Of a stretch of DNA of 55,393 nt, positions 1-55,393 are shown piece after piece. The notes below the pieces were generated by a model, which made no database searches, was not told the origin of the DNA, and saw only the letters and a program-made list of their open reading frames with translations. Both the position numbers and the translations under genes were made by a program. This DNA comes from a bacterium. Its GTDB lineage: Bacteria; SZUA-79; Acidulodesulfobacterales; Acidulodesulfobacteraceae. The stretch covers positions 1 through 55,393 of the forward strand of contig JAKAOK010000010.1 of the NCBI GenBank assembly GCA_021812245.1, read 5' to 3'. The first letter of the stretch is position 1, and each line of letters begins with the position of its first letter.

Positions 1-79
1 TTAAATAATGGATATTTTCATTGACTTAAAATTAACGGTATTATATAAAAAATATAAAGGGATTAATTGCTGATTTTAG

Positions 80-122
80 TGTTCGGTTGGAAACGGAATC
101 AGTGTTCGGTTAAAACGGAATA
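80..122 (+). repeat. Two 23-bp-period terminal repeats, left end of IS21-like element
   Basis: Two near-identical direct units start at 80 and 103, each opening TGTTCGGTT and ending in AAACGGAAT. The exact 23-bp spacing and the position just before istA fit the multiple terminal repeats known at IS21-family ends, which bind IstA. That they belong to this element is inferred from position. Bases 1-79 hold no gene that I can see. Confidence 0.6.
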
Positions 123-139
123 TATAGTTTAAGTACTAT

Positions 140-1288
140 ATGAACGATTTCCGCAAGAAGCTCGAGCCTTCCTACAGAAACCATTACAGAGGCGGCGAAG
201 TAATGTTTGCCGATTTCTCCGGCACCACTATCCCATTCGTAGATAACGGAATAAAAACCGAAGCCGAAATCTTTGTTTCGACCTTAGGAGCTTCGAGCTA
301 TCTTTTTGCAAAAGCGGTAAAGGACCAGACTATGGAATCGTTCAATATTGCCCATAAGTCCGCTTTTTCCTATTGCGGCGGAGTAACGGAAACCGTAGTT
401 CCGGACAACCTTAAATCCGCCGTAATAAAACATACTAAAAAAGAATTAAATCTCAACGCAAGCTATAAAGACCTTGCACGGCATTACGGATTTATCATAA
501 ACCCTACGAGGGTATATAAGCCCAAAGACAAAGCGGTAGTCGAAAACGGGGTTAAAATAGTGAAAAGATGGATTATAGCGGCGTTAAGAAACTACGTATT
601 TTTCTCCATAGACGAAATAAACAAAGCGATTATTCCTATGTTGGATAAATACAACAATAGAAAAATGAGGTATATAGAAAAATCCAGATTCGAGCTTTTA
701 AACGAAATAGAATTGCCCAATATGCAAAAGCTTCCGGAAAGGGAGTATTTTTACAGAAATTACGTAAAAAGATTAGTCCCTAAAGATTACCATATAGAAG
801 TAGATAAAGCGTTCTATTCCGTTCCGTTTAATTTAATAGGCCAGACGGTTTCCGTATGGTATGCCGAAAATTCCGTAGAAATTTATCATAACGGCGAAAT
901 AAAGGCCGTCCATCCAAGGGTTAAGGATTACTCCACCCTAAAAGAGCATATGCCTTTAAACCATTACGCGATGACGGAAAGATACAATCTTAAAAGATTT
1001 TTAGACTGGGCATTGGAAAAAGGGTTTAATACCGCTAAATTCGTAAAGAAAATAATGGAAAAGAATCTGCATATTACCGTAGTCCACAGATATTTATCGG
1101 AGTTTAAAGAGACAGTTAAACACTATGACAGCTTAGAAGTCGAAAACGCCTGCAGAAAAGCCCTTTCCTATAACGCCACGGATACGAGATACGTTTATGC
1201 GATACTAAGAAACAAAGAAAAAAACGAGGTTATTTTAAAGTCCCACGAGAATATAAGGGGTGAAAACTATTATCAGGAGGAATTATGA
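140..1288 (+). CDS. istA: IS21-family transposase IstA, N-terminally truncated
   Basis: DDE transposase of the IS21 family, which together with IstB moves the element. The visible catalytic acidic residues are D25 (in FADFSG), D89 (in VVPDN) and E135 (in VVENG), so the RNase-H-like core is intact. The protein is 382 residues where full IstA is about 500. The missing part is the N-terminal helix-turn-helix region that binds the terminal repeats. An in-frame stop (TAG, near 122) closes the frame just upstream and no Shine-Dalgarno precedes the ATG at 140, so this start is nominal. The terminal repeats lie directly before the truncated frame, which suggests an internal deletion. It overlaps istB by 4 bases (ATGA). 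Confidence 0.85.
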   Translation: MNDFRKKLEPSYRNHYRGGEVMFADFSGTTIPFVDNGIKTEAEIFVSTLGASSYLFAKAVKDQTMESFNIAHKSAFSYCGGVTETVVPDNLKSAVIKHTKKELNLNASYKDLARHYGFIINPTRVYKPKDKAVVENGVKIVKRWIIAALRNYVFFSIDEINKAIIPMLDKYNNRKMRYIEKSRFELLNEIELPNMQKLPEREYFYRNYVKRLVPKDYHIEVDKAFYSVPFNLIGQTVSVWYAENSVEIYHNGEIKAVHPRVKDYSTLKEHMPLNHYAMTERYNLKRFLDWALEKGFNTAKFVKKIMEKNLHITVVHRYLSEFKETVKHYDSLEVENACRKALSYNATDTRYVYAILRNKEKNEVILKSHENIRGENYYQEEL

Positions 1289-2013
1289 GAGAAGAAATCA
1301 TCGATTATTTTGCAAAATTTAAATTAAAAGGGATGCAGGGCGCATTTTTAGCTCAAAACGACGCCCTATATGCCTCACTGTCTTTCGAAGAAAGGCTTAC
1401 GTCTCTTTTAAAAGCCGAAGAGATTTACAGGTTTAACAAAAAGATAACCTTAAACCTTGAAAGAGCCAAGATAAAAAACAAACAGGCAAGGATAGAGGAT
1501 ATAGATTACTCCGTTAACAGGGGGCTCGAAAAGTCCGTCTTTGCCAATATGCTTTTAAACTACAAAACTAACAGGAAGAATATAATCATAACCGGTCCGA
1601 CAGGAACCGGAAAGAGCTTTTTATCCCAGGCTATAGCTTTAAAATCGGTTTACGACGGACTCACCGCCAGATATTACAGGTTCTCTAAACTTATCGAAGA
1701 TATGAATCTATCCAAACTCGGCTCCGAATATAACAATTTTATATCTAAATTATCCAGATTAGATATCGTGGTAATAGACGACTTCGGAATAAATCCTTTG
1801 TCGTCGGAAGAATCGTCCATGTTTTTAGACGTACTGGAAGAAAGGACGGACTTAACCACTATAATAACTTCGCAGCTTCCCATAACGGAATGGTACGGAT
1901 ATTTAAATAATCCGACGGTAGCCGACGCAATATTGGACAGGCTGGCTTATAACTCGTATAAGTTAAAATTATCCGGCGAAAGCCTAAGGAAGCTTAAATC
2001 CGAAAAAGCCTAA
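1285..2013 (+). CDS. istB: IS21-family helper ATPase IstB
   Basis: AAA+ ATPase that assists IstA in target capture and transposition. Walker A (GPTGTGKS) is at residues 104-111 and a Walker B-like IVVIDDFG is near residue 160. At 242 residues it has the normal IstB length and appears intact. Translation is coupled to istA: the start ATG overlaps the istA stop and is preceded by a strong AGGAGG. Because the partner istA lacks its DNA-binding end, the element is probably immobile on its own. Family identification is firm; activity is not known. Confidence 0.93.
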   Translation: MREEIIDYFAKFKLKGMQGAFLAQNDALYASLSFEERLTSLLKAEEIYRFNKKITLNLERAKIKNKQARIEDIDYSVNRGLEKSVFANMLLNYKTNRKNIIITGPTGTGKSFLSQAIALKSVYDGLTARYYRFSKLIEDMNLSKLGSEYNNFISKLSRLDIVVIDDFGINPLSSEESSMFLDVLEERTDLTTIITSQLPITEWYGYLNNPTVADAILDRLAYNSYKLKLSGESLRKLKSEKA

Positions 2014-2103
2014 TGGTAAACTACCTAATTTAGTTTTAAACGGGCTAATTTTAGAGATTTGGGCGGTTATTTTTGGAAAAAAGCATTTTTTAGGCGTATC
2101 GTC

Positions 2104-2127
2104 AAGGCAGGGGGTACCCCCTGCCTT
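2104..2127. repeat. Perfect 24-bp GC-rich palindrome downstream of istB
   Basis: A perfect palindrome with arms AAGGCAGGGGGT and its complement, with almost no loop, followed by TAATCCCTTTT. It lies about 90 bp after istB. It could act as a transcription terminator or be an IS-associated cruciform. A related GC-rich hairpin follows the IS3 remnant at 2849-2880. Confidence 0.6.
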
Positions 2128-2218
2128 AATCCCTTTTAAATGCAATACAAAAAACAATTGAATAAAAACTTATATAAAAACCTATTGAAAAGAAATAAAC
2201 TAAATGATATATTTTAAG

Positions 2219-2307
2219 TGTCCGACAGAGACCGATACGACTGTCCGAAACTTTCCGCTACACATGTCCGACAGAAACCGATATGAGTGTCCGAAACGAC
2301 CGCTATA
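2219..2307 (+). repeat. Four direct repeats with exact 23-bp period (second IS21-like end)
   Basis: TGTCCGA units begin at 2219, 2242, 2265 and 2288, exactly 23 bp apart. Alternate units are most alike (units 1 and 3 carry CAGA(G/A)ACCGATA, units 2 and 4 carry an AAC..(T)CCGCTA type tail). They run in the same orientation and with the same period as the pair at 80-122. They therefore look like the left end of another IS21-type element, not the inverted right end of the first. The array is fused directly to IS3 coding sequence at about 2308, so its own transposase is gone. Confidence 0.55.
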
Positions 2308-2410
2308 CGCAATCTTTGTGCCGTAATTGACCTTTATACCTGCAGCATTCTTTCATGGCGGCTTTCTCCGGTAATGGATGAACGGCTCACGCTGTCCGTT
2401 TTAAACATAT

Positions 2411-2455
2411 CTTCGTCCGCCCGTTTTGAAAAGCATGCCTTTTCAGCGGGCGAAG
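2411..2455. repeat. Palindromic insert element, copy 1 (in frame in IS3 orfB)
   Basis: Outer arms CTTCG..CGCCCG and CGGGCGAAG enclose an inner perfect hairpin TGAAAAG-CATGC-CTTTTCA. The same design, GTTT then xAAAG-CATGC-CTTTx, is seen at 2581-2629. The extra residues are absent from the usual OrfB pattern at this point, so it reads as an insertion that kept the frame. Confidence 0.65.
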
Positions 2456-2580
2456 ATGCACTGTCGTCCTACGGAAGGCCTGGGATTTTCAACTCCGACC
2501 AGGGATCCCAGTATACCGCCCAGGGCTTCATAAATACTCTTGTAAAACATAAGATATCAATATCTATGGATTCTAAAGAT

Positions 2581-2629
2581 ATATTCTTTTACGCGTTTTG
2601 CAAAGCATGCCTTTGCAGTAAAAGAATAT
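2581..2629. repeat. Palindromic insert element, copy 2 (frameshifting IS3 orfB)
   Basis: A perfect 12-bp outer inverted repeat (ATATTCTTTTAC at 2581-2592, complement at 2618-2629) encloses GCGTTT and an inner perfect hairpin TGCAAAG-CATGC-CTTTGCA. It falls between the MDSK and MAYDN segments of OrfB, which are normally nearly adjacent, and moves the downstream part to another frame. Confidence 0.7.
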
Positions 2630-2848
2630 GGCTTACGACAACATCATTATTGAAAGGTTCTGGAGAACGATTAAGCATGAAAACATCTACCCCTCGGCTT
2701 ACACCGGCATAAAAGAGGCAAGAGCGGGTATAGATGCCTATATGTATAAATACAATAACGAAAGACTGCATTCGTCTTTGAAATATAAACCGCCGCTATC
2801 GGTATATAAGGGGTATTTCAAAGAAGCGGCTTAAATTAACAAGGGTTA

Positions 2849-2880
2849 AGGCAGGGGGCGCATCCCCCCTGACCCCCCTG
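2849..2880. repeat. GC-rich hairpin after IS3 remnant
   Basis: AAGGCAGGGGG is followed after a few bases by CCCCCCTG and a second CCCCCCTG. The left arm is identical to that of the perfect palindrome at 2104-2127, but the right side has diverged. It is probably a shared IS-associated or terminator-like hairpin. Confidence 0.45.
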
Positions 2881-3150
2881 AAAGACCATATAAATAAATA
2901 TGAATAAAAAGGAATAAGAAAACTAAAAAAAACGTCTTGACAATGGGTGCAGTATAATTTTCCATCATTTTAAAATTATAATAAATTTGTTATTTGCTAT
3001 GCCGGAAAGCTATATGGCATTTATATAAAAAGCAGCATCGTTATAGATTTGTAATATAAATTTAACCGTTTCGTAATATTTTCATGCATAATTTTGCAAT
3101 ATTCCTTTGATATAATCGGTATATTTCAATCATAATGGAGACTATATAGA
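2881..3150. other. AT-rich intergenic stretch, no gene seen
   Basis: About 270 bases of AT-rich sequence between the IS3 remnant and the end of the next minus-strand gene. I see no open frame, RNA or repeat that I can support. Confidence 0.5.
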
Positions 3151-3248
3151 TATTTACTGCGGAAATAATTTTATTGGCAGATGCATAAAATCATTCATTC
3201 TTTTTTCCGCAAGTTCTATTTCTTTATTCGGAGTTTTGCCGGTTTTCT

Positions 3249-3866
3249 CTATAAAATCCGTATCGGACGAAAATAGCCTTTTATCATTTCCGGATTTCTG
3301 ACCGCGATTTGAATATGCGTTTTCTTGCGAAAACCAGCTCCTTCGTAAAGCTCTTCGCCTTCCGGAAATATACATCGCACCGTATCGAACGGCTGCAACC
3401 TATTTTTTGCGATAGATATATGCAGGAATTCTATTACAGCGCGGTCCAATTTGCGCAATACTCTATCTTTATCGTCCGGAGAAGCGCTTTTATTGGACGG
3501 CATTTCCATACCGTCTTCTTTTATAAGTTTTTTGTAATCGTCATACGCTTCTTTAACTAAATCGGCATATTTTCTTTCAGCCAAATCCAAACAATAACCA
3601 GAATCGATAACGGCTCCAATTATGGCAGGATCTTTAATACGCTTCGGTTTGCGGGTTTTTGCTTCCTCGATAAACTCCCACGCCCTGACTGGATCGTTCT
3701 CCCAGAAGTACATACCGTTTCCAAGCCAGTCATAATCGTTTTGGCTTGGCTTAAATACTGGAGTATCGTTTTTAAGAAGTTCTTCCGCTGTACTCTCGTC
3801 GCATCCGTGAAACCCGAGAACGTAGGAGGCTCTTTTTTCGTATATGCGGTAGTCTTCTTTTCGCAT
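3249..3866 (-). CDS. Putative ADP-ribosyltransferase-like protein (GFHGC..WLGNGMYFWE type)
   Basis: A 205-residue protein with GFHGCDESTA near residue 18 and DYDWLGNGMYFWEND near residue 45. HG plus G-x-YF followed by an acidic residue recalls the His-Tyr-Glu pattern of PARP/diphtheria-toxin-like ADP-ribosyltransferases. This assignment is by motif analogy and is not certain. A small gene ends 7 bp upstream, as in toxin-antitoxin pairs, and the locus lies inside an integrated element. The annotated frame ends GYFRPIRIL, but another frame stays open to 3154 and encodes a plausible tail (SDTDFIEKTG..ELAEKRMNDF), so the natural protein may be longer and frameshifted here. Confidence 0.5.
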   Translation of the reverse strand: MRKEDYRIYEKRASYVLGFHGCDESTAEELLKNDTPVFKPSQNDYDWLGNGMYFWENDPVRAWEFIEEAKTRKPKRIKDPAIIGAVIDSGYCLDLAERKYADLVKEAYDDYKKLIKEDGMEMPSNKSASPDDKDRVLRKLDRAVIEFLHISIAKNRLQPFDTVRCIFPEGEELYEGAGFRKKTHIQIAVRNPEMIKGYFRPIRIL

Positions 3867-3873
3867 ATATTAT

Positions 3874-4086
3874 TTACCGGTAGGATTTTGTAAGTTTCAG
3901 GTTTTTATCGTATATACCCGCTTCAATCAACGTTTGGATAAATAATTCCTTATCCGACGTTATTTTTTTAAGCCCCGCCCTAATGTCATCCACGTCGCTT
4001 TTGTAGCATACTTGGGCAGAACCGCGTTTCTTGCTTTTCGGCGGATTTACATCTGCTTTTATTATTGTTTCTTTTTTAGGTTTCAT
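3874..4086 (-). CDS. Small protein, possible antitoxin partner
   Basis: A 70-residue protein with a lysine-rich N-terminal third (MKPKKETIIKADVNPPKSKK) and a C-terminal half predicted as helical (DDIRAGLKKITSDKELFIQT). It has a strong ribosome binding site (GAGGAGGT) ahead of the ATG. It stops 7 bp before the ADP-ribosyltransferase-like gene and shares its strand, so the two are probably co-transcribed. I do not recognise a family. The antitoxin idea rests on size, order and spacing only. Confidence 0.5.
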   Translation of the reverse strand: MKPKKETIIKADVNPPKSKKRGSAQVCYKSDVDDIRAGLKKITSDKELFIQTLIEAGIYDKNLKLTKSYR

Positions 4087-4164
4087 AATTACTTTACCTC
4101 CTCATCTACAATTATACCAATTTAATTATAATTTTTCCGCAATTATTTTAAAGTGAATTACCCA

Positions 4165-4266
4165 CTAATATCCGCCGAACGCCCTATCCAGTTCATTTAT
4201 TGAGGCGTCAGGGCTTAAATGCTTGTAACGCTCGGACATTTTTTCTAACATATGGCCAACTGCGTT
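4165..4266 (-). pseudogene. C-terminal remnant of a second tyrosine recombinase
   Basis: A short open stretch encodes VGHMLEKMSERYKHLSP followed by DASINELDRAFGGY and a stop. G-H-(x)n-R-Y-x-HLSP is the C-terminal signature of tyrosine recombinases, including the catalytic Tyr. It lies in another frame directly after the intact integrase stop at 4272. It therefore looks like the leftover end of an earlier or tandem integrase that the present one replaced. Confidence 0.6.
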
Positions 4267-4271
4267 ATAAA

Positions 4272-5306
4272 TTATTTCTTTCCCCACACCTCGTCAACTG
4301 CCTTTTTTAAAGTATCTGGTACCAAATGACTATACCGTTTCGTCATGTTCGGTGTCCTGTGGCCTAGAAGTTCCCCGGTAATATAAAGCGACGTACCGTT
4401 CATCACCATTTTGCTCGCGAAGACGTGCCGCAGGTCGTGAATCCGCAAATCTTTCAGCCCGGCATTTTTGCAGGCAGTCTTAAAAGAACGCTTAAAATCG
4501 CCTATTTTAGCCCCGTTATTATTAAACACGTAGAAACTATCCTGATTTCTTTCAATTCCCTCTAAAACTCTATTCAGGGCTTCCGAAATCGGAATATACC
4601 TGTCATACTTGGTTTTAGTGCCTTTTATCGCTATTACGTCGTTCTTCAAATCCACGTCGTCCCACTTTAAATTCAGCGCCTCTCCTTTCCGGCAGCCGGT
4701 GTAAATTAAAAAAGTAATTATATCCCGGGTAAGTTTATTTGTTGCGCCGGCAATCAACTTCTTTATGTCCTCGTCGGACAGGGTCTTTAACCTTTTAAGT
4801 TCGTTGAGCTTCTTTATTTTTGCTGCCGGATTTTTGTCCGCATATCCCCTTTCTATGCAAAAATTGAAGAAGTTGGAAATTATTATAACTTCGTAATTTA
4901 CTGACCTGAAATTTATCTCCGCTTCTTTTTTATTTTTATTTTTTTCTAACGACATCAATTCTAGTTTTCTCTCGAGCTGGTAATTTTTAATGTCAAGCGA
5001 CACGATTGCTGATAATGTTTTGTCTTTAAAGAAGGGAAGGAAATGCATTGCGGCAATATTTTTACGCTCTATAGCTTTTTCGGAATTGCCGTTATTTTTC
5101 AAGTAATTTTCCCATGCCGTCCAGAATAAAATACTCTTGTTTCTATTAGTCGGCAGACGATTTTCCATTTTAATAATATCGTTCTTAACGGATATTTCTA
5201 TTTGTTCGGCAAGCTTGCGGTCGATAGTTTTGCATGAGCGCCTGTATCTTTTCCCCTCGAACACGAAATCGTAATAATAAAACTTGCCATCTTTTATAAT
5301 AGCCAT
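4272..5306 (-). CDS. Tyrosine site-specific recombinase (integrase)
   Basis: A 344-residue phage-type integrase that would catalyse integration and excision of the element. The catalytic set is visible: Arg in TGCRKGEALNL (near 205), HDLRH (H290, R293), LLGHRTPN (H316) and the nucleophile Y325 in KRYSHL. An N-terminal SAM-like core-binding region occupies roughly residues 60-160. The start at 5306 has a GAGGTG ribosome binding site. The gene lies 153 bp from the 3' end of tRNA-His, the usual arrangement for integrases that use a tRNA 3' end as attachment site. The element would extend leftwards, out of the window. Confidence 0.92.
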   Translation of the reverse strand: MAIIKDGKFYYYDFVFEGKRYRRSCKTIDRKLAEQIEISVKNDIIKMENRLPTNRNKSILFWTAWENYLKNNGNSEKAIERKNIAAMHFLPFFKDKTLSAIVSLDIKNYQLERKLELMSLEKNKNKKEAEINFRSVNYEVIIISNFFNFCIERGYADKNPAAKIKKLNELKRLKTLSDEDIKKLIAGATNKLTRDIITFLIYTGCRKGEALNLKWDDVDLKNDVIAIKGTKTKYDRYIPISEALNRVLEGIERNQDSFYVFNNNGAKIGDFKRSFKTACKNAGLKDLRIHDLRHVFASKMVMNGTSLYITGELLGHRTPNMTKRYSHLVPDTLKKAVDEVWGKK

Positions 5307-5416
5307 ATTTTACGCACCTCTTAGGGCTTTTTGACTATTATATCACCCATGTGAAAATTCCGCCATAAAAAAGACAAAAATAGGTAAAAAACGATAATAT
5401 TTGATTAAATATGAAA

Positions 5417-5458
5417 AAGGCTTGAAACCAGAGAACCTTATATTATATGAGGTTTCAA
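5417..5458 (-). terminator. Rho-independent terminator of tRNA-His
   Basis: Read on the minus strand, TTGAAACC (5451-5458) pairs with GGTTTCAA (5422-5429) across a 21-nt loop and is followed by GCCTTTTTC. It begins right after the tRNA 3' CCA. Confidence 0.65.
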
Positions 5459-5459
5459 A

Positions 5460-5536
5460 TGGGGTGGATGACAGGTTTTGAACCTGCGACCACCGGAGTC
5501 ACAATCCGGGGCTCTACCAGCTGAGCTACATCCACC
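5460..5536 (-). tRNA. tRNA-His (anticodon GTG)
   Basis: A full cloverleaf on the minus strand. The acceptor stem is GTGGATG with CATCCAC, the extra G-1 typical of tRNA-His pairs with C73, the anticodon loop is TTGTGAC inside a CCGGA/TCCGG stem, and the T arm is GCAGGTTCAAAACCTGT. The 3' CCA is encoded in the genome (5460-5462). It is the probable integration site of the element to its left. Confidence 0.95.
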
Positions 5537-5605
5537 GTGAAGGAATACTTGAGTTATTATTTTACCAGATTTTGGATTAAATTAAAATATATTTTTAAAT
5601 TCCGG

Positions 5606-6037
5606 CTAAAACAAAGCGTCTATGCCCAACGTTTTTCCCGAATCTGTAAATATTACGACTAATTCGCATATTATAAACGTAAGGTTAATGCCTAATTCCG
5701 ATGGACTGATCCAGTACATAGCAAGCAGATAGTTTAAATTTAAAAATAGGGCGGCGAAAGCGGCGGCTCTGGTAATAAACCCCGCCGTTAAAAAAATACC
5801 GGCGAACAGTTCTCCGGTAACTATTAAGATAGCAAACAAAAATGCGTTAGGAACGGCGGCGCGGCTTAAAAAAATGCGGTAAAACCATAAAGGGTCATGG
5901 TTTGCGTAATATGCAAGTTTATTGTGGAGACCTGCGAAGAAAGCGGGGTTCAGCTTAAAATGCACCGCGTAAAGGAAAAACAATCCGATATATATTCTTA
6001 AAAAAGCATTCCAGATATTTGAATTTTTAGCCGCCAT
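5606..6037 (-). CDS. DoxX-family membrane protein
   Basis: A 143-residue protein with four predicted membrane segments (about 9-27, 62-82, 84-103 and 113-131). Its LRIYIGLFFLYAVHFKLNP opening resembles DoxX/DoxD-type proteins, which are linked to quinone-dependent thiosulfate or other redox chemistry at the inner membrane. The exact substrate cannot be told. It is a monocistronic gene between tRNA-His and a divergent LigD-type gene; the 150 bp between them is very AT-rich and probably holds both promoters. Confidence 0.7.
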   Translation of the reverse strand: MAAKNSNIWNAFLRIYIGLFFLYAVHFKLNPAFFAGLHNKLAYYANHDPLWFYRIFLSRAAVPNAFLFAILIVTGELFAGIFLTAGFITRAAAFAALFLNLNYLLAMYWISPSELGINLTFIICELVVIFTDSGKTLGIDALF

Positions 6038-6193
6038 TTTTAATCTTTGACTTTTCGCCTTTTATTTAAATATTTTTATTTTTTATTATCAATTAATGCC
6101 ATTATATTATAAAATATTAAAAATAACATTACTAAAATTTATTAAGCCTGTTATCTTCATAAATTATAAATTATTTTATGATATAATTTTCAA

Positions 6194-6565
6194 GTGGATA
6201 AAATATTCGTGGTTCACGAACATCACGCAAGCCATCTTCACTGGGATTTAAGAATAGAAGAAAACGGCATATTAGCCTCTTTTGCTCTACCCAAGGAACC
6301 TCCGTTGGAACGCGGAAAAAAGAATCTTGCAATAAAGGTCGAAGACCATCCGCTTTCTTATGCCGGATTTGAAGGAACCATACCGGAAGGGCATTACGGA
6401 GCAGGAGAAGTAAAAATTTGGGACAGTGGAAAATACAGTCTTATAAAAAAAGATAAATCAAAATATATACTGGATTTTAAGGGTGAAAAATTGGCAGGGG
6501 AATACACATTATTAAAATTTGCCAAAGCCGGAGAAAACAACTGGCTGCTTTTTAAAAATAACTGA
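6194..6565 (+). CDS. Stand-alone DNA ligase D 3'-phosphoesterase domain protein
   Basis: 123 residues that match the PE domain of LigD almost end to end: FVVHEHHASHLHWDLRIE at the start, VEDHPLSYAGFEGTIPEG in the middle and GAGEVKIWDSG. This domain trims 3' phosphate or ribonucleotide ends during double-strand break repair. The metal-binding His and Asp (HHxxxLHWDLR) and EGTIPEGHYG are intact. No polymerase or ligase domain is attached and no ku gene is nearby, so it is a free-standing version as known in some bacteria and archaea. The start is GTG at 6194 with no clear ribosome binding site. Confidence 0.88.
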   Translation: MDKIFVVHEHHASHLHWDLRIEENGILASFALPKEPPLERGKKNLAIKVEDHPLSYAGFEGTIPEGHYGAGEVKIWDSGKYSLIKKDKSKYILDFKGEKLAGEYTLLKFAKAGENNWLLFKNN

Positions 6566-6607
6566 AATAATAAGGAATAGTTGAAATAAAATAGGGAGGT
6601 TAATGTT

Positions 6608-7759
6608 ATGAATATCGATTTTGTGGTATCGAAAAGCGGCGAATTTAAAAAAATGCGGTCTTACGGTCAAAGTCCATGGTTAGACAATATATCGCGATGC
6701 ATGTTAGATTCCGGCGACCTCGCAAAATTAGTTCAAAGCGGAATTATAACCGGAATAACGTCGAATCCTTCCATATTTGAAAAAGCTATTAATTCCGGAA
6801 AATGCGGCTACCCCGAGGCAATTAAATCCCTTTCGTCAAAAAAATTAACTCCTTTTGAAATATACGACGCTATTACAAGGGAGGATATAAAATCTGCCGC
6901 TCAGATTCTTAAACCGGTTTATGAAAAATCAGGCGGCAACGACGGTTTTGTAAGCATAGAGGTTTCTCCCGATATAGCTACCGATGCCTCGACCTCGACA
7001 AACGAAGCGCTCAGAATATTTTCCCTTATAAACGAGAAAAACGTGCTTATTAAAATACCTGCCACGAAAGAAGGTTTAGAAGTCATTCCCATTCTTATCT
7101 CAAAAGGCATAAATATTAATATCACGTTAATGTTTTCTTTAAATCATTACATTGCGGTCGCCGGCGCATACATTAAAGGACTTAAGTCGGCTCTGGCAAA
7201 CGGATTTAATTTATCCGGCATCCATTCGGTAGCAAGTATTTTTATAAGCCGCGTCGATACTCTCGTCGATAAATTATTAAACGATTTAATAGCCGCCTCC
7301 GTCGACCATCCTGCAAAAAAAGAAAAACTAACGAATTTACTGGGCAAAGCAGGCGTAGCAAATTCAAAAATAATTTTTAATAAATTTAACGAAATTTTTG
7401 GCGGCGGGGAATTTACCGCCTTAAAATCTAAAGGCGCCAATATACAGCGTCTTTTATTCGCCAGCACCAGCACAAAAAATCCTGCATATCACGATTTAAA
7501 ATATGTCGAGCCGTTTATAGGTGAAAACACTATAAACACCCTTCCGGACGAAACTATCGAGCATATCGCCGACCACGGAAACATACTTCCCGGCACCGCA
7601 TCTAAAGAACTTGACGAATCTCTTAGAACAATAAAAGAACTGTCGGGATTCGGAATAGATTTAAACGGCGTAGGGGAAAAACTCCAGCTTGACGGAGTTA
7701 AATCTTTTGAAGACGCTTATGAAAAACTTCTTAATTCTATCAAAAATATTTCAAATTAA
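6608..7759 (+). CDS. tal: Transaldolase
   Basis: Non-oxidative pentose phosphate enzyme that moves a dihydroxyacetone unit between sugar phosphates. It has the family signature GITSNPSIFEKAI near residue 50, SIEVSPDIATD near 115, the Schiff-base lysine in VLIKIPATKEG near residue 145 and a NITLMFSL strand. At 383 residues it belongs to the longer transaldolase type (about 360-390 residues). A GGGAGGT ribosome binding site precedes the ATG. It is followed 42 bp later by transketolase on the same strand, forming a tal-tkt pair that converges on zwf. Confidence 0.95.
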   Translation: MNIDFVVSKSGEFKKMRSYGQSPWLDNISRCMLDSGDLAKLVQSGIITGITSNPSIFEKAINSGKCGYPEAIKSLSSKKLTPFEIYDAITREDIKSAAQILKPVYEKSGGNDGFVSIEVSPDIATDASTSTNEALRIFSLINEKNVLIKIPATKEGLEVIPILISKGININITLMFSLNHYIAVAGAYIKGLKSALANGFNLSGIHSVASIFISRVDTLVDKLLNDLIAASVDHPAKKEKLTNLLGKAGVANSKIIFNKFNEIFGGGEFTALKSKGANIQRLLFASTSTKNPAYHDLKYVEPFIGENTINTLPDETIEHIADHGNILPGTASKELDESLRTIKELSGFGIDLNGVGEKLQLDGVKSFEDAYEKLLNSIKNISN

Positions 7760-7801
7760 AAACACATCTTTTAATTTTTTGGGCGGGAGGCATTTTATAT
7801 T

Positions 7802-9742
7802 ATGAGCATTAAAAAGGGGTTTGACAGAGAAAACCTGACTAACGAAGAAATTGAATTTTTAGAAGGTTTTACCCGAAAATGCAGGGGGGATATTTTAAGA
7901 ATGACTACCTTGGCAGCTTCGGGACATCCAGGCGGTTCGATGTCGTCTATAGACATATATGCGATTTTATACGGTTTTTGCAATGTTTTTCCGGACGATC
8001 CTTTCAGGAAAAACAGGGACAGAATAGTTATAAGCCACGGTCATACGACTCCCGGGGTTTACTCGGCTCTTGGAAATTACGGCTTTTTTGACACGGAAGA
8101 CGCAATCTTGCATTTTAGGACTGCCGGTTCCCATTTTGAAGGTCATGTCGAAAAAACGGTACCGGGGGTCGAATGGAATACCGGCAACCTCGGGCAGGGG
8201 CTTTCTGCCGCCTGCGGGTTCGCATTAAATTCCCGTTTAAATAATTTAAGCTATAATGTTTATTGCGTTATGGGAGACGGCGAACAGACAAAAGGTCAGA
8301 TCGGGGAAGCAAGAAGGTTTGCGGTAAAATATAAATTAAACAACCTTACGGTAATAGTCGATAAAAACGGGCTTCAAATAGGCGGCAAAACTTCCGAGGT
8401 AATGCCCGACAATATTAAAGAAAACTTCGAAGCGGACGGATTTCACATTATAGAAATAGACGGACATAATTTTAACGAGATATACTCGGCAATAAAAAAA
8501 GCCCATAGCATTGAATCTCCGGTAGCTATTATTGCAGATACGATTATGGGGAAAGGCGTATCCTTTATGGAGAATCAAGCTAAATATCACGGCGCCGCTT
8601 TAAATATTGAAGACTGTAAAAAAGGATTGGCGGAATTAAAAGAACCCGATAACTTAGATGAACTTATTGATAAAAAAAATTTAAAACAGCCTTTAAAGCC
8701 TTTAACGGAAAGAAAGGAAAAATTCTTTGTATTAGACCCTGATAATAAGAATATAGTATATAACAGAGAAAAAAATACCGACAACAGGTCTGCCTTCGGA
8801 AACGCTCTTCACGATATGGCAAAAAACTATAAAGAAAAAAACAATCTTCAAAATATACCTTTCGCGGTGTTCGACTGCGACCTCGAAGGCTCAGTTAAAA
8901 CCGGCGCTTTTAGAAAAGCTTTTCCTGATAACTTTTTTGAATCCGGCATTCAGGAACATAACACTGCAGTTATATCCGGCGCATTATCGACTGAAAACAT
9001 ACTAACGTTTTTTGCCGATTTCGGAGTTTTCGGCGTAGATGAGGTTTATAACCAGCAAAGATTAAATGATATAAACGGTTCAAATCTTAAAGTAGTCTGC
9101 ACGCATTGCGGCATAGACGTCGGGGAAGACGGCAAAACTCACCAGTGCATCGATTACTTCGGACTTCTTAACTCTACTTTCGGATTTAAGGTTGTATTGC
9201 CTGCCGACCCCAACCAGACCGACAGGGCAACCCGTTATATAGCATCCCATGAAGGAAATTTCGGACTTATAATGGGCAGGTCTATCATCCCCGTTATACT
9301 TGATGAAAACGGAAATACGTTCTTCGGAGAAGACTATAAATTCAAATACGGCAAAATGGACTTAATACGGAACGGAAAAGACGTTGCGGTAATATCTACC
9401 GGCAATATGCTCCCGCACGCGTTAAAAGGATGCGAGATGCTGAAAAAAGACGGCATAAACCCGATGCTCCTAAATGTTTCCTGCCCCAGCGACATAGATG
9501 CGGAAGACCTGCGTCTTGCCGCAAAAACCGGTTTCATAGTTACTATCGAAGACCACAACGTCAAAACCGGCGTAGGAACGGCAATAGGCTCTTTGCTTGC
9601 CGAAAACGGCATCTCCGTTAAATTCAGAAAAATGGGGGCGAGATTTTACAGTTCTTCCGGCAAGCCGGAAGACCTTTACAGACTGGCAGGCTTGTCTCCT
9701 GAGGATTTATACGGATTTATAAAAAAAGAATTAAATAAATAA
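7802..9742 (+). CDS. tkt: Transketolase
   Basis: Thiamine-diphosphate enzyme of the pentose phosphate pathway. The N-terminal ThDP-binding half has GHPGGSMSSID and the GDGEQTKGQIGEA motif (GDG..(26-30)..N type). The middle domain has the ESGIQEHNTA proton-relay glutamate, and a C-terminal transketolase domain has VISTGNMLPHA. At 646 residues it is of normal length and apparently intact. A GGGAGG element precedes the ATG. It is the second gene of tal-tkt and ends 9 bp from the convergent zwf end. Confidence 0.95.
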   Translation: MSIKKGFDRENLTNEEIEFLEGFTRKCRGDILRMTTLAASGHPGGSMSSIDIYAILYGFCNVFPDDPFRKNRDRIVISHGHTTPGVYSALGNYGFFDTEDAILHFRTAGSHFEGHVEKTVPGVEWNTGNLGQGLSAACGFALNSRLNNLSYNVYCVMGDGEQTKGQIGEARRFAVKYKLNNLTVIVDKNGLQIGGKTSEVMPDNIKENFEADGFHIIEIDGHNFNEIYSAIKKAHSIESPVAIIADTIMGKGVSFMENQAKYHGAALNIEDCKKGLAELKEPDNLDELIDKKNLKQPLKPLTERKEKFFVLDPDNKNIVYNREKNTDNRSAFGNALHDMAKNYKEKNNLQNIPFAVFDCDLEGSVKTGAFRKAFPDNFFESGIQEHNTAVISGALSTENILTFFADFGVFGVDEVYNQQRLNDINGSNLKVVCTHCGIDVGEDGKTHQCIDYFGLLNSTFGFKVVLPADPNQTDRATRYIASHEGNFGLIMGRSIIPVILDENGNTFFGEDYKFKYGKMDLIRNGKDVAVISTGNMLPHALKGCEMLKKDGINPMLLNVSCPSDIDAEDLRLAAKTGFIVTIEDHNVKTGVGTAIGSLLAENGISVKFRKMGARFYSSSGKPEDLYRLAGLSPEDLYGFIKKELNK

Positions 9743-9750
9743 TATAAATA

Positions 9751-11247
9751 TTAATTATTCCAACTTCTGCCGTCGGAATTAATAAGGCTGTCCGCCTCTT
9801 TAGGACCAAACGATCCGGCTTCATAGTCGGGAAAGATGGGATTTCCGGTTTTGGACCAACCGTTAATTATAGATGTAATTAACTGCCATGCGATGAGCAT
9901 ATCGTCGTATCTTGCGAAAAGAGTCTGATCGCCTACTATTACGTCGTATATAAGCCTTTCGTAAGCATCGGGCGGGGAAAGTTTAAACGACGATTTATAA
10001 TTAAACACCATATTGACAGGCTCAATATCAAGTTTAAACCCCGGGGTTTTTGCGCCGAAATTTATCGCTATACCTTCGTTAGGCTGAATAGTTATAATTA
10101 TAGAATTTTGTTTTATATTTTCTATTCCAATTTTAGCAAATAAACTGTACGGCAATTTTTTAAAGAAAATAGCTATCTCGGTTTTATGTATTTTAAGCCG
10201 TTTGCCCGACCTTAAATAAAACGGCACTCCCGCCCACCTATAATTATCGATAAAAAGCTTCATGGCGGCATAAGTTTCGGTAAGCGTGTCCGGAGGTACC
10301 CCTTCTTCCTCTTTATAACTTAAAACCTGTTTATTTCCTATTATTCCCCTGTCGTACTGCCCTCTGACCGTATAATTTTTTATATCGTTTAAACTGAGCG
10401 GCCTGACGCTTTTTAAAAGTTTCACTTTCTCGTTTCTTAAATCGTCCGCATCCGGAAGCGGAGGAGGTTCTATTGCAACGAGCGACAACAACTGCATCAT
10501 ATGGTTCTGCATCATATCTCTGATAATGCCGGCTTTATCGAAGTAGCCCGCCCTGAAACCCACGCCTATGGACTCTAAAGCGGATATTTGAATATGGTCT
10601 ATAAACTTATTATTCCATATGGGCTCAAAAATAGCGTTCGCAAATCTGAACGCAAGTATATTTTGTACGGTCTCTTTTCCAAGGTAATGGTCTATCCTGT
10701 AAACCTCTTCTTCCTTAAATACCGAAAGAATCTTACCATTTAATTTTTTTGCGCTTTCATAATCGTAACCGAAAGGTTTTTCTATGACGATTCTCGAAAA
10801 ACCCTCTCCTTTATATTCGTCTGATGTAAGTTTTGCATTTTCGATGCCGTTTATTACATTTATATAAACGCTCGGCGGGGTGGAAAGATAATAAAGCACG
10901 TTTTTAGGCATATTATATTCTTTTGCTTTAGATGCTATAAAACCGCCTAATTCGTGATAGCTTGAATCGTCGTCGTATTTTGAAGTTAAATAAAATACAT
11001 GCTTGGAGAAACTTGAAAATTCGTCTTCGTCTATAGGTTTTTTTCTGCAATTTACGTTTAAAGAATCAAAAATAGTTTTTCTAAAAATACCGTCGTCCAT
11101 TTTTGTCCTTGCGAAACCGACGATAAAGAAATTATCTGGGAAAAATCCGTCTTCCCATAAGCTGTATAATGCAGGAAATATTTTTATGTGCGCTAAATCT
11201 CCGCTTGCCCCGAAAATTACCATTATGGAAGGTTTCATTTCAGCCAT
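9751..11247 (-). CDS. zwf: Glucose-6-phosphate 1-dehydrogenase
   Basis: First enzyme of the oxidative pentose phosphate pathway; it oxidises glucose 6-phosphate to 6-phosphogluconolactone. The Rossmann motif FGASGDLA is at residues 12-19 and the substrate-binding, catalytic RIDHYLGKE near residue 180; IEKPFG is also present. At 498 residues it has the usual length. It is the last gene of a minus-strand set gnd - cyclase-family hydrolase - zwf, 23 bp after the hydrolase. No pgl gene for lactone hydrolysis is seen in the window. Confidence 0.96.
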   Translation of the reverse strand: MAEMKPSIMVIFGASGDLAHIKIFPALYSLWEDGFFPDNFFIVGFARTKMDDGIFRKTIFDSLNVNCRKKPIDEDEFSSFSKHVFYLTSKYDDDSSYHELGGFIASKAKEYNMPKNVLYYLSTPPSVYINVINGIENAKLTSDEYKGEGFSRIVIEKPFGYDYESAKKLNGKILSVFKEEEVYRIDHYLGKETVQNILAFRFANAIFEPIWNNKFIDHIQISALESIGVGFRAGYFDKAGIIRDMMQNHMMQLLSLVAIEPPPLPDADDLRNEKVKLLKSVRPLSLNDIKNYTVRGQYDRGIIGNKQVLSYKEEEGVPPDTLTETYAAMKLFIDNYRWAGVPFYLRSGKRLKIHKTEIAIFFKKLPYSLFAKIGIENIKQNSIIITIQPNEGIAINFGAKTPGFKLDIEPVNMVFNYKSSFKLSPPDAYERLIYDVIVGDQTLFARYDDMLIAWQLITSIINGWSKTGNPIFPDYEAGSFGPKEADSLINSDGRSWNN

Positions 11248-11270
11248 TTATCACCGCCTTTACTTTTAAT

Positions 11271-11897
11271 TTATTTTTCCAATATCACTCTGGCAGGAGC
11301 GCCGTTGGAATCTTTTATCTTAACCGGAAGAGCGATAAGTCTGTAACTGCCGGCAGTAACATTGAACAAATTTAACCCTTCTATAATAACAATCCCTGCT
11401 TCAAGCAAAGTTTTATGGGTATCGTGACCTACATGGTAGCCCTCTACCGAAATATAATCTATCCCAACCAGCACGACCCCTTTTTCAACCATATATTTTG
11501 CGGCTTCAGGGTTTACGCATACATAATCGGCATGAAAATTCCGGTCGCCCTTATTAATCCATTCCGAATTTTTAGTCTTAAAAAGAATCCTATCGCCGTT
11601 TTTTATGTTTATAGGCTCAAGAAATTCCTTAGATATAGGCGAAATATCGACCGGCACGTCTATTACCCTGCACTTGCCTATTAATGTATCAAGGTTAAAT
11701 TTATCTATCCCCGCTCCGTCGTCTATAAAATGGCGCGGAGCATCCATATGGGTTCCGGTATGCACTCCGCAGGTAATTTTGCTGTTATTTGAGGCGGCTC
11801 CTTTTTTTATATCGGAATAGTCGTCTATTTCTATCTCCGGATCGCTCGGCCAGTGCAACATGCCGTCCATTACGTCCATACTGACGTCTATAAACAT
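11271..11897 (-). CDS. Cyclase-family metal-dependent hydrolase (kynurenine formamidase-like)
   Basis: A 208-residue protein of the PF04199 cyclase family. Its members hydrolyse amide, lactam or related bonds (kynurenine formamidase, isatin hydrolase). The metal-binding signature HTGTHMDAPRH is complete (H46, H50, D52, H56). It has no signal peptide, so it is cytoplasmic. It lies 15 bp after gnd and 23 bp before zwf, so it is probably translated from the same mRNA. No tryptophan degradation genes are nearby. Its position between the two oxidative pentose phosphate dehydrogenases, where 6-phosphogluconolactonase would be expected, suggests a role there; this is inference. Confidence 0.85.
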   Translation of the reverse strand: MFIDVSMDVMDGMLHWPSDPEIEIDDYSDIKKGAASNNSKITCGVHTGTHMDAPRHFIDDGAGIDKFNLDTLIGKCRVIDVPVDISPISKEFLEPINIKNGDRILFKTKNSEWINKGDRNFHADYVCVNPEAAKYMVEKGVVLVGIDYISVEGYHVGHDTHKTLLEAGIVIIEGLNLFNVTAGSYRLIALPVKIKDSNGAPARVILEK

Positions 11898-11912
11898 AAT
11901 AAATATCCTCTA

Positions 11913-12806
11913 TTATTTATGTATCGGATGTCCGCCGAATTGATGCCTTAACGCCGCCAGCATCCTTGCGGCAAACGAATTTTCCTGCCTCGACCTGAAC
12001 CTCATAAAAACAGAATCCGCGAGAACCGGTGCAGGGACGGCCTTATCTATAGCTTCTTGAAGCGTCCATCTCCCTTCTCCCGAATCGTCCACTACGGGTT
12101 TAAGATTATTAAGTTCGGGGTCTTCTTTAAGAGCATTATGCGCAAGTTCTAACAACCATGAGCGCACTACCGACGCATGATTCCATAAATCGGAAACTCT
12201 CTCGAGATTTATATCGAAATCGCTGGCTTTCATAATTTCGAACCCTTCCGCATATGCCTCCATCATGCCGTATTCTATAGCATTATGGACCATTTTTACG
12301 AAATGCCCCGAGCCGTGGGGTCCGATATGCAGATAACCGTTTTCCGGCGCAAGCGTTTTAAAAATAGGCTCGCAATGTTCAAAAGTTTCGTCTTCTCCGC
12401 CTATCATAGAGCAGTATCCGTTCTTTAACCCCCAAATACCTCCGCTTGTACCGCAATCCATAAATTTAATTTCTTTTCCGTCGCAGAGTTCGGCTCTCCT
12501 AACGGAATCTTTATAATATGAATTGCCGCCGTCTATAACTATATCACCTTTCTCGACATATTCCAGAACCTCTTTTAGCATAGCATCCGTGGGTTCTCCG
12601 CTCGGAACCATTAGCCATACTATTCTAGGAGCAGTCAGTTTCCCTATAAATTCTTTAACGGAGTTCGAACCGATTGCTCCCTTGTTTATAACCATCTCTT
12701 CTTTGGAAACGGTTCTATTGAAAACCACAACCCTGTGCCCGCCTTCTAAAAGTCTTAACACCATATTCATCCCCATCTTCCCAAGACCGATCATCCCTAT
12801 TTCCAT
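11913..12806 (-). CDS. gnd: 6-phosphogluconate dehydrogenase, short (GntZ/YqeC-like) type
   Basis: Oxidatively decarboxylates 6-phosphogluconate to ribulose 5-phosphate. It has the N-terminal Rossmann GLGKMGMNM (residues 7-15), VIDGGNSYYKDS near residue 90, and the catalytic segment MDCGTSGGIWGLKNG near residue 115 with the conserved KMVHNAIEYG lysine. At 297 residues it is the short form (about 300 residues, often NAD-preferring) rather than the 470-residue enteric form. The cofactor preference is inferred from family type. It is upstream of the hydrolase and zwf in the same direction and 29 bp downstream of the slipin gene. Confidence 0.94.
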   Translation of the reverse strand: MEIGMIGLGKMGMNMVLRLLEGGHRVVVFNRTVSKEEMVINKGAIGSNSVKEFIGKLTAPRIVWLMVPSGEPTDAMLKEVLEYVEKGDIVIDGGNSYYKDSVRRAELCDGKEIKFMDCGTSGGIWGLKNGYCSMIGGEDETFEHCEPIFKTLAPENGYLHIGPHGSGHFVKMVHNAIEYGMMEAYAEGFEIMKASDFDINLERVSDLWNHASVVRSWLLELAHNALKEDPELNNLKPVVDDSGEGRWTLQEAIDKAVPAPVLADSVFMRFRSRQENSFAARMLAALRHQFGGHPIHK

Positions 12807-12835
12807 TTTATAATCCCCTTGTTTTAAAATACAGA

Positions 12836-13606
12836 TTATTTAGAACCGCTATTACTCAGACTTTTCCCTACTTCTCTTATAATATCAAGCGGTATAGGCA
12901 TAATCATAGTAGTATTGTTGGTCGATGAAATTTCATTCAAGGTCTGCAAGTATCGAAGTTGAAGAGCCATAGGATTTTCCGAGATAATTTTAGCCGCATC
13001 GCTTAAGCGTTGCGCCGCCTGAAATTCTCCGTCGGCGTTGATTATCTTTGCTCTCCTGTCCCTTTCCGCCTCCGCCTGCCTTGCCATTGCCCTCTGCATA
13101 TCCTGCGGCAGGTCTATCTGCTTAAGTTCCACTACCGTAACTTTAATGCCCCAAGGGCCGGTATGTTTATCGAGTATATCCTGAATCTCCATATTTATTT
13201 TTTCCCTTTCCGATAAAAGCTTATCGAGTTCTCCCTCGCCGCATACGCTTCTTAAGGTTGTCTGGGCTAATTGCGATACCGCATAATTATAATCATAGAC
13301 CTGTACTATGGCATTAAGTGGATCTACGACTTTATAATATACTACGGCGCTGATTTTTAGCGTTACGTTGTCCTTTGTAATAACATCCTGCGGCGGCACG
13401 TCAAGCGTTATTATTCTTAAGGTTACCCTGACCATTCTGTCTATTACCGGCCATAAAAGTATCAAACCGGGACCTTTAACCTTGATTACCCTACCCAACC
13501 TGAAAATAACAGCCCTATCATATTCGTTTATAATTCTTACCGCATTTAAAATTATAATAACCGCGACGATTATTATAACCGCAAAAAAAATCCCTCCTGA
13601 ATCCAT
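12836..13606 (-). CDS. SPFH/band 7 protein (slipin, stomatin-like)
   Basis: A 256-residue inner-membrane scaffold protein. One N-terminal membrane segment (residues 5-22) is followed by the band 7 domain starting [13 protein letters not shown] and a coiled-coil-prone [14 protein letters not shown] region. Slipins assemble into membrane microdomains and pair with NfeD proteins. An NfeD gene lies upstream on the same strand, with a palindrome between them. The ATG is preceded by GGAGGATA. The carbohydrate genes that follow (gnd, hydrolase, zwf) are 29 bp away. Confidence 0.9.
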
Positions 13607-13646
13607 ATATCCTCCAAAGTTTTTAAAGAAAATTCACATGCAGGTT

Positions 13647-13696
13647 AACGCTTGCTTGTATTCGTAAGTCGAATACCCGTAAGCAAGTGAAACGTT
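13647..13696. repeat. Palindrome between nfeD and slipin genes
   Basis: Nested inverted repeat: outer AACG..CGTT, then CTTGCTT with AAGCAAG, then an inner ATTCG-TAAGT-CGAAT. Its two-level architecture resembles the palindromic inserts at 2411-2455 and 2581-2629, though the sequence differs. On the minus strand it could attenuate transcription from nfeD into the slipin gene, but there is no clear T-run. Confidence 0.5.
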
Positions 13697-13707
13697 TAAT
13701 TAAACGA

Positions 13708-14166
13708 TTAGTTTTTTGTATTTTCTACGGGTCTAACTTTAAGCCTGAGCTTATTATCTATTTCCGTTATAACCGCTTTTGAGCCTTTCAATATTTCGCT
13801 ATCCGAAAAAGCCGTCCATAACTCGCCGTTGACAAGAATCTTGCCTTCTCCTCCATCCTTGATATCCCTAGAGACTTCTCCCTCTTCGTTTATTAAAGTG
13901 GATTCGCCTATTTTTACTTTTGCCCTATAAGCTTTATATCCCAAATAAACAAAAACAGAAACAAATACCGTTAAAGTAATATAAGTAGGCAGGACAATCC
14001 TTATGAAAAAGGCGGGGGCGACGCGCATAACAGAGAAAAGAATAACGGTTCCGACTACAAAAAAAATTGCGCCGGCGGCGGTAAAAACACCGTAGCTCAT
14101 TGCAAAGAAATCCGTAACAACCAATATAAAAGCAAAAAATATTAAGAAGTCCGCCAGATAAGCCAT
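13708..14166 (-). CDS. NfeD-family protein, short form
   Basis: 152 residues with N-terminal membrane segments (about 5-27, 28-46 and 50-74) and a C-terminal OB-like NfeDC domain containing GESTLINEEGEVSRD and GKILVNGELWTAFSD. NfeD proteins partner with slipin/SPFH proteins at the membrane, and the next gene downstream is a slipin. The long-form protease domain is missing, as is normal for the short class. A 100-bp gap holding a palindrome separates the pair. Confidence 0.88.
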   Translation of the reverse strand: MAYLADFLIFFAFILVVTDFFAMSYGVFTAAGAIFFVVGTVILFSVMRVAPAFFIRIVLPTYITLTVFVSVFVYLGYKAYRAKVKIGESTLINEEGEVSRDIKDGGEGKILVNGELWTAFSDSEILKGSKAVITEIDNKLRLKVRPVENTKN

Positions 14167-14266
14167 ATTAGAATCCTTGATAATTTAAACAAGAATATTT
14201 TATTTTTTGCCGTAAATTATAAATATAATTTAATTGCTATATAATATTATATACTAATTTTTTAAA

Positions 14267-15019
14267 TTAATTTTTAAAATATAATCCTCTTATTTTTTTC
14301 ATATCTTCCCATGTTTCTTTTTTTGCGTTCGGATTTCTTAATAAATATGAAGGATGATAGGTAGGTATTACGGTTACGCCTTTGTAATTAAACTCTTTCC
14401 CTCTTACCGAAGATATTGCGCCTTTATCGTTTCCAATAATAAATTCGGTAGCAAATTTTCCCAGCGTGCAAATTATCTCCGGTTTGATTATTGAAATCTG
14501 CTCTTCGAGAAATGGAGAGCACAAGGCGATTTCATCTTCCATAGGGTTTCTATTTTCGGGAGGTCTGCATTTTATTATATTCGCGATATAAACGTCTTCT
14601 CTTTTTAGATTTATGGATTCGATTATTTTTGTTAAGAGCTGTCCCGCCCTGCCCACAAAAGGTCTTCCGGTATTGTCTTCTTCGGCGCCGGGAGCTTCTC
14701 CTATAAACATTAGCCTGCTTTCAGGACTGCCTTCTCCAAAAACTATCTGCTTTCGCGCAATGCTTAACCTGCACTTTACGCACTCGTTTACTTTCACATC
14801 CTTTAAAAATTTTAACTTGTCCGATTTTGAAGTCTCGGAATCCGTTTCGGCTTCGTTATCGGCTTTAACTTGAAATTCGGTTTTATCGTTCATATAATTT
14901 TTTAATTTTATTGAAGTTTTTTCGTCGTAAGCGGCAGACATTACGGTAAAACTTTCTTGATTGTCGATAATGAAAAATTTTATATCTTCAAGAAATTGTT
15001 TTAATTCGATTTCTTTCAC
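14267..15019 (-). CDS. Uracil-DNA glycosylase, family 4-like (iron-sulfur)
   Basis: Removes uracil from DNA in base excision repair. It has the family 4 signature GEAPGAEEDNTGRPFVGRAG near residue 115 and the C-terminal HPSYLLRNP. Four cysteines fit the 4Fe-4S cluster: C-x2-C (NECVKC), one in IIKCRP and one in ALCSPF. It has a roughly 75-residue non-conserved N-terminal extension. The start ATG overlaps the iorB stop by 4 bases, so it is co-translated with the IorAB genes, although the functions seem unrelated. At 250 residues it is somewhat longer than the usual 200. Confidence 0.9.
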   Translation of the reverse strand: MKEIELKQFLEDIKFFIIDNQESFTVMSAAYDEKTSIKLKNYMNDKTEFQVKADNEAETDSETSKSDKLKFLKDVKVNECVKCRLSIARKQIVFGEGSPESRLMFIGEAPGAEEDNTGRPFVGRAGQLLTKIIESINLKREDVYIANIIKCRPPENRNPMEDEIALCSPFLEEQISIIKPEIICTLGKFATEFIIGNDKGAISSVRGKEFNYKGVTVIPTYHPSYLLRNPNAKKETWEDMKKIRGLYFKN

Positions 15020-15633
15020 AATTTTAAGCCTAATTTAAATGCTTTTAAATTATTCTCGGCGCCTTTCCCCGTCCTCAGGATATTTTCTATAGCGGTAACA
15101 TCTATAGGAATATCGGCCTTTGCAAAGAGGGCGCCTAACGCGATTATATTTTTTTGGGTAAGCGAATTAAAATTTTCTATCGAAATCGCATCAAAATCGT
15201 AAAAAAATATATTTTCGGTTATTCTCCTTAACTCAGAAACTATAAAAGAAATTTCTGGATATGAGGTCTGCCCCATTCTGACGCTTATCGGAATATGGGG
15301 AGTTTTATTGAAAATTACTATTGAATTTTTATTTAGATAACAGGCTCCCCTCAATGTTTCTAAGGGCTCCAACGATATAAGTGCATCTGTCCCTCCCGAT
15401 TCTATCATCGGAGAATGCATACTTTTTCTCGGGTCTTTCATTTCGGATTCGTTTTCGTAAAATATATATTTTACGAAAGTTTCGACATAACCTTCCCTCT
15501 GGGCGCCGCCTCTTCTTTCGGAACCGGACACGTCCTGCAAATCCGAACTTAATGCGGCATTTTTCATTACCGTTCCCATTGTTATAATGCCCTGTCCGCC
15601 GAGACCTACTATTGCAATATTAAATTTTTTCAT
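15016..15633 (-). CDS. iorB: Indolepyruvate ferredoxin oxidoreductase beta subunit
   Basis: A 205-residue gamma-domain subunit of a 2-oxoacid:ferredoxin oxidoreductase. It opens with NIAIVGLGGQGIITMG, the conserved glycine-rich segment, and has GSERRGGAQREG near residue 40. With IorA it oxidatively decarboxylates aryl-pyruvates (or makes them in reverse) using ferredoxin. IorA lies upstream, separated by a 123-bp repeat-bearing gap. It overlaps the downstream glycosylase gene by 4 bases. Confidence 0.9.
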   Translation of the reverse strand: MKKFNIAIVGLGGQGIITMGTVMKNAALSSDLQDVSGSERRGGAQREGYVETFVKYIFYENESEMKDPRKSMHSPMIESGGTDALISLEPLETLRGACYLNKNSIVIFNKTPHIPISVRMGQTSYPEISFIVSELRRITENIFFYDFDAISIENFNSLTQKNIIALGALFAKADIPIDVTAIENILRTGKGAENNLKAFKLGLKL

Positions 15634-15660
15634 ATACTAAATTTTTCCATTACGTATGTA

Positions 15661-15756
15661 GATTGCTTCGTCGTCTATGACTCCTCGCAATGACATTAAC
15701 CAGTCAGTCATTGCGAGCGCAAGCTGACGGACGAAGTCCAGCGCAGCTAACCAATC
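15661..15756. repeat. Dispersed palindromic repeat (GTCATTGCGAG family), copy 1
   Basis: A perfect 11-bp inverted repeat, CTCGCAATGAC (15684-15694) and GTCATTGCGAG (15707-15717), is nested in outer sequence GATTGCTTCGTC..GACGAAG..CAATC. The right half, through GTCCAGCGCAGCTAACCAATC, recurs at 23975-24021, and the core recurs at 25465-25570. It sits between iorA and iorB. Confidence 0.8.
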
Positions 15757-17760
15757 TCATAGTGTCACCGCGAGCGATTTCCCGCTTAATTTAAATTCCG
15801 TTTTTAAATCAAATTCAACTTTGCGTATAGCGCTGTTCGGACATATTTCATAGCAGACGCCGCATTTTACGCAGGAAGCAGTATCTATATAGTAATAATC
15901 GTTATCCGTTTCTTCGTCTTTCTTTAAGATAATAGCGGGACATGCGAGTTCGACGAAACATTCGTTGCATTTTACGCATCTCGATTTTTGAATCTCGTAT
16001 AAAGATCCGCCCGTCTCCGCAAATCCAGCCCCATTTTTGTTCAAAATTTTATTTCTTCTGACTTCCTGCAGAATACACTCCCTTTTAGCAATTAATACTT
16101 TCACGCCCGGTTCTTTCAAAGCGCTTTTAATCTGAGACGCGAATCTTTTTACGCTGTTGGGGTCAAGACTTTTTACGTAAGAAACACCGAGGGATTTTAC
16201 TAAATCTTTCAAATTTAAAACATTCGGGGACGATTTGCCGTCTATGTCTTTCTGGGTAGAAGGCGTTTTTTGATGCCCCGTCATAGCCGTCCAACTGTTG
16301 TCGAGTATAATATAAAGGATATCGGCGCCGTTTTGGACCGCATTAAGCAGAACGGGAATCCCTGAATGATAAAAAGTCGAATCGCCGACAAGGGCTATAA
16401 CTTTTTTCTTCTTGTCGAAAATACTTATTGCCTGACCTATCCCCAGACCTGCGTTCATGCATGTAAGAAAATCCATTGCGTTATAGGGCGGCAGAAGACC
16501 TAAGGTATAACATCCTATATCGCCCGCGATAACGACGTCTCTTTCTTTACCTTTTGTATTCGAAAAACCGACCGCTTTAAGGATGGAATAAAAAGTTGCG
16601 CGGTGGGGACACCCTATACAGAATGTTCCAGACCTTTGAGGCAGTTTATCCCGCAATTCTTTATTTGTTTTGACGGCGGAATCAAAAAAAACCGGAAGGG
16701 GTTTTTCGAGAAATCTGCTTACACCGCTGATAACATCGTCTATGGTCAATTCTCCGGTCTGTCTAAAGAAATCCTTCCCATAAATTTCACCCTTAAATCC
16801 TAATTCGTAAGCTATCTTTTTAATCTGAAATTCCAAAAAACCTTCAGCCTCTTCGACTATAACGACTTTATCGAGTCCCTCAAAAAACCTGCCGATAAGT
16901 TCGTTAGGCAGTGGAAAGGTAAAACCCAGTTTTAATATTTTATGTTCATAAATGCCGAGAATATCGAGCGATTCTATTAAATGGGCATAAATAACGCCAG
17001 AGGATATAAACCCGATTTTCGATGAACTTCCGTTGATAATTTTATTAAATTTTGATTCTATTAGGTATTTTTTTAAGAGTTCGTTCCTTTCTAAGTATTT
17101 AGTATGGTTTCTAACCGCCATATTGAAAAGATTTAAATAATTCTCGGGGTCTTTCTTGAAATCCCCTTTAATGTCTGCTCTGTCTCTTAAATCCCCGAAA
17201 TAAAGCGCTCCTGCATTATGGCATAGTCTAGAGGGAGCCATTAAAACAATGCCGAAAGAAAATTTTTCCGAAACGTCAAAAGCGTCTTTTGTAAAATCTT
17301 TCGCCTCTTGAATATTAGAAGGTTCCATTATGGGCATATAAGTATGCAGGCTGTACCATCTATCGTCCTGCTCGTTTGAACTGCTTGGGGCACCGGGATC
17401 CGACCCTATTGCAAGCACTAAACCGGCTTTTATTCCGGTATAAGACAAAAATTGGGCGGGTTCGCTTGCAACGTTAAGCCCCACGTTTTTCATAGCGCAG
17501 AGCGATCTTACGCCCGACCATGAAGCGCCTATGGCGCCGTGAAGGGATATGTGTTCGTTTAGGCTAAATTCGGTATATAAATTTTCGATATTTCTCTTAT
17601 TTTTATCGAGGACGGCAATGATTTCCGAGGCAGGCGTCCCCGGATACATAGAGGCATAGCCTATGCCGGCTTCTAAAGCTCCGCGCGCTATAGCTTCGTT
17701 TCCGAGCACGATAGCCTTGTCGCCTTTAGTTCCGTTTATAAATAAATTGCTTTTTCCCAT
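15757..17760 (-). CDS. iorA: Indolepyruvate ferredoxin oxidoreductase alpha subunit
   Basis: A 667-residue fusion of the alpha, beta and ferredoxin-like parts. It has an N-terminal pyrimidine-binding region (GNEAIARGALEAG, residues 21-33; YPGTPASEI), a ThDP-binding domain (CPHRATFY, AGDIGCYTLG, ALVGDSTFYHSG) and two C-terminal 4Fe-4S motifs (CVKCNECFVELACP and CVKCGVCYEICP). It is complete by length. The start at 17760 lies 14 bp after metF, so it is probably in the same transcript. The substrate is probably aromatic 2-oxoacids, though specificity within the family varies. Confidence 0.93.
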   Translation of the reverse strand: MGKSNLFINGTKGDKAIVLGNEAIARGALEAGIGYASMYPGTPASEIIAVLDKNKRNIENLYTEFSLNEHISLHGAIGASWSGVRSLCAMKNVGLNVASEPAQFLSYTGIKAGLVLAIGSDPGAPSSSNEQDDRWYSLHTYMPIMEPSNIQEAKDFTKDAFDVSEKFSFGIVLMAPSRLCHNAGALYFGDLRDRADIKGDFKKDPENYLNLFNMAVRNHTKYLERNELLKKYLIESKFNKIINGSSSKIGFISSGVIYAHLIESLDILGIYEHKILKLGFTFPLPNELIGRFFEGLDKVVIVEEAEGFLEFQIKKIAYELGFKGEIYGKDFFRQTGELTIDDVISGVSRFLEKPLPVFFDSAVKTNKELRDKLPQRSGTFCIGCPHRATFYSILKAVGFSNTKGKERDVVIAGDIGCYTLGLLPPYNAMDFLTCMNAGLGIGQAISIFDKKKKVIALVGDSTFYHSGIPVLLNAVQNGADILYIILDNSWTAMTGHQKTPSTQKDIDGKSSPNVLNLKDLVKSLGVSYVKSLDPNSVKRFASQIKSALKEPGVKVLIAKRECILQEVRRNKILNKNGAGFAETGGSLYEIQKSRCVKCNECFVELACPAIILKKDEETDNDYYYIDTASCVKCGVCYEICPNSAIRKVEFDLKTEFKLSGKSLAVTL

Positions 17761-17774
17761 TTTTAATTATTACT

Positions 17775-18518
17775 CTATTGCCGCGTAAAAACATTTGCCT
17801 TTTCGTCTGTAATTTTAATTATGATGCCGTCTAAGTTCAGCCGCCAGTTTGCTTTAATAAAATCTTCCGGTGAATTATCGATATATGATTCTTTGACATA
17901 TAGGAAAACTTCTTTCTTTTCCGATTTTATATATTTTATTATATTTTCGTCTGGGTTTTTACCCGTATAATTTATAATAAATCTATCGGCCCCGATATTA
18001 ATAAGTTTTTTAACCTTCAAACCGTCAACCGCAGTCGAGGCGGAAACAACGGCGCCAAGGTTAAAAAAATCCGCTTCATCTTTATCTACTATACCTTCGA
18101 GGTAATTCATAAAGCCTCTTTTCAATATTGAGGTAATGCCTAAAATATCTACGTCGTACACAGGCTTAGCCGCATTAAAAACAGTTTTTAGCGGATGAAT
18201 GCCTTCGGATACGATTATATCTTTAACGCCTATCTGCTTGAGCGTAATTAAATCGGACAAAATGGATATCCGGTTTTTATCCCTCATATTAAAAGCATAG
18301 GCTATATTTAGATTGCCTTGCTTATCCTTTAAATCTTTACATAACAGTAATCCGTTTACCCCAAAATTCTGTTCGAGAATTATCCGGGGGGAATCCTGCC
18401 CTGCATTTTGATTATCTAATCCGGTTTTTTCTATTCCGCCTAAAAGCTTAATTAAATTTTCTTCAAAATTTATGTAATTTTCACTAACGGGGGTCTCGAT
18501 TTGGGGTATTATCCGCAT
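17775..18518 (-). CDS. metF: Methylenetetrahydrofolate reductase-like protein (MetF)
   Basis: A 247-residue TIM-barrel protein. The segment AFNMRDKNRISILSDL matches the conserved CRDRNR..LQSDL region of MTHFR, and DVDILGITSIL matches the later FDLDS..GL strand. It is shorter than the usual 290 residues, and the canonical N-terminal FEFFPPK motif is replaced by IIPQIETPV, so substrate or cofactor handling may differ. It follows metV by 22 bp. In acetogens and related anaerobes MetF works with MetV to reduce methylene-tetrahydrofolate; the pairing here supports that role. Confidence 0.75.
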   Translation of the reverse strand: MRIIPQIETPVSENYINFEENLIKLLGGIEKTGLDNQNAGQDSPRIILEQNFGVNGLLLCKDLKDKQGNLNIAYAFNMRDKNRISILSDLITLKQIGVKDIIVSEGIHPLKTVFNAAKPVYDVDILGITSILKRGFMNYLEGIVDKDEADFFNLGAVVSASTAVDGLKVKKLINIGADRFIINYTGKNPDENIIKYIKSEKKEVFLYVKESYIDNSPEDFIKANWRLNLDGIIIKITDEKANVFTRQ

Positions 18519-18540
18519 ATTTTATTTACTTCCGAATTGA

Positions 18541-19197
18541 TTATATTTTTGTTCTTTTTACCGATAAACCGTAATCTCTGGGATTAAAAATTTTGCTTAA
18601 ATTTTCTTCTTCCGAATATTTCTTCATCAAGTCGTAAGATTTCATAAACACGCATTCTTTGTCTTCATAAACCTCGCAGTTGACGCCGTTATGTCCTTCA
18701 CACGGACCATTCAGTAGTCCCTTGGGGCACAATGTTATGGTGCAGACCCCGCCGGTAAAATTCAGTCGGCATTCGTCGCATCCGCCGCATAAAGCGTTAT
18801 ATTCGCCTATATGTTCGGTCTGGGCGATATATTTGCTGTCCGTTCCGGCTACGACTTTCTTTCCTATAAATTCACCTATAGTTTGCACTCCGGTACCACA
18901 TGACAATACTACAACCGCTTCCGTATCTTCCATTTCGTCTTCGACAAAACGGATGTCTTCCTTTAACACTCTTTTATCGCAGGGCTCGTCTATCGAAATA
19001 GTAAACGTGACCTCTTTTCCGGAAGCCGCCAGATGCTTTTCCATTTCCCCGACTTCTTTACTGCCCCCGGTCAAACAGACGGAAGCGCAGGAAGCGCAGC
19101 CTATGATTCCTATTTTCTTATATCTGCTTAATGCCTCGTCTATTTCCTTTACATCTTTTTTTTCAGTTAAAAACATAACAAAAAACCTCTGCCGCAA
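18541..19197 (-). CDS. metV: MetV-type methylenetetrahydrofolate reductase C-terminal domain protein
   Basis: 218 residues, cysteine-rich. It has CASCASVCLTGG near residue 35, CGGCDECRLNFTGGVC near 138, LCPKGLLNGPCEGHNG, and further Cys in NCEVYEDKECVF. This matches the MthfrC/MetV zinc and iron-sulfur subunit, which passes electrons to MetF in anaerobic C1 metabolism. It is adjacent to metF (22 bp) and 10 bp downstream of the htrA end on the same strand. It is probably cytoplasmic. No other Wood-Ljungdahl genes are in the window, so a methionine or C1 supply role is as likely as acetogenesis. Confidence 0.85.
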   Translation of the reverse strand: MRQRFFVMFLTEKKDVKEIDEALSRYKKIGIIGCASCASVCLTGGSKEVGEMEKHLAASGKEVTFTISIDEPCDKRVLKEDIRFVEDEMEDTEAVVVLSCGTGVQTIGEFIGKKVVAGTDSKYIAQTEHIGEYNALCGGCDECRLNFTGGVCTITLCPKGLLNGPCEGHNGVNCEVYEDKECVFMKSYDLMKKYSEEENLSKIFNPRDYGLSVKRTKI

Positions 19198-19207
19198 TTT
19201 ATTTATA

Positions 19208-20311
19208 TCAAGGCATGCTGGATAATCTGACTTTAACGAATTTTACCGTCCTGCCTCTATGAACTTTAAGAGTAATAATCTGTCCGGGTGAAAATGTACT
19301 TATCAGTTCTTCAAGACGGGAAAATGAATTGACCTTTTTGTTATTGAACCTCGTCACAATATCTCCGCCTATTATATAATTAATATTTTTCATCGCTATC
19401 AATCTGTTGCCCGCTATAAGACCCGCCTTATATGCGGGGCTGTTCGGAAAAACTTTTTCGATTAATAGTCCTTTCTCGACGTATTTTATACCGAGCAGGG
19501 TAGAAATGCTTTTCGTCAGCTTTATAGCTTCTATTCCTAGCCACGACCTTATCACTCTTCCGTATTTAATCAGCTCCGGTATGTTTCTTTTTGCAAGATT
19601 AATAGGAATTGCAAATCCGATATTTTGGGCATTATTTGCAAGCTTTGCCGTATTTATGCCAATAACATGCCCATTATAGTCAACAAGCGGTCCGCCGGAG
19701 TTTCCCGGGTTGATAGCCGCATCCGTCTGTATTATGTTTCCGTAAAATCTTGCGGAAGGGAAAAACAGGGACCTTTTTAGACCGCTTATAATTCCGGTGG
19801 TAACGGTTTGATAAAGGTTATAAGGATTTCCGACGGCTATAACCCTTTCGCCTACCCTTAAACTGCCTGAATCGCCCATAGTTAACGGAGTTATCGTTCT
19901 GCCTCCGGGATTTATACGGATAACGGCTATATCGGACATCGGGTCGGTTCCTATGACGCTTGCCCTTATATCTTTATATTTTAAAAAACTCACGTAAATT
20001 TTGCCCGCATTTCCTATGACGTGAAAATTTGTAAGTATGTCTCCGTTTTTATTTATGAAAAATCCGGTTCCGATATCTTCTTCGGGCATTATGGCACCGT
20101 TTTTAAGGCGCGCATATCCTAAAACTTCTATGTGGACAACGCCGGGTTTAAGTTCGTTAAAAAGCCGTTCTACGATAGACCCGTTTCCGCTTTCATTGTA
20201 ATTATAATTATCTGCTGAAGACCGTTTAATGAATAAAACACAGGCCGACACCGTTAAAAAACAAAAAAGCAAAATTAAAAATATATATTTACGCAGCTTC
20301 AGGAAAGTCAT
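19208..20311 (-). CDS. htrA: HtrA/Deg-type serine protease with PDZ domain
   Basis: A 367-residue periplasmic quality-control protease, anchored by one N-terminal membrane segment (residues 9-27). The trypsin-like triad is complete: H97 (ILTNFHVIG), D127 (DPMSDIAVI) and S205 (GNSGGPLV). A single C-terminal PDZ domain spans roughly residues 260-360 (GLLIEKVFPNSPAYKAGL). Its start overlaps the end of the activase-like gene by 23 bp, so the two are translationally linked, an unusual partner for a protease. Confidence 0.93.
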   Translation of the reverse strand: MTFLKLRKYIFLILLFCFLTVSACVLFIKRSSADNYNYNESGNGSIVERLFNELKPGVVHIEVLGYARLKNGAIMPEEDIGTGFFINKNGDILTNFHVIGNAGKIYVSFLKYKDIRASVIGTDPMSDIAVIRINPGGRTITPLTMGDSGSLRVGERVIAVGNPYNLYQTVTTGIISGLKRSLFFPSARFYGNIIQTDAAINPGNSGGPLVDYNGHVIGINTAKLANNAQNIGFAIPINLAKRNIPELIKYGRVIRSWLGIEAIKLTKSISTLLGIKYVEKGLLIEKVFPNSPAYKAGLIAGNRLIAMKNINYIIGGDIVTRFNNKKVNSFSRLEELISTFSPGQIITLKVHRGRTVKFVKVRLSSMP

Positions 20312-21518
20312 TTTTAACCCCCTTCCACTGCCTCGCTTGATGCATAAAAGCCTCCAGCCTTAGCATTAAATTCGTACTTTCCTGACCGTCAAACCATAAA
20401 TTTATCCATGGAAAATTATTAAGGTCTTCCCTGAATTTTTTTGAAACTATTTGTACGATTGAACCCGGCATACAGTGAAAAGGATGAATGCTTATAACCC
20501 CCGAACACCCTTTTTTTGCAAAATCTACCGATTCGCCCACGGTAAGAATTGCCTCTCCGCCTAAAGATAAATCGAGATATTTTCTGGAATAAGAAAGTAT
20601 TTCTTTTATGCTTGTTTCTCTATGGTTTCTAAGCAATTTTTTAAAAGGCTTAAACATGTTTGTTTCATCTTTTCTCTGATAATAATTTACGAGAAAGCTT
20701 AAAAATATATCCTTTACTTTTCTACTCCTGAAAGCGTTTACGGTATATTCATAAGTAGTAAAGGTTATCCACTTGTATGTCGGAACGACGGAAACCTCTC
20801 CTCCAAGCGCTTCGACCTTTTCTACCGTAAAATTATTTGTAAACTTGTTTAATCTCAAAAATATTTCGCCTACCACGCCTATAAGAGGTCTTAATTCGTC
20901 TTTTCTATGTATTTTCCCAAACTTTTTGGCGCATATATCCATAGTATCGTAAATATCTTTACCGTTCTCGGTTGCATCTACCACAAGATTTATACATTCT
21001 CTATAAACTGAAACAGCGTCTCCTTTAGTGGTTTCGTAGGGTCTAACCCTGTAAAGGGCCTTTTCCAAAGTATCTACCGCAACGCAACCCTGCCATGCAA
21101 CCCTTCTAAAAAGAGTAGCTTTATCGCCTATAAAATCGGTATAAGATTTTCGAGCGCTTGGAACCAGAAATTCAACTTCGTTATAACCGAGATTATCCAA
21201 CACCATTTCGTGAAGCCTGTTGTACTGACCGAATTTGCAAGGACCTGGAGAAGTCGGCATAAAAAATGCTGATTTTTTGGCGTCGAAATCAGGTTTTTCT
21301 ATAACTTTAATAATATCTCCGGTGGTCACGAAACAGGGCATGCATTCGTTCCCGTTTGTAAATTTAAGTCCAAAATCAAGGGTCGATTCATCCGGCTCGT
21401 CCATAACCGCGGAATCTACTCCGCATCTTCTGAACGCTGCGCTTAAAGCATAGGCGGCATCGGACATGTATGGTATATAAACCTTTTTGCCTGCTATGCC
21501 CGTATTTGTGTGATGCAT
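20289..21518 (-). CDS. Acyl-CoA dehydratase activase-related protein (DUF2229-type half)
   Basis: 409 residues resembling the C-terminal DUF2229/2-hydroxyglutaryl-CoA dehydratase-related part of large CoA-enzyme activases. Recognisable pieces are NGNECMPCFVTTGDII, PTSPGPCKFGQYNR and a C-terminal GVISIHPFHCMPGSIV followed by FDGQES. The cysteines in the CMPC and GPCKFGQY motifs probably bind an iron-sulfur cluster. The BadF/BadG ATPase half is absent in the gene and in the window. It is the first gene of the minus-strand series leading through htrA, metV, metF and iorAB. The reaction cannot be told. Confidence 0.75.
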   Translation of the reverse strand: MHHTNTGIAGKKVYIPYMSDAAYALSAAFRRCGVDSAVMDEPDESTLDFGLKFTNGNECMPCFVTTGDIIKVIEKPDFDAKKSAFFMPTSPGPCKFGQYNRLHEMVLDNLGYNEVEFLVPSARKSYTDFIGDKATLFRRVAWQGCVAVDTLEKALYRVRPYETTKGDAVSVYRECINLVVDATENGKDIYDTMDICAKKFGKIHRKDELRPLIGVVGEIFLRLNKFTNNFTVEKVEALGGEVSVVPTYKWITFTTYEYTVNAFRSRKVKDIFLSFLVNYYQRKDETNMFKPFKKLLRNHRETSIKEILSYSRKYLDLSLGGEAILTVGESVDFAKKGCSGVISIHPFHCMPGSIVQIVSKKFREDLNNFPWINLWFDGQESTNLMLRLEAFMHQARQWKGVKNDFPEAA

Positions 21519-21659
21519 ATAAACTCCTTATTGTACGATTATTATAACTCAATTACATTATAATAAAGCGTTGCGGTAAAGTCAAATTAGGGAACATTAA
21601 ACGAACCTTAATACTTAAGGCGTTGCAAATAATTTTTATATTTATTAAAATTAATTAAG

Positions 21660-22607
21660 ATGAATTTTAATAAAGTATTGATTATTTACAATCCTAAATC
21701 TGGACGTTTTTCCGAAAAAAAACTTTCCTATATTTTAAATTTTTTCAAATATAGAAATATCGTAACCGATACGTTAAATATAATCGAAAATTGCATCGAA
21801 AGAGAAAGTATCGTAAATTTTTATGATATGGTTTTAGTAGCGGGGGGCGACGGAAGCTTAAATTACGTTATAAACAATTTAGTCTTTACGGATATTCCGA
21901 TTGCCCATTTGCCTATGGGAACAGTTAATCTTTTCGCTTTGGAAAACAAAACGTCTTATCTCCTAAAGAAAGCGCTTAATGAAATTATTTATGAATATAA
22001 ACCGGTTAAAATAAATTTAGGGAAAGCCAACGAAAAATATTTCTTCGCTATGACAGGCATAGGGCTCGATGCTTTTATCGTTAAAAATATGGAGGAAAAA
22101 ATAAGAAAAAATAAGAAAAGAATATATAACAATTTCATAAAGTATATCAGTTATATATTCAATATAATTAAGCTGACTAAAAATTATAAATTTTACAGCT
22201 TATCTTTAGAAATAGTAAAGGGCGGCGGGCAGGCGGAAATTTACGTTAAGCATAATGCAAAAGAGATTATCATATCTAATATACGATATTACGGCGGGCC
22301 ATTTAAAGTATTTCCCGGCAATTCGCCTTTAAACGAAAAATTTGATATAAGATTGGTAAAGAATGCGTCAGGCAGAATGGATGTTATTTTTTCCATATTA
22401 AAGTCGCTGACGTTTTATAGAAGATATTCTGACAACCCCGATTTTTACGTAAAAGCAGATAGGATGTTCATATCGTCTTCTGATCCGTCGGAAAATAAAT
22501 ATATATTTTATCAGTGCGACGGAGAGTTTGCCGGAACGCTTCCAGTCGAAATTGAAAAAGTAAAAAATGCAATAACCATGCTTGTAAATCCGGCTTCATT
22601 CCTTTAA
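21660..22607 (+). CDS. Diacylglycerol/sphingosine kinase-like lipid kinase
   Basis: 315 residues with the DAGK catalytic domain: IIYNPKSG at residues 8-15, the VLVAGGDGSLNYVIN nucleotide-binding segment near residue 60 and LPMGTVNLFA near residue 83. A C-terminal YegS/DgkB-like domain contains the FYQCDGE motif near residue 290. It probably phosphorylates a membrane lipid. It is divergent from the activase gene (141-bp AT-rich spacer) and its 3' end overlaps the convergent GlcF-like gene by 12 bp. Confidence 0.88.
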   Translation: MNFNKVLIIYNPKSGRFSEKKLSYILNFFKYRNIVTDTLNIIENCIERESIVNFYDMVLVAGGDGSLNYVINNLVFTDIPIAHLPMGTVNLFALENKTSYLLKKALNEIIYEYKPVKINLGKANEKYFFAMTGIGLDAFIVKNMEEKIRKNKKRIYNNFIKYISYIFNIIKLTKNYKFYSLSLEIVKGGGQAEIYVKHNAKEIIISNIRYYGGPFKVFPGNSPLNEKFDIRLVKNASGRMDVIFSILKSLTFYRRYSDNPDFYVKADRMFISSSDPSENKYIFYQCDGEFAGTLPVEIEKVKNAITMLVNPASFL

Positions 22608-23960
22608 TTCTTTTAAACTTTTGGCATAAACGCTTATTAAGTGGCTCACCGGCAGCCTTTCATTTTCTTTTAATATTCCTTTCTGGTCTTTCAACGAAAA
22701 TATACATCCCGAACATGACGTCAATATTTCCTGTGGGGACACTTCTTTAATTTCCTTGAACTTGCGCTTTGTAATTTCTTTAGATAAACCGTAATGCCTT
22801 ATATTAAACATGCCGCCGTTGCCGCAGCAATAATTGTATTTCAAGGGCTTCAATTTCAATCCGAAAATTTTATCGGCGATGAACCCTGCCTCGCCTATTA
22901 AATTTTCGTTAGGGGACGACGGTTTGAACTCCGGCATATTTGAAAGATGGCAGGGGATATGAAAAACAACCTCGGTTTCTTTTTTTAACTCTCCGGTTTT
23001 TATTTTAATGCCTTTTTTTTCCAATTCTTTAAAAAAAGACCAGATATTAAGTAATTTTTCAGAGAATTGTCGAACCTCGGCATAATTTTCGTCGTTTGCA
23101 TCGAAATATAAAGGATAAAGCTTATTTATCGAATATGAGCATGAAGCGCAGGACGTTACTATATAATCCAAATTTTTATCTTTAAAAGCCCTTGCGTTAT
23201 TTAAGGTAAGCTCTCTAAATGATTTTACGTCGCCGCTCGAAATAAACGGCAGTCCGCAACAGCCCTGCGTTTTCGGGACAAAAACATCGATGCCGTTTTT
23301 TGTCAGCGAGGTTACCGTATCGGCAGATATTTGCGGATATATGTTATCAAAAACACAGCCGCTGAAATAACCGGCTTTAAGAGTGTTTTTACCGCCCGCC
23401 TCGGTTGATTGCTTTATAACTCCCCTCCTTTTAAGGAGGGGAGCCCGAAGGGCGGGGTGGTTACGGGATGAGAGTTGCATAGCGGCGGCATCCGCATTAA
23501 ATATTAAATCCTTGTTCTGAATGAAAGATTTACCCTCCGGTTGAGGCGCATACCTGCCTGTCAACTTTTCAACAATGGGAATATTGGCAATTTTTAATGC
23601 CGATTTTAATAAACCTTTTCTTTTATTTTTTAGGGCTTTTAACGCAAATTTATCGATTGAAAAAGCATTGCCGGCCAATTCATTTAACTTTACTTTTTCA
23701 TTAACTACCAGTTCGTCTATTTTAACGTCATTAGGGCAGATTTTAACGCATCTTCCGCACAAAAGGCAGGAAGACATCGCTTCGGAAACCTTCGATGCTC
23801 TTAACGGAAGTTTATCGGCGTTATCGGTTAAAACTAAACGCACCCTGCCTCTCGGGCTTAAAAACTCGTTAAAGCCGATACCGTAAGATGGGCAAACAGG
23901 CAGGCACTTGCCGCAATGAACGCAATTAATATAGTTTGCATCTTTTTCTTTTAATATAAT
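22596..23960 (-). CDS. glcF: GlcF-type iron-sulfur/CCG-domain oxidoreductase subunit
   Basis: Iron-sulfur subunit that partners a GlcD-type FAD oxidase for glycolate or lactate. Two N-terminal cluster motifs (CVHCGKCLPVCPSYG and CLLCGRCVKICPND) are followed by two CCG domains (GCCGLPF; CCGNGGMF). The first cluster motif lies upstream of the first ordinary start codon (GTG, 23843). Between the in-frame stop and this motif there is no ATG, GTG or TTG, only ATT and ATA behind a strong AAGGAG. I therefore place the start at ATT 23960 (ATA 23957 is equally possible). A palindromic repeat at 23418-23463 inserts the extra HPALRAPLLKRRGV peptide between the two halves. Confidence 0.8.
   Translation of the reverse strand: MILKEKDANYINCVHCGKCLPVCPSYGIGFNEFLSPRGRVRLVLTDNADKLPLRASKVSEAMSSCLLCGRCVKICPNDVKIDELVVNEKVKLNELAGNAFSIDKFALKALKNKRKGLLKSALKIANIPIVEKLTGRYAPQPEGKSFIQNKDLIFNADAAAMQLSSRNHPALRAPLLKRRGVIKQSTEAGGKNTLKAGYFSGCVFDNIYPQISADTVTSLTKNGIDVFVPKTQGCCGLPFISSGDVKSFRELTLNNARAFKDKNLDYIVTSCASCSYSINKLYPLYFDANDENYAEVRQFSEKLLNIWSFFKELEKKGIKIKTGELKKETEVVFHIPCHLSNMPEFKPSSPNENLIGEAGFIADKIFGLKLKPLKYNYCCGNGGMFNIRHYGLSKEITKRKFKEIKEVSPQEILTSCSGCIFSLKDQKGILKENERLPVSHLISVYAKSLKELKE
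23418..23463. repeat. Palindromic repeat inserted in frame in glcF
   Basis: A perfect 11-bp inverted repeat (CTCCCCTCCTT at 23420-23430, complement at 23433-23443) is followed by a GCCC-GAA-GGGC hairpin and bounded by TAAC and GTTA. Read on the gene strand it codes NHPALRAPLLKRRGVIK, a proline/arginine-rich peptide with no place in the GlcF fold. It joins two normally linked domains without breaking the frame. Confidence 0.75.
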
Positions 23961-23974
23961 AAAACTCCTTTTTT

Positions 23975-24021
23975 AGTCATTGCGAGCATAGCTGACAAAG
24001 TCCAGCGCAGCTAACCAATCC
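23975..24021. repeat. Dispersed repeat (GTCATTGCGAG family), copy 2
   Basis: GTCATTGCGAGCATAGCTGA followed by AAGTCCAGCGCAGCTAACC and AATC, nearly the same as the right half of the element at 15661-15756. It fills the gap between glcD and glcF, immediately before the glcF ribosome binding site. Confidence 0.8.
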
Positions 24022-24025
24022 CGCC

Positions 24026-25399
24026 TTAAAATATTTTCCCGGGATTTATTATATTATGCGGGTCAAACGCCTTTTTGATATTTTTTAATACATTCATATA
24101 ATAATCGCCGTATTTTAATTTCATAAATTCTTTTTTTTCGAGCCCTATCCCGTGTTCGCCCGACAAACTTCCGCCCAGTTCCACAGTCTTTTTTAGAATA
24201 TCGTACTTTGCTCTTTCGCCTTTTTGAACCGTACCGCCGTCGTTTTTATCCAGCATAATATTTACGTGAATGTTGCCATCTCCGAAATGTCCGAAATTTA
24301 TAACGGGTATTTCATATTTTCGCGAAGTCTCTTCTAAAAATGAAAGCATCTCCGGAATTCTATTTACCGGAACGGCAATATCGTTATTTATTTTAAGGTC
24401 GCCGTATTTTCTCAAAGAGGGGGATATAGCTTTTCTCGCATCCATTATGACTTTTTTATCCTCGTCTTTTTCAGAAGCAAAAAGAAAAATAGGCGAAAAT
24501 TCTTTCAATATTTTTTCATATTCGCCTATGGATTTATCCACCTCTGCCTGAGAACCGTCGGCTTCTATGATAAACAAAAAATTCCCTTCTATTTTTATTA
24601 TGTCGCTTTTAAAATAACCCTTAACGGATTCAATGGAAAATTTGTCCATAAATTCGAGCATAGAGGGTCTGTTTCTTAGTTTTAAAAGAGAAATTGCGGC
24701 ATTAAATCCGCTATTTATATCGTCGAACGAAACTAAAATCAGCGAATTTGCTTCCGGTTTTGATAAAATTTTAAGCGTAATCTTGGAAAAAAGACCAAGC
24801 GTGCCTTCCGAGCCGGTAAAAAGCTGGGTAAGATTATACCCCGAAACGTTTTTAACCGTTTTTGAGCCCGTATTTATTATTTCGCCTTCGCCGGTTATAA
24901 CCTCCAGCGCCGCAACGTAGTCTTTGGTAACGCCGTATTTGACGGCGGCTGGTCCTCCGGAACATTCTGCTACATTGCCGCCTATCGTCGAAAATTCATA
25001 ACTTGCGGGGTCGGGCGGATAAAAATATCCCTTTTCGGAAAGATAAGACTTAAGGTTGGCGTTTATTATGCCGGGCTCGACGGTAACAAACATATTTTCT
25101 TCGTCTAATTCCAGAATGCGGTTCATTTTGGTAAACGAAATTACGGCGCCGCCTTTTAACGGCAGACTTCCCCCCGAAAATCCGCTTCCGGAACCCCTCC
25201 CGACGACGGGAGTATTATATTTTAAACATAATTTGACTATTTTGGATATTTCTTCCGCATTAAGCGGAAACACTACGACGTCGGGCATAAAATCTTTAGA
25301 CGTAGCATCGTAGGAATAACAGAGGAGTTCCTCGGTTTCCGATAGAACCCTGCCCTTTCCCAACAGCGTTTCAAATTCTTCTACGAGTTTTTTATTCAT
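24026..25399 (-). CDS. glcD: GlcD-type FAD-linked oxidase (glycolate/D-lactate dehydrogenase)
   Basis: A 457-residue FAD-binding oxidase. The PP-loop type FAD site VVGRGSGSGFSGGSLP is near residue 60, with VEPGIINANLKSYL and PDPASYEFSTIGGNVAECSGG near 130. The C-terminal FAD-oxidase domain carries NFGHFGDGNIHVNIM and SGEHGIGLEKK, with the conserved catalytic His. With GlcF, 65 bp downstream, it would oxidise a 2-hydroxyacid and feed electrons to the chain. The exact substrate (glycolate or D-lactate) cannot be decided. Confidence 0.92.
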   Translation of the reverse strand: MNKKLVEEFETLLGKGRVLSETEELLCYSYDATSKDFMPDVVVFPLNAEEISKIVKLCLKYNTPVVGRGSGSGFSGGSLPLKGGAVISFTKMNRILELDEENMFVTVEPGIINANLKSYLSEKGYFYPPDPASYEFSTIGGNVAECSGGPAAVKYGVTKDYVAALEVITGEGEIINTGSKTVKNVSGYNLTQLFTGSEGTLGLFSKITLKILSKPEANSLILVSFDDINSGFNAAISLLKLRNRPSMLEFMDKFSIESVKGYFKSDIIKIEGNFLFIIEADGSQAEVDKSIGEYEKILKEFSPIFLFASEKDEDKKVIMDARKAISPSLRKYGDLKINNDIAVPVNRIPEMLSFLEETSRKYEIPVINFGHFGDGNIHVNIMLDKNDGGTVQKGERAKYDILKKTVELGGSLSGEHGIGLEKKEFMKLKYGDYYMNVLKNIKKAFDPHNIINPGKIF

Positions 25400-25410
25400 A
25401 ATTCAATAAA

Positions 25411-25607
25411 CCCAAATCCCGATTTAGAAATTTTTATATATGAATTGCTGAATCACTTAATAATGTCATTGCGAGCGCACTATTTCGTCATTGCGAGCGT
25501 AGCGAAGCAATCTAAAGCGAGATTGCTTCGCTACGCTCGCAATGACGGGTTCTCGCAATGACGGGTTCTTGGAATTTCTTTAAATAGTTTCTAAATCGGG
25601 ATTAGGG
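25411..25607. mobile_element. MITE-like nested palindromic element
   Basis: A 197-bp non-coding element. 20-bp terminal inverted repeats (25411-25430 and 25588-25607) match at 19 of 20 positions (CCC(A/T)AATCCCG..TTTAGAAA). Inside is a perfect 28-bp inverted repeat of the GTCATTGCGAGCGTAGCGAAG type (25486-25513 and 25520-25547, 6-bp loop) plus two further partial copies of GTCATTGCGAG. Single copies of the terminal sequence stand alone at 35039-35056 and 42837-42855. No coding capacity. Confidence 0.65.
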
Positions 25608-25660
25608 AATAAATAATTGGGTTGCTTTTTTGTATTCCCGCTTTCGCAGGAATCTATCTC

Positions 25661-26317
25661 TTATTTGTCATCCGATTTACATTGCTCTCTTTTGCTTACC
25701 GCTTCGGCAACTTTCTTAAAAGCTGTCGCCCTGTGGGATATTTTATTTTTCTCCGAAGAATTCAACTGCGCTGCCGTTTTGTTAAATGCCTGAATAAAAA
25801 AAACGGGGTCGTAGCCGAAACCTTTCGTTCCGCTTATTTCGCCGGCAATTAAACCGTTTAATTCTCCGTAAAAATACTCAAAATTATTTTTCTTAATATC
25901 ATAAAGACAGGCATAGCATACGAATTTAGCGTGCCTGCTCCCTGCGCATTCCTTTTTTAACTTCATGTCGTTAAGAAGTTTCTCTATGTTCGCGGTATCC
26001 GAAGCGTTTTCACCCACATATCTTGCCGTAAAAAGACCGGGGGCACCTCCCAGACACTCTACCTCAAGCCCTGAATCCTCGCTAACGATAAAATCAAAAT
26101 TTAATTTTGCTTTTAACTCCTGATTTTCGTCCAAAAATTTTAGGTAGCCCTCAACCTTAGTTTTTGCGTTTTCTTCGTAAGTTTCACGGTCTTCGATTAT
26201 TTCCACGCGATAACTTTTGTCTAAATAAACTAAATTTAAAGCGGCAACTTTGCCCATTATCGCTTCAATTTCTTGAAACTTATGGGCATTGCCCGTAGCT
26301 ATAAGAATATTTGCCAT
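25661..26317 (-). CDS. rdgB: Non-canonical purine NTP pyrophosphatase (RdgB/HAM1)
   Basis: A house-cleaning enzyme that hydrolyses ITP, dITP and XTP. It starts ILIATGNAHKFQEI (residues 4-17), contains FIVSEDSGLEVECLGGAPGLFTARY near residues 75-100 split over two motifs, and GTKGFGYDPVFF near residue 165, with SHRATAFKK at the end. At 218 residues it is about 20 longer than usual because of a SEDSG-preceding loop and a C-terminal tail. It is a single gene between the MITE-like element and the PHP gene. Confidence 0.94.
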   Translation of the reverse strand: MANILIATGNAHKFQEIEAIMGKVAALNLVYLDKSYRVEIIEDRETYEENAKTKVEGYLKFLDENQELKAKLNFDFIVSEDSGLEVECLGGAPGLFTARYVGENASDTANIEKLLNDMKLKKECAGSRHAKFVCYACLYDIKKNNFEYFYGELNGLIAGEISGTKGFGYDPVFFIQAFNKTAAQLNSSEKNKISHRATAFKKVAEAVSKREQCKSDDK

Positions 26318-26394
26318 ATTTTTCTATTATTAAATTATTATAACATATAATAAATATGTTATATATTTTAAATTATTAAGGATTAGGGGTAGGA

Positions 26395-27111
26395 TTAAGC
26401 GAGGTCTTTGCCGTCATCCTTATTTCCAAAGAAATAAAAATAAAAAGATTTGGCGGACTGGACGGTGTTAAGTTTAAACTCCTGCAAAGAATAATGGTTA
26501 AAATGAGCGGTGGTTTTTTTCTCTTTTATCTGCGACCTTAAGTCTAATGCGGTTTTCCCGTAAAACCCGGTGTAGCCCTTGCCTATAAAATCCATTCTGT
26601 GAGCATCGCTTACTCCGAGCTGAGGAAGCCCTATAGATACGTTTGCAAGGGAAGCCGCCGCATTGGAAAAAATTGAAAACGTGCTGGAATTATTAATAAC
26701 CTCTACCGCATCAAAATCGAGTTCGGACAAAAGCTTTCTTATCGGCGCGTAACCTTTTTCGGCATATGAAACAAAATAATAAGGGTGAGGGGCAACGGCA
26801 ATGCCGCCTTGAGAATGTATTTCGTCGATAGTCGCTTGGGCGGTTTTGCCGGGGATTACCTTTTTTTCCAAAAATAAGCCTATTACGTGACCGTTTTTCG
26901 TCGAAATCTCTTCTCCTATAATAACGTCCACCTCTAGAAAGCTGTTTTTTAACGCATATTCTTTTGCCTTAAAAGCGCCTTTAATCCGGTTATGGTCTGT
27001 TACGGCTATTACGTCGAGCCTGCCCGCCGCCGCCTCGACGATATCTTCCGGAGAACTGTTCCCGTCGCTGTAGCTGGTATGAATATGCGTATCCGCTTTA
27101 GAATATTTCAT
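26395..27111 (-). CDS. PHP-domain metal-dependent phosphoesterase
   Basis: A 238-residue PHP protein. Metal ligands are visible in ADTHIHTSYSDG (residues 6-17), AVTDHN (near 37), EEIST, APHPYY (near 113) and the C-terminal GVSDAHRMD (near 183). PHP proteins of this size hydrolyse nucleotide or other phosphoesters; the substrate is unknown. Its ATG overlaps the stop of the phosphate-transporter gene by 4 bases, so it belongs to the same transcript (small protein - transporter - PHP) downstream of a predicted Pho box. A role in phosphate release is plausible. Confidence 0.85.
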   Translation of the reverse strand: MKYSKADTHIHTSYSDGNSSPEDIVEAAAGRLDVIAVTDHNRIKGAFKAKEYALKNSFLEVDVIIGEEISTKNGHVIGLFLEKKVIPGKTAQATIDEIHSQGGIAVAPHPYYFVSYAEKGYAPIRKLLSELDFDAVEVINNSSTFSIFSNAAASLANVSIGLPQLGVSDAHRMDFIGKGYTGFYGKTALDLRSQIKEKKTTAHFNHYSLQEFKLNTVQSAKSFYFYFFGNKDDGKDLA

Positions 27112-28550
27112 AATGTGGGACTACCCTCCTCGACGTATCTCTCTTCTTCGGCTACATCTCTTAAAGACATTTCTTTAGTCTCCGGCAGGGCAAAAGCCGT
27201 AAGAATTGCCCCAAGGAACGAAATTATTACGAGAACCATAAAAGTACCCTGAACCTTAATCGCAACCATAAGGAAAGGGAATAACAAAGTACCTAAAAAT
27301 GCGCCCATCTTTCCGGTTCCTGCCGATATACCGTCTCCGAACCCTCTTATGGGGGTCGGAAAAACCTCGGACGGATAAACAAAAGTAGTAGTATTCGGTC
27401 CAAATTCGACAAATATATAACTTAAGCCGAATACGAGAATGAACATTGCCGGAATAAGTTCATATCCGCCGAAACTCGTAAGGGAAATTATAAGATAGCA
27501 TACCGCCATTCCCAAAAAACCCAGAATCTGAATAAATTTTCTTCCAAGCTTATCCATGCTGAATGCGGCAAGCCAGTAAAACGGGGCGGCGAAAACTACG
27601 AACACTATGGTAGATAGGGCAAGACTCTGAATAAACGTTGCATGAGGCATGACCGATTTCATGACAAGGGGCCAGCTTATAGAATTGCCGTAAAAAGCCC
27701 AATCTAATAAAAACCATGACCCTGCCGTCCCCAGCAACCTTAAATTGTTAGGATATTTGAATAAATCGTGCCATTTTGTTTTTAATTTAATGCCGACATC
27801 GTTTCCATTGCTATCCGCTGAATTCAATGCCGTATTTTTGTCGGTTTTAATTTTTGCTCCGGTTATATCGTTAATTGCGGCAACGGTATTGGAAACGTCG
27901 CCTTTTACTCCAAGGCTGTAATAAGGCGTTTCTTTAATCTTCCTTCTTAAATATATCACGCTTGCGGCAGGTATGGCGCCTAATCCAAGCAGTATTCTCC
28001 ATGCTATATCGTGCGGAACTCCCAGCATTAAAATGAGAATGGCCGCCATAGGTCCGACTATTAATCCGATTCCCTGAAGGGAAAAAACCATAGATACTAA
28101 TTTTCCCCTGTCTTTTCTGTTCGAATATTCGCTCATTATTATCGCGCTTATAGGATAATCGCCTCCTATGGCAAAACCTAAAATAACCCTCCATATTATA
28201 AGCTGGGTAATATCCTGTGAAAATGCCGAACCTATCGCTGCTACGGTCAAAATAATTACCTCCAGCCCGTATATTGCTTTCCTGCCGAAAATATCCGCCA
28301 CTCTGCCGAAAATATAAGCCCCTAGCGCCGCCGCAATTAACGATGAACTGCCAAGAACCGCAATTTCCGGAGTCGAGAGATGCCATATGGGAGTAAGCAG
28401 AGCAATAACGACCCCGATTATAAAAAGGTCGTAAGCATCGGTAAAAAAACCCATTCCCGCCGTAAACATAGTTCTGAAGTGATGCTTTACAAGGTCAACC
28501 TCGTCAACCTTGTTCAGAAGTTCATTTCTCAAATCTTTAGCCGTTTCCAT
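27108..28550 (-). CDS. MFS transporter, PHS (inorganic phosphate:H+ symporter)-like
   Basis: 480 residues with about 12 membrane segments and a cytoplasmic central loop (roughly 210-255). MFS signatures: GRVADIFGRKAIYG after TM2 and RVILGFAIGGDYPIS. The segment FGPNTTTFVYPSEVFPTPIRG is the hallmark of the PHS family (Pho84-like), and DKLGRK is also seen. It would import phosphate with protons across the inner membrane. A predicted Pho box array (28930-28969) lies upstream of the small gene that precedes it by 28 bp. A sugar or metabolite symporter is the main alternative. Confidence 0.85.
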   Translation of the reverse strand: METAKDLRNELLNKVDEVDLVKHHFRTMFTAGMGFFTDAYDLFIIGVVIALLTPIWHLSTPEIAVLGSSSLIAAALGAYIFGRVADIFGRKAIYGLEVIILTVAAIGSAFSQDITQLIIWRVILGFAIGGDYPISAIIMSEYSNRKDRGKLVSMVFSLQGIGLIVGPMAAILILMLGVPHDIAWRILLGLGAIPAASVIYLRRKIKETPYYSLGVKGDVSNTVAAINDITGAKIKTDKNTALNSADSNGNDVGIKLKTKWHDLFKYPNNLRLLGTAGSWFLLDWAFYGNSISWPLVMKSVMPHATFIQSLALSTIVFVVFAAPFYWLAAFSMDKLGRKFIQILGFLGMAVCYLIISLTSFGGYELIPAMFILVFGLSYIFVEFGPNTTTFVYPSEVFPTPIRGFGDGISAGTGKMGAFLGTLLFPFLMVAIKVQGTFMVLVIISFLGAILTAFALPETKEMSLRDVAEEERYVEEGSPTL

Positions 28551-28578
28551 AAATAAATCTCCTTTAAATTAGCCGCAT

Positions 28579-28848
28579 TTAACTCTTAAAATTAAAAGTA
28601 ATTTTAATTGCTTCACCGCATGAAGGACATTTTTTGGCAAACCTGTCGTAAACTTTTTCTATGTCTTCCTCCGTAACAAGAACATTGAAATTGTTTTCGT
28701 CGCATTTACATTTGACGTTCATTATGCAACCCTTAGACGGAGAGGATTTTATCTGCCTTTTTATAATATTCAGAAATTTTGACCTCATTAAAACAGCGTT
28801 CTGGCTTGCGCTTTTCACTAAATTATCAAAAAATTCAGGATTTTCCAT
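28579..28848 (-). CDS. Small four-cysteine protein, paralogue A
   Basis: An 89-residue protein with a helical N-terminal half and a C-terminal CKC..CPSCGEAIKITFNFK module whose four Cys could bind zinc. The C-terminal half is clearly related to the protein at 45156-45344: both have C-x-C, then DIEK-x-YD-x-FAK-x-C-x2-CG-x2-I-x2-TF-x-FK. I do not recognise the family. It has an AAGGATGG-type ribosome binding site. It is the first gene after a predicted Pho box and directly precedes the phosphate transporter. Confidence 0.75.
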   Translation of the reverse strand: MENPEFFDNLVKSASQNAVLMRSKFLNIIKRQIKSSPSKGCIMNVKCKCDENNFNVLVTEEDIEKVYDRFAKKCPSCGEAIKITFNFKS

Positions 28849-28929
28849 TTATACCGCCATCCTTATTTCTTTTTTTGCAAAATAACCGCCTACCCGCCGT
28901 TTATCATTAACATCCATTCTATCAAACTA

Positions 28930-28969
28930 ATATTACGGTTTTATGACGTTTATGTTAAATTTTTGTAAT
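28930..28969 (-). promoter_or_regulatory. Predicted Pho box array, 4 units (small protein - PHS transporter)
   Basis: Read on the minus strand, the heptamers ATTACAA, TTAACAT, GTCATAA and GTAATAT are separated by 4 bases each, an 11-bp period. This 7+4 design is that of PhoB/PhoP binding sites. A TAGAAT -10-like hexamer follows about 10 bp downstream. Almost the same 40 bp is found before the CHAD-ppx-ppk operon at 35113-35152. Confidence 0.75.
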
Positions 28970-29017
28970 ATTAACTTCGTTAGTTATATTATCGTATTCC
29001 GCAGCAGATTAGGGGCA

Positions 29018-31039
29018 TTAATCCTGCTTTGCTAATTTGAGACAGACCCGCTCCTGGCAGTTAAATTTAAGATTCTTCGGTTCAGCCATGGCATATACTC
29101 CGTCCGTAAGATACCATGATTTCAAGTTGTCTTTGATGTTGTATTCGAGTATCTCCATAAGCAGGTTTTTAGACTCCGCATCCTTGATTTCTAAAAATAG
29201 CTCTATTCTTTTATCTAAATTTCTCGTCATCAAATCAGCGGTAGAGATAAAAACCCTTTCTTTTCCGCCGGCATAAAAATAGAATATCCTTGCATGTTCT
29301 AAAAATCTTCCTATTATGCTTTTTATCTCGATATTTTCGCTTAGGCCTATTATTCCGGATTTTATGGAACAGATGCCCCTCGTTATCATTTTTACGGTCA
29401 CCCCCGATGCCCCCGCCGAGTAAATCTTATCGGTCATTTCACCGTCGAATACCGAATTCACCTTGATTATTATTTCAGCGCATCTCGCTGCTTGAGCCTC
29501 GCTTATCTCAAAATCTATTAGTTCTGCGAGCGTTTGCCTTAGATTTACGGGGGCCAACTTTATTCTGCTCCACTTGTATATGTCCGAGTAACCCATCATA
29601 TAATTGAACATATTCGATATTTCGGAACAGGCTTCCTCTTCTGTGGTAATATAATCTGCGTCCGTATAAATATTTGCGGTATATTCATTGTAGTTTCCCG
29701 TAGAAATATGGGCATATCTCACGATTTTACCTTCTTCTTTTCTTGTTGCAAGAAATATTTTCGCATGTATTTTTTTATCGGGAAAACCGTAAGTTACGAT
29801 GCATCCAGATTCTTCCAGTTTCTTTGCCCATTTTACGTTTTTTTCCTCGTCGAACCTCGCTTTAAGCTCTACTACCGCACATACATGCTTTCCTTTTGAT
29901 GCCGCATTTGCCAGCGCTTCCACTATTTTGGAATTTTTATCCGTCCTGTATAAAGTCATCTTTATAGAAAGCACGTTTTTATCGTTTCCCGCCTCGGCAA
30001 TCCACTTAGATACAATTTTAAAGTCGTTGCAAGGCCTGAAAAGTAAAATATCTTTCCTTTTTGCGATATCGAAAATACTTTTATTTTTCAAGTAATCTGG
30101 GATTGCCGGCTTGAAAGGCTTGTAATATAAACCCCTGTTTTCTTCTTTAATATTAAGCAGAAACGACAAATTAACGGGACGGTTCGTTATGTATATATCT
30201 TTATCTTCATAATCCACGTCTATTCCTAAATAATATTTTATTTTATTCATTAAACCGTCCGTAATTTCCCTGTCGATTTCGACTCTTACGATGTTGCTCC
30301 ATTTTCTGGCTGAAATGTTTTCTTCTATCACAGACAAAAGATCTTCTACATCCTCGTGTCTTATAGGTAAATCGGCATTTCTGGTTACCCTGAATAAAAA
30401 ATAATCCTTTACCGCATATCCCGGAAATATTTTATCTATATACCTTTCTATAATGTTTTCCGGGGTAAAATAATATGATTTTTTAGATTTTTTAATTTTA
30501 TAAACCTTCTTTACATTTTCGGGAATTATAATCAAAGAATTTAATATCCTGTTTTCCCGTTCGAGTTCTACAAAAAAACATAATTTCAGGTTAAAAATAA
30601 ACGGTATTTTGTCTATTTCCGAAATTATAACAGGGGTAATTACGGGCGAGATTTCGGAGTAGAATATTTCGTCTAAGATTTCCATATCAAAAGGCTCTAC
30701 CGGAAATATAAGAATCTTAAGCATCAAAAGTTCTAATGCGAGGGCGTTAAAAATTGAAGCGCTTTCCTTAATCTGCCTATGGACTCTAAAGGAAATTTCG
30801 TTTAATATTTCTGACGGAGTAAAGCCGGATATATCTCTTTCTTTATAACCCGCCGATACCAAATCCTTCAATCCCGCCACTCTTATCATGAAAAACTCGT
30901 CTAGATTGGTGGAATGTATTGCTAAGAATTTAAGTCTTTCGCATAGCGGAACGGTTCCGTCGTACGCCTGCATAAGCACTCTTTCGTTAAAATCGAGCCA
31001 GCTTAATTCCCTGTTGTTATAAATGCGGACGCTATTCAT
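29018..31039 (-). CDS. ppk1: Polyphosphate kinase 1
   Basis: A 673-residue enzyme that reversibly polymerises the gamma-phosphate of ATP into polyphosphate. It has the N-terminal helical domain (NRELSWLDFNERVL; LAIHSTNLDEFFMIRVAG), ALANAASKGKHVCAVVELKAR in the middle, and the two PLD-like C-terminal domains with KIHAKIFL and RFLEHARIF, the regions of the conserved active-site histidines; YAHISTGNYN is present. It is intact. It is the last gene of CHAD - ppx - ppx-like - ppk1, its start overlapping the ppx-like end by 8 bp. A Pho box array precedes the operon. Confidence 0.96.
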   Translation of the reverse strand: MNSVRIYNNRELSWLDFNERVLMQAYDGTVPLCERLKFLAIHSTNLDEFFMIRVAGLKDLVSAGYKERDISGFTPSEILNEISFRVHRQIKESASIFNALALELLMLKILIFPVEPFDMEILDEIFYSEISPVITPVIISEIDKIPFIFNLKLCFFVELERENRILNSLIIIPENVKKVYKIKKSKKSYYFTPENIIERYIDKIFPGYAVKDYFLFRVTRNADLPIRHEDVEDLLSVIEENISARKWSNIVRVEIDREITDGLMNKIKYYLGIDVDYEDKDIYITNRPVNLSFLLNIKEENRGLYYKPFKPAIPDYLKNKSIFDIAKRKDILLFRPCNDFKIVSKWIAEAGNDKNVLSIKMTLYRTDKNSKIVEALANAASKGKHVCAVVELKARFDEEKNVKWAKKLEESGCIVTYGFPDKKIHAKIFLATRKEEGKIVRYAHISTGNYNEYTANIYTDADYITTEEEACSEISNMFNYMMGYSDIYKWSRIKLAPVNLRQTLAELIDFEISEAQAARCAEIIIKVNSVFDGEMTDKIYSAGASGVTVKMITRGICSIKSGIIGLSENIEIKSIIGRFLEHARIFYFYAGGKERVFISTADLMTRNLDKRIELFLEIKDAESKNLLMEILEYNIKDNLKSWYLTDGVYAMAEPKNLKFNCQERVCLKLAKQD

Positions 31040-32579
31040 AATCCAGTTTTACGGCAAGCTCTACCGGTATTCCGAATGTTTCGAGAAAATCCGTAGATTT
31101 TAATTTAAAAAACTTTATCTCCAGAAAAGGCGTAACCGAAGAAACTGCGGTGATATTTACCGCTTTATCGGATACTTCTAATCTTATATCCTTTATTAAC
31201 TGCATATGGCTTGCATCGAGAGCATCGGCTATCTTTAAAATCGAGATTACCTTTTTTATAGTAAGCTCTCTTTCCGAACTTACCTTATCCTTATAATAAT
31301 GCGGCGCCATATCCGAAAAGGAATATTCGCCGCTTCCATGAAAAAATGCGCAAAATGCAATATTTTCTAATACCTCCCTGTTTAAACCGGGGATATTTAA
31401 AGAATTAATTATTCTATAAGAATATTCATGATGGTCGTTTATATTAGTATAATACCCTATATCGTGAAGAACGGCCGAGCCTATAAGGGCGGCTCGCTCG
31501 TCCGGCTTAATAATAAGAATATTTTTCAACGAACGGCGTATTTTTTCAGAAAACATAAGAACCTGTTTGGCATGTTTGTCGTCTATGTTAAATTTTTTCC
31601 CGAAGTAAAAAAAATATTCTATTAATTTTTTATTAAATTTCTTTTCTTTTGTTTTTATAAGATAAAACCGGGTAAGCTGGTCGGAAAAGTTCTGGTCGGA
31701 AAAGTAAAGTTTTTTAGCTCCAACCGATTTCATTATGGATATATAAACATATAAAACGGGCTTTAAAATCTTAGCGTCGTAATCATTTATAGATAATTCG
31801 ACGCAGATTTCAGGGACAGGTATCGTTTTTATTTTTAAATAAAGACCGGTTAAATCGGAAATATCGAAAAAATGCCCTTCCGGTTTAAATATTTCCGATA
31901 GCAGACCGGTGGACGTATCGGAACCTATGACCGACGTAATTTTATCGTATTCGGCACAACTTTTCTTAAGCAATAAGACAAGCTTATTTATATATTGCTC
32001 GTAAGCTCTGTATTTAACCCTTTCCTCTATATCGCTGAACAATTGGAAAATTCTGAGTGCGCCGTAGGGAAGGGTCGATGAAAATAGGGGGATTTTATTT
32101 TTTCTAATATTAATACCTACGTTTCCGCTGGACAGATTGACTAATACCGCCCCCTTGCTTTCTAATTTTTTAAAACCCTTAAGCGTTTCGCTTACTCCAA
32201 GATATTTTATGTAAAGTTCGTCGTTTTCATCGATTATTTCAAGCTCTATCCCCGTTCTAACCCTTATATGGTTTATAAAAAAATGTTTATTTTCCGCGTC
32301 TCTAACGGCGCTCGTACACACCGCTCTGTAGTTACCGGTTATACCATATTCTTTGAATTTCAGTTTAATCTTGCTAAAAATTTCGGCCGCACGATAAACG
32401 GTATCGAAAGTTATATACTTTTTCAGAAACGTATCCATTCCTATACTTAACGGAAAAATTATATACTCAATGGTCTTTATGCGCCATCCGGCGTCCGAAT
32501 TTTTTGAAACCTCCGAAATTTGGCATCTTATGCCGCCCGCCCCTATATCTACTATTCCAAATATTATGTCTGATTTCAT
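31032..32579 (-). CDS. Ppx/GppA-like protein with degenerate phosphatase site and HD domain
   Basis: 515 residues with the same layout as its neighbour: an N-terminal ASKHA (Ppx/GppA) domain of about 300 residues and a C-terminal HD-type domain (LHDIGYYTNINDHHEYSY near residue 390). The catalytic parts are eroded. The phosphate-binding loop, DIGGGSGE in the neighbour, reads NLSSGNVG here, and the SGEEEA segment that carries the catalytic Glu reads DENDEL. It therefore probably binds polyphosphate or regulates rather than hydrolyses it. It overlaps ppx (ATGA) and ppk1 (8 bp), which implies tight co-translation. Confidence 0.85.
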   Translation of the reverse strand: MKSDIIFGIVDIGAGGIRCQISEVSKNSDAGWRIKTIEYIIFPLSIGMDTFLKKYITFDTVYRAAEIFSKIKLKFKEYGITGNYRAVCTSAVRDAENKHFFINHIRVRTGIELEIIDENDELYIKYLGVSETLKGFKKLESKGAVLVNLSSGNVGINIRKNKIPLFSSTLPYGALRIFQLFSDIEERVKYRAYEQYINKLVLLLKKSCAEYDKITSVIGSDTSTGLLSEIFKPEGHFFDISDLTGLYLKIKTIPVPEICVELSINDYDAKILKPVLYVYISIMKSVGAKKLYFSDQNFSDQLTRFYLIKTKEKKFNKKLIEYFFYFGKKFNIDDKHAKQVLMFSEKIRRSLKNILIIKPDERAALIGSAVLHDIGYYTNINDHHEYSYRIINSLNIPGLNREVLENIAFCAFFHGSGEYSFSDMAPHYYKDKVSSERELTIKKVISILKIADALDASHMQLIKDIRLEVSDKAVNITAVSSVTPFLEIKFFKLKSTDFLETFGIPVELAVKLDYE

Positions 32580-34120
32580 GCGGTTTTAAGATAAACGCGC
32601 TTTCCCGTAATTTTTTCCATCAAGTCTTTTTTAGTCTCTAAGGCTTCGGTTTCTAATGGAATATCCTCCTCGTAAACTGGATTAACCGCAATAATTTTAT
32701 CCGTAACCGACGGCTTTATATCCGTCACATTCCCGTTATGCTCCCTGTCGAGAGCGTCGGCAACTCTCAGTATCGAAGCAAGTTTGATTACCGCGTCCAT
32801 ATCTCCTTCTCTTATATCGCCGTAAATATCATGGGTTTTTTTGGGAAGGCTTTTTCTGTGGTATCTTGCTATATTGGCAATTATAGCCTTTTCGTAATCG
32901 CTAAAACCCGCTAAGTCGATATTTTTTATCAAATAAAGCGAATGTTTATGATGCTTGGACAGCGAAACGAAGTTTCCGATATCGTGAAGCATTGCGGCGG
33001 CTATAAGATATTTAAGGTATTCTTTTGCAATTCCGTATGATTCTTCTAACGCGTTAAAAAGCCGTTCGGACAAAAATGCGACCTGTTTCGCATGTTTTTC
33101 GTCAAATTTAAATTTGTTTCCGATTTCGCTGAACATTGAAATCGGAAATGTCTCTTCGTAATTTTTTTCGTAAGTTTTTTTAACCGCCATTACAACCCCT
33201 CTTTTATTTAATTCATCCAGCAACAGCCCCGTCATTAATCCCCCTCTAAACGAATAAAAGCCTTTAAGGCGGAAACGGGTAATTATTTCGTAAAGTATTA
33301 TAGCCGCAGGAACTATAATATCGGCTCTCCATGCATCTACGGCCTTTATCTTTTTTATATCAGCCGCAGAACTGTTTTTATTTACATCGATAAAGTCTTC
33401 AAGGAATAATTTGGAAACATAATTTATTCGGGAATCCGGCTTTTTATTGTTAATAACGCAATAAACCGCCGCCAGATTATTTACCGTTCCGCCGGTGCAA
33501 ATTGCTTCGTCGAGACCGATATCTCCGAACCCGCCCAGACTTTCCTTTATAAAAGCCTTCATCGCCGATATTTCCAAATTATACGGCGGGCAATTCCCTG
33601 AAAAATCGTTTTTCAGCCGTAAGCATCCAAGCGCCGTGCTTGCCGATTTCAAAATCTTTCCGCGTTCGACTACCGTAATTTCTCCGCTTCCTCCGCCGAT
33701 ATCGACTATTACGGAATTGAATTTTCCCAGATTAAAACTTCCTAAAACGGCTAAATACGACAATTTTGCTTCTTCCTCACCGCTTATTATATCTAAATCT
33801 ATGCCGCAGGTTTTTTTTATTTCCGACACCGTCTCTTCTTTATTTTTTGCATACCTGAAGACCGCCGTTCCAACCGCTCTTATCGCATCGGTTTCATTTA
33901 ATTCGATGATTTTTTTGATATGCTTTAGCGCTTTAAAAAGATTTTTTTTGGATTCGCCGGTTATATAACCGGTTCTGAAGCAGTCGCCGCCTATTCTCGC
34001 CGCAACTTTATATTCGTCTATAACCGCATAGCTTCCGCCTTTTGCCTCTACTATCTGAAGTTTTATAGAATTGCTTCCGGCATCGATAATCCCCAGCTTA
34101 AATGGCCTTTCCCTTTCCAT
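32576..34120 (-). CDS. ppx: Exopolyphosphatase (Ppx/GppA)
   Basis: A 514-residue polyphosphatase/pppGpp phosphatase. The N-terminal ASKHA domain has GIIDAGSNSIKL (residues 9-20), SGEEEAKLSYL (near 117) and VDIGGGSGEITV (near 140), all with canonical catalytic and phosphate-loop residues. The C-terminal HD-like domain has AAMLHDIGNFVSLSKHHKHS near residue 370. It is active by sequence. It follows the CHAD gene by 18 bp and overlaps its degenerate paralogue by 4 bases. Having degradation and synthesis enzymes in one operon suggests control of polyphosphate turnover. Confidence 0.94.
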   Translation of the reverse strand: MERERPFKLGIIDAGSNSIKLQIVEAKGGSYAVIDEYKVAARIGGDCFRTGYITGESKKNLFKALKHIKKIIELNETDAIRAVGTAVFRYAKNKEETVSEIKKTCGIDLDIISGEEEAKLSYLAVLGSFNLGKFNSVIVDIGGGSGEITVVERGKILKSASTALGCLRLKNDFSGNCPPYNLEISAMKAFIKESLGGFGDIGLDEAICTGGTVNNLAAVYCVINNKKPDSRINYVSKLFLEDFIDVNKNSSAADIKKIKAVDAWRADIIVPAAIILYEIITRFRLKGFYSFRGGLMTGLLLDELNKRGVVMAVKKTYEKNYEETFPISMFSEIGNKFKFDEKHAKQVAFLSERLFNALEESYGIAKEYLKYLIAAAMLHDIGNFVSLSKHHKHSLYLIKNIDLAGFSDYEKAIIANIARYHRKSLPKKTHDIYGDIREGDMDAVIKLASILRVADALDREHNGNVTDIKPSVTDKIIAVNPVYEEDIPLETEALETKKDLMEKITGKRVYLKTA

Positions 34121-34138
34121 GGTTGTTTTCCGGATTAT

Positions 34139-35029
34139 CTATCCATTAAGCATCCGGATAAAAGATTTTATATCTTTATCGCCTTCAAAAGCTTCCGTCA
34201 GTTCTACAATATTTTTTCTGTCGGCATCAAGCGCTTTTCTTATATCGCTTCTTATTGCCTTGCTGTTATCTACTAATTTTTTAAAATTATCTATCTGAAC
34301 GATTTTATCGTGGGCGGCTCCAAGCGCTTCCTGTATTTTTTTTACGTCGCTTATTATCTTAATAATCATATCCTGCTTGATTACATCGGCGGAAAACTCG
34401 AGTATATACCTAAATTCTTTAAAAACCAGCCTCAGCATGTGCAGTTCTTCGTTATCTAAGGACGTATTTTTTATGATAATTCTTAATTTTTTATAAGTTT
34501 TTTTTATCATTAAAGAAAAATAATCCGCAGGTTCTGTTTCGTCTAATTTATTTATAAATAATGCGCCCTTTTTAACGGCTTCTTCTAAATCCATAAGAAA
34601 ACCGTTAAATTCCCGGGAGCCTATAATGGATAAAACCCTGCCCTGCTCGATTCTTATTTCTTTTTCTATCTTTAACCTGATTTCTTCTTTCTCTTCTTTT
34701 ACATATAAATCCAGCGATTTAACAAGAACGTCTAAGTCTCTTTTTCGCTGGGTTTCCTTCATTATTTTCGTCAATTTCTTTTTGAAATATACGCCGTCGC
34801 CGCTAAGTTGTTTTCTGAATATTTTCAATAATGTTTTAGCGCGCCTTGCCGCAACTCTAAAATTATGCATATTCTCATCGTTTTTCCCTTCTATAACTCC
34901 GGGCATTTCGCCTTTTATCTCCTCCAGCAGAGAATTTAATATCTTTCCCGAAATTTCTTCGAACGTCATATTTTTATTCAAACCGTAAAATGATTTTATA
35001 GGCAAAACCGGCACCTCCGTTTTTATCAT
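34139..35029 (-). CDS. CHAD-domain protein (polyphosphate-binding)
   Basis: 296 residues, mostly helical and rich in Lys/Arg/Glu. The CHAD pattern is clear: NMHNFRVAARRAKTLLK near residue 53 and LHMLRLVFKEFRYILEF near residue 200, with KKIQEALGAAHDK between later helices. CHAD domains bind polyphosphate through conserved basic residues (the HxxR repeats) and locate to polyphosphate granules. It is the first gene of the ppk operon and is preceded by a Pho box array (35113-35152) with a repeat-derived sequence in the leader. Confidence 0.92.
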   Translation of the reverse strand: MIKTEVPVLPIKSFYGLNKNMTFEEISGKILNSLLEEIKGEMPGVIEGKNDENMHNFRVAARRAKTLLKIFRKQLSGDGVYFKKKLTKIMKETQRKRDLDVLVKSLDLYVKEEKEEIRLKIEKEIRIEQGRVLSIIGSREFNGFLMDLEEAVKKGALFINKLDETEPADYFSLMIKKTYKKLRIIIKNTSLDNEELHMLRLVFKEFRYILEFSADVIKQDMIIKIISDVKKIQEALGAAHDKIVQIDNFKKLVDNSKAIRSDIRKALDADRKNIVELTEAFEGDKDIKSFIRMLNG

Positions 35030-35038
35030 TACGTTATT

Positions 35039-35056
35039 CCCAAATCCCGATTTAGG
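35039..35056. repeat. Solo copy of MITE-like terminal repeat
   Basis: CCCAAATCCCGATTTAGG is the same as the left terminal repeat of the element at 25411-25607. It falls in the leader between the Pho box and the CHAD start codon. Confidence 0.65.
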
Positions 35057-35112
35057 TTATTATTAAAAATTTAATAATTAATTAATAATAATGATATTAT
35101 TATATATTTTAA

Positions 35113-35152
35113 TTGTTACGGTTTTATGACGTTTATGTTAAATTTTCGTAAT
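35113..35152 (-). promoter_or_regulatory. Predicted Pho box array, 4 units (CHAD-ppx-ppk operon)
   Basis: On the minus strand: ATTACGA, TTAACAT, GTCATAA and GTAACAA, each separated by 4 bases. The inner units and spacers are identical to those at 28930-28969. A TATAAT hexamer follows about 10-12 bp after the last unit. Confidence 0.75.
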
Positions 35153-35153
35153 A

Positions 35154-35987
35154 TTAACATTTAGGTAAGTCGCCCGAAGGACGCCCTATATAAAATCCCT
35201 GCGCAAAATCCACGCCTAATCCCTTTACCGATTCCATAATTTCGGCAGACTCTATATATTCGGCTATAGTTTTAATTTTTAGCTCCCTTGCTATGGTTAC
35301 GAGGCCCATAATTACCGTCCTATCCATAATTCCGCCCTTAACTATGCCCCTCGAGAATTCGCCGTCTATTTTAATAAAATCGACCGGCAGATATTTTAAG
35401 TATAAGAACGAATTATAGCCTGAACCGAAATCGTCTATGGCAAACCTGAAACCTTCGAATTTGAGATTGGAAACGAATTTTTCGAGAAGAGATATATTTT
35501 TAACTGTATCTCTTTCTGTTATTTCAAGCACGATATTTTGTGGATTTATGCCGTATTTTAAAGCGCAACCTTTAACGGAATTTACATAATCGGAAATTAT
35601 CACCGATTTAGGCGACATATTGATAAAAATAGACCCGCCGTAATTTTCATCGCTAATTTTTTTAAAAGCTTTTTCTATAAGGCAATAAGTCCATCTTGTA
35701 AGCGACGCCTATATTTTCGGCGGTTTCTATAAATTCCCCTGCCGTAATTATATTTCCGTCTATGTTTATCCTCATGAGAAGTTCGCTAAAGCATAAATTA
35801 CTTTGTGCTTCTTCGTTGTCGTTAAGGCCTTTTATCGGTTGAAAATAAGGCAATATAAGGTCGTTTTGAATAGCGTTCATAATTATATTCTTTTTTTCGT
35901 TAATTTCTTTCAAAACCAGTTTAAAATCATTTTCGAGAAAAATGTGAACGGCGTTCTTTCCGGACATTTTTGCTTTGTACAGCAATA
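35154..35987 (-). pseudogene. GGDEF-EAL protein, truncated and frameshifted
   Basis: Remnant of a cyclic-di-GMP turnover protein. The 5' part begins with the last residues of a GGDEF domain (LLYKAKMSGKNAVHIF) and the start of an EAL domain with ELL in place of EAL (FSELLMRIN). Near 35680 the frame shifts, and the rest (INMSPKS, VLEITERD, IDDFGSGYNS, DFIKIDGEF, TIAEYIE, AQGFYIGRP) continues in another frame to 35154. The N-terminal sensor and most of GGDEF are missing because IS3 sequence is fused at about 35987. The EAL half could only be expressed from an internal start. Confidence 0.88.
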
Positions 35988-36677
35988 TGGCCTGCCGTAT
36001 TTTAAAATTGCCTTTTTTACCGTGTTAATGCAAAAGTTAGGGTCTAATGTATTAGAGAGTTGTAAGATAAAATCTTTCTGGTATATACGTCTATTAATGC
36101 CGATAAGTAGGCGTAGCCTTTGATAAGCTTTAAATACGTTATGTCCGTTTGCCACACGTGGTTCGGATGCGACGGCGTTATATTTTTCAAGAGATACGGA
36201 TATTTTTCGTGCTCTTTATTGTTGAAAGACAGGCATCTTTTTGGGTATATCGGATAAAGTTTCAGTTTCTTCATAAGTTTAAGGACGAGTTTTCTGCCTA
36301 TGTACATTTTCAATTTCTCGAGTGCCTTTTTTACTTTTCTATGGCCGTAATACGCAGACAGGCGTTTATAAAAGCAAAGCTTTTATGCCTGCCGGAGTGG
36401 CTTTTTAATATATACCTTCACGATTTCCTCCTCGTAATAGCTGTTATCTTTAATTTTAGGATTATAATATAAAGAGCTGGCGGTTAAGACCTAAAAGCTC
36501 GCACTGCCTTGATAGGGGAAGTTTGGAATCCTTCTCTATTAGGGCGCTCTTATCTATATTTTTAATAGTTGCTCGTATTTTTTTTTTAGAAACTCGTTTT
36601 CTATTCGGAGCTTGCCTATCTCTTTGTAAAGATCGCTTACGTCCAAAGAGTCCTCTTTTTTAACATGCCTGCCGTCG
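35988..36677 (-). pseudogene. IS3-family OrfAB remnant
   Basis: Read on the minus strand: an OrfA C-terminal coiled coil (DLYKEIGKLRIENEFLKKK, ending at about 36547), a run of ten A that would serve the usual -1 frameshift, OrfB beginning with ALIEKDSKLPLSRQCELLG, then SAYYGHRKVKKALEK, HPNHVWQTDITYLK (first catalytic Asp) and LIDVYTRKILS, and in another frame LSNTLDPNFC..AILKYGRP. It stops there, joined to the GGDEF-EAL remnant. OrfA lacks its start and OrfB its C-terminal third. A palindromic insert with an in-frame stop lies at 36357-36384. Confidence 0.85.
36357..36384. repeat. Palindromic insert element, copy 3 (in IS3 remnant)
   Basis: ACAGGC, GTTT, then ATAAAAGC-AAA-GCTTTTAT and GCCTG(C). 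It has the same plan as copies 1 and 2: outer arm, GTTT, inner hairpin with xAAAGC/GCTTTx. It separates the PLRQ and RLSAYYG segments of OrfB and brings in a TAA stop. Confidence 0.55.
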
Positions 36678-36791
36678 AATATGCCCGGAATAGAGGATAA
36701 ATATGGTGTGACCCATTATGTTGACGATACGCGTCGTCAAAGAAGTTCCGCTTCTGTGCATACCGATTACCAGGACAATATCTTTTAACAT
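36660..36791 (-). pseudogene. Sulfotransferase-like gene, N-terminal fragment
   Basis: 43 codons starting MLKDIVLVIGMHRSGTSL, the PAPS-binding P-loop of sulfotransferase-family proteins, then TTRIVNIMG. After that it turns into unrelated residues from the IS3 boundary and stops. A good GGAGGTAG ribosome binding site precedes the ATG, so the 5' end is original. The rest of the gene has been lost at the IS3 junction. Confidence 0.7.
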
Positions 36792-36909
36792 ATCTACCTC
36801 CTCAGTTAGTATGTTAACGATTTAATAACCCGCACGTTACAGGAAACAAAAACTTATGATAAATACTAATTAATTCATTTATTCATTCATTTTGACAAAT
36901 ATGCCGATT

Positions 36910-39816
36910 TTACCTGCCGAGTCCGATAAAATGTTCTACAGGCGCTTTTCGCTCTTCGGCAAGCGTTTTTATATAGCTTAGAACTTTGCGGTATGATTTA
37001 ATTCCCTTGACTCCAATCCACTCCTGCTTAAACTGCTGAAAACCGGATACCTTTAACAGCGCAGTCGGGGTATATAGGTTTTTGCGCTTTATGTTCATTG
37101 TTATTTTCGTCTTTTTTAAATTTAATCTAACATTTTTTATTTTTTTAGGAGGCTTAGCGCCTAATTTTAATCTCATCTTTTGTATATTGGAACAAATCCC
37201 CGGATTCAGCCTCTTTTTAACGGTTAATTTTGCATATTTATAAGGCTTGTAATCAGGCTTTTTAGTATAACCGTTTATTATAACCTTTGCGTTTGCGTCC
37301 CACTGGCTCATCGGCGGAAGGTTAAATACAGCCTCTATGGTTTTTACTATGGAAACCTGGGAATATCTCTGTTTGACGAGGACGTCCTTTTTAATATACG
37401 GTCCCATCATCAACGCAAGCGTCCTGTGGGCAGAAATATGGTCGGCTCCGGACTGAGCATCGTCTTCGGTTAAAAAGACTAAAGTATTTTTCCATATTTT
37501 AGAGTGAGATAAAAACGATAATATTTTACCGGTCGCCTCGTCGTTATTCGCTACATAATACTGCGGCGTATAATAACAAGGTGCTAATCCTGCCGTGTGG
37601 TCGTCCGGCAGCCAGATATATGTAAAATCAGGGAACTTATTTTCTTTTAATCTTTTTTTAGCCCAGTTAATAAATATTTTAGCCCTCGTCGTATCTAATA
37701 TATCCCTGTTCCAGCCCGGATATTCGGATACTACATGCGTTTCCATTTGCCTGTTTATGCCGTTAATGCGTGTATGCGCTACGAATTCCCCGAAATCGGC
37801 GAAAGTAATATGATGAGCCAGCATATCGTTAAACAGGTATAATTTATACGGATATGAAATCCAGATATTTGTTAAATGAACGTTTAACTTTTTCATAAGC
37901 CTGTTTCCGATATATGAGGGGTTTAAAAAAGTATCTTCCTTATCCGGCTTTGCCGGCATTAATAAAGTTCTGCCTTGCGGATACCTAAGCCCCCTGCCCG
38001 AATAATTTTCGGGCCAGACCCGCTGAACATAATCGGAATCCGATGCCCCCGTCGTCCATTCGTGTCCCTGAGCCGTTACCTCGCCGTCAGCATAAAAATT
38101 TACGAACATAGCATACTTACTTGCAAGTTTATAAAGATTTGGAAGTTCTTTTCGGTTATACAGGTCGAGATGCGGGTCCGCCCACTTTCCCGCCCGCCTG
38201 TAATCCCCGAAATCCTCGTCGAAGGTTTTATTTTCCCTTAAAATAAATACGATATGTTTAATATGCTTTCTTAAAAATTTTATTCCCGCTTCTTCTTTCT
38301 CTTTCCTTGCGTCCTTCTGTTTACGCGTAAACCCGTCGTCTTTTAAGGATAAACGGGTTAAATAACTTTTGTTCTTCAAAAAATAATTTATTTTAACCTT
38401 TTGAACTGCCCCACGCATAAAACTGCCAATCCACTGGTATTCCAAATTAGGTCCCGCTCCCAAACCTTTGGCATCGGTGATAAATATCGATTTGCCTGTG
38501 GAAGTTAAAGACGTCGGATACCATGCAGTAGGGATTAATCCTGCAGGTTTATAATTTGACAGATTAAATACTTCTACATCGTTATTGCCTGCATTCGCAA
38601 CAAAAAAATATTTGCCGCTAACCGTTATACCGTCCGAATAGCTTCCGTAAGGAGCGTGTTTGTAAGGACTTATATGGATAATTTTGACGATTTTGAGATT
38701 TGCCGTATCTACGACAAATATCCTGTCGTTGTTCGATGCGGCGATTAAAGACAGGGAGCTATCCGGAACGGACGCTATCGCAGTCGGATGCATCCCTGAA
38801 GACGGCATAGGGTTTTTATCAAAAGATACTCTTCCTAAATATTTAAGGGACGGATTAAATATCCTTACCTCGTCGCCTCCCCAGTCGCTTACTATCAATC
38901 TTTTTCCGTTATCTGCAAAACTTGCGGCAAAAGGATACGGTCCGGCGTTTGCATATTTTACTGCGCCCGTCTTTAAGTTTATTTTAGCTATAGAGTTTGA
39001 AAGCAGACCCGTTGCGTAAATATATTTTTGATTATTAGATAAAACTACACAATCGGGATAAAAAAGATAGGGCTTTATATTTTGATGACCTTGATACTCG
39101 TACGGATACTGATTTTTGGGAAACCTCTGCCATTTAAGACGGTAGCTTCTTACGGCTTTAAGCCTGCCTTTTATGTATTTTACGGCCAAAATGTTTCCCG
39201 TAACTCCGCCCGCCGCATAAATAGTTCCGTTTTTACTTACGGCAAGCCCCTGAAAAAAGCTCTGGTTTCTTATAACCGTCGTTGGAACCTTAGAATTCGG
39301 CACCCGCGCGATACTGTCAGCGTATATTAAAGACGTTGCGTAATTTTTATTTTTATAAATATTGGGCTGTTCGGCATACTGCACTACAGGGCCTAAATAC
39401 GGCAAATCGTGCTGGCCTTCAAAAGCTTCCAGTACCGCAACCGGTTTTAAACTTTTTCTGTCGTATAACTCAATCTTTTGAATCTTTTTTGACGGGTTTG
39501 TAAGGACTATTACATAATCTTTATAAATTTCGACGTTCGTCGGAAAATTTTCGGTTGCGCTTAATAATCCGACAGGACTTATTAAGCGTCCAGTAGGAAG
39601 TTTATGGGTATATTCCTTGATATTTTCTTTAGTAATTTTAACCGGCGTCTGTTTAAGAAAAGCGACGGGAAGGTTATGGGGCGCAGATGCGGCAAATACA
39701 CGGGAACTTTTTGTATATCCAAGTAAAAAAACTATCGATATAGATACCGTTATACATACCATTCCCGTTATAATAAAAAAATTAAGCCTAAAATCTTTAG
39801 TTTTATTTAATTTCAT
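36910..39816 (-). CDS. YncE-like beta-propeller / PF04185 phosphoesterase fusion protein
   Basis: 968 residues. An N-terminal membrane segment or signal (residues 11-33) is followed by a beta-propeller of YncE/surface-layer type (about 90-490; repeats such as PNSKVP, NAGNNDVEVFNLS and GKRLIVSDWGGDEVRIF). The C-terminal phosphoesterase domain begins HIVFILRENKTFDEDFGDY near residue 545 and contains GHEWTTGASD, YIWLPDDHTAG and VFLTEDDAQSGADHISAHR, matching metal-binding regions of the alkaline phosphatase/phosphoesterase superfamily. It is exported and probably releases phosphate outside the cytoplasm. It sits downstream of a TonB receptor remnant and upstream of the sulfotransferase scar. I see no Pho box directly before it. 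Confidence 0.88.
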   Translation of the reverse strand: MKLNKTKDFRLNFFIITGMVCITVSISIVFLLGYTKSSRVFAASAPHNLPVAFLKQTPVKITKENIKEYTHKLPTGRLISPVGLLSATENFPTNVEIYKDYVIVLTNPSKKIQKIELYDRKSLKPVAVLEAFEGQHDLPYLGPVVQYAEQPNIYKNKNYATSLIYADSIARVPNSKVPTTVIRNQSFFQGLAVSKNGTIYAAGGVTGNILAVKYIKGRLKAVRSYRLKWQRFPKNQYPYEYQGHQNIKPYLFYPDCVVLSNNQKYIYATGLLSNSIAKINLKTGAVKYANAGPYPFAASFADNGKRLIVSDWGGDEVRIFNPSLKYLGRVSFDKNPMPSSGMHPTAIASVPDSSLSLIAASNNDRIFVVDTANLKIVKIIHISPYKHAPYGSYSDGITVSGKYFFVANAGNNDVEVFNLSNYKPAGLIPTAWYPTSLTSTGKSIFITDAKGLGAGPNLEYQWIGSFMRGAVQKVKINYFLKNKSYLTRLSLKDDGFTRKQKDARKEKEEAGIKFLRKHIKHIVFILRENKTFDEDFGDYRRAGKWADPHLDLYNRKELPNLYKLASKYAMFVNFYADGEVTAQGHEWTTGASDSDYVQRVWPENYSGRGLRYPQGRTLLMPAKPDKEDTFLNPSYIGNRLMKKLNVHLTNIWISYPYKLYLFNDMLAHHITFADFGEFVAHTRINGINRQMETHVVSEYPGWNRDILDTTRAKIFINWAKKRLKENKFPDFTYIWLPDDHTAGLAPCYYTPQYYVANNDEATGKILSFLSHSKIWKNTLVFLTEDDAQSGADHISAHRTLALMMGPYIKKDVLVKQRYSQVSIVKTIEAVFNLPPMSQWDANAKVIINGYTKKPDYKPYKYAKLTVKKRLNPGICSNIQKMRLKLGAKPPKKIKNVRLNLKKTKITMNIKRKNLYTPTALLKVSGFQQFKQEWIGVKGIKSYRKVLSYIKTLAEERKAPVEHFIGLGR

Positions 39817-39857
39817 ATTTAATTCTCCTGACGACCGATAAATTTATTTTTATAAAT

Positions 39858-39896
39858 ATATATGCGGAAAATCTTTATAAGACTCCCCGCATATAT
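39858..39896 (-). terminator. Terminator-like hairpin
   Basis: Perfect 10-bp arms (ATATATGCGG and CCGCATATAT) around a 19-nt loop, followed on the minus strand by an AT-rich run (ATTTATAAAAAT). It lies between the TonB receptor remnant and the fusion phosphoesterase start, so it may end upstream transcription or shape the leader. Confidence 0.5.
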
Positions 39897-39924
39897 TTGC
39901 TTTAAGAGAGGGGATAAAGCCAGT

Positions 39925-40272
39925 TTAGAACTTCATGCTTGCCGATAAGAAAATTTCGCGGGGCGCTCCTGGATAAAAATATGTTATAGAAGCACTGCCC
40001 GGCACTAACATTATGTGCTCTGATGAAATATATTTTCCCCTAATAAATTAAATGCGGAAAAGGTTATATTTGTACTTTTTAAACCGGGCATAAAGTTATT
40101 AAATTCTTTCGTTTTAAATCCAAAAGAGCCATTCAATATATTGTAACTATCCATCGTTTGATTTGAAGGTCATCCTGTATGTGAATTCACTAAATACTGC
40201 GATCCTGTGTAAGTATCCCATAATTTAATTAAATATGCGTTATCGCCTGCCGGAAGATAGAGATAAAGCCAA
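39925..40272 (-). pseudogene. TonB-dependent receptor, C-terminal remnant
   Basis: The 450 bases between two genes are not empty. On the minus strand they encode decayed receptor C-terminal sequence: KLWDTYTGSQYLVNSHTG, a stop, MDSYNILNGSFGFKTKEFN, NITFSAFNLLGENIFHQ, a stop and shift, then FYPGAPREIFLSASMKF and a final stop at 39925. The last piece is the typical outer-membrane beta-barrel ending with a terminal Phe. Several stops and at least one frameshift make it a relic, probably of a duplicated receptor like the one just upstream. Confidence 0.8.
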
Positions 40273-40293
40273 AGATTTAATTATTTATTAAAG

Positions 40294-42654
40294 TTAAAAC
40301 TTTATTGTTGCATTGAGCATAACAAATCTCGGCATGCCCGGAGTTACATTTTCATATGTATATTCCGGCGTAAAGCTCTTATTGTAATTTATTAGGGCAT
40401 ACGGATAATAGTTTCTGTTTAAAATATTATCGACGCTAAGTGAAACTTCTACGCCCTTTAACTGAGCATTCTTTAAAAACTTTATATTATTAAAATTAAA
40501 GTAACGACTTAAATAACCGTTAAATATCCAATACCCCCCGATATGCGCTAAATTTGAGGGGTTTCCGTACATATCGTTTATATACTGTTCTCCTGAATAT
40601 GTTCCCCACAGCCTTAAGTATGTCTTAAAAATATTTACATAACCGCCCAAATTGGCAAGATGTCTCGGAACATAAGAAAGATGTTCACCCGAAAGAATTG
40701 TCCCATAAGAACCTTTGTAACTGCTTGTATATATTGCCGAATTGTAAGACCAATTGCCAAAAACACCGGAGTGACGATTTATTTTGTAATTAAGTCCAAA
40801 CTCGACGCCCTCGTACATTGAATTTCCTACATTGTACGTTTCCGTTATACCGTATGGCGGATTAAAAGCATAATTCGTATAGGTAGCAAACGTATTTTGA
40901 AAATCTTCCCTATAAACATTCGCGGAAAGTTTTAATTTATTATATTTAAATCTGCTGCCAATCTCGTAATCGGTGACATATTCGGGGTTTAACTGTGTAA
41001 GCGTAGCCAAAGCGCCGGAAGCATTAACGCCAGCTAATAAAGGATAATATGCGCCTATATTGGCTACTTTCTGTATCTTACCCCATGCACCGTAAATTAC
41101 CCAATTTTTAAGCAAATTATAGCTTAAGCCGAGTGACGGTTCAAAAAAGTTATTATTATTAGCAACAGTTCCGCCATGAGTATATCCTTCCGGATTTTCG
41201 GAATCGTATGTATTAACGATATTGTATTTCAAGCCCGGCTCTATATAAAATTTTTTAGGAATAATGCTAATTTTGTCTTGAATAAACACTGTATTGTTTG
41301 CCCTTGTGTCGTATTCAATGAAAGCCGTTGTTGCTCCACTATTTATAGTTCCACCGGAATTGTTAATATAGTAACCTTGCACGTCTTCTGTTCCTATTAA
41401 AAATTGTCCACCCATCGTGACTTCATTTCTCGGCGCTTTGATTATAAAACTAGGCATATCTCCATATTCATTTTGATACGACATATATAAATCGTATGGA
41501 TTTGGAGCATAATTAGGAATATAATATGGCTGAACCGGTTGACCGTTACTTTGAGGAATAATTGTCGCAAGCGGCGAGCAAACACCGGTAACATCTTGAG
41601 GGCTACTGCATAGAGGAGTATAGTAACTCACAATATAGGAATGATTATAATGGTAAAACGCCTTATTCAAAAATCTTAAACGCCGGTTTATATAATCGTT
41701 CCATCCTAATATTGCATACCAGCTTTCATTATTAAGCCTGTCATTTTCGATGTCGGTCGGGTAATTAAAGGTATATCCATAATTTTGTAATAACGGAAGC
41801 GGAACATTACTGTTGTTATAACCGTTATTATCTTGATTATCGTTTCTGATGTATATAAATGAAACATTGGAACGGTTCATGTTATACGGTTTAATAATTG
41901 ACATATATATCGAGGTATTTTTATCATTGCTATTTTGGACCCACCCGTTTGAATTATTTTTAGTAACCCTTAAATACATTTTAACCCCATAAGGAAGTTT
42001 CCCTGAATTAATTGAAGCTCCATACTCAGTTGTCGCAAAATTCCCCCATCCGCCAAAAATTGAAACTCCAAAATAGTTTTTTGGCATTAAAGGATTGAAA
42101 TTTATAGTACCGCCTAAAGAGTTAAAAGAGTTAACGCTGGGATTATTTATTCCCCTATAAATATTTATGGACGAAACATCGCCTAATGTAAAGGGAATAT
42201 TATTATAAGTTAACGTATAACTCTGAGAAGAACCGGAAAAAAGATTATTTAGAGGAATACCGTCAAATTCTTCGGTTATTTGCCCTCCGTTAAATCCTCT
42301 CATTTCAATTTCGGAATGTACCCCGTTTGGACCAGCTGAATATGAATAAATGCTCGGTTTTTGGTTTAAAACATTTACTATGCCTATCATTGGATTTTGC
42401 GTTGCCGCTATCTCTTTTTTTGTGATATGAGATATGGTATAAGCCGATTTAAACAGTTTTTTCTTTTGCTCTTCCTTTTTTTTCTTCATCTTTGCCTTAA
42501 TCGACGCTTCTCCAAGATAAACCGGTTTTTTTGCATAACAAGATTTGCTTAAGCCGATCATAAAAATCAAGATAAAGGTAAATACTAAAACGATTAAGAA
42601 ATCGATTTTTGTTTTTCTTTTTAATAAAACAAAATAAGTTTCATGAAGTTTCAT
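40294..42654 (-). CDS. TonB-dependent outer-membrane receptor 1
   Basis: 786 residues. A signal peptide with a long N-region (hydrophobic core about 18-36, cleavage near SCYA) is followed by a lysine-rich stretch, the plug domain (PMIGIVNVLNQKPSIYSY, EIEMRGFNGGQITEEFDG, INIYRGINNPSVNSFNSLGG) and a 22-strand-type barrel ending VMLNATIKF. It would import a ligand using TonB energy. The ligand is unknown, but the gene is preceded by the longest Pho box array in the window (42735-42817), which suggests a phosphorus compound. Confidence 0.9.
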   Translation of the reverse strand: MKLHETYFVLLKRKTKIDFLIVLVFTFILIFMIGLSKSCYAKKPVYLGEASIKAKMKKKKEEQKKKLFKSAYTISHITKKEIAATQNPMIGIVNVLNQKPSIYSYSAGPNGVHSEIEMRGFNGGQITEEFDGIPLNNLFSGSSQSYTLTYNNIPFTLGDVSSINIYRGINNPSVNSFNSLGGTINFNPLMPKNYFGVSIFGGWGNFATTEYGASINSGKLPYGVKMYLRVTKNNSNGWVQNSNDKNTSIYMSIIKPYNMNRSNVSFIYIRNDNQDNNGYNNSNVPLPLLQNYGYTFNYPTDIENDRLNNESWYAILGWNDYINRRLRFLNKAFYHYNHSYIVSYYTPLCSSPQDVTGVCSPLATIIPQSNGQPVQPYYIPNYAPNPYDLYMSYQNEYGDMPSFIIKAPRNEVTMGGQFLIGTEDVQGYYINNSGGTINSGATTAFIEYDTRANNTVFIQDKISIIPKKFYIEPGLKYNIVNTYDSENPEGYTHGGTVANNNNFFEPSLGLSYNLLKNWVIYGAWGKIQKVANIGAYYPLLAGVNASGALATLTQLNPEYVTDYEIGSRFKYNKLKLSANVYREDFQNTFATYTNYAFNPPYGITETYNVGNSMYEGVEFGLNYKINRHSGVFGNWSYNSAIYTSSYKGSYGTILSGEHLSYVPRHLANLGGYVNIFKTYLRLWGTYSGEQYINDMYGNPSNLAHIGGYWIFNGYLSRYFNFNNIKFLKNAQLKGVEVSLSVDNILNRNYYPYALINYNKSFTPEYTYENVTPGMPRFVMLNATIKF

Positions 42655-42734
42655 ACTTTTCTTATCCTCCTAAAAAAATTAAGATTATTTTAATTAAATT
42701 TGCTTTTAGAAATCAGGTATAGTTTATCAGACGG

Positions 42735-42817
42735 ATCTTACGTTATTATTACAATTGCATTAAATTATTGTTAATATTTGCTACAATTTTGCTACAATTT
42801 TGTTGCAATAATGTTAC
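42735..42817 (-). promoter_or_regulatory. Extended Pho-box-like array, 8 units (TonB receptor 1)
   Basis: Read on the minus strand from 42817: GTAACAT, GCAACAA, GTAGCAA, GTAGCAA, TTAACAA, TTAATGC, GTAATAA, GTAAGAT. Spacers are 4 bases except one of 3. A ninth weaker unit (ATATTAC) precedes it. The end is about 80 bp from the receptor start. Such a long heptamer series suggests cooperative loading of several regulator dimers. Confidence 0.72.
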
Positions 42818-42836
42818 GGATGTAATATTAATTTAA

Positions 42837-42855
42837 CCCTAAATCGGGATTTGGG
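42837..42855. repeat. Solo copy of MITE-like terminal repeat
   Basis: CCCTAAATCGGGATTTGGG, the right-end orientation of the 25411-25607 terminal repeat. It lies next to the Pho array and upstream of the DUF4149-like gene, and both this and the copy at 35039 are followed by GTTATTATT. Confidence 0.65.
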
Positions 42856-42901
42856 TTATTATTTGATTTTTATACCTGAATTATATAAAATAGCTATTAT
42901 T

Positions 42902-43237
42902 ATGGAGATTATACTTTTTTATATTTACGATTTCGCCCTTGCCGTATATTTCGGTTCGAGCATATTTGTTGGTTTTATTGCCGCGCCCGTTATTTTTAAA
43001 ACATTAAAAACCCGAAACGAAGCCGGAAATTTGGTCGGGCTTTTGCTCGAAAAGTTTGCAGCGCTTACTTATGTGACGCAAATTATACTTATCGCAAGCG
43101 GAGCTGGATTGTCGTTTTATTTTAATTATCCGTTGGCGGTTATCGTTTTACCGGTATTTATAATCGTTATAAATTTCATATCTAATAAAGCGATAAGCTC
43201 TTTCGTTACTCTTAATTTAGAGGTCAAATTCGATTAA
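42902..43237 (+). CDS. DUF4149-like small membrane protein
   Basis: 111 residues from the ATG at 42902; an in-frame ATG at 42851 would add 17 residues but overlaps a repeat. About four membrane segments. GSSIFVGFIAAPVIFKTL and AGNLVGLLLEKF match the DUF4149 (TMEM205-like) pattern. The function is unknown. It is the only plus-strand gene in this half of the window; its 3' end overlaps the convergent lipoprotein gene by 4 bases. Confidence 0.65.
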   Translation: MEIILFYIYDFALAVYFGSSIFVGFIAAPVIFKTLKTRNEAGNLVGLLLEKFAALTYVTQIILIASGAGLSFYFNYPLAVIVLPVFIIVINFISNKAISSFVTLNLEVKFD

Positions 43238-43665
43238 TACCGCCAATATGGACCCGGGCCTATCCACGGACCAAACGGCGGACCAAAATACCACTGTCGG
43301 TTATACCACCACCATCTGCGCCTTGCGCCCCTAATTGCCGCCTGCTCTTCTTTTGCTCTTATCCCTGTTTTAAGCATATAGTTCAATACCTTTGGGCAAA
43401 CCCCCTGCTTATGCAGTTTTATTATTTCGCCTGCATTAAGGTAAAATACCTCCCCGCTTGCCCTTAACCTGTCAATTATTTCTTTTTGGGGGATATGATT
43501 TTTACACATCGATACAATCTGAGGGATAGAAAGCGGGGGCGGGGTAGGCTTTGTTACGGCGGCACAACCGGAAACGGCCATACCTGCCATAAAAATTACA
43601 CTAACTATTAACGGCAGTTTTTTAAAGTTCTGCCCCGCCGTTTTTCCTGTCGGTTTCTTTTTCAT
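43234..43665 (-). CDS. Putative lipoprotein with aromatic, glycine/proline-rich tail
   Basis: 143 residues from the ATG at 43665 (a longer frame to 43731 would only add lysine-rich sequence complementary to an acidic gene region). A signal of 20 or so residues ends in the lipobox VSGC, so it is probably lipid-anchored. A short helical domain, QKEIIDRLRASGEVFYLNAG and KQGVCPKVLNYML, resembles repeats found in other envelope lipoproteins. It ends RRRWWWYNRQWYFGPPFGP, unusually rich in Trp and Tyr. It overlaps the preceding acidic gene by 44 bp and belongs to the phosphoesterase transcript. Confidence 0.65.
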   Translation of the reverse strand: MKKKPTGKTAGQNFKKLPLIVSVIFMAGMAVSGCAAVTKPTPPPLSIPQIVSMCKNHIPQKEIIDRLRASGEVFYLNAGEIIKLHKQGVCPKVLNYMLKTGIRAKEEQAAIRGARRRWWWYNRQWYFGPPFGPWIGPGPYWRY

Positions 43666-43837
43666 CCCCTGTTCCCTCCTCTTCAAACCATTCTTTATCT
43701 TCAATTTCTTCTTCTTCGGCTTCTTCTCCAATTTCTTCTCTTTCGGATTCTTCTTCTTGCTCCTCTTCCAAATCTTTTAAATCGGACAATAAGTTTGATG
43801 CGGTATTGTAACCGCTTTCCTCCACATATAAATCCAT
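43622..43837 (-). CDS. Small, extremely acidic protein
   Basis: 71 residues from the ATG at 43837, chosen because GGAGGATATT lies at ideal distance; an ATG at 43852 overlaps that ribosome binding site. More than a third of the residues are Glu or Asp, mostly in one block (EEEQEEESEREEIGEEAEEEE). No signal peptide and no recognised family. It may bind metal or basic protein, but composition alone cannot say. It sits 71 bp after the phosphoesterase gene and overlaps the lipoprotein gene. Confidence 0.5.
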   Translation of the reverse strand: MDLYVEESGYNTASNLLSDLKDLEEEQEEESEREEIGEEAEEEEIEDKEWFEEEGTGDEKETDRKNGGAEL

Positions 43838-43908
43838 AATAATATCCTCCATTTTATTTTTATTCTTAATTTTTTACATCTTTTCATATCTTTATAAAAA
43901 CATTTAAC

Positions 43909-45099
43909 CTACGAAAGAAAGGCATCCTCGAACCCGTTTGCGTACCTATCCCTGTCCGTCAGCGGATCAAGCCCCCATAGGTTTTCTACATATTTAAGTA
44001 CCGAGGCATGCTCATGTCTGACATTCGAGATATATCCCTTTTTAACGAACGGAGAAATAATTATGCATCCTACCCTCATTCCAAGCCCGTAGTAATCGAC
44101 AACAGGGGGTACGACATGGTCATAGAAACCGCCGCATTCATCCCAGTTTAAAAATATTGCCGATTTCGAAAACAGACGGCTTTTTCTTAAAGCTTCAATC
44201 CGTTTTACGGTATAAAGCATGCCTGTTTTAACATCTGCCGGCGGGTGCTCGGAATTTTTAAAATCAGGAACAAGCCAGCTGAACTTGGGGAGCGTCCCAT
44301 TTTTTATATCCTCGAAATACTCATTGGCCGGCCTGATCTTATTCCATAACCTTTTATCCTTCATAAAACTTTCGAACCATATAACCGGCACCCAGTGATG
44401 AATATATTTTTTTGGATTCGGCCAGCCCTCCACATATATTTTCCACGATATTTTTGCTTTTTCAAGCCTGTTGAATATTGTGGGAAACTCGTAAGGTTTT
44501 TTTGGAGGGGCGTCGGTTATATGTCCGTTTGACTGTCCTGCAATCTGATAAAGCCTGTTTGGCTGGGTCGGAGCCATAATCGAATGAAAATAGTTCTGAC
44601 ACAGCGTGAAGTTAGAAGCGTATGAATAATAAGGGTATAAAGCCTTTTTGGTATCGTAATAGCCCATTACGACCTTATAATCGTCAATCGGCTGATTTAT
44701 CCCGTTTAAGAAATACCCGTCCATCCTGCCATTATTGTATATCGTATGCAGCCCTTCCCAAGAATGGTTGGGGTCAACCCGGTCGGGGGTTATATAATTG
44801 TATCCTAAATCGTAGGGCTTAATGCTTCCGCCCATGCCGTCGGTTATTCCAAGCTCTAAGACCATTTCGGGCTGCCCGTTTATCGTTTTATCCATCATGC
44901 CGAAATAGTGGTCGAAACTTCTATTTTCCTGCATTATCAAAACTATATGTTCGGGCTTTTTAAACTTATTTTTAAAAGAACCGGTGGTGGAACTCGCACT
45001 CGTGCCTAAAGCATTTGCATCTTTAAGTCCAAAACTGCCTAAAGCTAATCCGCCTAAAAAACCTAATCCGGTTAATTTTATAAAGTCTCTTCTGTTCAT
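43909..45099 (-). CDS. Tat-exported PF04185 phosphoesterase (phospholipase C/acid phosphatase type) 1
   Basis: 396 residues. The N-terminal twin-arginine signal MNRRDFIKLTGLGFLGGLAL indicates Tat export. The core motif HIVLIMQENRSFDHYFGMM (residues 51-69) with the catalytic Thr/Asn/Glu region of this family, NHSWEGLH near residue 120, NSEHPPADV and NWDECGGFYDHVVPP near residue 320 are all present. It would hydrolyse phospholipids or phosphate monoesters in the periplasm. It is about 70% similar in layout to the protein at 52583-53770. A frameshifted four-cysteine gene and a Pho box array precede it. Confidence 0.92.
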   Translation of the reverse strand: MNRRDFIKLTGLGFLGGLALGSFGLKDANALGTSASSTTGSFKNKFKKPEHIVLIMQENRSFDHYFGMMDKTINGQPEMVLELGITDGMGGSIKPYDLGYNYITPDRVDPNHSWEGLHTIYNNGRMDGYFLNGINQPIDDYKVVMGYYDTKKALYPYYSYASNFTLCQNYFHSIMAPTQPNRLYQIAGQSNGHITDAPPKKPYEFPTIFNRLEKAKISWKIYVEGWPNPKKYIHHWVPVIWFESFMKDKRLWNKIRPANEYFEDIKNGTLPKFSWLVPDFKNSEHPPADVKTGMLYTVKRIEALRKSRLFSKSAIFLNWDECGGFYDHVVPPVVDYYGLGMRVGCIIISPFVKKGYISNVRHEHASVLKYVENLWGLDPLTDRDRYANGFEDAFLS

Positions 45100-45155
45100 A
45101 ATCCCTCCGCTATAAACAAGTTTATCTTAAATTATCGATACCTTTAATTTCTTTT

Positions 45156-45344
45156 TTAATCGTCATAATATTTGAAGTCGAAAGTAACTCTAATCGTCTG
45201 CCCGCATACGAGACAACTTTTAGCAAACATATCGTAAGCCTTTTCGATATCCTTTCCCGCAAGCGGGATATCGAAACTGCTTCTTCCGCAGCCGCATTCG
45301 ATATCTATTCCACATTTCTTAGACTTAGACATAGGAAGCGGCAA
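45156..45344 (-). CDS. Small four-cysteine protein, paralogue B (C-terminal part)
   Basis: 62 residues with CGC near the middle and DIEKAYDMFAKSCLVCG then TIRVTFDFK, clearly homologous to the C-terminal half of the protein at 28579-28848. The nominal start is TTG (45344) with GAGGA 8 bases upstream. The N-terminal half that paralogue A has appears here in the overlapping frame 45305-45451, so this may be the rear part of a frameshifted gene. Four Cys suggest a zinc site. It precedes the Tat phosphoesterase gene by 56 bp. Confidence 0.65.
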   Translation of the reverse strand: MPLPMSKSKKCGIDIECGCGRSSFDIPLAGKDIEKAYDMFAKSCLVCGQTIRVTFDFKYYDD

Positions 45345-45451
45345 TCCGAAAGTCCTCTTATTAATATTAATATATTTCTAACGGATATAGGGCTTTGTAT
45401 AAACTCCCTGTCGGCTTCATCAATATTAAGATTAGAAGCTGAGTTTTTCAT
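45305..45451 (-). CDS. Short frame, probable N-terminal half of paralogue B
   Basis: 48 codons starting MKNSASNLNIDEADREF with a strong AAAGGGGGA ribosome binding site. SPISVRNILILIRG resembles the NAVLMRSKFLNIIKRQ helix of the full-length paralogue at 28579-28848. A -1 shift near 45345 would join it to the four-cysteine part. Either a sequencing or real frameshift, or a programmed one, would explain this; I cannot tell. Confidence 0.5.
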   Translation of the reverse strand: MKNSASNLNIDEADREFIQSPISVRNILILIRGLSDCRFLCLSLRNVE

Positions 45452-45575
45452 ACAAATCCCCCTTTTTCATATTTATTTTGATAAACTTCCAGGATTAATT
45501 CTGTATTAACCCCGGAAGCTCAATGGGAGGTGAATAAATTTTACTTACAGTATTACTAAAATCTTAACATATTAA

Positions 45576-45615
45576 ATATTACAATTGCGTTAAGATTGCG
45601 TTAAATTTATATTAC
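45576..45615 (-). promoter_or_regulatory. Predicted Pho box array, 4 units (small protein B - phosphoesterase 1)
   Basis: On the minus strand: GTAATAT, TTAACGC, TTAACGC and GTAATAT with exact 4-base spacers (40 bp). The two middle units are identical. It lies 125 bp upstream of the ATG at 45451. The rest of the 45452-45772 gap shows nothing else I can support. Confidence 0.75.
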
Positions 45616-45772
45616 GATTTGAAAGATATATTTTTAATCGCAGTTAATATATCAACTATTCATATTATGCCGTATCTCTTTTATTTTATTTTCTATCATT
45701 TTTTCTTTAAGTTAGTTTTTAACGCACACAAACTATGCGATTAAATCTTTATATAATTCCGTATGAATACGG

Positions 45773-46210
45773 CTAATCGGAATAGTCGCTTTCGTCGTTA
45801 TGCGTCCGCGCCGAAGGATTGACCGCGATAGAAACCCTTAAGAACCCGTCCTTTTTTATAATATCTATAGTTTTTACGATACGCTTCAAATAAATTTTTT
45901 TATCTCCGTTTATAATAATCAAATCCTTTTTATTTGTAATTCTTTGCTTTAATAAAGCCGGAAGATTATCGAGCGTGGTTTTTTCTTTATTAAGATAGAC
46001 TGCCCCGCCTTTCTTAAGGGTTATCGTAAAATTATGCAGTTTAACGGCGGAACCCTGCGACGACTTCGGCAGATTAACGTTTAAACCTTTCTGATGCACC
46101 ATTGCAAGGGTCACGAATATGAAAAATATCAAGAGAAAAAACATCGTATCTATCATAGGAATTAATTCTATTCTTGCTTTTTTGGCTTCCTGTTCTTTAA
46201 AAAGTTTCAT
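45773..46210 (-). CDS. exbD: Biopolymer transport protein ExbD
   Basis: 145 residues. A single N-terminal membrane segment (about 20-40) is preceded by RIELIPMIDTMFFLLIFF, with the essential membrane Asp in the PMIDT motif; the C-terminal periplasmic domain contains KKDLIIINGDKKIYLKR. Together with ExbB it uses the proton gradient to energise TonB. It is the last gene of tonB - exbB - exbD on the minus strand, 71 bp after exbB. The set is preceded by a Pho box. Confidence 0.92.
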   Translation of the reverse strand: MKLFKEQEAKKARIELIPMIDTMFFLLIFFIFVTLAMVHQKGLNVNLPKSSQGSAVKLHNFTITLKKGGAVYLNKEKTTLDNLPALLKQRITNKKDLIIINGDKKIYLKRIVKTIDIIKKDGFLRVSIAVNPSARTHNDESDYSD

Positions 46211-46281
46211 ATTTTTCGGGTTTTTATCCCTCCCCCTGAATATTTAAAGTTAAAATAATCTAATAAGCGCTAATTAGAATA

Positions 46282-46992
46282 TTAAGCAATCTCCTTTGCC
46301 GCAATCTGTATATTTTTATTCTCGAACTGAATCTTTTTTTCGTTTGTTTTGAAGCTGTTGTTATCTTTCAAATCGTTTCTTTTTATAAAATTTTCAAATT
46401 GCAATACCACAAATTCCATTTGCTTTTTAATTGAGATAATTTTATTTTGAAAATAATTAAAAAACCCCAAACAAAGTATCGCAATAATAAGACCGGCCGC
46501 CGTATTTAAAAGAGCCAGGGCAACGCCGCCGGTAATAGCGGTAGGATGCGATACGCCGGTTTTACTTATTACATTAAATGAAACCATAATTCCGATTATC
46601 GTCCCCAGCAGTCCTAAAAGCGGCGCCATCGTGATTAAAGTATCAAGAATCCAGATATATCTTTCCATTTCCTTTGTATGCCTCATCGCCTCTTCCGTCA
46701 AAACTTCGTCCCTTTCCTCTTTTGTCAAACAAAGATTGTTGAAACCTACTAAAAGAAGTGAAGAATAAATACCGGGATGTTCGTTGCAATATTCCTTGGC
46801 CTTTTTAAGCCCGTTATCGGTTTTTAAAATGTTTTTAATCTCTTCCGTGAAAGATGAACCCGTTTTAAGTACGCTATGTAAAAAATAAAACCTTTCGACT
46901 ATGACGGTAACAGCGACAAGAAGCAATGCCAGCATAACATACATAAGCGGCCCCCCGTCGAATAACACCCCTAAACTGTGTATTATAGGCAT
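46282..46992 (-). CDS. exbB: Biopolymer transport protein ExbB (MotA/TolQ/ExbB proton channel)
   Basis: 236 residues with three membrane segments (about 15-35, 118-140 and 155-180). The conserved LDTLITMAPLLGLLGTIIGI near residues 116-135 and TAITGGVALALLNTAAGLI near residue 152 form the proton-channel helices. A charged C-terminal tail is cytoplasmic. It lies 86 bp downstream of tonB and upstream of exbD, forming a dedicated TonB complex among several receptors. Confidence 0.93.
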   Translation of the reverse strand: MPIIHSLGVLFDGGPLMYVMLALLLVAVTVIVERFYFLHSVLKTGSSFTEEIKNILKTDNGLKKAKEYCNEHPGIYSSLLLVGFNNLCLTKEERDEVLTEEAMRHTKEMERYIWILDTLITMAPLLGLLGTIIGIMVSFNVISKTGVSHPTAITGGVALALLNTAAGLIIAILCLGFFNYFQNKIISIKKQMEFVVLQFENFIKRNDLKDNNSFKTNEKKIQFENKNIQIAAKEIA

Positions 46993-47078
46993 TTTTATAT
47001 CCCCCTTTATTAAAAAACATTAAATTGATTAAAATTATCGCTTAATTTTTAGAACAATTTATATATAATACCTTTGAA

Positions 47079-47798
47079 CTATCTCCGATTTAATTTAAAA
47101 TGTATTTTTATTAAAAACGTCATCGAACCTCTGTTTATGCCCCTCGGAAACGGCATAAACGGAGCAGATATTCTTATAGTCTTAATAGCGGATGAGTTTA
47201 AAACATTATATATGGAAGATTTATCGATTTTTTCAAAAACTAAATCTCCGTCTTTCAGTATCTTAAATAATACTTTTACGTTTCCTTCCATTCCCTGTCT
47301 TCTTGCATATCTAGGATAAATCAAATTACTTTCTATCTTTGCCTTTATTTCGCCGAAATATTTATCCAGCAAACTTACGCTTGCACTCTTTGAAGCCTGA
47401 TAAACCGCCGGATGCTGAATAACCGGAGAAACGGCGGCTAAGGGAACGGAAACGGGAATTCGATTAAACTTGACCGGATTAATTGCTTTTAAAACTTTTT
47501 TAACTCTTTTTATTACCGGCTTTTTATATAATATTTTTTTTAACTTCTTAACCGGAACTACTTTCTTCTTATGATTAACGATTGTCTTCTTTTTTCTCGG
47601 TACGTTAATTATGGAAATAAGCATCGGCTTTACGTGCTTAACCGGCTTCAAATAATTTTTAAGTATGATTGAAACTTCCGCGATTAGGAGCAAAAAAATA
47701 ATTTCAAGAATTAATGCGATTATAAACGAATATTTTAATCTTGTGTTTTTATCCGGAAATTCTCTTATAATATTTTCCATAGATTCCCAATTTAACAT
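47079..47798 (-). CDS. tonB: TonB energy transducer
   Basis: 239 residues. One membrane segment (about 22-46) anchors it in the inner membrane; a periplasmic linker rich in Lys and Val (KKVVPVKKLKKILYKKP) replaces the usual Pro-Glu/Pro-Lys linker; the C-terminal domain has IYPRYARRQGMEGNVKVLF-like residues (YPRYARRQGMEGNV) near 160 and MTFLIKIHFKL at the end. It spans the periplasm to contact outer-membrane receptors. The first gene of tonB-exbB-exbD, preceded by a three-unit Pho box (47840-47868). Confidence 0.9.
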   Translation of the reverse strand: MLNWESMENIIREFPDKNTRLKYSFIIALILEIIFLLLIAEVSIILKNYLKPVKHVKPMLISIINVPRKKKTIVNHKKKVVPVKKLKKILYKKPVIKRVKKVLKAINPVKFNRIPVSVPLAAVSPVIQHPAVYQASKSASVSLLDKYFGEIKAKIESNLIYPRYARRQGMEGNVKVLFKILKDGDLVFEKIDKSSIYNVLNSSAIKTIRISAPFMPFPRGINRGSMTFLIKIHFKLNRR

Positions 47799-47839
47799 TA
47801 AAATATATTCATCGAACCATTTTATTAAACTAAATATTG

Positions 47840-47868
47840 ATATTGCAAAATTATTACGTCTTCGTTAA
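47840..47868 (-). promoter_or_regulatory. Predicted Pho box, 3 units (tonB-exbB-exbD)
   Basis: On the minus strand: TTAACGA, GTAATAA and GCAATAT with 4-base spacers (29 bp). It ends about 42 bp before the tonB ATG. The units are less perfect than elsewhere but in the same 11-bp register. Confidence 0.6.
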
Positions 47869-47889
47869 ATTTTATAAAAGTAATATAAA

Positions 47890-47945
47890 AGATATCTACC
47901 GTTATGCCGTAAGCATAATAAAATTAATTATAACGGCAGATATCT
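47890..47945 (-). terminator. Hairpin after TonB receptor 2
   Basis: AGATATCTACCGTTAT and ATAACGGCAGATATCT form a 15-of-16-bp stem across a 24-nt loop, 22 bp after the receptor stop codon. A T-run is lacking, so it may be a Rho-type stabiliser or a repeat-derived hairpin rather than a classic terminator. Confidence 0.5.
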
Positions 47946-47967
47946 ATAGGCATATCATAAGAATATA

Positions 47968-50292
47968 TTAAAATGTCACGTTTACCCCTGTAAAGAAGTT
48001 TATAGGTTCTCCAGGGTAAACAAACGCCATTTCTTGACCTGTGCTGTCCGGGGTCAAAAATGCAGGATTGTAATAACTCTTGTTGAATAAATTATACACG
48101 TTTAAAAATACTTGAATTTTCTTGAAATAGACATTATTCTCCAATCCTAAAAGAGACGGCTTAACGTTGTATGCGAGATGCAGATTTACGATATTGAATG
48201 ACGGGACGGTAAACTGCGGGGCGGCGCCGGTCGCTCCATAATCTATAAGATTTTGGGAACCGGTATACCTGTCGGATATCCTGCCTATAAAATTGTATTT
48301 TTTATAATTCAATCCTACGTTATACATTATCTGAGGTACGAACGGTTCTTCGAGCCCTGAAACGTTTTCCTGGTTTGCAGGCGCTCCGCCCAGCCCCTGT
48401 ATGTAGTCGTTAAAAACCGCTACGGTATCCGAATAGTTGCCGTCAGCCGAAAAACCTTTGCCGAGCCTGACTAAAGCCGACGCCATAAAACCTTTTAAGG
48501 CGGTCGAACCAGAGGTTGACGGCTCCGAAATCATAGAGCCGCCTTCAAGGACGCTTATACTGTTAAACTGATTAAACAATCTGTCGCTGAATCCCTGCAA
48601 AGAAAGCCTCATCTTTTTGTCGGCATACCTGATGCCGCCCTGATAATCGTAAACTTTTTCAGGAGCAATACTTTCCGATGCAGGCGGGGTCGATGTATTG
48701 CCTTTATAGGCAAAAATTGCAGGCGGAGCAAACGATTCGCCTGCTCCTGCAAATACGTTGAGATTTTTGGTCAAAAGATACTCTATGCCGCCAGATGGCA
48801 ACGCAACATATATCGAATTTCCCCCGTTGGGTCCGCCGTGTCCGGTATTATACTCGGGACTTGAAGGATTTAGCATATCTATGTACTGCTGGGCAACCGC
48901 CTGAAGCCTTATACCCGCTTTTATTATAAGTTGATGCAACGGTTTATATTTATCCTGAAAGAATATTCCGTATGATTTTTGCGTATATAATGCATTGCTG
49001 CTGCCGCCCGTTATGTTATTCGAATCAGGGGGCAAAGTAAAATATTCGGATGAAAAGTAGCTAATCCTTGCGCCTGTTTCGAAACTGTTATTTGCCGGCA
49101 GTTTAAAATATAACGTAGGAATCTCGCCGTACTCTATATTATGCGCCTGTTCGTAATCATACAGGAACCCGCTTGAAGTCATCGGATATTGCGCCGATAT
49201 ACTCGTGCCTGAACCGGTAGCCGGAACAAGAACTTGACCGGTAGGCTGGTCGAAATAATAAAGATTATTTAAAAATTTTATATTGGGAAATAATTTATCC
49301 TTAAACTGCAAAATCCCCAGAAATCTTGAATAATCCCACTGTTTATAAAACGGGCTTGTTTCAAGATACTGTCCTTCCGGATAAGTAGTATTTTCGCCGT
49401 TGGGAAGACCGTTGTATTTTGAACCGTATAAGTTTAAATCTTCTACCGAAACAGCGCCTCCTCTGTCGTAATTCTTTTTATTGCCCATCAGCATTAAAGA
49501 GAGTCTTCCGCCTCCGGTAAAACGTTTCGTAACGTTAATATAATATTGCTGCTGTGAAAGATTCGTATAATCCCTGAAACCGCTTATTCCAATATTCGTA
49601 ACATCAACGAAGACGCCCGCGCCGTTTTTGCTTATGCCGCTGTTTGCGTAAAGCGATTCTTCGTTTAAACCGTAGGAACCCATTCCGTCGAGAGTTCCAT
49701 AATAACGGTGCTTAGTAGGATAAAGCGTGGTAATATTAATATGCCCTCCGACATCCCAGTTACCCAAATTATTTGCGTCAGTTACGCCTCTTTGGATTTG
49801 TACGGATTTAATATCGTTATTCATTAGTCCAAGGTCGTAAATCTCTCCCCCGTCTGCATCGTTATTAATCGGAACGCCGTCTATCGTAAATTCTATCCCG
49901 CTGACTCCTATACCCGGCGTGTTTCCGCCGCCAACTGTATATCCATCCATTTCAAAAAAATTATATCCGCCCGACAACTCGTTATTGCCCGACCTCGAGT
50001 ACGCATTTATACCTGCATGCTGTTTTAATATGTAAGAAGGAGAAACGCTGGGCGCCTGCTGAAATTCTTTTTTCTTAATTACGGTTTTGATGCCGATAAA
50101 CTTGGACGGCTTATTTTTTTTCTTATTTTTCTCGCTTGAACTTGTGGAACTTGTTATTTTTCCCAGATAATAACCAGATGAAGACTGCCATGCCGCTGCG
50201 GAATGTATGCCTCCGATAAAAAAAATAACTAAAAAGTAAATAATGATAAAATAACTTCGTATTCGTATTTCTTTCCTAAATCCCATTTCCAT
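47968..50292 (-). CDS. TonB-dependent outer-membrane receptor 2
   Basis: 774 residues. A signal peptide (hydrophobic core about 13-31, ending near SAAAW) is followed by the plug domain (QAPSVSPSYILKQHAGINAY, EFTIDGVPINNDADGG, SVQIQRGVTDANNLGNWDVGG) and a barrel ending NFFTGVNVTF. The ligand is unknown. It follows the TPR gene by 56 bp in the same direction, so it shares that gene's six-unit Pho array. It is paralogous in plan to the receptors at 40294 and 53824 but diverged in sequence. Confidence 0.9.
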   Translation of the reverse strand: MEMGFRKEIRIRSYFIIIYFLVIFFIGGIHSAAAWQSSSGYYLGKITSSTSSSEKNKKKNKPSKFIGIKTVIKKKEFQQAPSVSPSYILKQHAGINAYSRSGNNELSGGYNFFEMDGYTVGGGNTPGIGVSGIEFTIDGVPINNDADGGEIYDLGLMNNDIKSVQIQRGVTDANNLGNWDVGGHINITTLYPTKHRYYGTLDGMGSYGLNEESLYANSGISKNGAGVFVDVTNIGISGFRDYTNLSQQQYYINVTKRFTGGGRLSLMLMGNKKNYDRGGAVSVEDLNLYGSKYNGLPNGENTTYPEGQYLETSPFYKQWDYSRFLGILQFKDKLFPNIKFLNNLYYFDQPTGQVLVPATGSGTSISAQYPMTSSGFLYDYEQAHNIEYGEIPTLYFKLPANNSFETGARISYFSSEYFTLPPDSNNITGGSSNALYTQKSYGIFFQDKYKPLHQLIIKAGIRLQAVAQQYIDMLNPSSPEYNTGHGGPNGGNSIYVALPSGGIEYLLTKNLNVFAGAGESFAPPAIFAYKGNTSTPPASESIAPEKVYDYQGGIRYADKKMRLSLQGFSDRLFNQFNSISVLEGGSMISEPSTSGSTALKGFMASALVRLGKGFSADGNYSDTVAVFNDYIQGLGGAPANQENVSGLEEPFVPQIMYNVGLNYKKYNFIGRISDRYTGSQNLIDYGATGAAPQFTVPSFNIVNLHLAYNVKPSLLGLENNVYFKKIQVFLNVYNLFNKSYYNPAFLTPDSTGQEMAFVYPGEPINFFTGVNVTF

Positions 50293-50348
50293 AAATCCTC
50301 CTGATTATTATTTTTTAAAAATTAATTTAATATTTATCCGCCGGTTAT

Positions 50349-51098
50349 TTAAAAAGATTTTTTGCGTTTTTTATAAGCTATTGCTTTTTTTACGACATAA
50401 ATTGCTTTACTTATCATTTTATTCTTAGAATTAAATTTATAAGCGTCTTTAAGGTCGCGCAATGAATGTTCGAGCTCGCCCGATGCGTATTCCGCCCTGC
50501 CTTTTATAAAATAGGCGTAAGAATCGCTTGGATTATTTTTTATCACCTTATTTGCATAAAATATTGCTGTTTTTAGCCGGTTAGGATTACTGCTTTCGTA
50601 ACCCATGGCAAGATTTAAAGTTAAAAAATTGGCGAGCCGCTTCTCGGACGCATAACCGAGTCCTTTTTTGTATAACTTTATTGCGGAGTTAATTTTCCTT
50701 TCTTTTAAAAGATTATTGCCGGTTAATAAATAATTAAGGGCAATGCCATTTTTTATAGATGATAAAAATTTATTCGGATTCTTAAAGTTTTTTGACTTTA
50801 ACACGGAAATAATCGATTTTTTATAATAAACAGTGCTGAGTTTATATTGTTTTTTAAACTGAAGTACATTAGCTGCAAGTTCGTAAGTATATGGATTCTT
50901 ATTTTCTGTTAAAGCTTTTTTTGCGTATTCTAAGGCAGAATTGTATTTTTTATTTTTTAATGAACTTACTGCTTTATTATAATTTGTTTGCCATTTTACC
51001 AAAACCGCGGCTTGTGAATTTACGGTCAAGCCGGAAACAATATATACCGCCATCAAACATAAAAAAATATAGAACGGCAAAGTCCTGATATTATTCAT
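50349..51098 (-). CDS. Exported TPR-repeat protein
   Basis: 249 residues from the ATG at 51098, chosen because GGAG lies just upstream; a longer frame to 51167 runs through a hairpin and has no ribosome binding site. An N-terminal signal or anchor (about 8-28) is followed by TPR-like units (YNSALEYAKKALTENKNPYTY; INSAIKLYKKGLGYASEKR; SYAYFIKGRAEYASGELEHS split as motifs). It ends in Lys/Arg. TPR proteins beside TonB receptors often act as periplasmic partners of TonB systems. It is the first gene after a Pho array. Confidence 0.8.
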   Translation of the reverse strand: MNNIRTLPFYIFLCLMAVYIVSGLTVNSQAAVLVKWQTNYNKAVSSLKNKKYNSALEYAKKALTENKNPYTYELAANVLQFKKQYKLSTVYYKKSIISVLKSKNFKNPNKFLSSIKNGIALNYLLTGNNLLKERKINSAIKLYKKGLGYASEKRLANFLTLNLAMGYESSNPNRLKTAIFYANKVIKNNPSDSYAYFIKGRAEYASGELEHSLRDLKDAYKFNSKNKMISKAIYVVKKAIAYKKRKKSF

Positions 51099-51135
51099 AA
51101 AAACTCCAAAATATTTAATTCCGTTAATTTTTAAA

Positions 51136-51172
51136 GACCCTTGCGGAAGACTGTAAATTTTCCGCAAGAGTC
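51136..51172 (-). promoter_or_regulatory. Leader hairpin before the TPR gene
   Basis: GACTCTTGCGGAA and TTCCGCAAGGGTC pair at 12 of 13 positions around an 11-nt loop; on the minus strand it is followed by TTTAAAAATT. It lies between the Pho array and the TPR start, so it could be a leader attenuator or mRNA-stabilising stem. Confidence 0.45.
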
Positions 51173-51229
51173 GGTTTATTGCCTATGAGAGGAAAGGAAA
51201 TAAACTATTGATAATAGTTTAGCAAACTA

Positions 51230-51289
51230 ATGTTACGGGATTATTACATTTACATTAAGTTTTATTAAATTTTGTTGCGGAATTGTTAC
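51230..51289 (-). promoter_or_regulatory. Predicted Pho box array, 6 units (TPR - TonB receptor 2)
   Basis: On the minus strand: GTAACAA, GCAACAA, TTAATAA, TTAATGT, GTAATAA and GTAACAT, with spacers of 4, 3, 3, 4 and 4 bases. A TAAACT/TATTAT region follows. It ends about 130 bp before the TPR ATG. Confidence 0.68.
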
Positions 51290-51370
51290 ATATTTAGATA
51301 ACAATAACAAAATATTAACACTTTTATGCCGCCAATCGATTTTTTTTATAGATAGACGTTTTTTGATTAA

Positions 51371-51423
51371 TCGATAAAATAAAAGTATTGTGCAGAATAG
51401 CGCAAAACCATTTTGCACAATAC
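51371..51423 (-). terminator. Rho-independent terminator after the beta-propeller gene
   Basis: On the minus strand GTATTGTGCA (51414-51423) pairs perfectly with TGCACAATAC (51385-51394) and is followed by TTTTATTTTATC. It is 40 bp past the stop of the gene at 51463. Confidence 0.8.
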
Positions 51424-51462
51424 CTGTTTTATTTTAAGAGAGAAGATGAAGCCAAAAACTAA

Positions 51463-52542
51463 TCAAGGCCATTGCGGATATGACGCATTTGATGCCGAAT
51501 AAATATGCGGAAAATATTCGGGGCCTTTTGCCGCTGAAACAATTTCGATTAAAGAAGCGCCGGGGATATTCGGCACCCAGATATTTCCGCTTTTATCTAT
51601 AGCTATTATATTGGGTCTGTCAAATGCGGATACGTTTAACGACCTCATTATCCTTCCGTTTTTATGGTTTATCTCTACGATTCTTCCATTTCCTTTATCC
51701 GCGGCCCAGATGTTTCCGCTGCCGTCTATTGCGATAGATTTCGGATGCGCAAAAGCGGACGACGGCAATAAGGTCGTCGAAAGAATTTTATGGGTTTTGC
51801 CGCTGATTTTCTGGACGGTTCCGGTCTTATGGTTTGCAACCCAGACGTTTCCCGATTTACCTATGGCTAAACTGAAAGGATGCGATTTTTTTGACAGATA
51901 AATCGTCGAAATAACTTTGCCCGTTCCCCTGTTTATCTCCTGAACGGTGCCGTATCCTTTGTCCGCAACCCAGACGTTTCCGTTGCCGTCTATAGCAAGC
52001 GCTCTCGGCTTAGAACCTTTTCCGAGAAAAATCGTTCTGATAATCCTGCGCGACTGCCCGTTTATCTCCTGAACGGTGCCGTTATTCTTGGAAGCCGTCC
52101 AGACGTTTCCGTTGCCGTCAACGGCAATCGATTTAGGCTTGGAATATTTGACAAGTCTTACTGTAGCCGTAACCTGTCCCGTCGCGCCGTTTATCTCTTT
52201 TACACTCGCATATCCTTTGTCCGCAACCCAGACGTTTCCGTTGCCGTCTATAGCAAGCGCTCTCGGCTTAGAACCTTTTCCGAGAAAAATCGTTCTGATA
52301 ATCCTGCGCGACTGCCCGTTTATCTCCTGAACGGTGCCTGAATATTTATTTCCTATCCATACGTTGCCTAATTTATCTATAGCGATAGACCTTGTTTTAG
52401 GAATATTCCCGAGACGTATATTATAATATTTAATTCCTGATTCTGCTCTATAACTATGCGCATTCAATACCGCAGTAAAGTTTAAAACCGCCGCAAACAG
52501 CAATATAAAAATAAAACTTTTAAATTCTTTATTTTTTTTCAT
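51463..52542 (-). CDS. Exported NHL/Vgb-type beta-propeller protein
   Basis: 359 residues with a signal peptide (core about 9-26, ending at NAHS) and about six repeats of the type KPRALAIDGNGNVWVADKGYG, each one propeller blade; variants include HPFSLAIGKSGNVWVANHK and HPKSIAIDGSGNIWAADKGNG. Similar repeats occur in NHL proteins and streptogramin lyase, but no lyase function can be claimed. Two blades are encoded by DNA that is exactly identical over 128 bp (51953-52080 and 52211-52338). It follows phosphoesterase 2 by 40 bp on the same strand. Confidence 0.8.
   Translation of the reverse strand: MKKNKEFKSFIFILLFAAVLNFTAVLNAHSYRAESGIKYYNIRLGNIPKTRSIAIDKLGNVWIGNKYSGTVQEINGQSRRIIRTIFLGKGSKPRALAIDGNGNVWVADKGYASVKEINGATGQVTATVRLVKYSKPKSIAVDGNGNVWTASKNNGTVQEINGQSRRIIRTIFLGKGSKPRALAIDGNGNVWVADKGYGTVQEINRGTGKVISTIYLSKKSHPFSLAIGKSGNVWVANHKTGTVQKISGKTHKILSTTLLPSSAFAHPKSIAIDGSGNIWAADKGNGRIVEINHKNGRIMRSLNVSAFDRPNIIAIDKSGNIWVPNIPGASLIEIVSAAKGPEYFPHIYSASNASYPQWP
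51953..52080. repeat. Exact 128-bp direct repeat, copy 1
   Basis: Identical base for base to 52211-52338 (offset 258 bp) while the intervening propeller blades have diverged. It encodes the end of one blade and most of the next (through KGSKPRALAIDGNGNVWVAD). Confidence 0.9.
52211..52338. repeat. Exact 128-bp direct repeat, copy 2
   Basis: Second member of the pair with 51953-52080. Complete identity at silent sites means a recent duplication or gene conversion inside the propeller gene. Confidence 0.9.
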
Positions 52543-52582
52543 TAGCTCCTCAATTTATATTAAAGTTTTAGTTAACTTTTAA

Positions 52583-53770
52583 TTAACCTATCTTAATAAA
52601 CGCATCTTCGAATCCGTTGGCATATCTGTCCCTGTCGGTCAGCGGATCTATACCCCAGAGGTTTTCGACGTATTTCAAAACGGAAGTATGTTCGTGCTGG
52701 ACGTTGGATTTATATCCCTTCTTAACGAACGGCGAAACAATAAGGCAAGGCACTCTCATTCCAAGACCGTATTCGTCTATCTGCGGAGGTACGACGTGGT
52801 CGTAAAAGCCGCCGCATTCGTCCCAGTTTAAAAATAGTGCGGACTTTGCGAATAAAGGGCTCTTTCTTAGAGATTCTATAAAGCTTGCCGTAAAAAACAT
52901 ACCGTATCTTACATTGTGAGGCGGATGCTCCGAGTTTTTATCGTGAGGAATAATCCAGCTGAACCGCGGAAGCGTGCCTTTCTTTACGTCGGTAAAATAT
53001 TCTTCGACCGGCCTAATCTTTGACATAAGCTTCTTATTTTTCATAAAACTTTCGAACCAGATAACCGCGAGATAATGATGCTCGAAGTTATTTGGGTTCG
53101 GCCATCCGTCGCAGTAAATTTTCCAGGTTATCTTTGCATCTTCCAGCCTGTTAAAAATAGTCGGGAATTCAAAAGGCTTACCCGGTTTAGAATCGTCGAG
53201 GTGACCGCCCGATTGTCCTGCAATCTGATACAGCCTGTTAGGAAGGGTATCGGACATTATCGAATGAAAATAATTCTGGCATAACGTAAAATTCTTGGCA
53301 TAATAATAATAGGGCTTAAGCGCCTTTTTTGTGTCGTAATATCCCATTATAAAAGAATAATCTTTAGCCGGATAATTTATATAATTTAAAAAATAACCGT
53401 CCATTTTGCCGCCGTTATATGCTGTATGAAGTGCCCGCCACGAGTGATTCGGGTCGAGCCTGTTCGGCGTTACGTAATGCATGCCTAAATCGTAAGGCTT
53501 CACGCTTCCTCCGCGGCCGTCGGTTATCCCGTTTTCCATTATTCTAATCGGCTGACCGTTAACCTCATCGTCCATCTGCCCGAAATAGTGGTCGAAACTT
53601 CTGTTTTCCTTCATTATCAAAACTATATGTTCGGGCTTTTTAAACTTGGATTTTTTCAGATTTTCGTAGTCCATCTCCTCGGCGTCTGAATTCTTTAATT
53701 TAACATCTCCCGACAGCACCGTTCCGATAAGTCCAGCGGCGCCGATTTTAATAAAATCCCTTCTGTTCAT
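52583..53770 (-). CDS. Tat-exported PF04185 phosphoesterase 2
   Basis: 395 residues, the closest relative in the window of the enzyme at 43909-45099. It has the Tat signal MNRRDFIKIGAAGLIG, HIVLIMKENRSFDHYFGQM near residue 47, NHSWRALHTAY near 110, NSEHPPHNV and NWDECGGFYDHVVPP near 318, with the same C-terminal DPLTDRDRYANGFEDAF. All family motifs are intact. It would release phosphate from esters or phospholipids outside the cytoplasm. It lies 53 bp after a truncated TonB receptor and 40 bp before the propeller gene, probably in one transcript. Confidence 0.92.
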   Translation of the reverse strand: MNRRDFIKIGAAGLIGTVLSGDVKLKNSDAEEMDYENLKKSKFKKPEHIVLIMKENRSFDHYFGQMDDEVNGQPIRIMENGITDGRGGSVKPYDLGMHYVTPNRLDPNHSWRALHTAYNGGKMDGYFLNYINYPAKDYSFIMGYYDTKKALKPYYYYAKNFTLCQNYFHSIMSDTLPNRLYQIAGQSGGHLDDSKPGKPFEFPTIFNRLEDAKITWKIYCDGWPNPNNFEHHYLAVIWFESFMKNKKLMSKIRPVEEYFTDVKKGTLPRFSWIIPHDKNSEHPPHNVRYGMFFTASFIESLRKSPLFAKSALFLNWDECGGFYDHVVPPQIDEYGLGMRVPCLIVSPFVKKGYKSNVQHEHTSVLKYVENLWGIDPLTDRDRYANGFEDAFIKIG

Positions 53771-53823
53771 TTAGTCTCCTTTTTAAATTTAAAATTAAAT
53801 AATATTCCTATGCGATACGCTTT

Positions 53824-55269
53824 TTATTCGTGAGGTGCTCCGAAGTTAAGACTCAAAGTAACGTAGAATGCCCTCGGCATTCCCGGTTCGGCAAGCAGGT
53901 CACCGGGGCCCGCCGGGGGAGTTTCGTAGAACACGCCTCCAGAACCGTCATAATATTCTATAACGTTAAATTGTCTGTTAAAACAATTATACATGTTAAA
54001 ATTGACGGCGGTGCTTTTAACGTCCGGGATAAAACGGTTAAGCGCTTCCGTTTTCACGTTAAGGTCAAAGTTTATTATATTATAACCGGGCTCTGTCATG
54101 TGGGTCGGCGCGAAAGGAGCGTTCGGGTCAAGATTATTGCTGTAGAGATACTGTTTGCCGATGAACTGGTCCGTCAATTCCGGTTTGAAAACGTAATCTC
54201 TGAACGGTACCTTATAGGAAACATCCACGTTGAAGTTTTCGTCGGGCGAATTGGAAATGGGGTATCCGCTATAAGAATCTCCCGACTGTCCGACAAAGCT
54301 GGTATAAACGTTGTGTTGGAGGTTTAAATCCGCGAATACGTGAAGATTTTTTAAAGGGTCGTCGGATAAATAAATATTGTATCCCTTATAAAACTCCGAA
54401 GCGAAAGAATATGTTTCTATGTTGGGGTTAAAAGGGTCAGGATTGTAGCCCATTGCCTGCTTGCTTATATTGTCTTGGTAATAATTTACGTTGAACACGA
54501 AATTATTTAAATATACGTCGTTATGATGGACCATGAACTTTACGCCGTATTCGTTATCAAAGGTCTGAATCGGGGACAGCGTTCCCGCCACATATACGCC
54601 GTTGCCTGTCGGGGCATAAGTAAAAGAAGCGTTGTCCGGACTCTGGTACAGCACTGCATAATCCCCGTAAACCGCCATAAATGGTAAAACCCTATAATTC
54701 AAGCCTATTGAAGGTTCTATCGCGTTCGTATGAAACCGAGTATTCGGCGAACCTCCAAGCGATCCTGGTGTTTCGCCGTTATTAGGGCTTGTCGTATCGG
54801 TAACGCAGTCGGCGGCAAAATTCGGGTCTCCCGCCAGCCAATACGCACAACCATTGTTATAATACTGGTCGTTATAGGACACGAAATCAAGTCCAGGCGT
54901 TATGACAAGATTTTTAACCGGCTTTATGTCGTCCTGCAAAAATGCCGATAAAAACTGGTAGTAATAAAGGTCATCGCTGAAATTAAAAGGATCGCCGCCG
55001 TTAATATTCGGATACATGTTAGGGTCCATGCTTCCGCTTTCAAACTTTTCGTCTATATAATAACCGCCGAATTTTATGTCGTTATAAGGAACATTAAGGT
55101 CGAATACTGCCTTGTCTCCAAAAGTATCGGAATAGTGTGGATTCTGGTTTTCTTCGTCCACCGGCCCCCCACCGTTGCCGTATACATCGTACCACTGCTC
55201 TTTGTAATGTTCATCGCTGCCGTGCCTATACCACACTTCGTTATTGAAAGTCAAATCGGAGGCAAGACC
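53824..55269 (-). pseudogene. TonB-dependent receptor 3, N-terminally truncated
   Basis: About 480 codons of barrel sequence (VFDLNVPYNDIKFGGYYID; FLQDDIKPVKNLVITPGLDF; LSPIQTFDNEYGVKFMV) ending MPRAFYVTLSLNFGAPHE. The signal peptide, plug and early strands are missing: the frame opens after a TAG at 55270-55272, where the sequence changes character to what looks like another element. A TTG at 55254 is only a nominal start with no ribosome binding site. The remaining barrel could not insert or gate properly, so I treat it as broken by insertion or recombination. Confidence 0.8.
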
Positions 55270-55393
55270 CTAATTTGCCGATAGAAACTTAGCTAAAAAC
55301 TAAAAAACTCCTTTATTTATCTGTCTTTCAGTGATATAATTATTGCTAATTATATTCACCCATCAGGTGAAAAACAAATAAAAAAGGAGGTTA
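55270..55393 (+). other. Start of an unknown plus-strand element, with promoter and ribosome binding site
   Basis: From about 55268 the receptor homology ends at CCCTAATTTGCCGATAG. A TATAAT at 55335-55340, a small TTCACC-GGTGAA hairpin near 55355 and an AAGGAGG at 55384-55390 show that a plus-strand gene begins just outside the window. A transposable element inserted into receptor 3 would explain this, but the element itself is not visible. Confidence 0.5.

Follow-up and report, generated by a model that had tools for sequence, protein, structure and literature searches.

Pho-box-like arrays point to a phosphate-starvation regulon that includes TonB receptors

Overview

Six tandem arrays in the window (the whole stretch of DNA analysed, 55,393 nucleotides) are very probably Pho boxes of a phosphate-starvation regulon, which best explains the sequence data as a whole. 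The regulon proposed in the original prediction is supported by the same box upstream of the genome's own pstSCAB-phoU genes and of pstS in all four relatives tested (G003, G014, G016, and G019), and by a regulator whose best model is PhoB, at a score below the cut-off. New here are the box at a majority of the TonB receptors, a small CxC...CxxC protein restricted to this lineage, and a boxed Phd-PIN pair. The boxed genes listed here and two protein modules that are so far unstudied are open to testing in a laboratory host.

Six arrays in the window

The arrays have the predicted sequences, and each faces a minus-strand gene:

28916..28969, minus strand: box A, four heptamers and the -10-like TAGAAT; precedes a small cysteine protein and a PHS-like transporter
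35099..35152, minus strand: box B, four heptamers and TATAAT; precedes CHAD-ppx-ppx-ppk1
42721..42817, minus strand: box C, array and TAAACT; precedes TonB receptor 1
45562..45615, minus strand: box D; precedes the second small cysteine protein and the Tat phosphoesterase
47826..47879, minus strand: box E, three clear heptamers and the poorest -10; precedes tonB-exbB-exbD
51216..51289, minus strand: box F, with TAAACT; precedes the TPR protein and TonB receptor 2

The heptamers are separated mostly by 4-bp linkers, in agreement with the predicted 7+4 tandem layout. Box A is typical, with the order ATTACAA AAAT TTAACAT AAAC GTCATAA AACC GTAATAT, 8 bp, TAGAAT. Read by eye, box C (42735-42817) has eight heptamers with one 3-bp linker amid 4-bp linkers, and box F has six heptamers with 3- and 4-bp linkers. 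The -10 match over 16 sites peaks at offset 8 (3.94 of 6; next offset 3.38), and at this standard spacing the -10 hexamers of boxes D and E are poor. About 8 bp also lies between the last Pho unit and the -10 element in the E. coli pstS promoter.

The sites are 75-83% A+T, a composition in which chance periodicity of AT-rich intergenic DNA might produce such arrays. The original prediction had named equal motif frequency in AT-rich DNA as its counter-case, which was not seen. With leave-one-out matrices of the 29-nt core, every omitted site was still among the top six of the window on both strands. The matrix of all six gave the sites 27.1-35.1 and the next best window position 19.9, whereas the best scores were 19.5 in 60 Markov shuffles of the window and 19.8 in 60 AT-rich Markov sequences of 55 kb. 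A 13-site matrix had 6 matches in the window, where six of its training sites lie, and none in 481 kb of unrelated AT-rich loci. The exact 21-mer common to positions 28938 and 35121 had 7 genome matches when as many as 3 mismatches were allowed, whereas its reversed pattern had 1. The array position is conserved across genera, with homologues of box A at L052:4545-4595 and of box B at L053:176-227 and G014:C52:7924. The nulls, the unrelated loci, and the conserved position refute chance periodicity, to which we give practically no credence.

The arrays are very probably Pho boxes, and they share the E. coli unit scheme of 11 bp, seven well conserved and four less conserved bases, tandemly repeated upstream of the targets; the E. 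coli units have a CTGTCAT core and bind PhoB head to tail (excerpts of PMC4415409). Compared with these, the present arrays are more A+T rich and reach eight units before receptors.

Genes of the window

The following genes are discussed:

27108..28550, minus strand: MFS transporter; best model is the phosphate:H+ symporter TIGR00887 (320 bits, below the cut-off of 610)
28579..28848, minus strand: small cysteine protein ZnR1, 89 aa, CxC...CxxC
29018..31039, minus strand: polyphosphate kinase 1 (TIGR03705, above cut-off)
31032..32579, minus strand: second Ppx/GppA-like protein, more divergent
32576..34120, minus strand: Ppx/GppA family protein, exopolyphosphatase-like (below NCBIfam cut-offs)
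34139..35029, minus strand: CHAD-domain protein
36910..39816, minus strand: 968-aa protein with a propeller-like front and a phosphoesterase domain
40294..42654, minus strand: TonB-dependent receptor 1
43234..43731, minus strand: lipoprotein-like protein, 48% to the G014 copy
43909..45099, minus strand: phosphoesterase, phospholipase C / acid phosphatase family; Tat-like start MNRRDFIK (by eye)
45156..45344, minus strand: second small cysteine protein, ZnR1 family; its longer profile match contains a stop
45773..46210, minus strand: ExbD
46282..46992, minus strand: ExbB
47079..47798, minus strand: TonB, receptor-cluster type
47968..50292, minus strand: TonB-dependent receptor 2
50349..51167, minus strand: TPR protein; TPR_2 slightly above the Pfam cut-off, remaining repeats below
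51463..55254, minus strand: NHL propeller protein, second phosphoesterase (Tat-like start), and receptor lacking a plug domain, close to the end of the contig

The predicted downstream operons were recovered, but behind box A the small cysteine protein comes first and the transporter second. The box B operon has two ppx-like genes instead of one. The small protein between box D and the Tat phosphoesterase is a second copy of the small cysteine protein of box A. No upstream box was seen in the window for the 968-aa protein, whose G014 and G016 homologues follow one, or for the genes at 51463..55254.

The box elsewhere in the genome and in relatives

The predicted check on the pst genes came out positive: a whole-genome scan with the model of the six window sites placed a site before pstSCAB-phoU (C22:159158, E 1.8e-6). 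The scan also found sites at uppP, two more TonB receptors, a small cysteine protein, and the Phd-PIN pair. Among the 11 off-window matches with E<0.01, the C48 site falls within a coding gene, the C35 site lacks a gene on its strand, the C10 and C6 sites are at contig ends, and two more come from C24, a possibly mis-binned contig. The first 150 candidates per genome were scored, so the site lists are lower bounds and weaker sites may be missed. In some of the four relatives, the box also precedes ppx, tonB/exbB, phosphoesterase, receptor, or transporter genes. Of their 30 boxed loci that were read, 21 matched a reference protein and 9 matched none.

Candidate regulator and proposed mechanism

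The best NCBIfam model for the regulator on contig C13 is TIGR02154 (PhoB), at 248.3 bits against a curated cut-off of 296.2. Its recognition region, RTVDVHIRRLR, presumably resembles that of E. coli PhoB, and we think that this protein is PhoB. A candidate PhoR lies at C4:54263-55036 (144 bits, cut-off 334); PhoR exceeded the model cut-off in 0 of 29 genomes, and control genomes pass in only 1 of 14.

OmpR-family regulators bind similar tandem repeats, and the genome has three Trans_reg_C domains, one of them on C31 in a 71-aa open frame about 3 kb from boxed genes. The boxes might thus belong to another regulator of this type (C19 or C31) that also prefers 7+4 repeats, with envelope stress, not phosphate, as the shared control. 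We consider this very unlikely. The pst sites in this genome and in the relatives argue against it, as does the lower score of the C19 regulator with the PhoB model (148 bits versus 248 for C13); by eye, the C19 regulator adjoins a kinase and a Spy/CpxP-like gene.

Under the phosphate reading, the C13 regulator would bind the boxes in tandem at low phosphate and recruit RNA polymerase to the -10 element that lies 8 bp beyond them. The predicted output would include high-affinity uptake (pstSCAB-phoU and the PHS-like symporter), polyphosphate turnover (CHAD, two Ppx-like proteins, and Ppk1), exported enzymes of the phospholipase C / acid-phosphatase type, and most of the TonB receptors of the lineage with their own TonB-ExbB-ExbD. 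The cargo that these receptors take through the outer membrane may then be a phosphorus compound or carrier-bound phosphate. Two lineage-specific products would be added: the small cysteine protein and a Phd-PIN pair whose active site is altered.

TonB receptors and their cargo

Across seven genomes, a box stands upstream of 15 of the 18 plug-domain TonB receptors (13 of 16 when the two training loci are excluded). The TonB or ExbBD of the receptors is boxed in 5 of 6 genomes. The cluster-type TonB, absent from the single receptor-less genome among the seven, has an upstream box in 4 of 6 cases within the fetched DNA, compared with 0 of 14 for other TonB_C proteins. From this company of the receptors, we infer that they may carry a phosphorus compound.

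Assembly matches suggest acid mine drainage as the probable habitat of these bacteria, and ferric iron binds phosphate there. Co-induction may have arisen for this reason, with the receptors being iron or siderophore receptors under phosphate control and the cargo iron rather than phosphorus. The receptors weakly match haem and siderophore receptor models, which we count against the best explanation, and in Ca. Acidulodesulfobacterales, probably the same order, TonB receptors were called siderophore receptors (Tan et al., 2019; excerpts of PMC6776010). The Pho-type box at most receptors and at their TonB or ExbBD speaks against iron cargo, which we regard as rather unlikely. The regulon suggests that the published siderophore receptors are phosphate-starvation equipment.

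Similar regulons are known. The PhoB regulon of Caulobacter crescentus covers pst, several TonB receptors, phospholipase C, and phosphatases (excerpts of PMC11208175), a likeness in content from another lineage. As far as those excerpts go, the differences here are the box at most receptors and at their own tonB-exbBD, and the membership of the small cysteine and Phd-PIN modules. The Flavobacterium phosphate utilisation (Pus) systems respond to phosphate depletion by inducing TonB transporters, lipoproteins, phosphatases, and a Ppk-like protein (excerpts of PMC8115612). They have SusCD-type pairs, whereas the receptors here accompany TPR or short lipoproteins; SusD had no match among the 30 scanned ORFs of the window.

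Small cysteine protein and Phd-PIN pair

The small CxC...CxxC protein occurs in 19 of 30 genomes of the source's family and in 0 of 261 others. It lies downstream of a box at 20 of 23 loci, and six ZnR1 subfamily pairs gave dN/dS of 0.08-0.16. Assignment to the CSL zinc finger (PF05207) was not supported: the first member scored 15.6 bits (gathering 29.2), and 3 of 21 members matched, with E up to 1.

A box precedes the Phd-PIN pair at 8/8 close homologues. As in Phd/YefM-PIN_3 toxin-antitoxin pairs, a Phd-type gene is directly followed by a PIN_3 gene (14/14 PIN loci examined). Unlike those pairs, the boxed copies stand behind a Pho box and lack the intact acidic active site of a type II PIN toxin. 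The presumed first catalytic Asp is replaced in all eight (once by Glu), and DLKF is changed to FLKF in 7/7 readable copies. Among aligned relatives without a close box, 5 of 6 keep both positions; the intermediate L193 has both changed. The genome also has an unboxed PIN paralogue, on C19. The boxed pair looks like a former toxin-antitoxin pair. Tentatively, and at somewhat less than even chance, it was recruited to the phosphate regulon and its nuclease was lost, so that the Phd-type protein and a non-cutting PIN could act as a phosphate-responsive regulator or sensor beside the TonB receptors, together with a lineage-unique small metal-binding protein, and the receptors of the family would serve phosphorus, not iron.

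On C24, a relative of the lipoprotein-like protein (43234..43731) has Phd-PIN on one side and a TonB receptor on the other; the G014 relative comes after Phd-PIN.

Pho-box-like arrays in the window

The window is contig C46 of an assembly of 1.78 Mb in 61 contigs that is 87% complete. The six Pho-box-like arrays of the original prediction (boxes A to F) are all present at their predicted places and on the minus strand, facing minus-strand genes. With the last heptamer as anchor, the layout is heptamer-4-heptamer-4-heptamer-4-heptamer, 8 bp, and a hexamer; by our reading, the array preceding TonB receptor 1 has eight heptamers. The best hexamers are as follows.

Box A, 8 bp past the last heptamer: TAGAAT
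Box B, 8 bp past the last heptamer: TATAAT
Boxes C and F, 8 bp past the last heptamer: TAAACT

Boxes D and E have poorer hexamers than these four. Agreement with TATAAT over 16 sites (the six of the window and ten others, four of these weaker) is highest 8 bp past the last heptamer.

A matrix of all six sites scored them at 27.1-35.1 and the next place in the window at 19.9, and with leave-one-out matrices each site stayed within the window's top six. Scores reached at most 19.5 across 60 Markov shuffles of the window, and at most 19.8 across 60 AT-rich Markov sequences, which argues against the concern that such motifs are equally frequent in AT-rich DNA.

Genome-wide scan

We ran a sequence-only model built from the six window sites alone on the genome. 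Among the first 150 of 1321 candidates, which were scored, at least 11 matches outside the window had E<0.01.

C22:159158: before pstSCAB-phoU
C22:104159: before uppP/BacA
C31:68537: before a TonB receptor cut off by the contig end
C24:2197: before another TonB receptor
C24:640: before a Phd-PIN pair (Phd-type and PIN_3 genes)
C31:67121: before a small cysteine protein, then Phd-PIN
C5:12510: before a 438-aa protein that by eye contains an HNH-like stretch and that had no match in a Pfam search
C10 and C6: at contig ends
C35:40557 (L037): a good box on a strand with no downstream gene
C48: within a coding gene

The site before pstSCAB-phoU is the kind of hit that had been proposed as support. 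NCBIfam identified PstS, PstB and PhoU, and Pfam recognised PhoU as well; PstC and PstA were assigned only from their position and appearance. Separately, a six-heptamer array at C49:43965 (L044; E 0.3) precedes small genes that resemble conjugation genes by eye; three were scanned in Pfam and none matched.

Boxes in relatives

The nearest named records by Ppk1 are the MAGs 'clean584' and 'TL1-5.bin112'. At the fetched locus L053 a box precedes CHAD-ppx-ppx-ppk1, and at L052 one box precedes a GGDEF-EAL gene and another a small cysteine protein and transporter. A 13-site model gave at least 46 matches at E<0.001 over four relatives of the same family (G003, G014, G016 and G019; scoring covered 150 candidates in each genome). 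Of the 46, 30 had loci, and a blastp comparison with 33 reference proteins (32 from the own genome, one from L052) gave a match for 21 of these loci. The pstS gene is boxed in all four relatives. Boxed in one or two relatives each are pstC, the transporter, CHAD-PpxA, PpxA, tonB-exbB, exbB-exbD, TPR-tonB, the 968-aa phosphoesterase, TonB receptors, uppP, the small protein, the 438-aa protein and Phd-PIN.

Among the nine loci without a reference match, the box stands before a porin-like protein in two and before an ssb-like gene in one, all by eye. The porin-like proteins, of 461-479 aa (L158:1669-3051 in G003 and L156 in G014), look like outer-membrane porins; the L158 copy matched neither Pfam nor NCBIfam. 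The ssb-like gene is boxed in G019 (L181), and in the own genome a weak box (E 0.086) precedes such a gene at C31:1648 (L039).

TonB receptors and TonB proteins

Seven genomes hold 18 plug-domain TonB receptors, with none in G003. A same-strand upstream box (E<0.001) was found for 15 of the 18, two of them training loci (L213 and L219); the L210 receptor has one only at E 0.016, and those of L207 and L221 have none. The box lies about 1 kb upstream at L219 and L220; a TPR gene separates it from the receptor at L219, in the window, and probably also at L220 (G016).

The 20 TonB_C proteins of these genomes were grouped by place and profile coverage into a cluster type (243-261 aa), the kind seen beside receptors, and 14 others. 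Each of the six receptor-bearing genomes has one cluster-type protein, and G003 has none. Four of these six have an upstream box within the fetched DNA, training site E included, and a fifth (G016) sits after exbB-exbD, itself boxed. For the 14 others, no upstream box was found even at a threshold of E 0.1.

Candidate regulator and likely mechanism

Three Trans_reg_C domains were found in the genome. The best model for the C13 regulator is PhoB, at 248 bits (under the cut-off of 296), and its recognition region contains RTVDVHIRRLR, which we take to be similar to E. coli PhoB. The best candidate for PhoR is a 429-aa kinase at C4.

From the boxes and genes observed, we infer every step of a likely chain from low phosphate to a store. 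Low phosphate would lead to phosphorylation of PhoB, which would bind in tandem at the boxes and recruit polymerase. Exported phospholipase-C-type enzymes would release head-group phosphate, TonB receptors and Pst would carry phosphorus inward, and Ppk1 and Ppx would manage the store. This kind of regulon is already known, because Pho regulons of Caulobacter (PMC11208175) and Flavobacterium (PMC8115612) include TonB receptors.

Small cysteine protein

The own genome has three copies of the small cysteine protein, all after a box. A profile search found it in 19 of 30 genomes of the family and in none of 261 outside, counting 252 unlisted genomes without a match as outsiders. A same-strand upstream box is present at 20 of 23 loci (18 of 21 without the two training loci), a count that excludes two genomes found only by profile search; L139, L147 (a fragment) and L150 have none. 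The protein is dispensable to the regulon, since the nearly complete family genomes G014 and G016 have boxes and no copy by profile. Four Cys are among the invariant residues, and dN/dS is 0.08-0.18 (seven pairs). Four of 25 profile matches have a stop within the matched stretch, including the window's second copy, which appears interrupted (45156-45451) relative to L148.

Phd-PIN pair

With the C24 PIN as query, 15 matches were obtained in 11 of 31 genomes. The eight that share at least 55% identity all have a box upstream on the same strand, about 300 to 770 bp from the PIN. Among the other seven, L193 has one box about 1.4 kb upstream and a second downstream, and six have no box. In the 14 aligned copies (L199, a fragment, excluded), each adjoined by a Phd-like gene, the first Asp of VIDTNVF is replaced in the eight boxed PINs by Arg, Arg, Ser, Ser, Ser, Glu, Asn and Asn, and DLKF is FLKF in 7/7 readable ones. 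L193 has Cys and YLKF at these positions, and the five others keep both Asp and DLKF. The boxed PINs form one clade (support 100/100; seven rows, L192 and L195 dropped) and therefore represent one event rather than eight, in which site change and box gain may have come in either order.

L192 has an internal stop. The dN/dS of the boxed PINs, 0.17-0.42 (six pairs), is above the 0.07-0.13 of unboxed PINs (three pairs) yet below 1, which counts against decay. Our reading of these sequences is that the pair was recruited into the regulon and may have lost its cutting activity.

The PINs of C24 and G014 share 99% identity, whereas the own transporter and pstS are 84% and 86% identical to their G014 counterparts, and the Ppk1 piece on C24 is 82% identical to the window's Ppk1. 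Thus, C24 (C24:1-5141, L015) may be a mis-binned or recently transferred contig. The C31 Phd-PIN copy, on a 70-kb contig, is independent of C24.

Possible rearrangement near boxes A and B

Boxes A and B share an exact 21-mer (at 28938-28958 and 35121-35141), and the surrounding gene order is unlike that of L052. The EAL and ppk blocks may have been moved by recombination between boxes. The GGDEF-EAL gene of the window (35154-36313) is in pieces and adjoins a transposase-like ORF by eye; its intact 763-aa homologue at L052:2272-4563 has its own Pho box.
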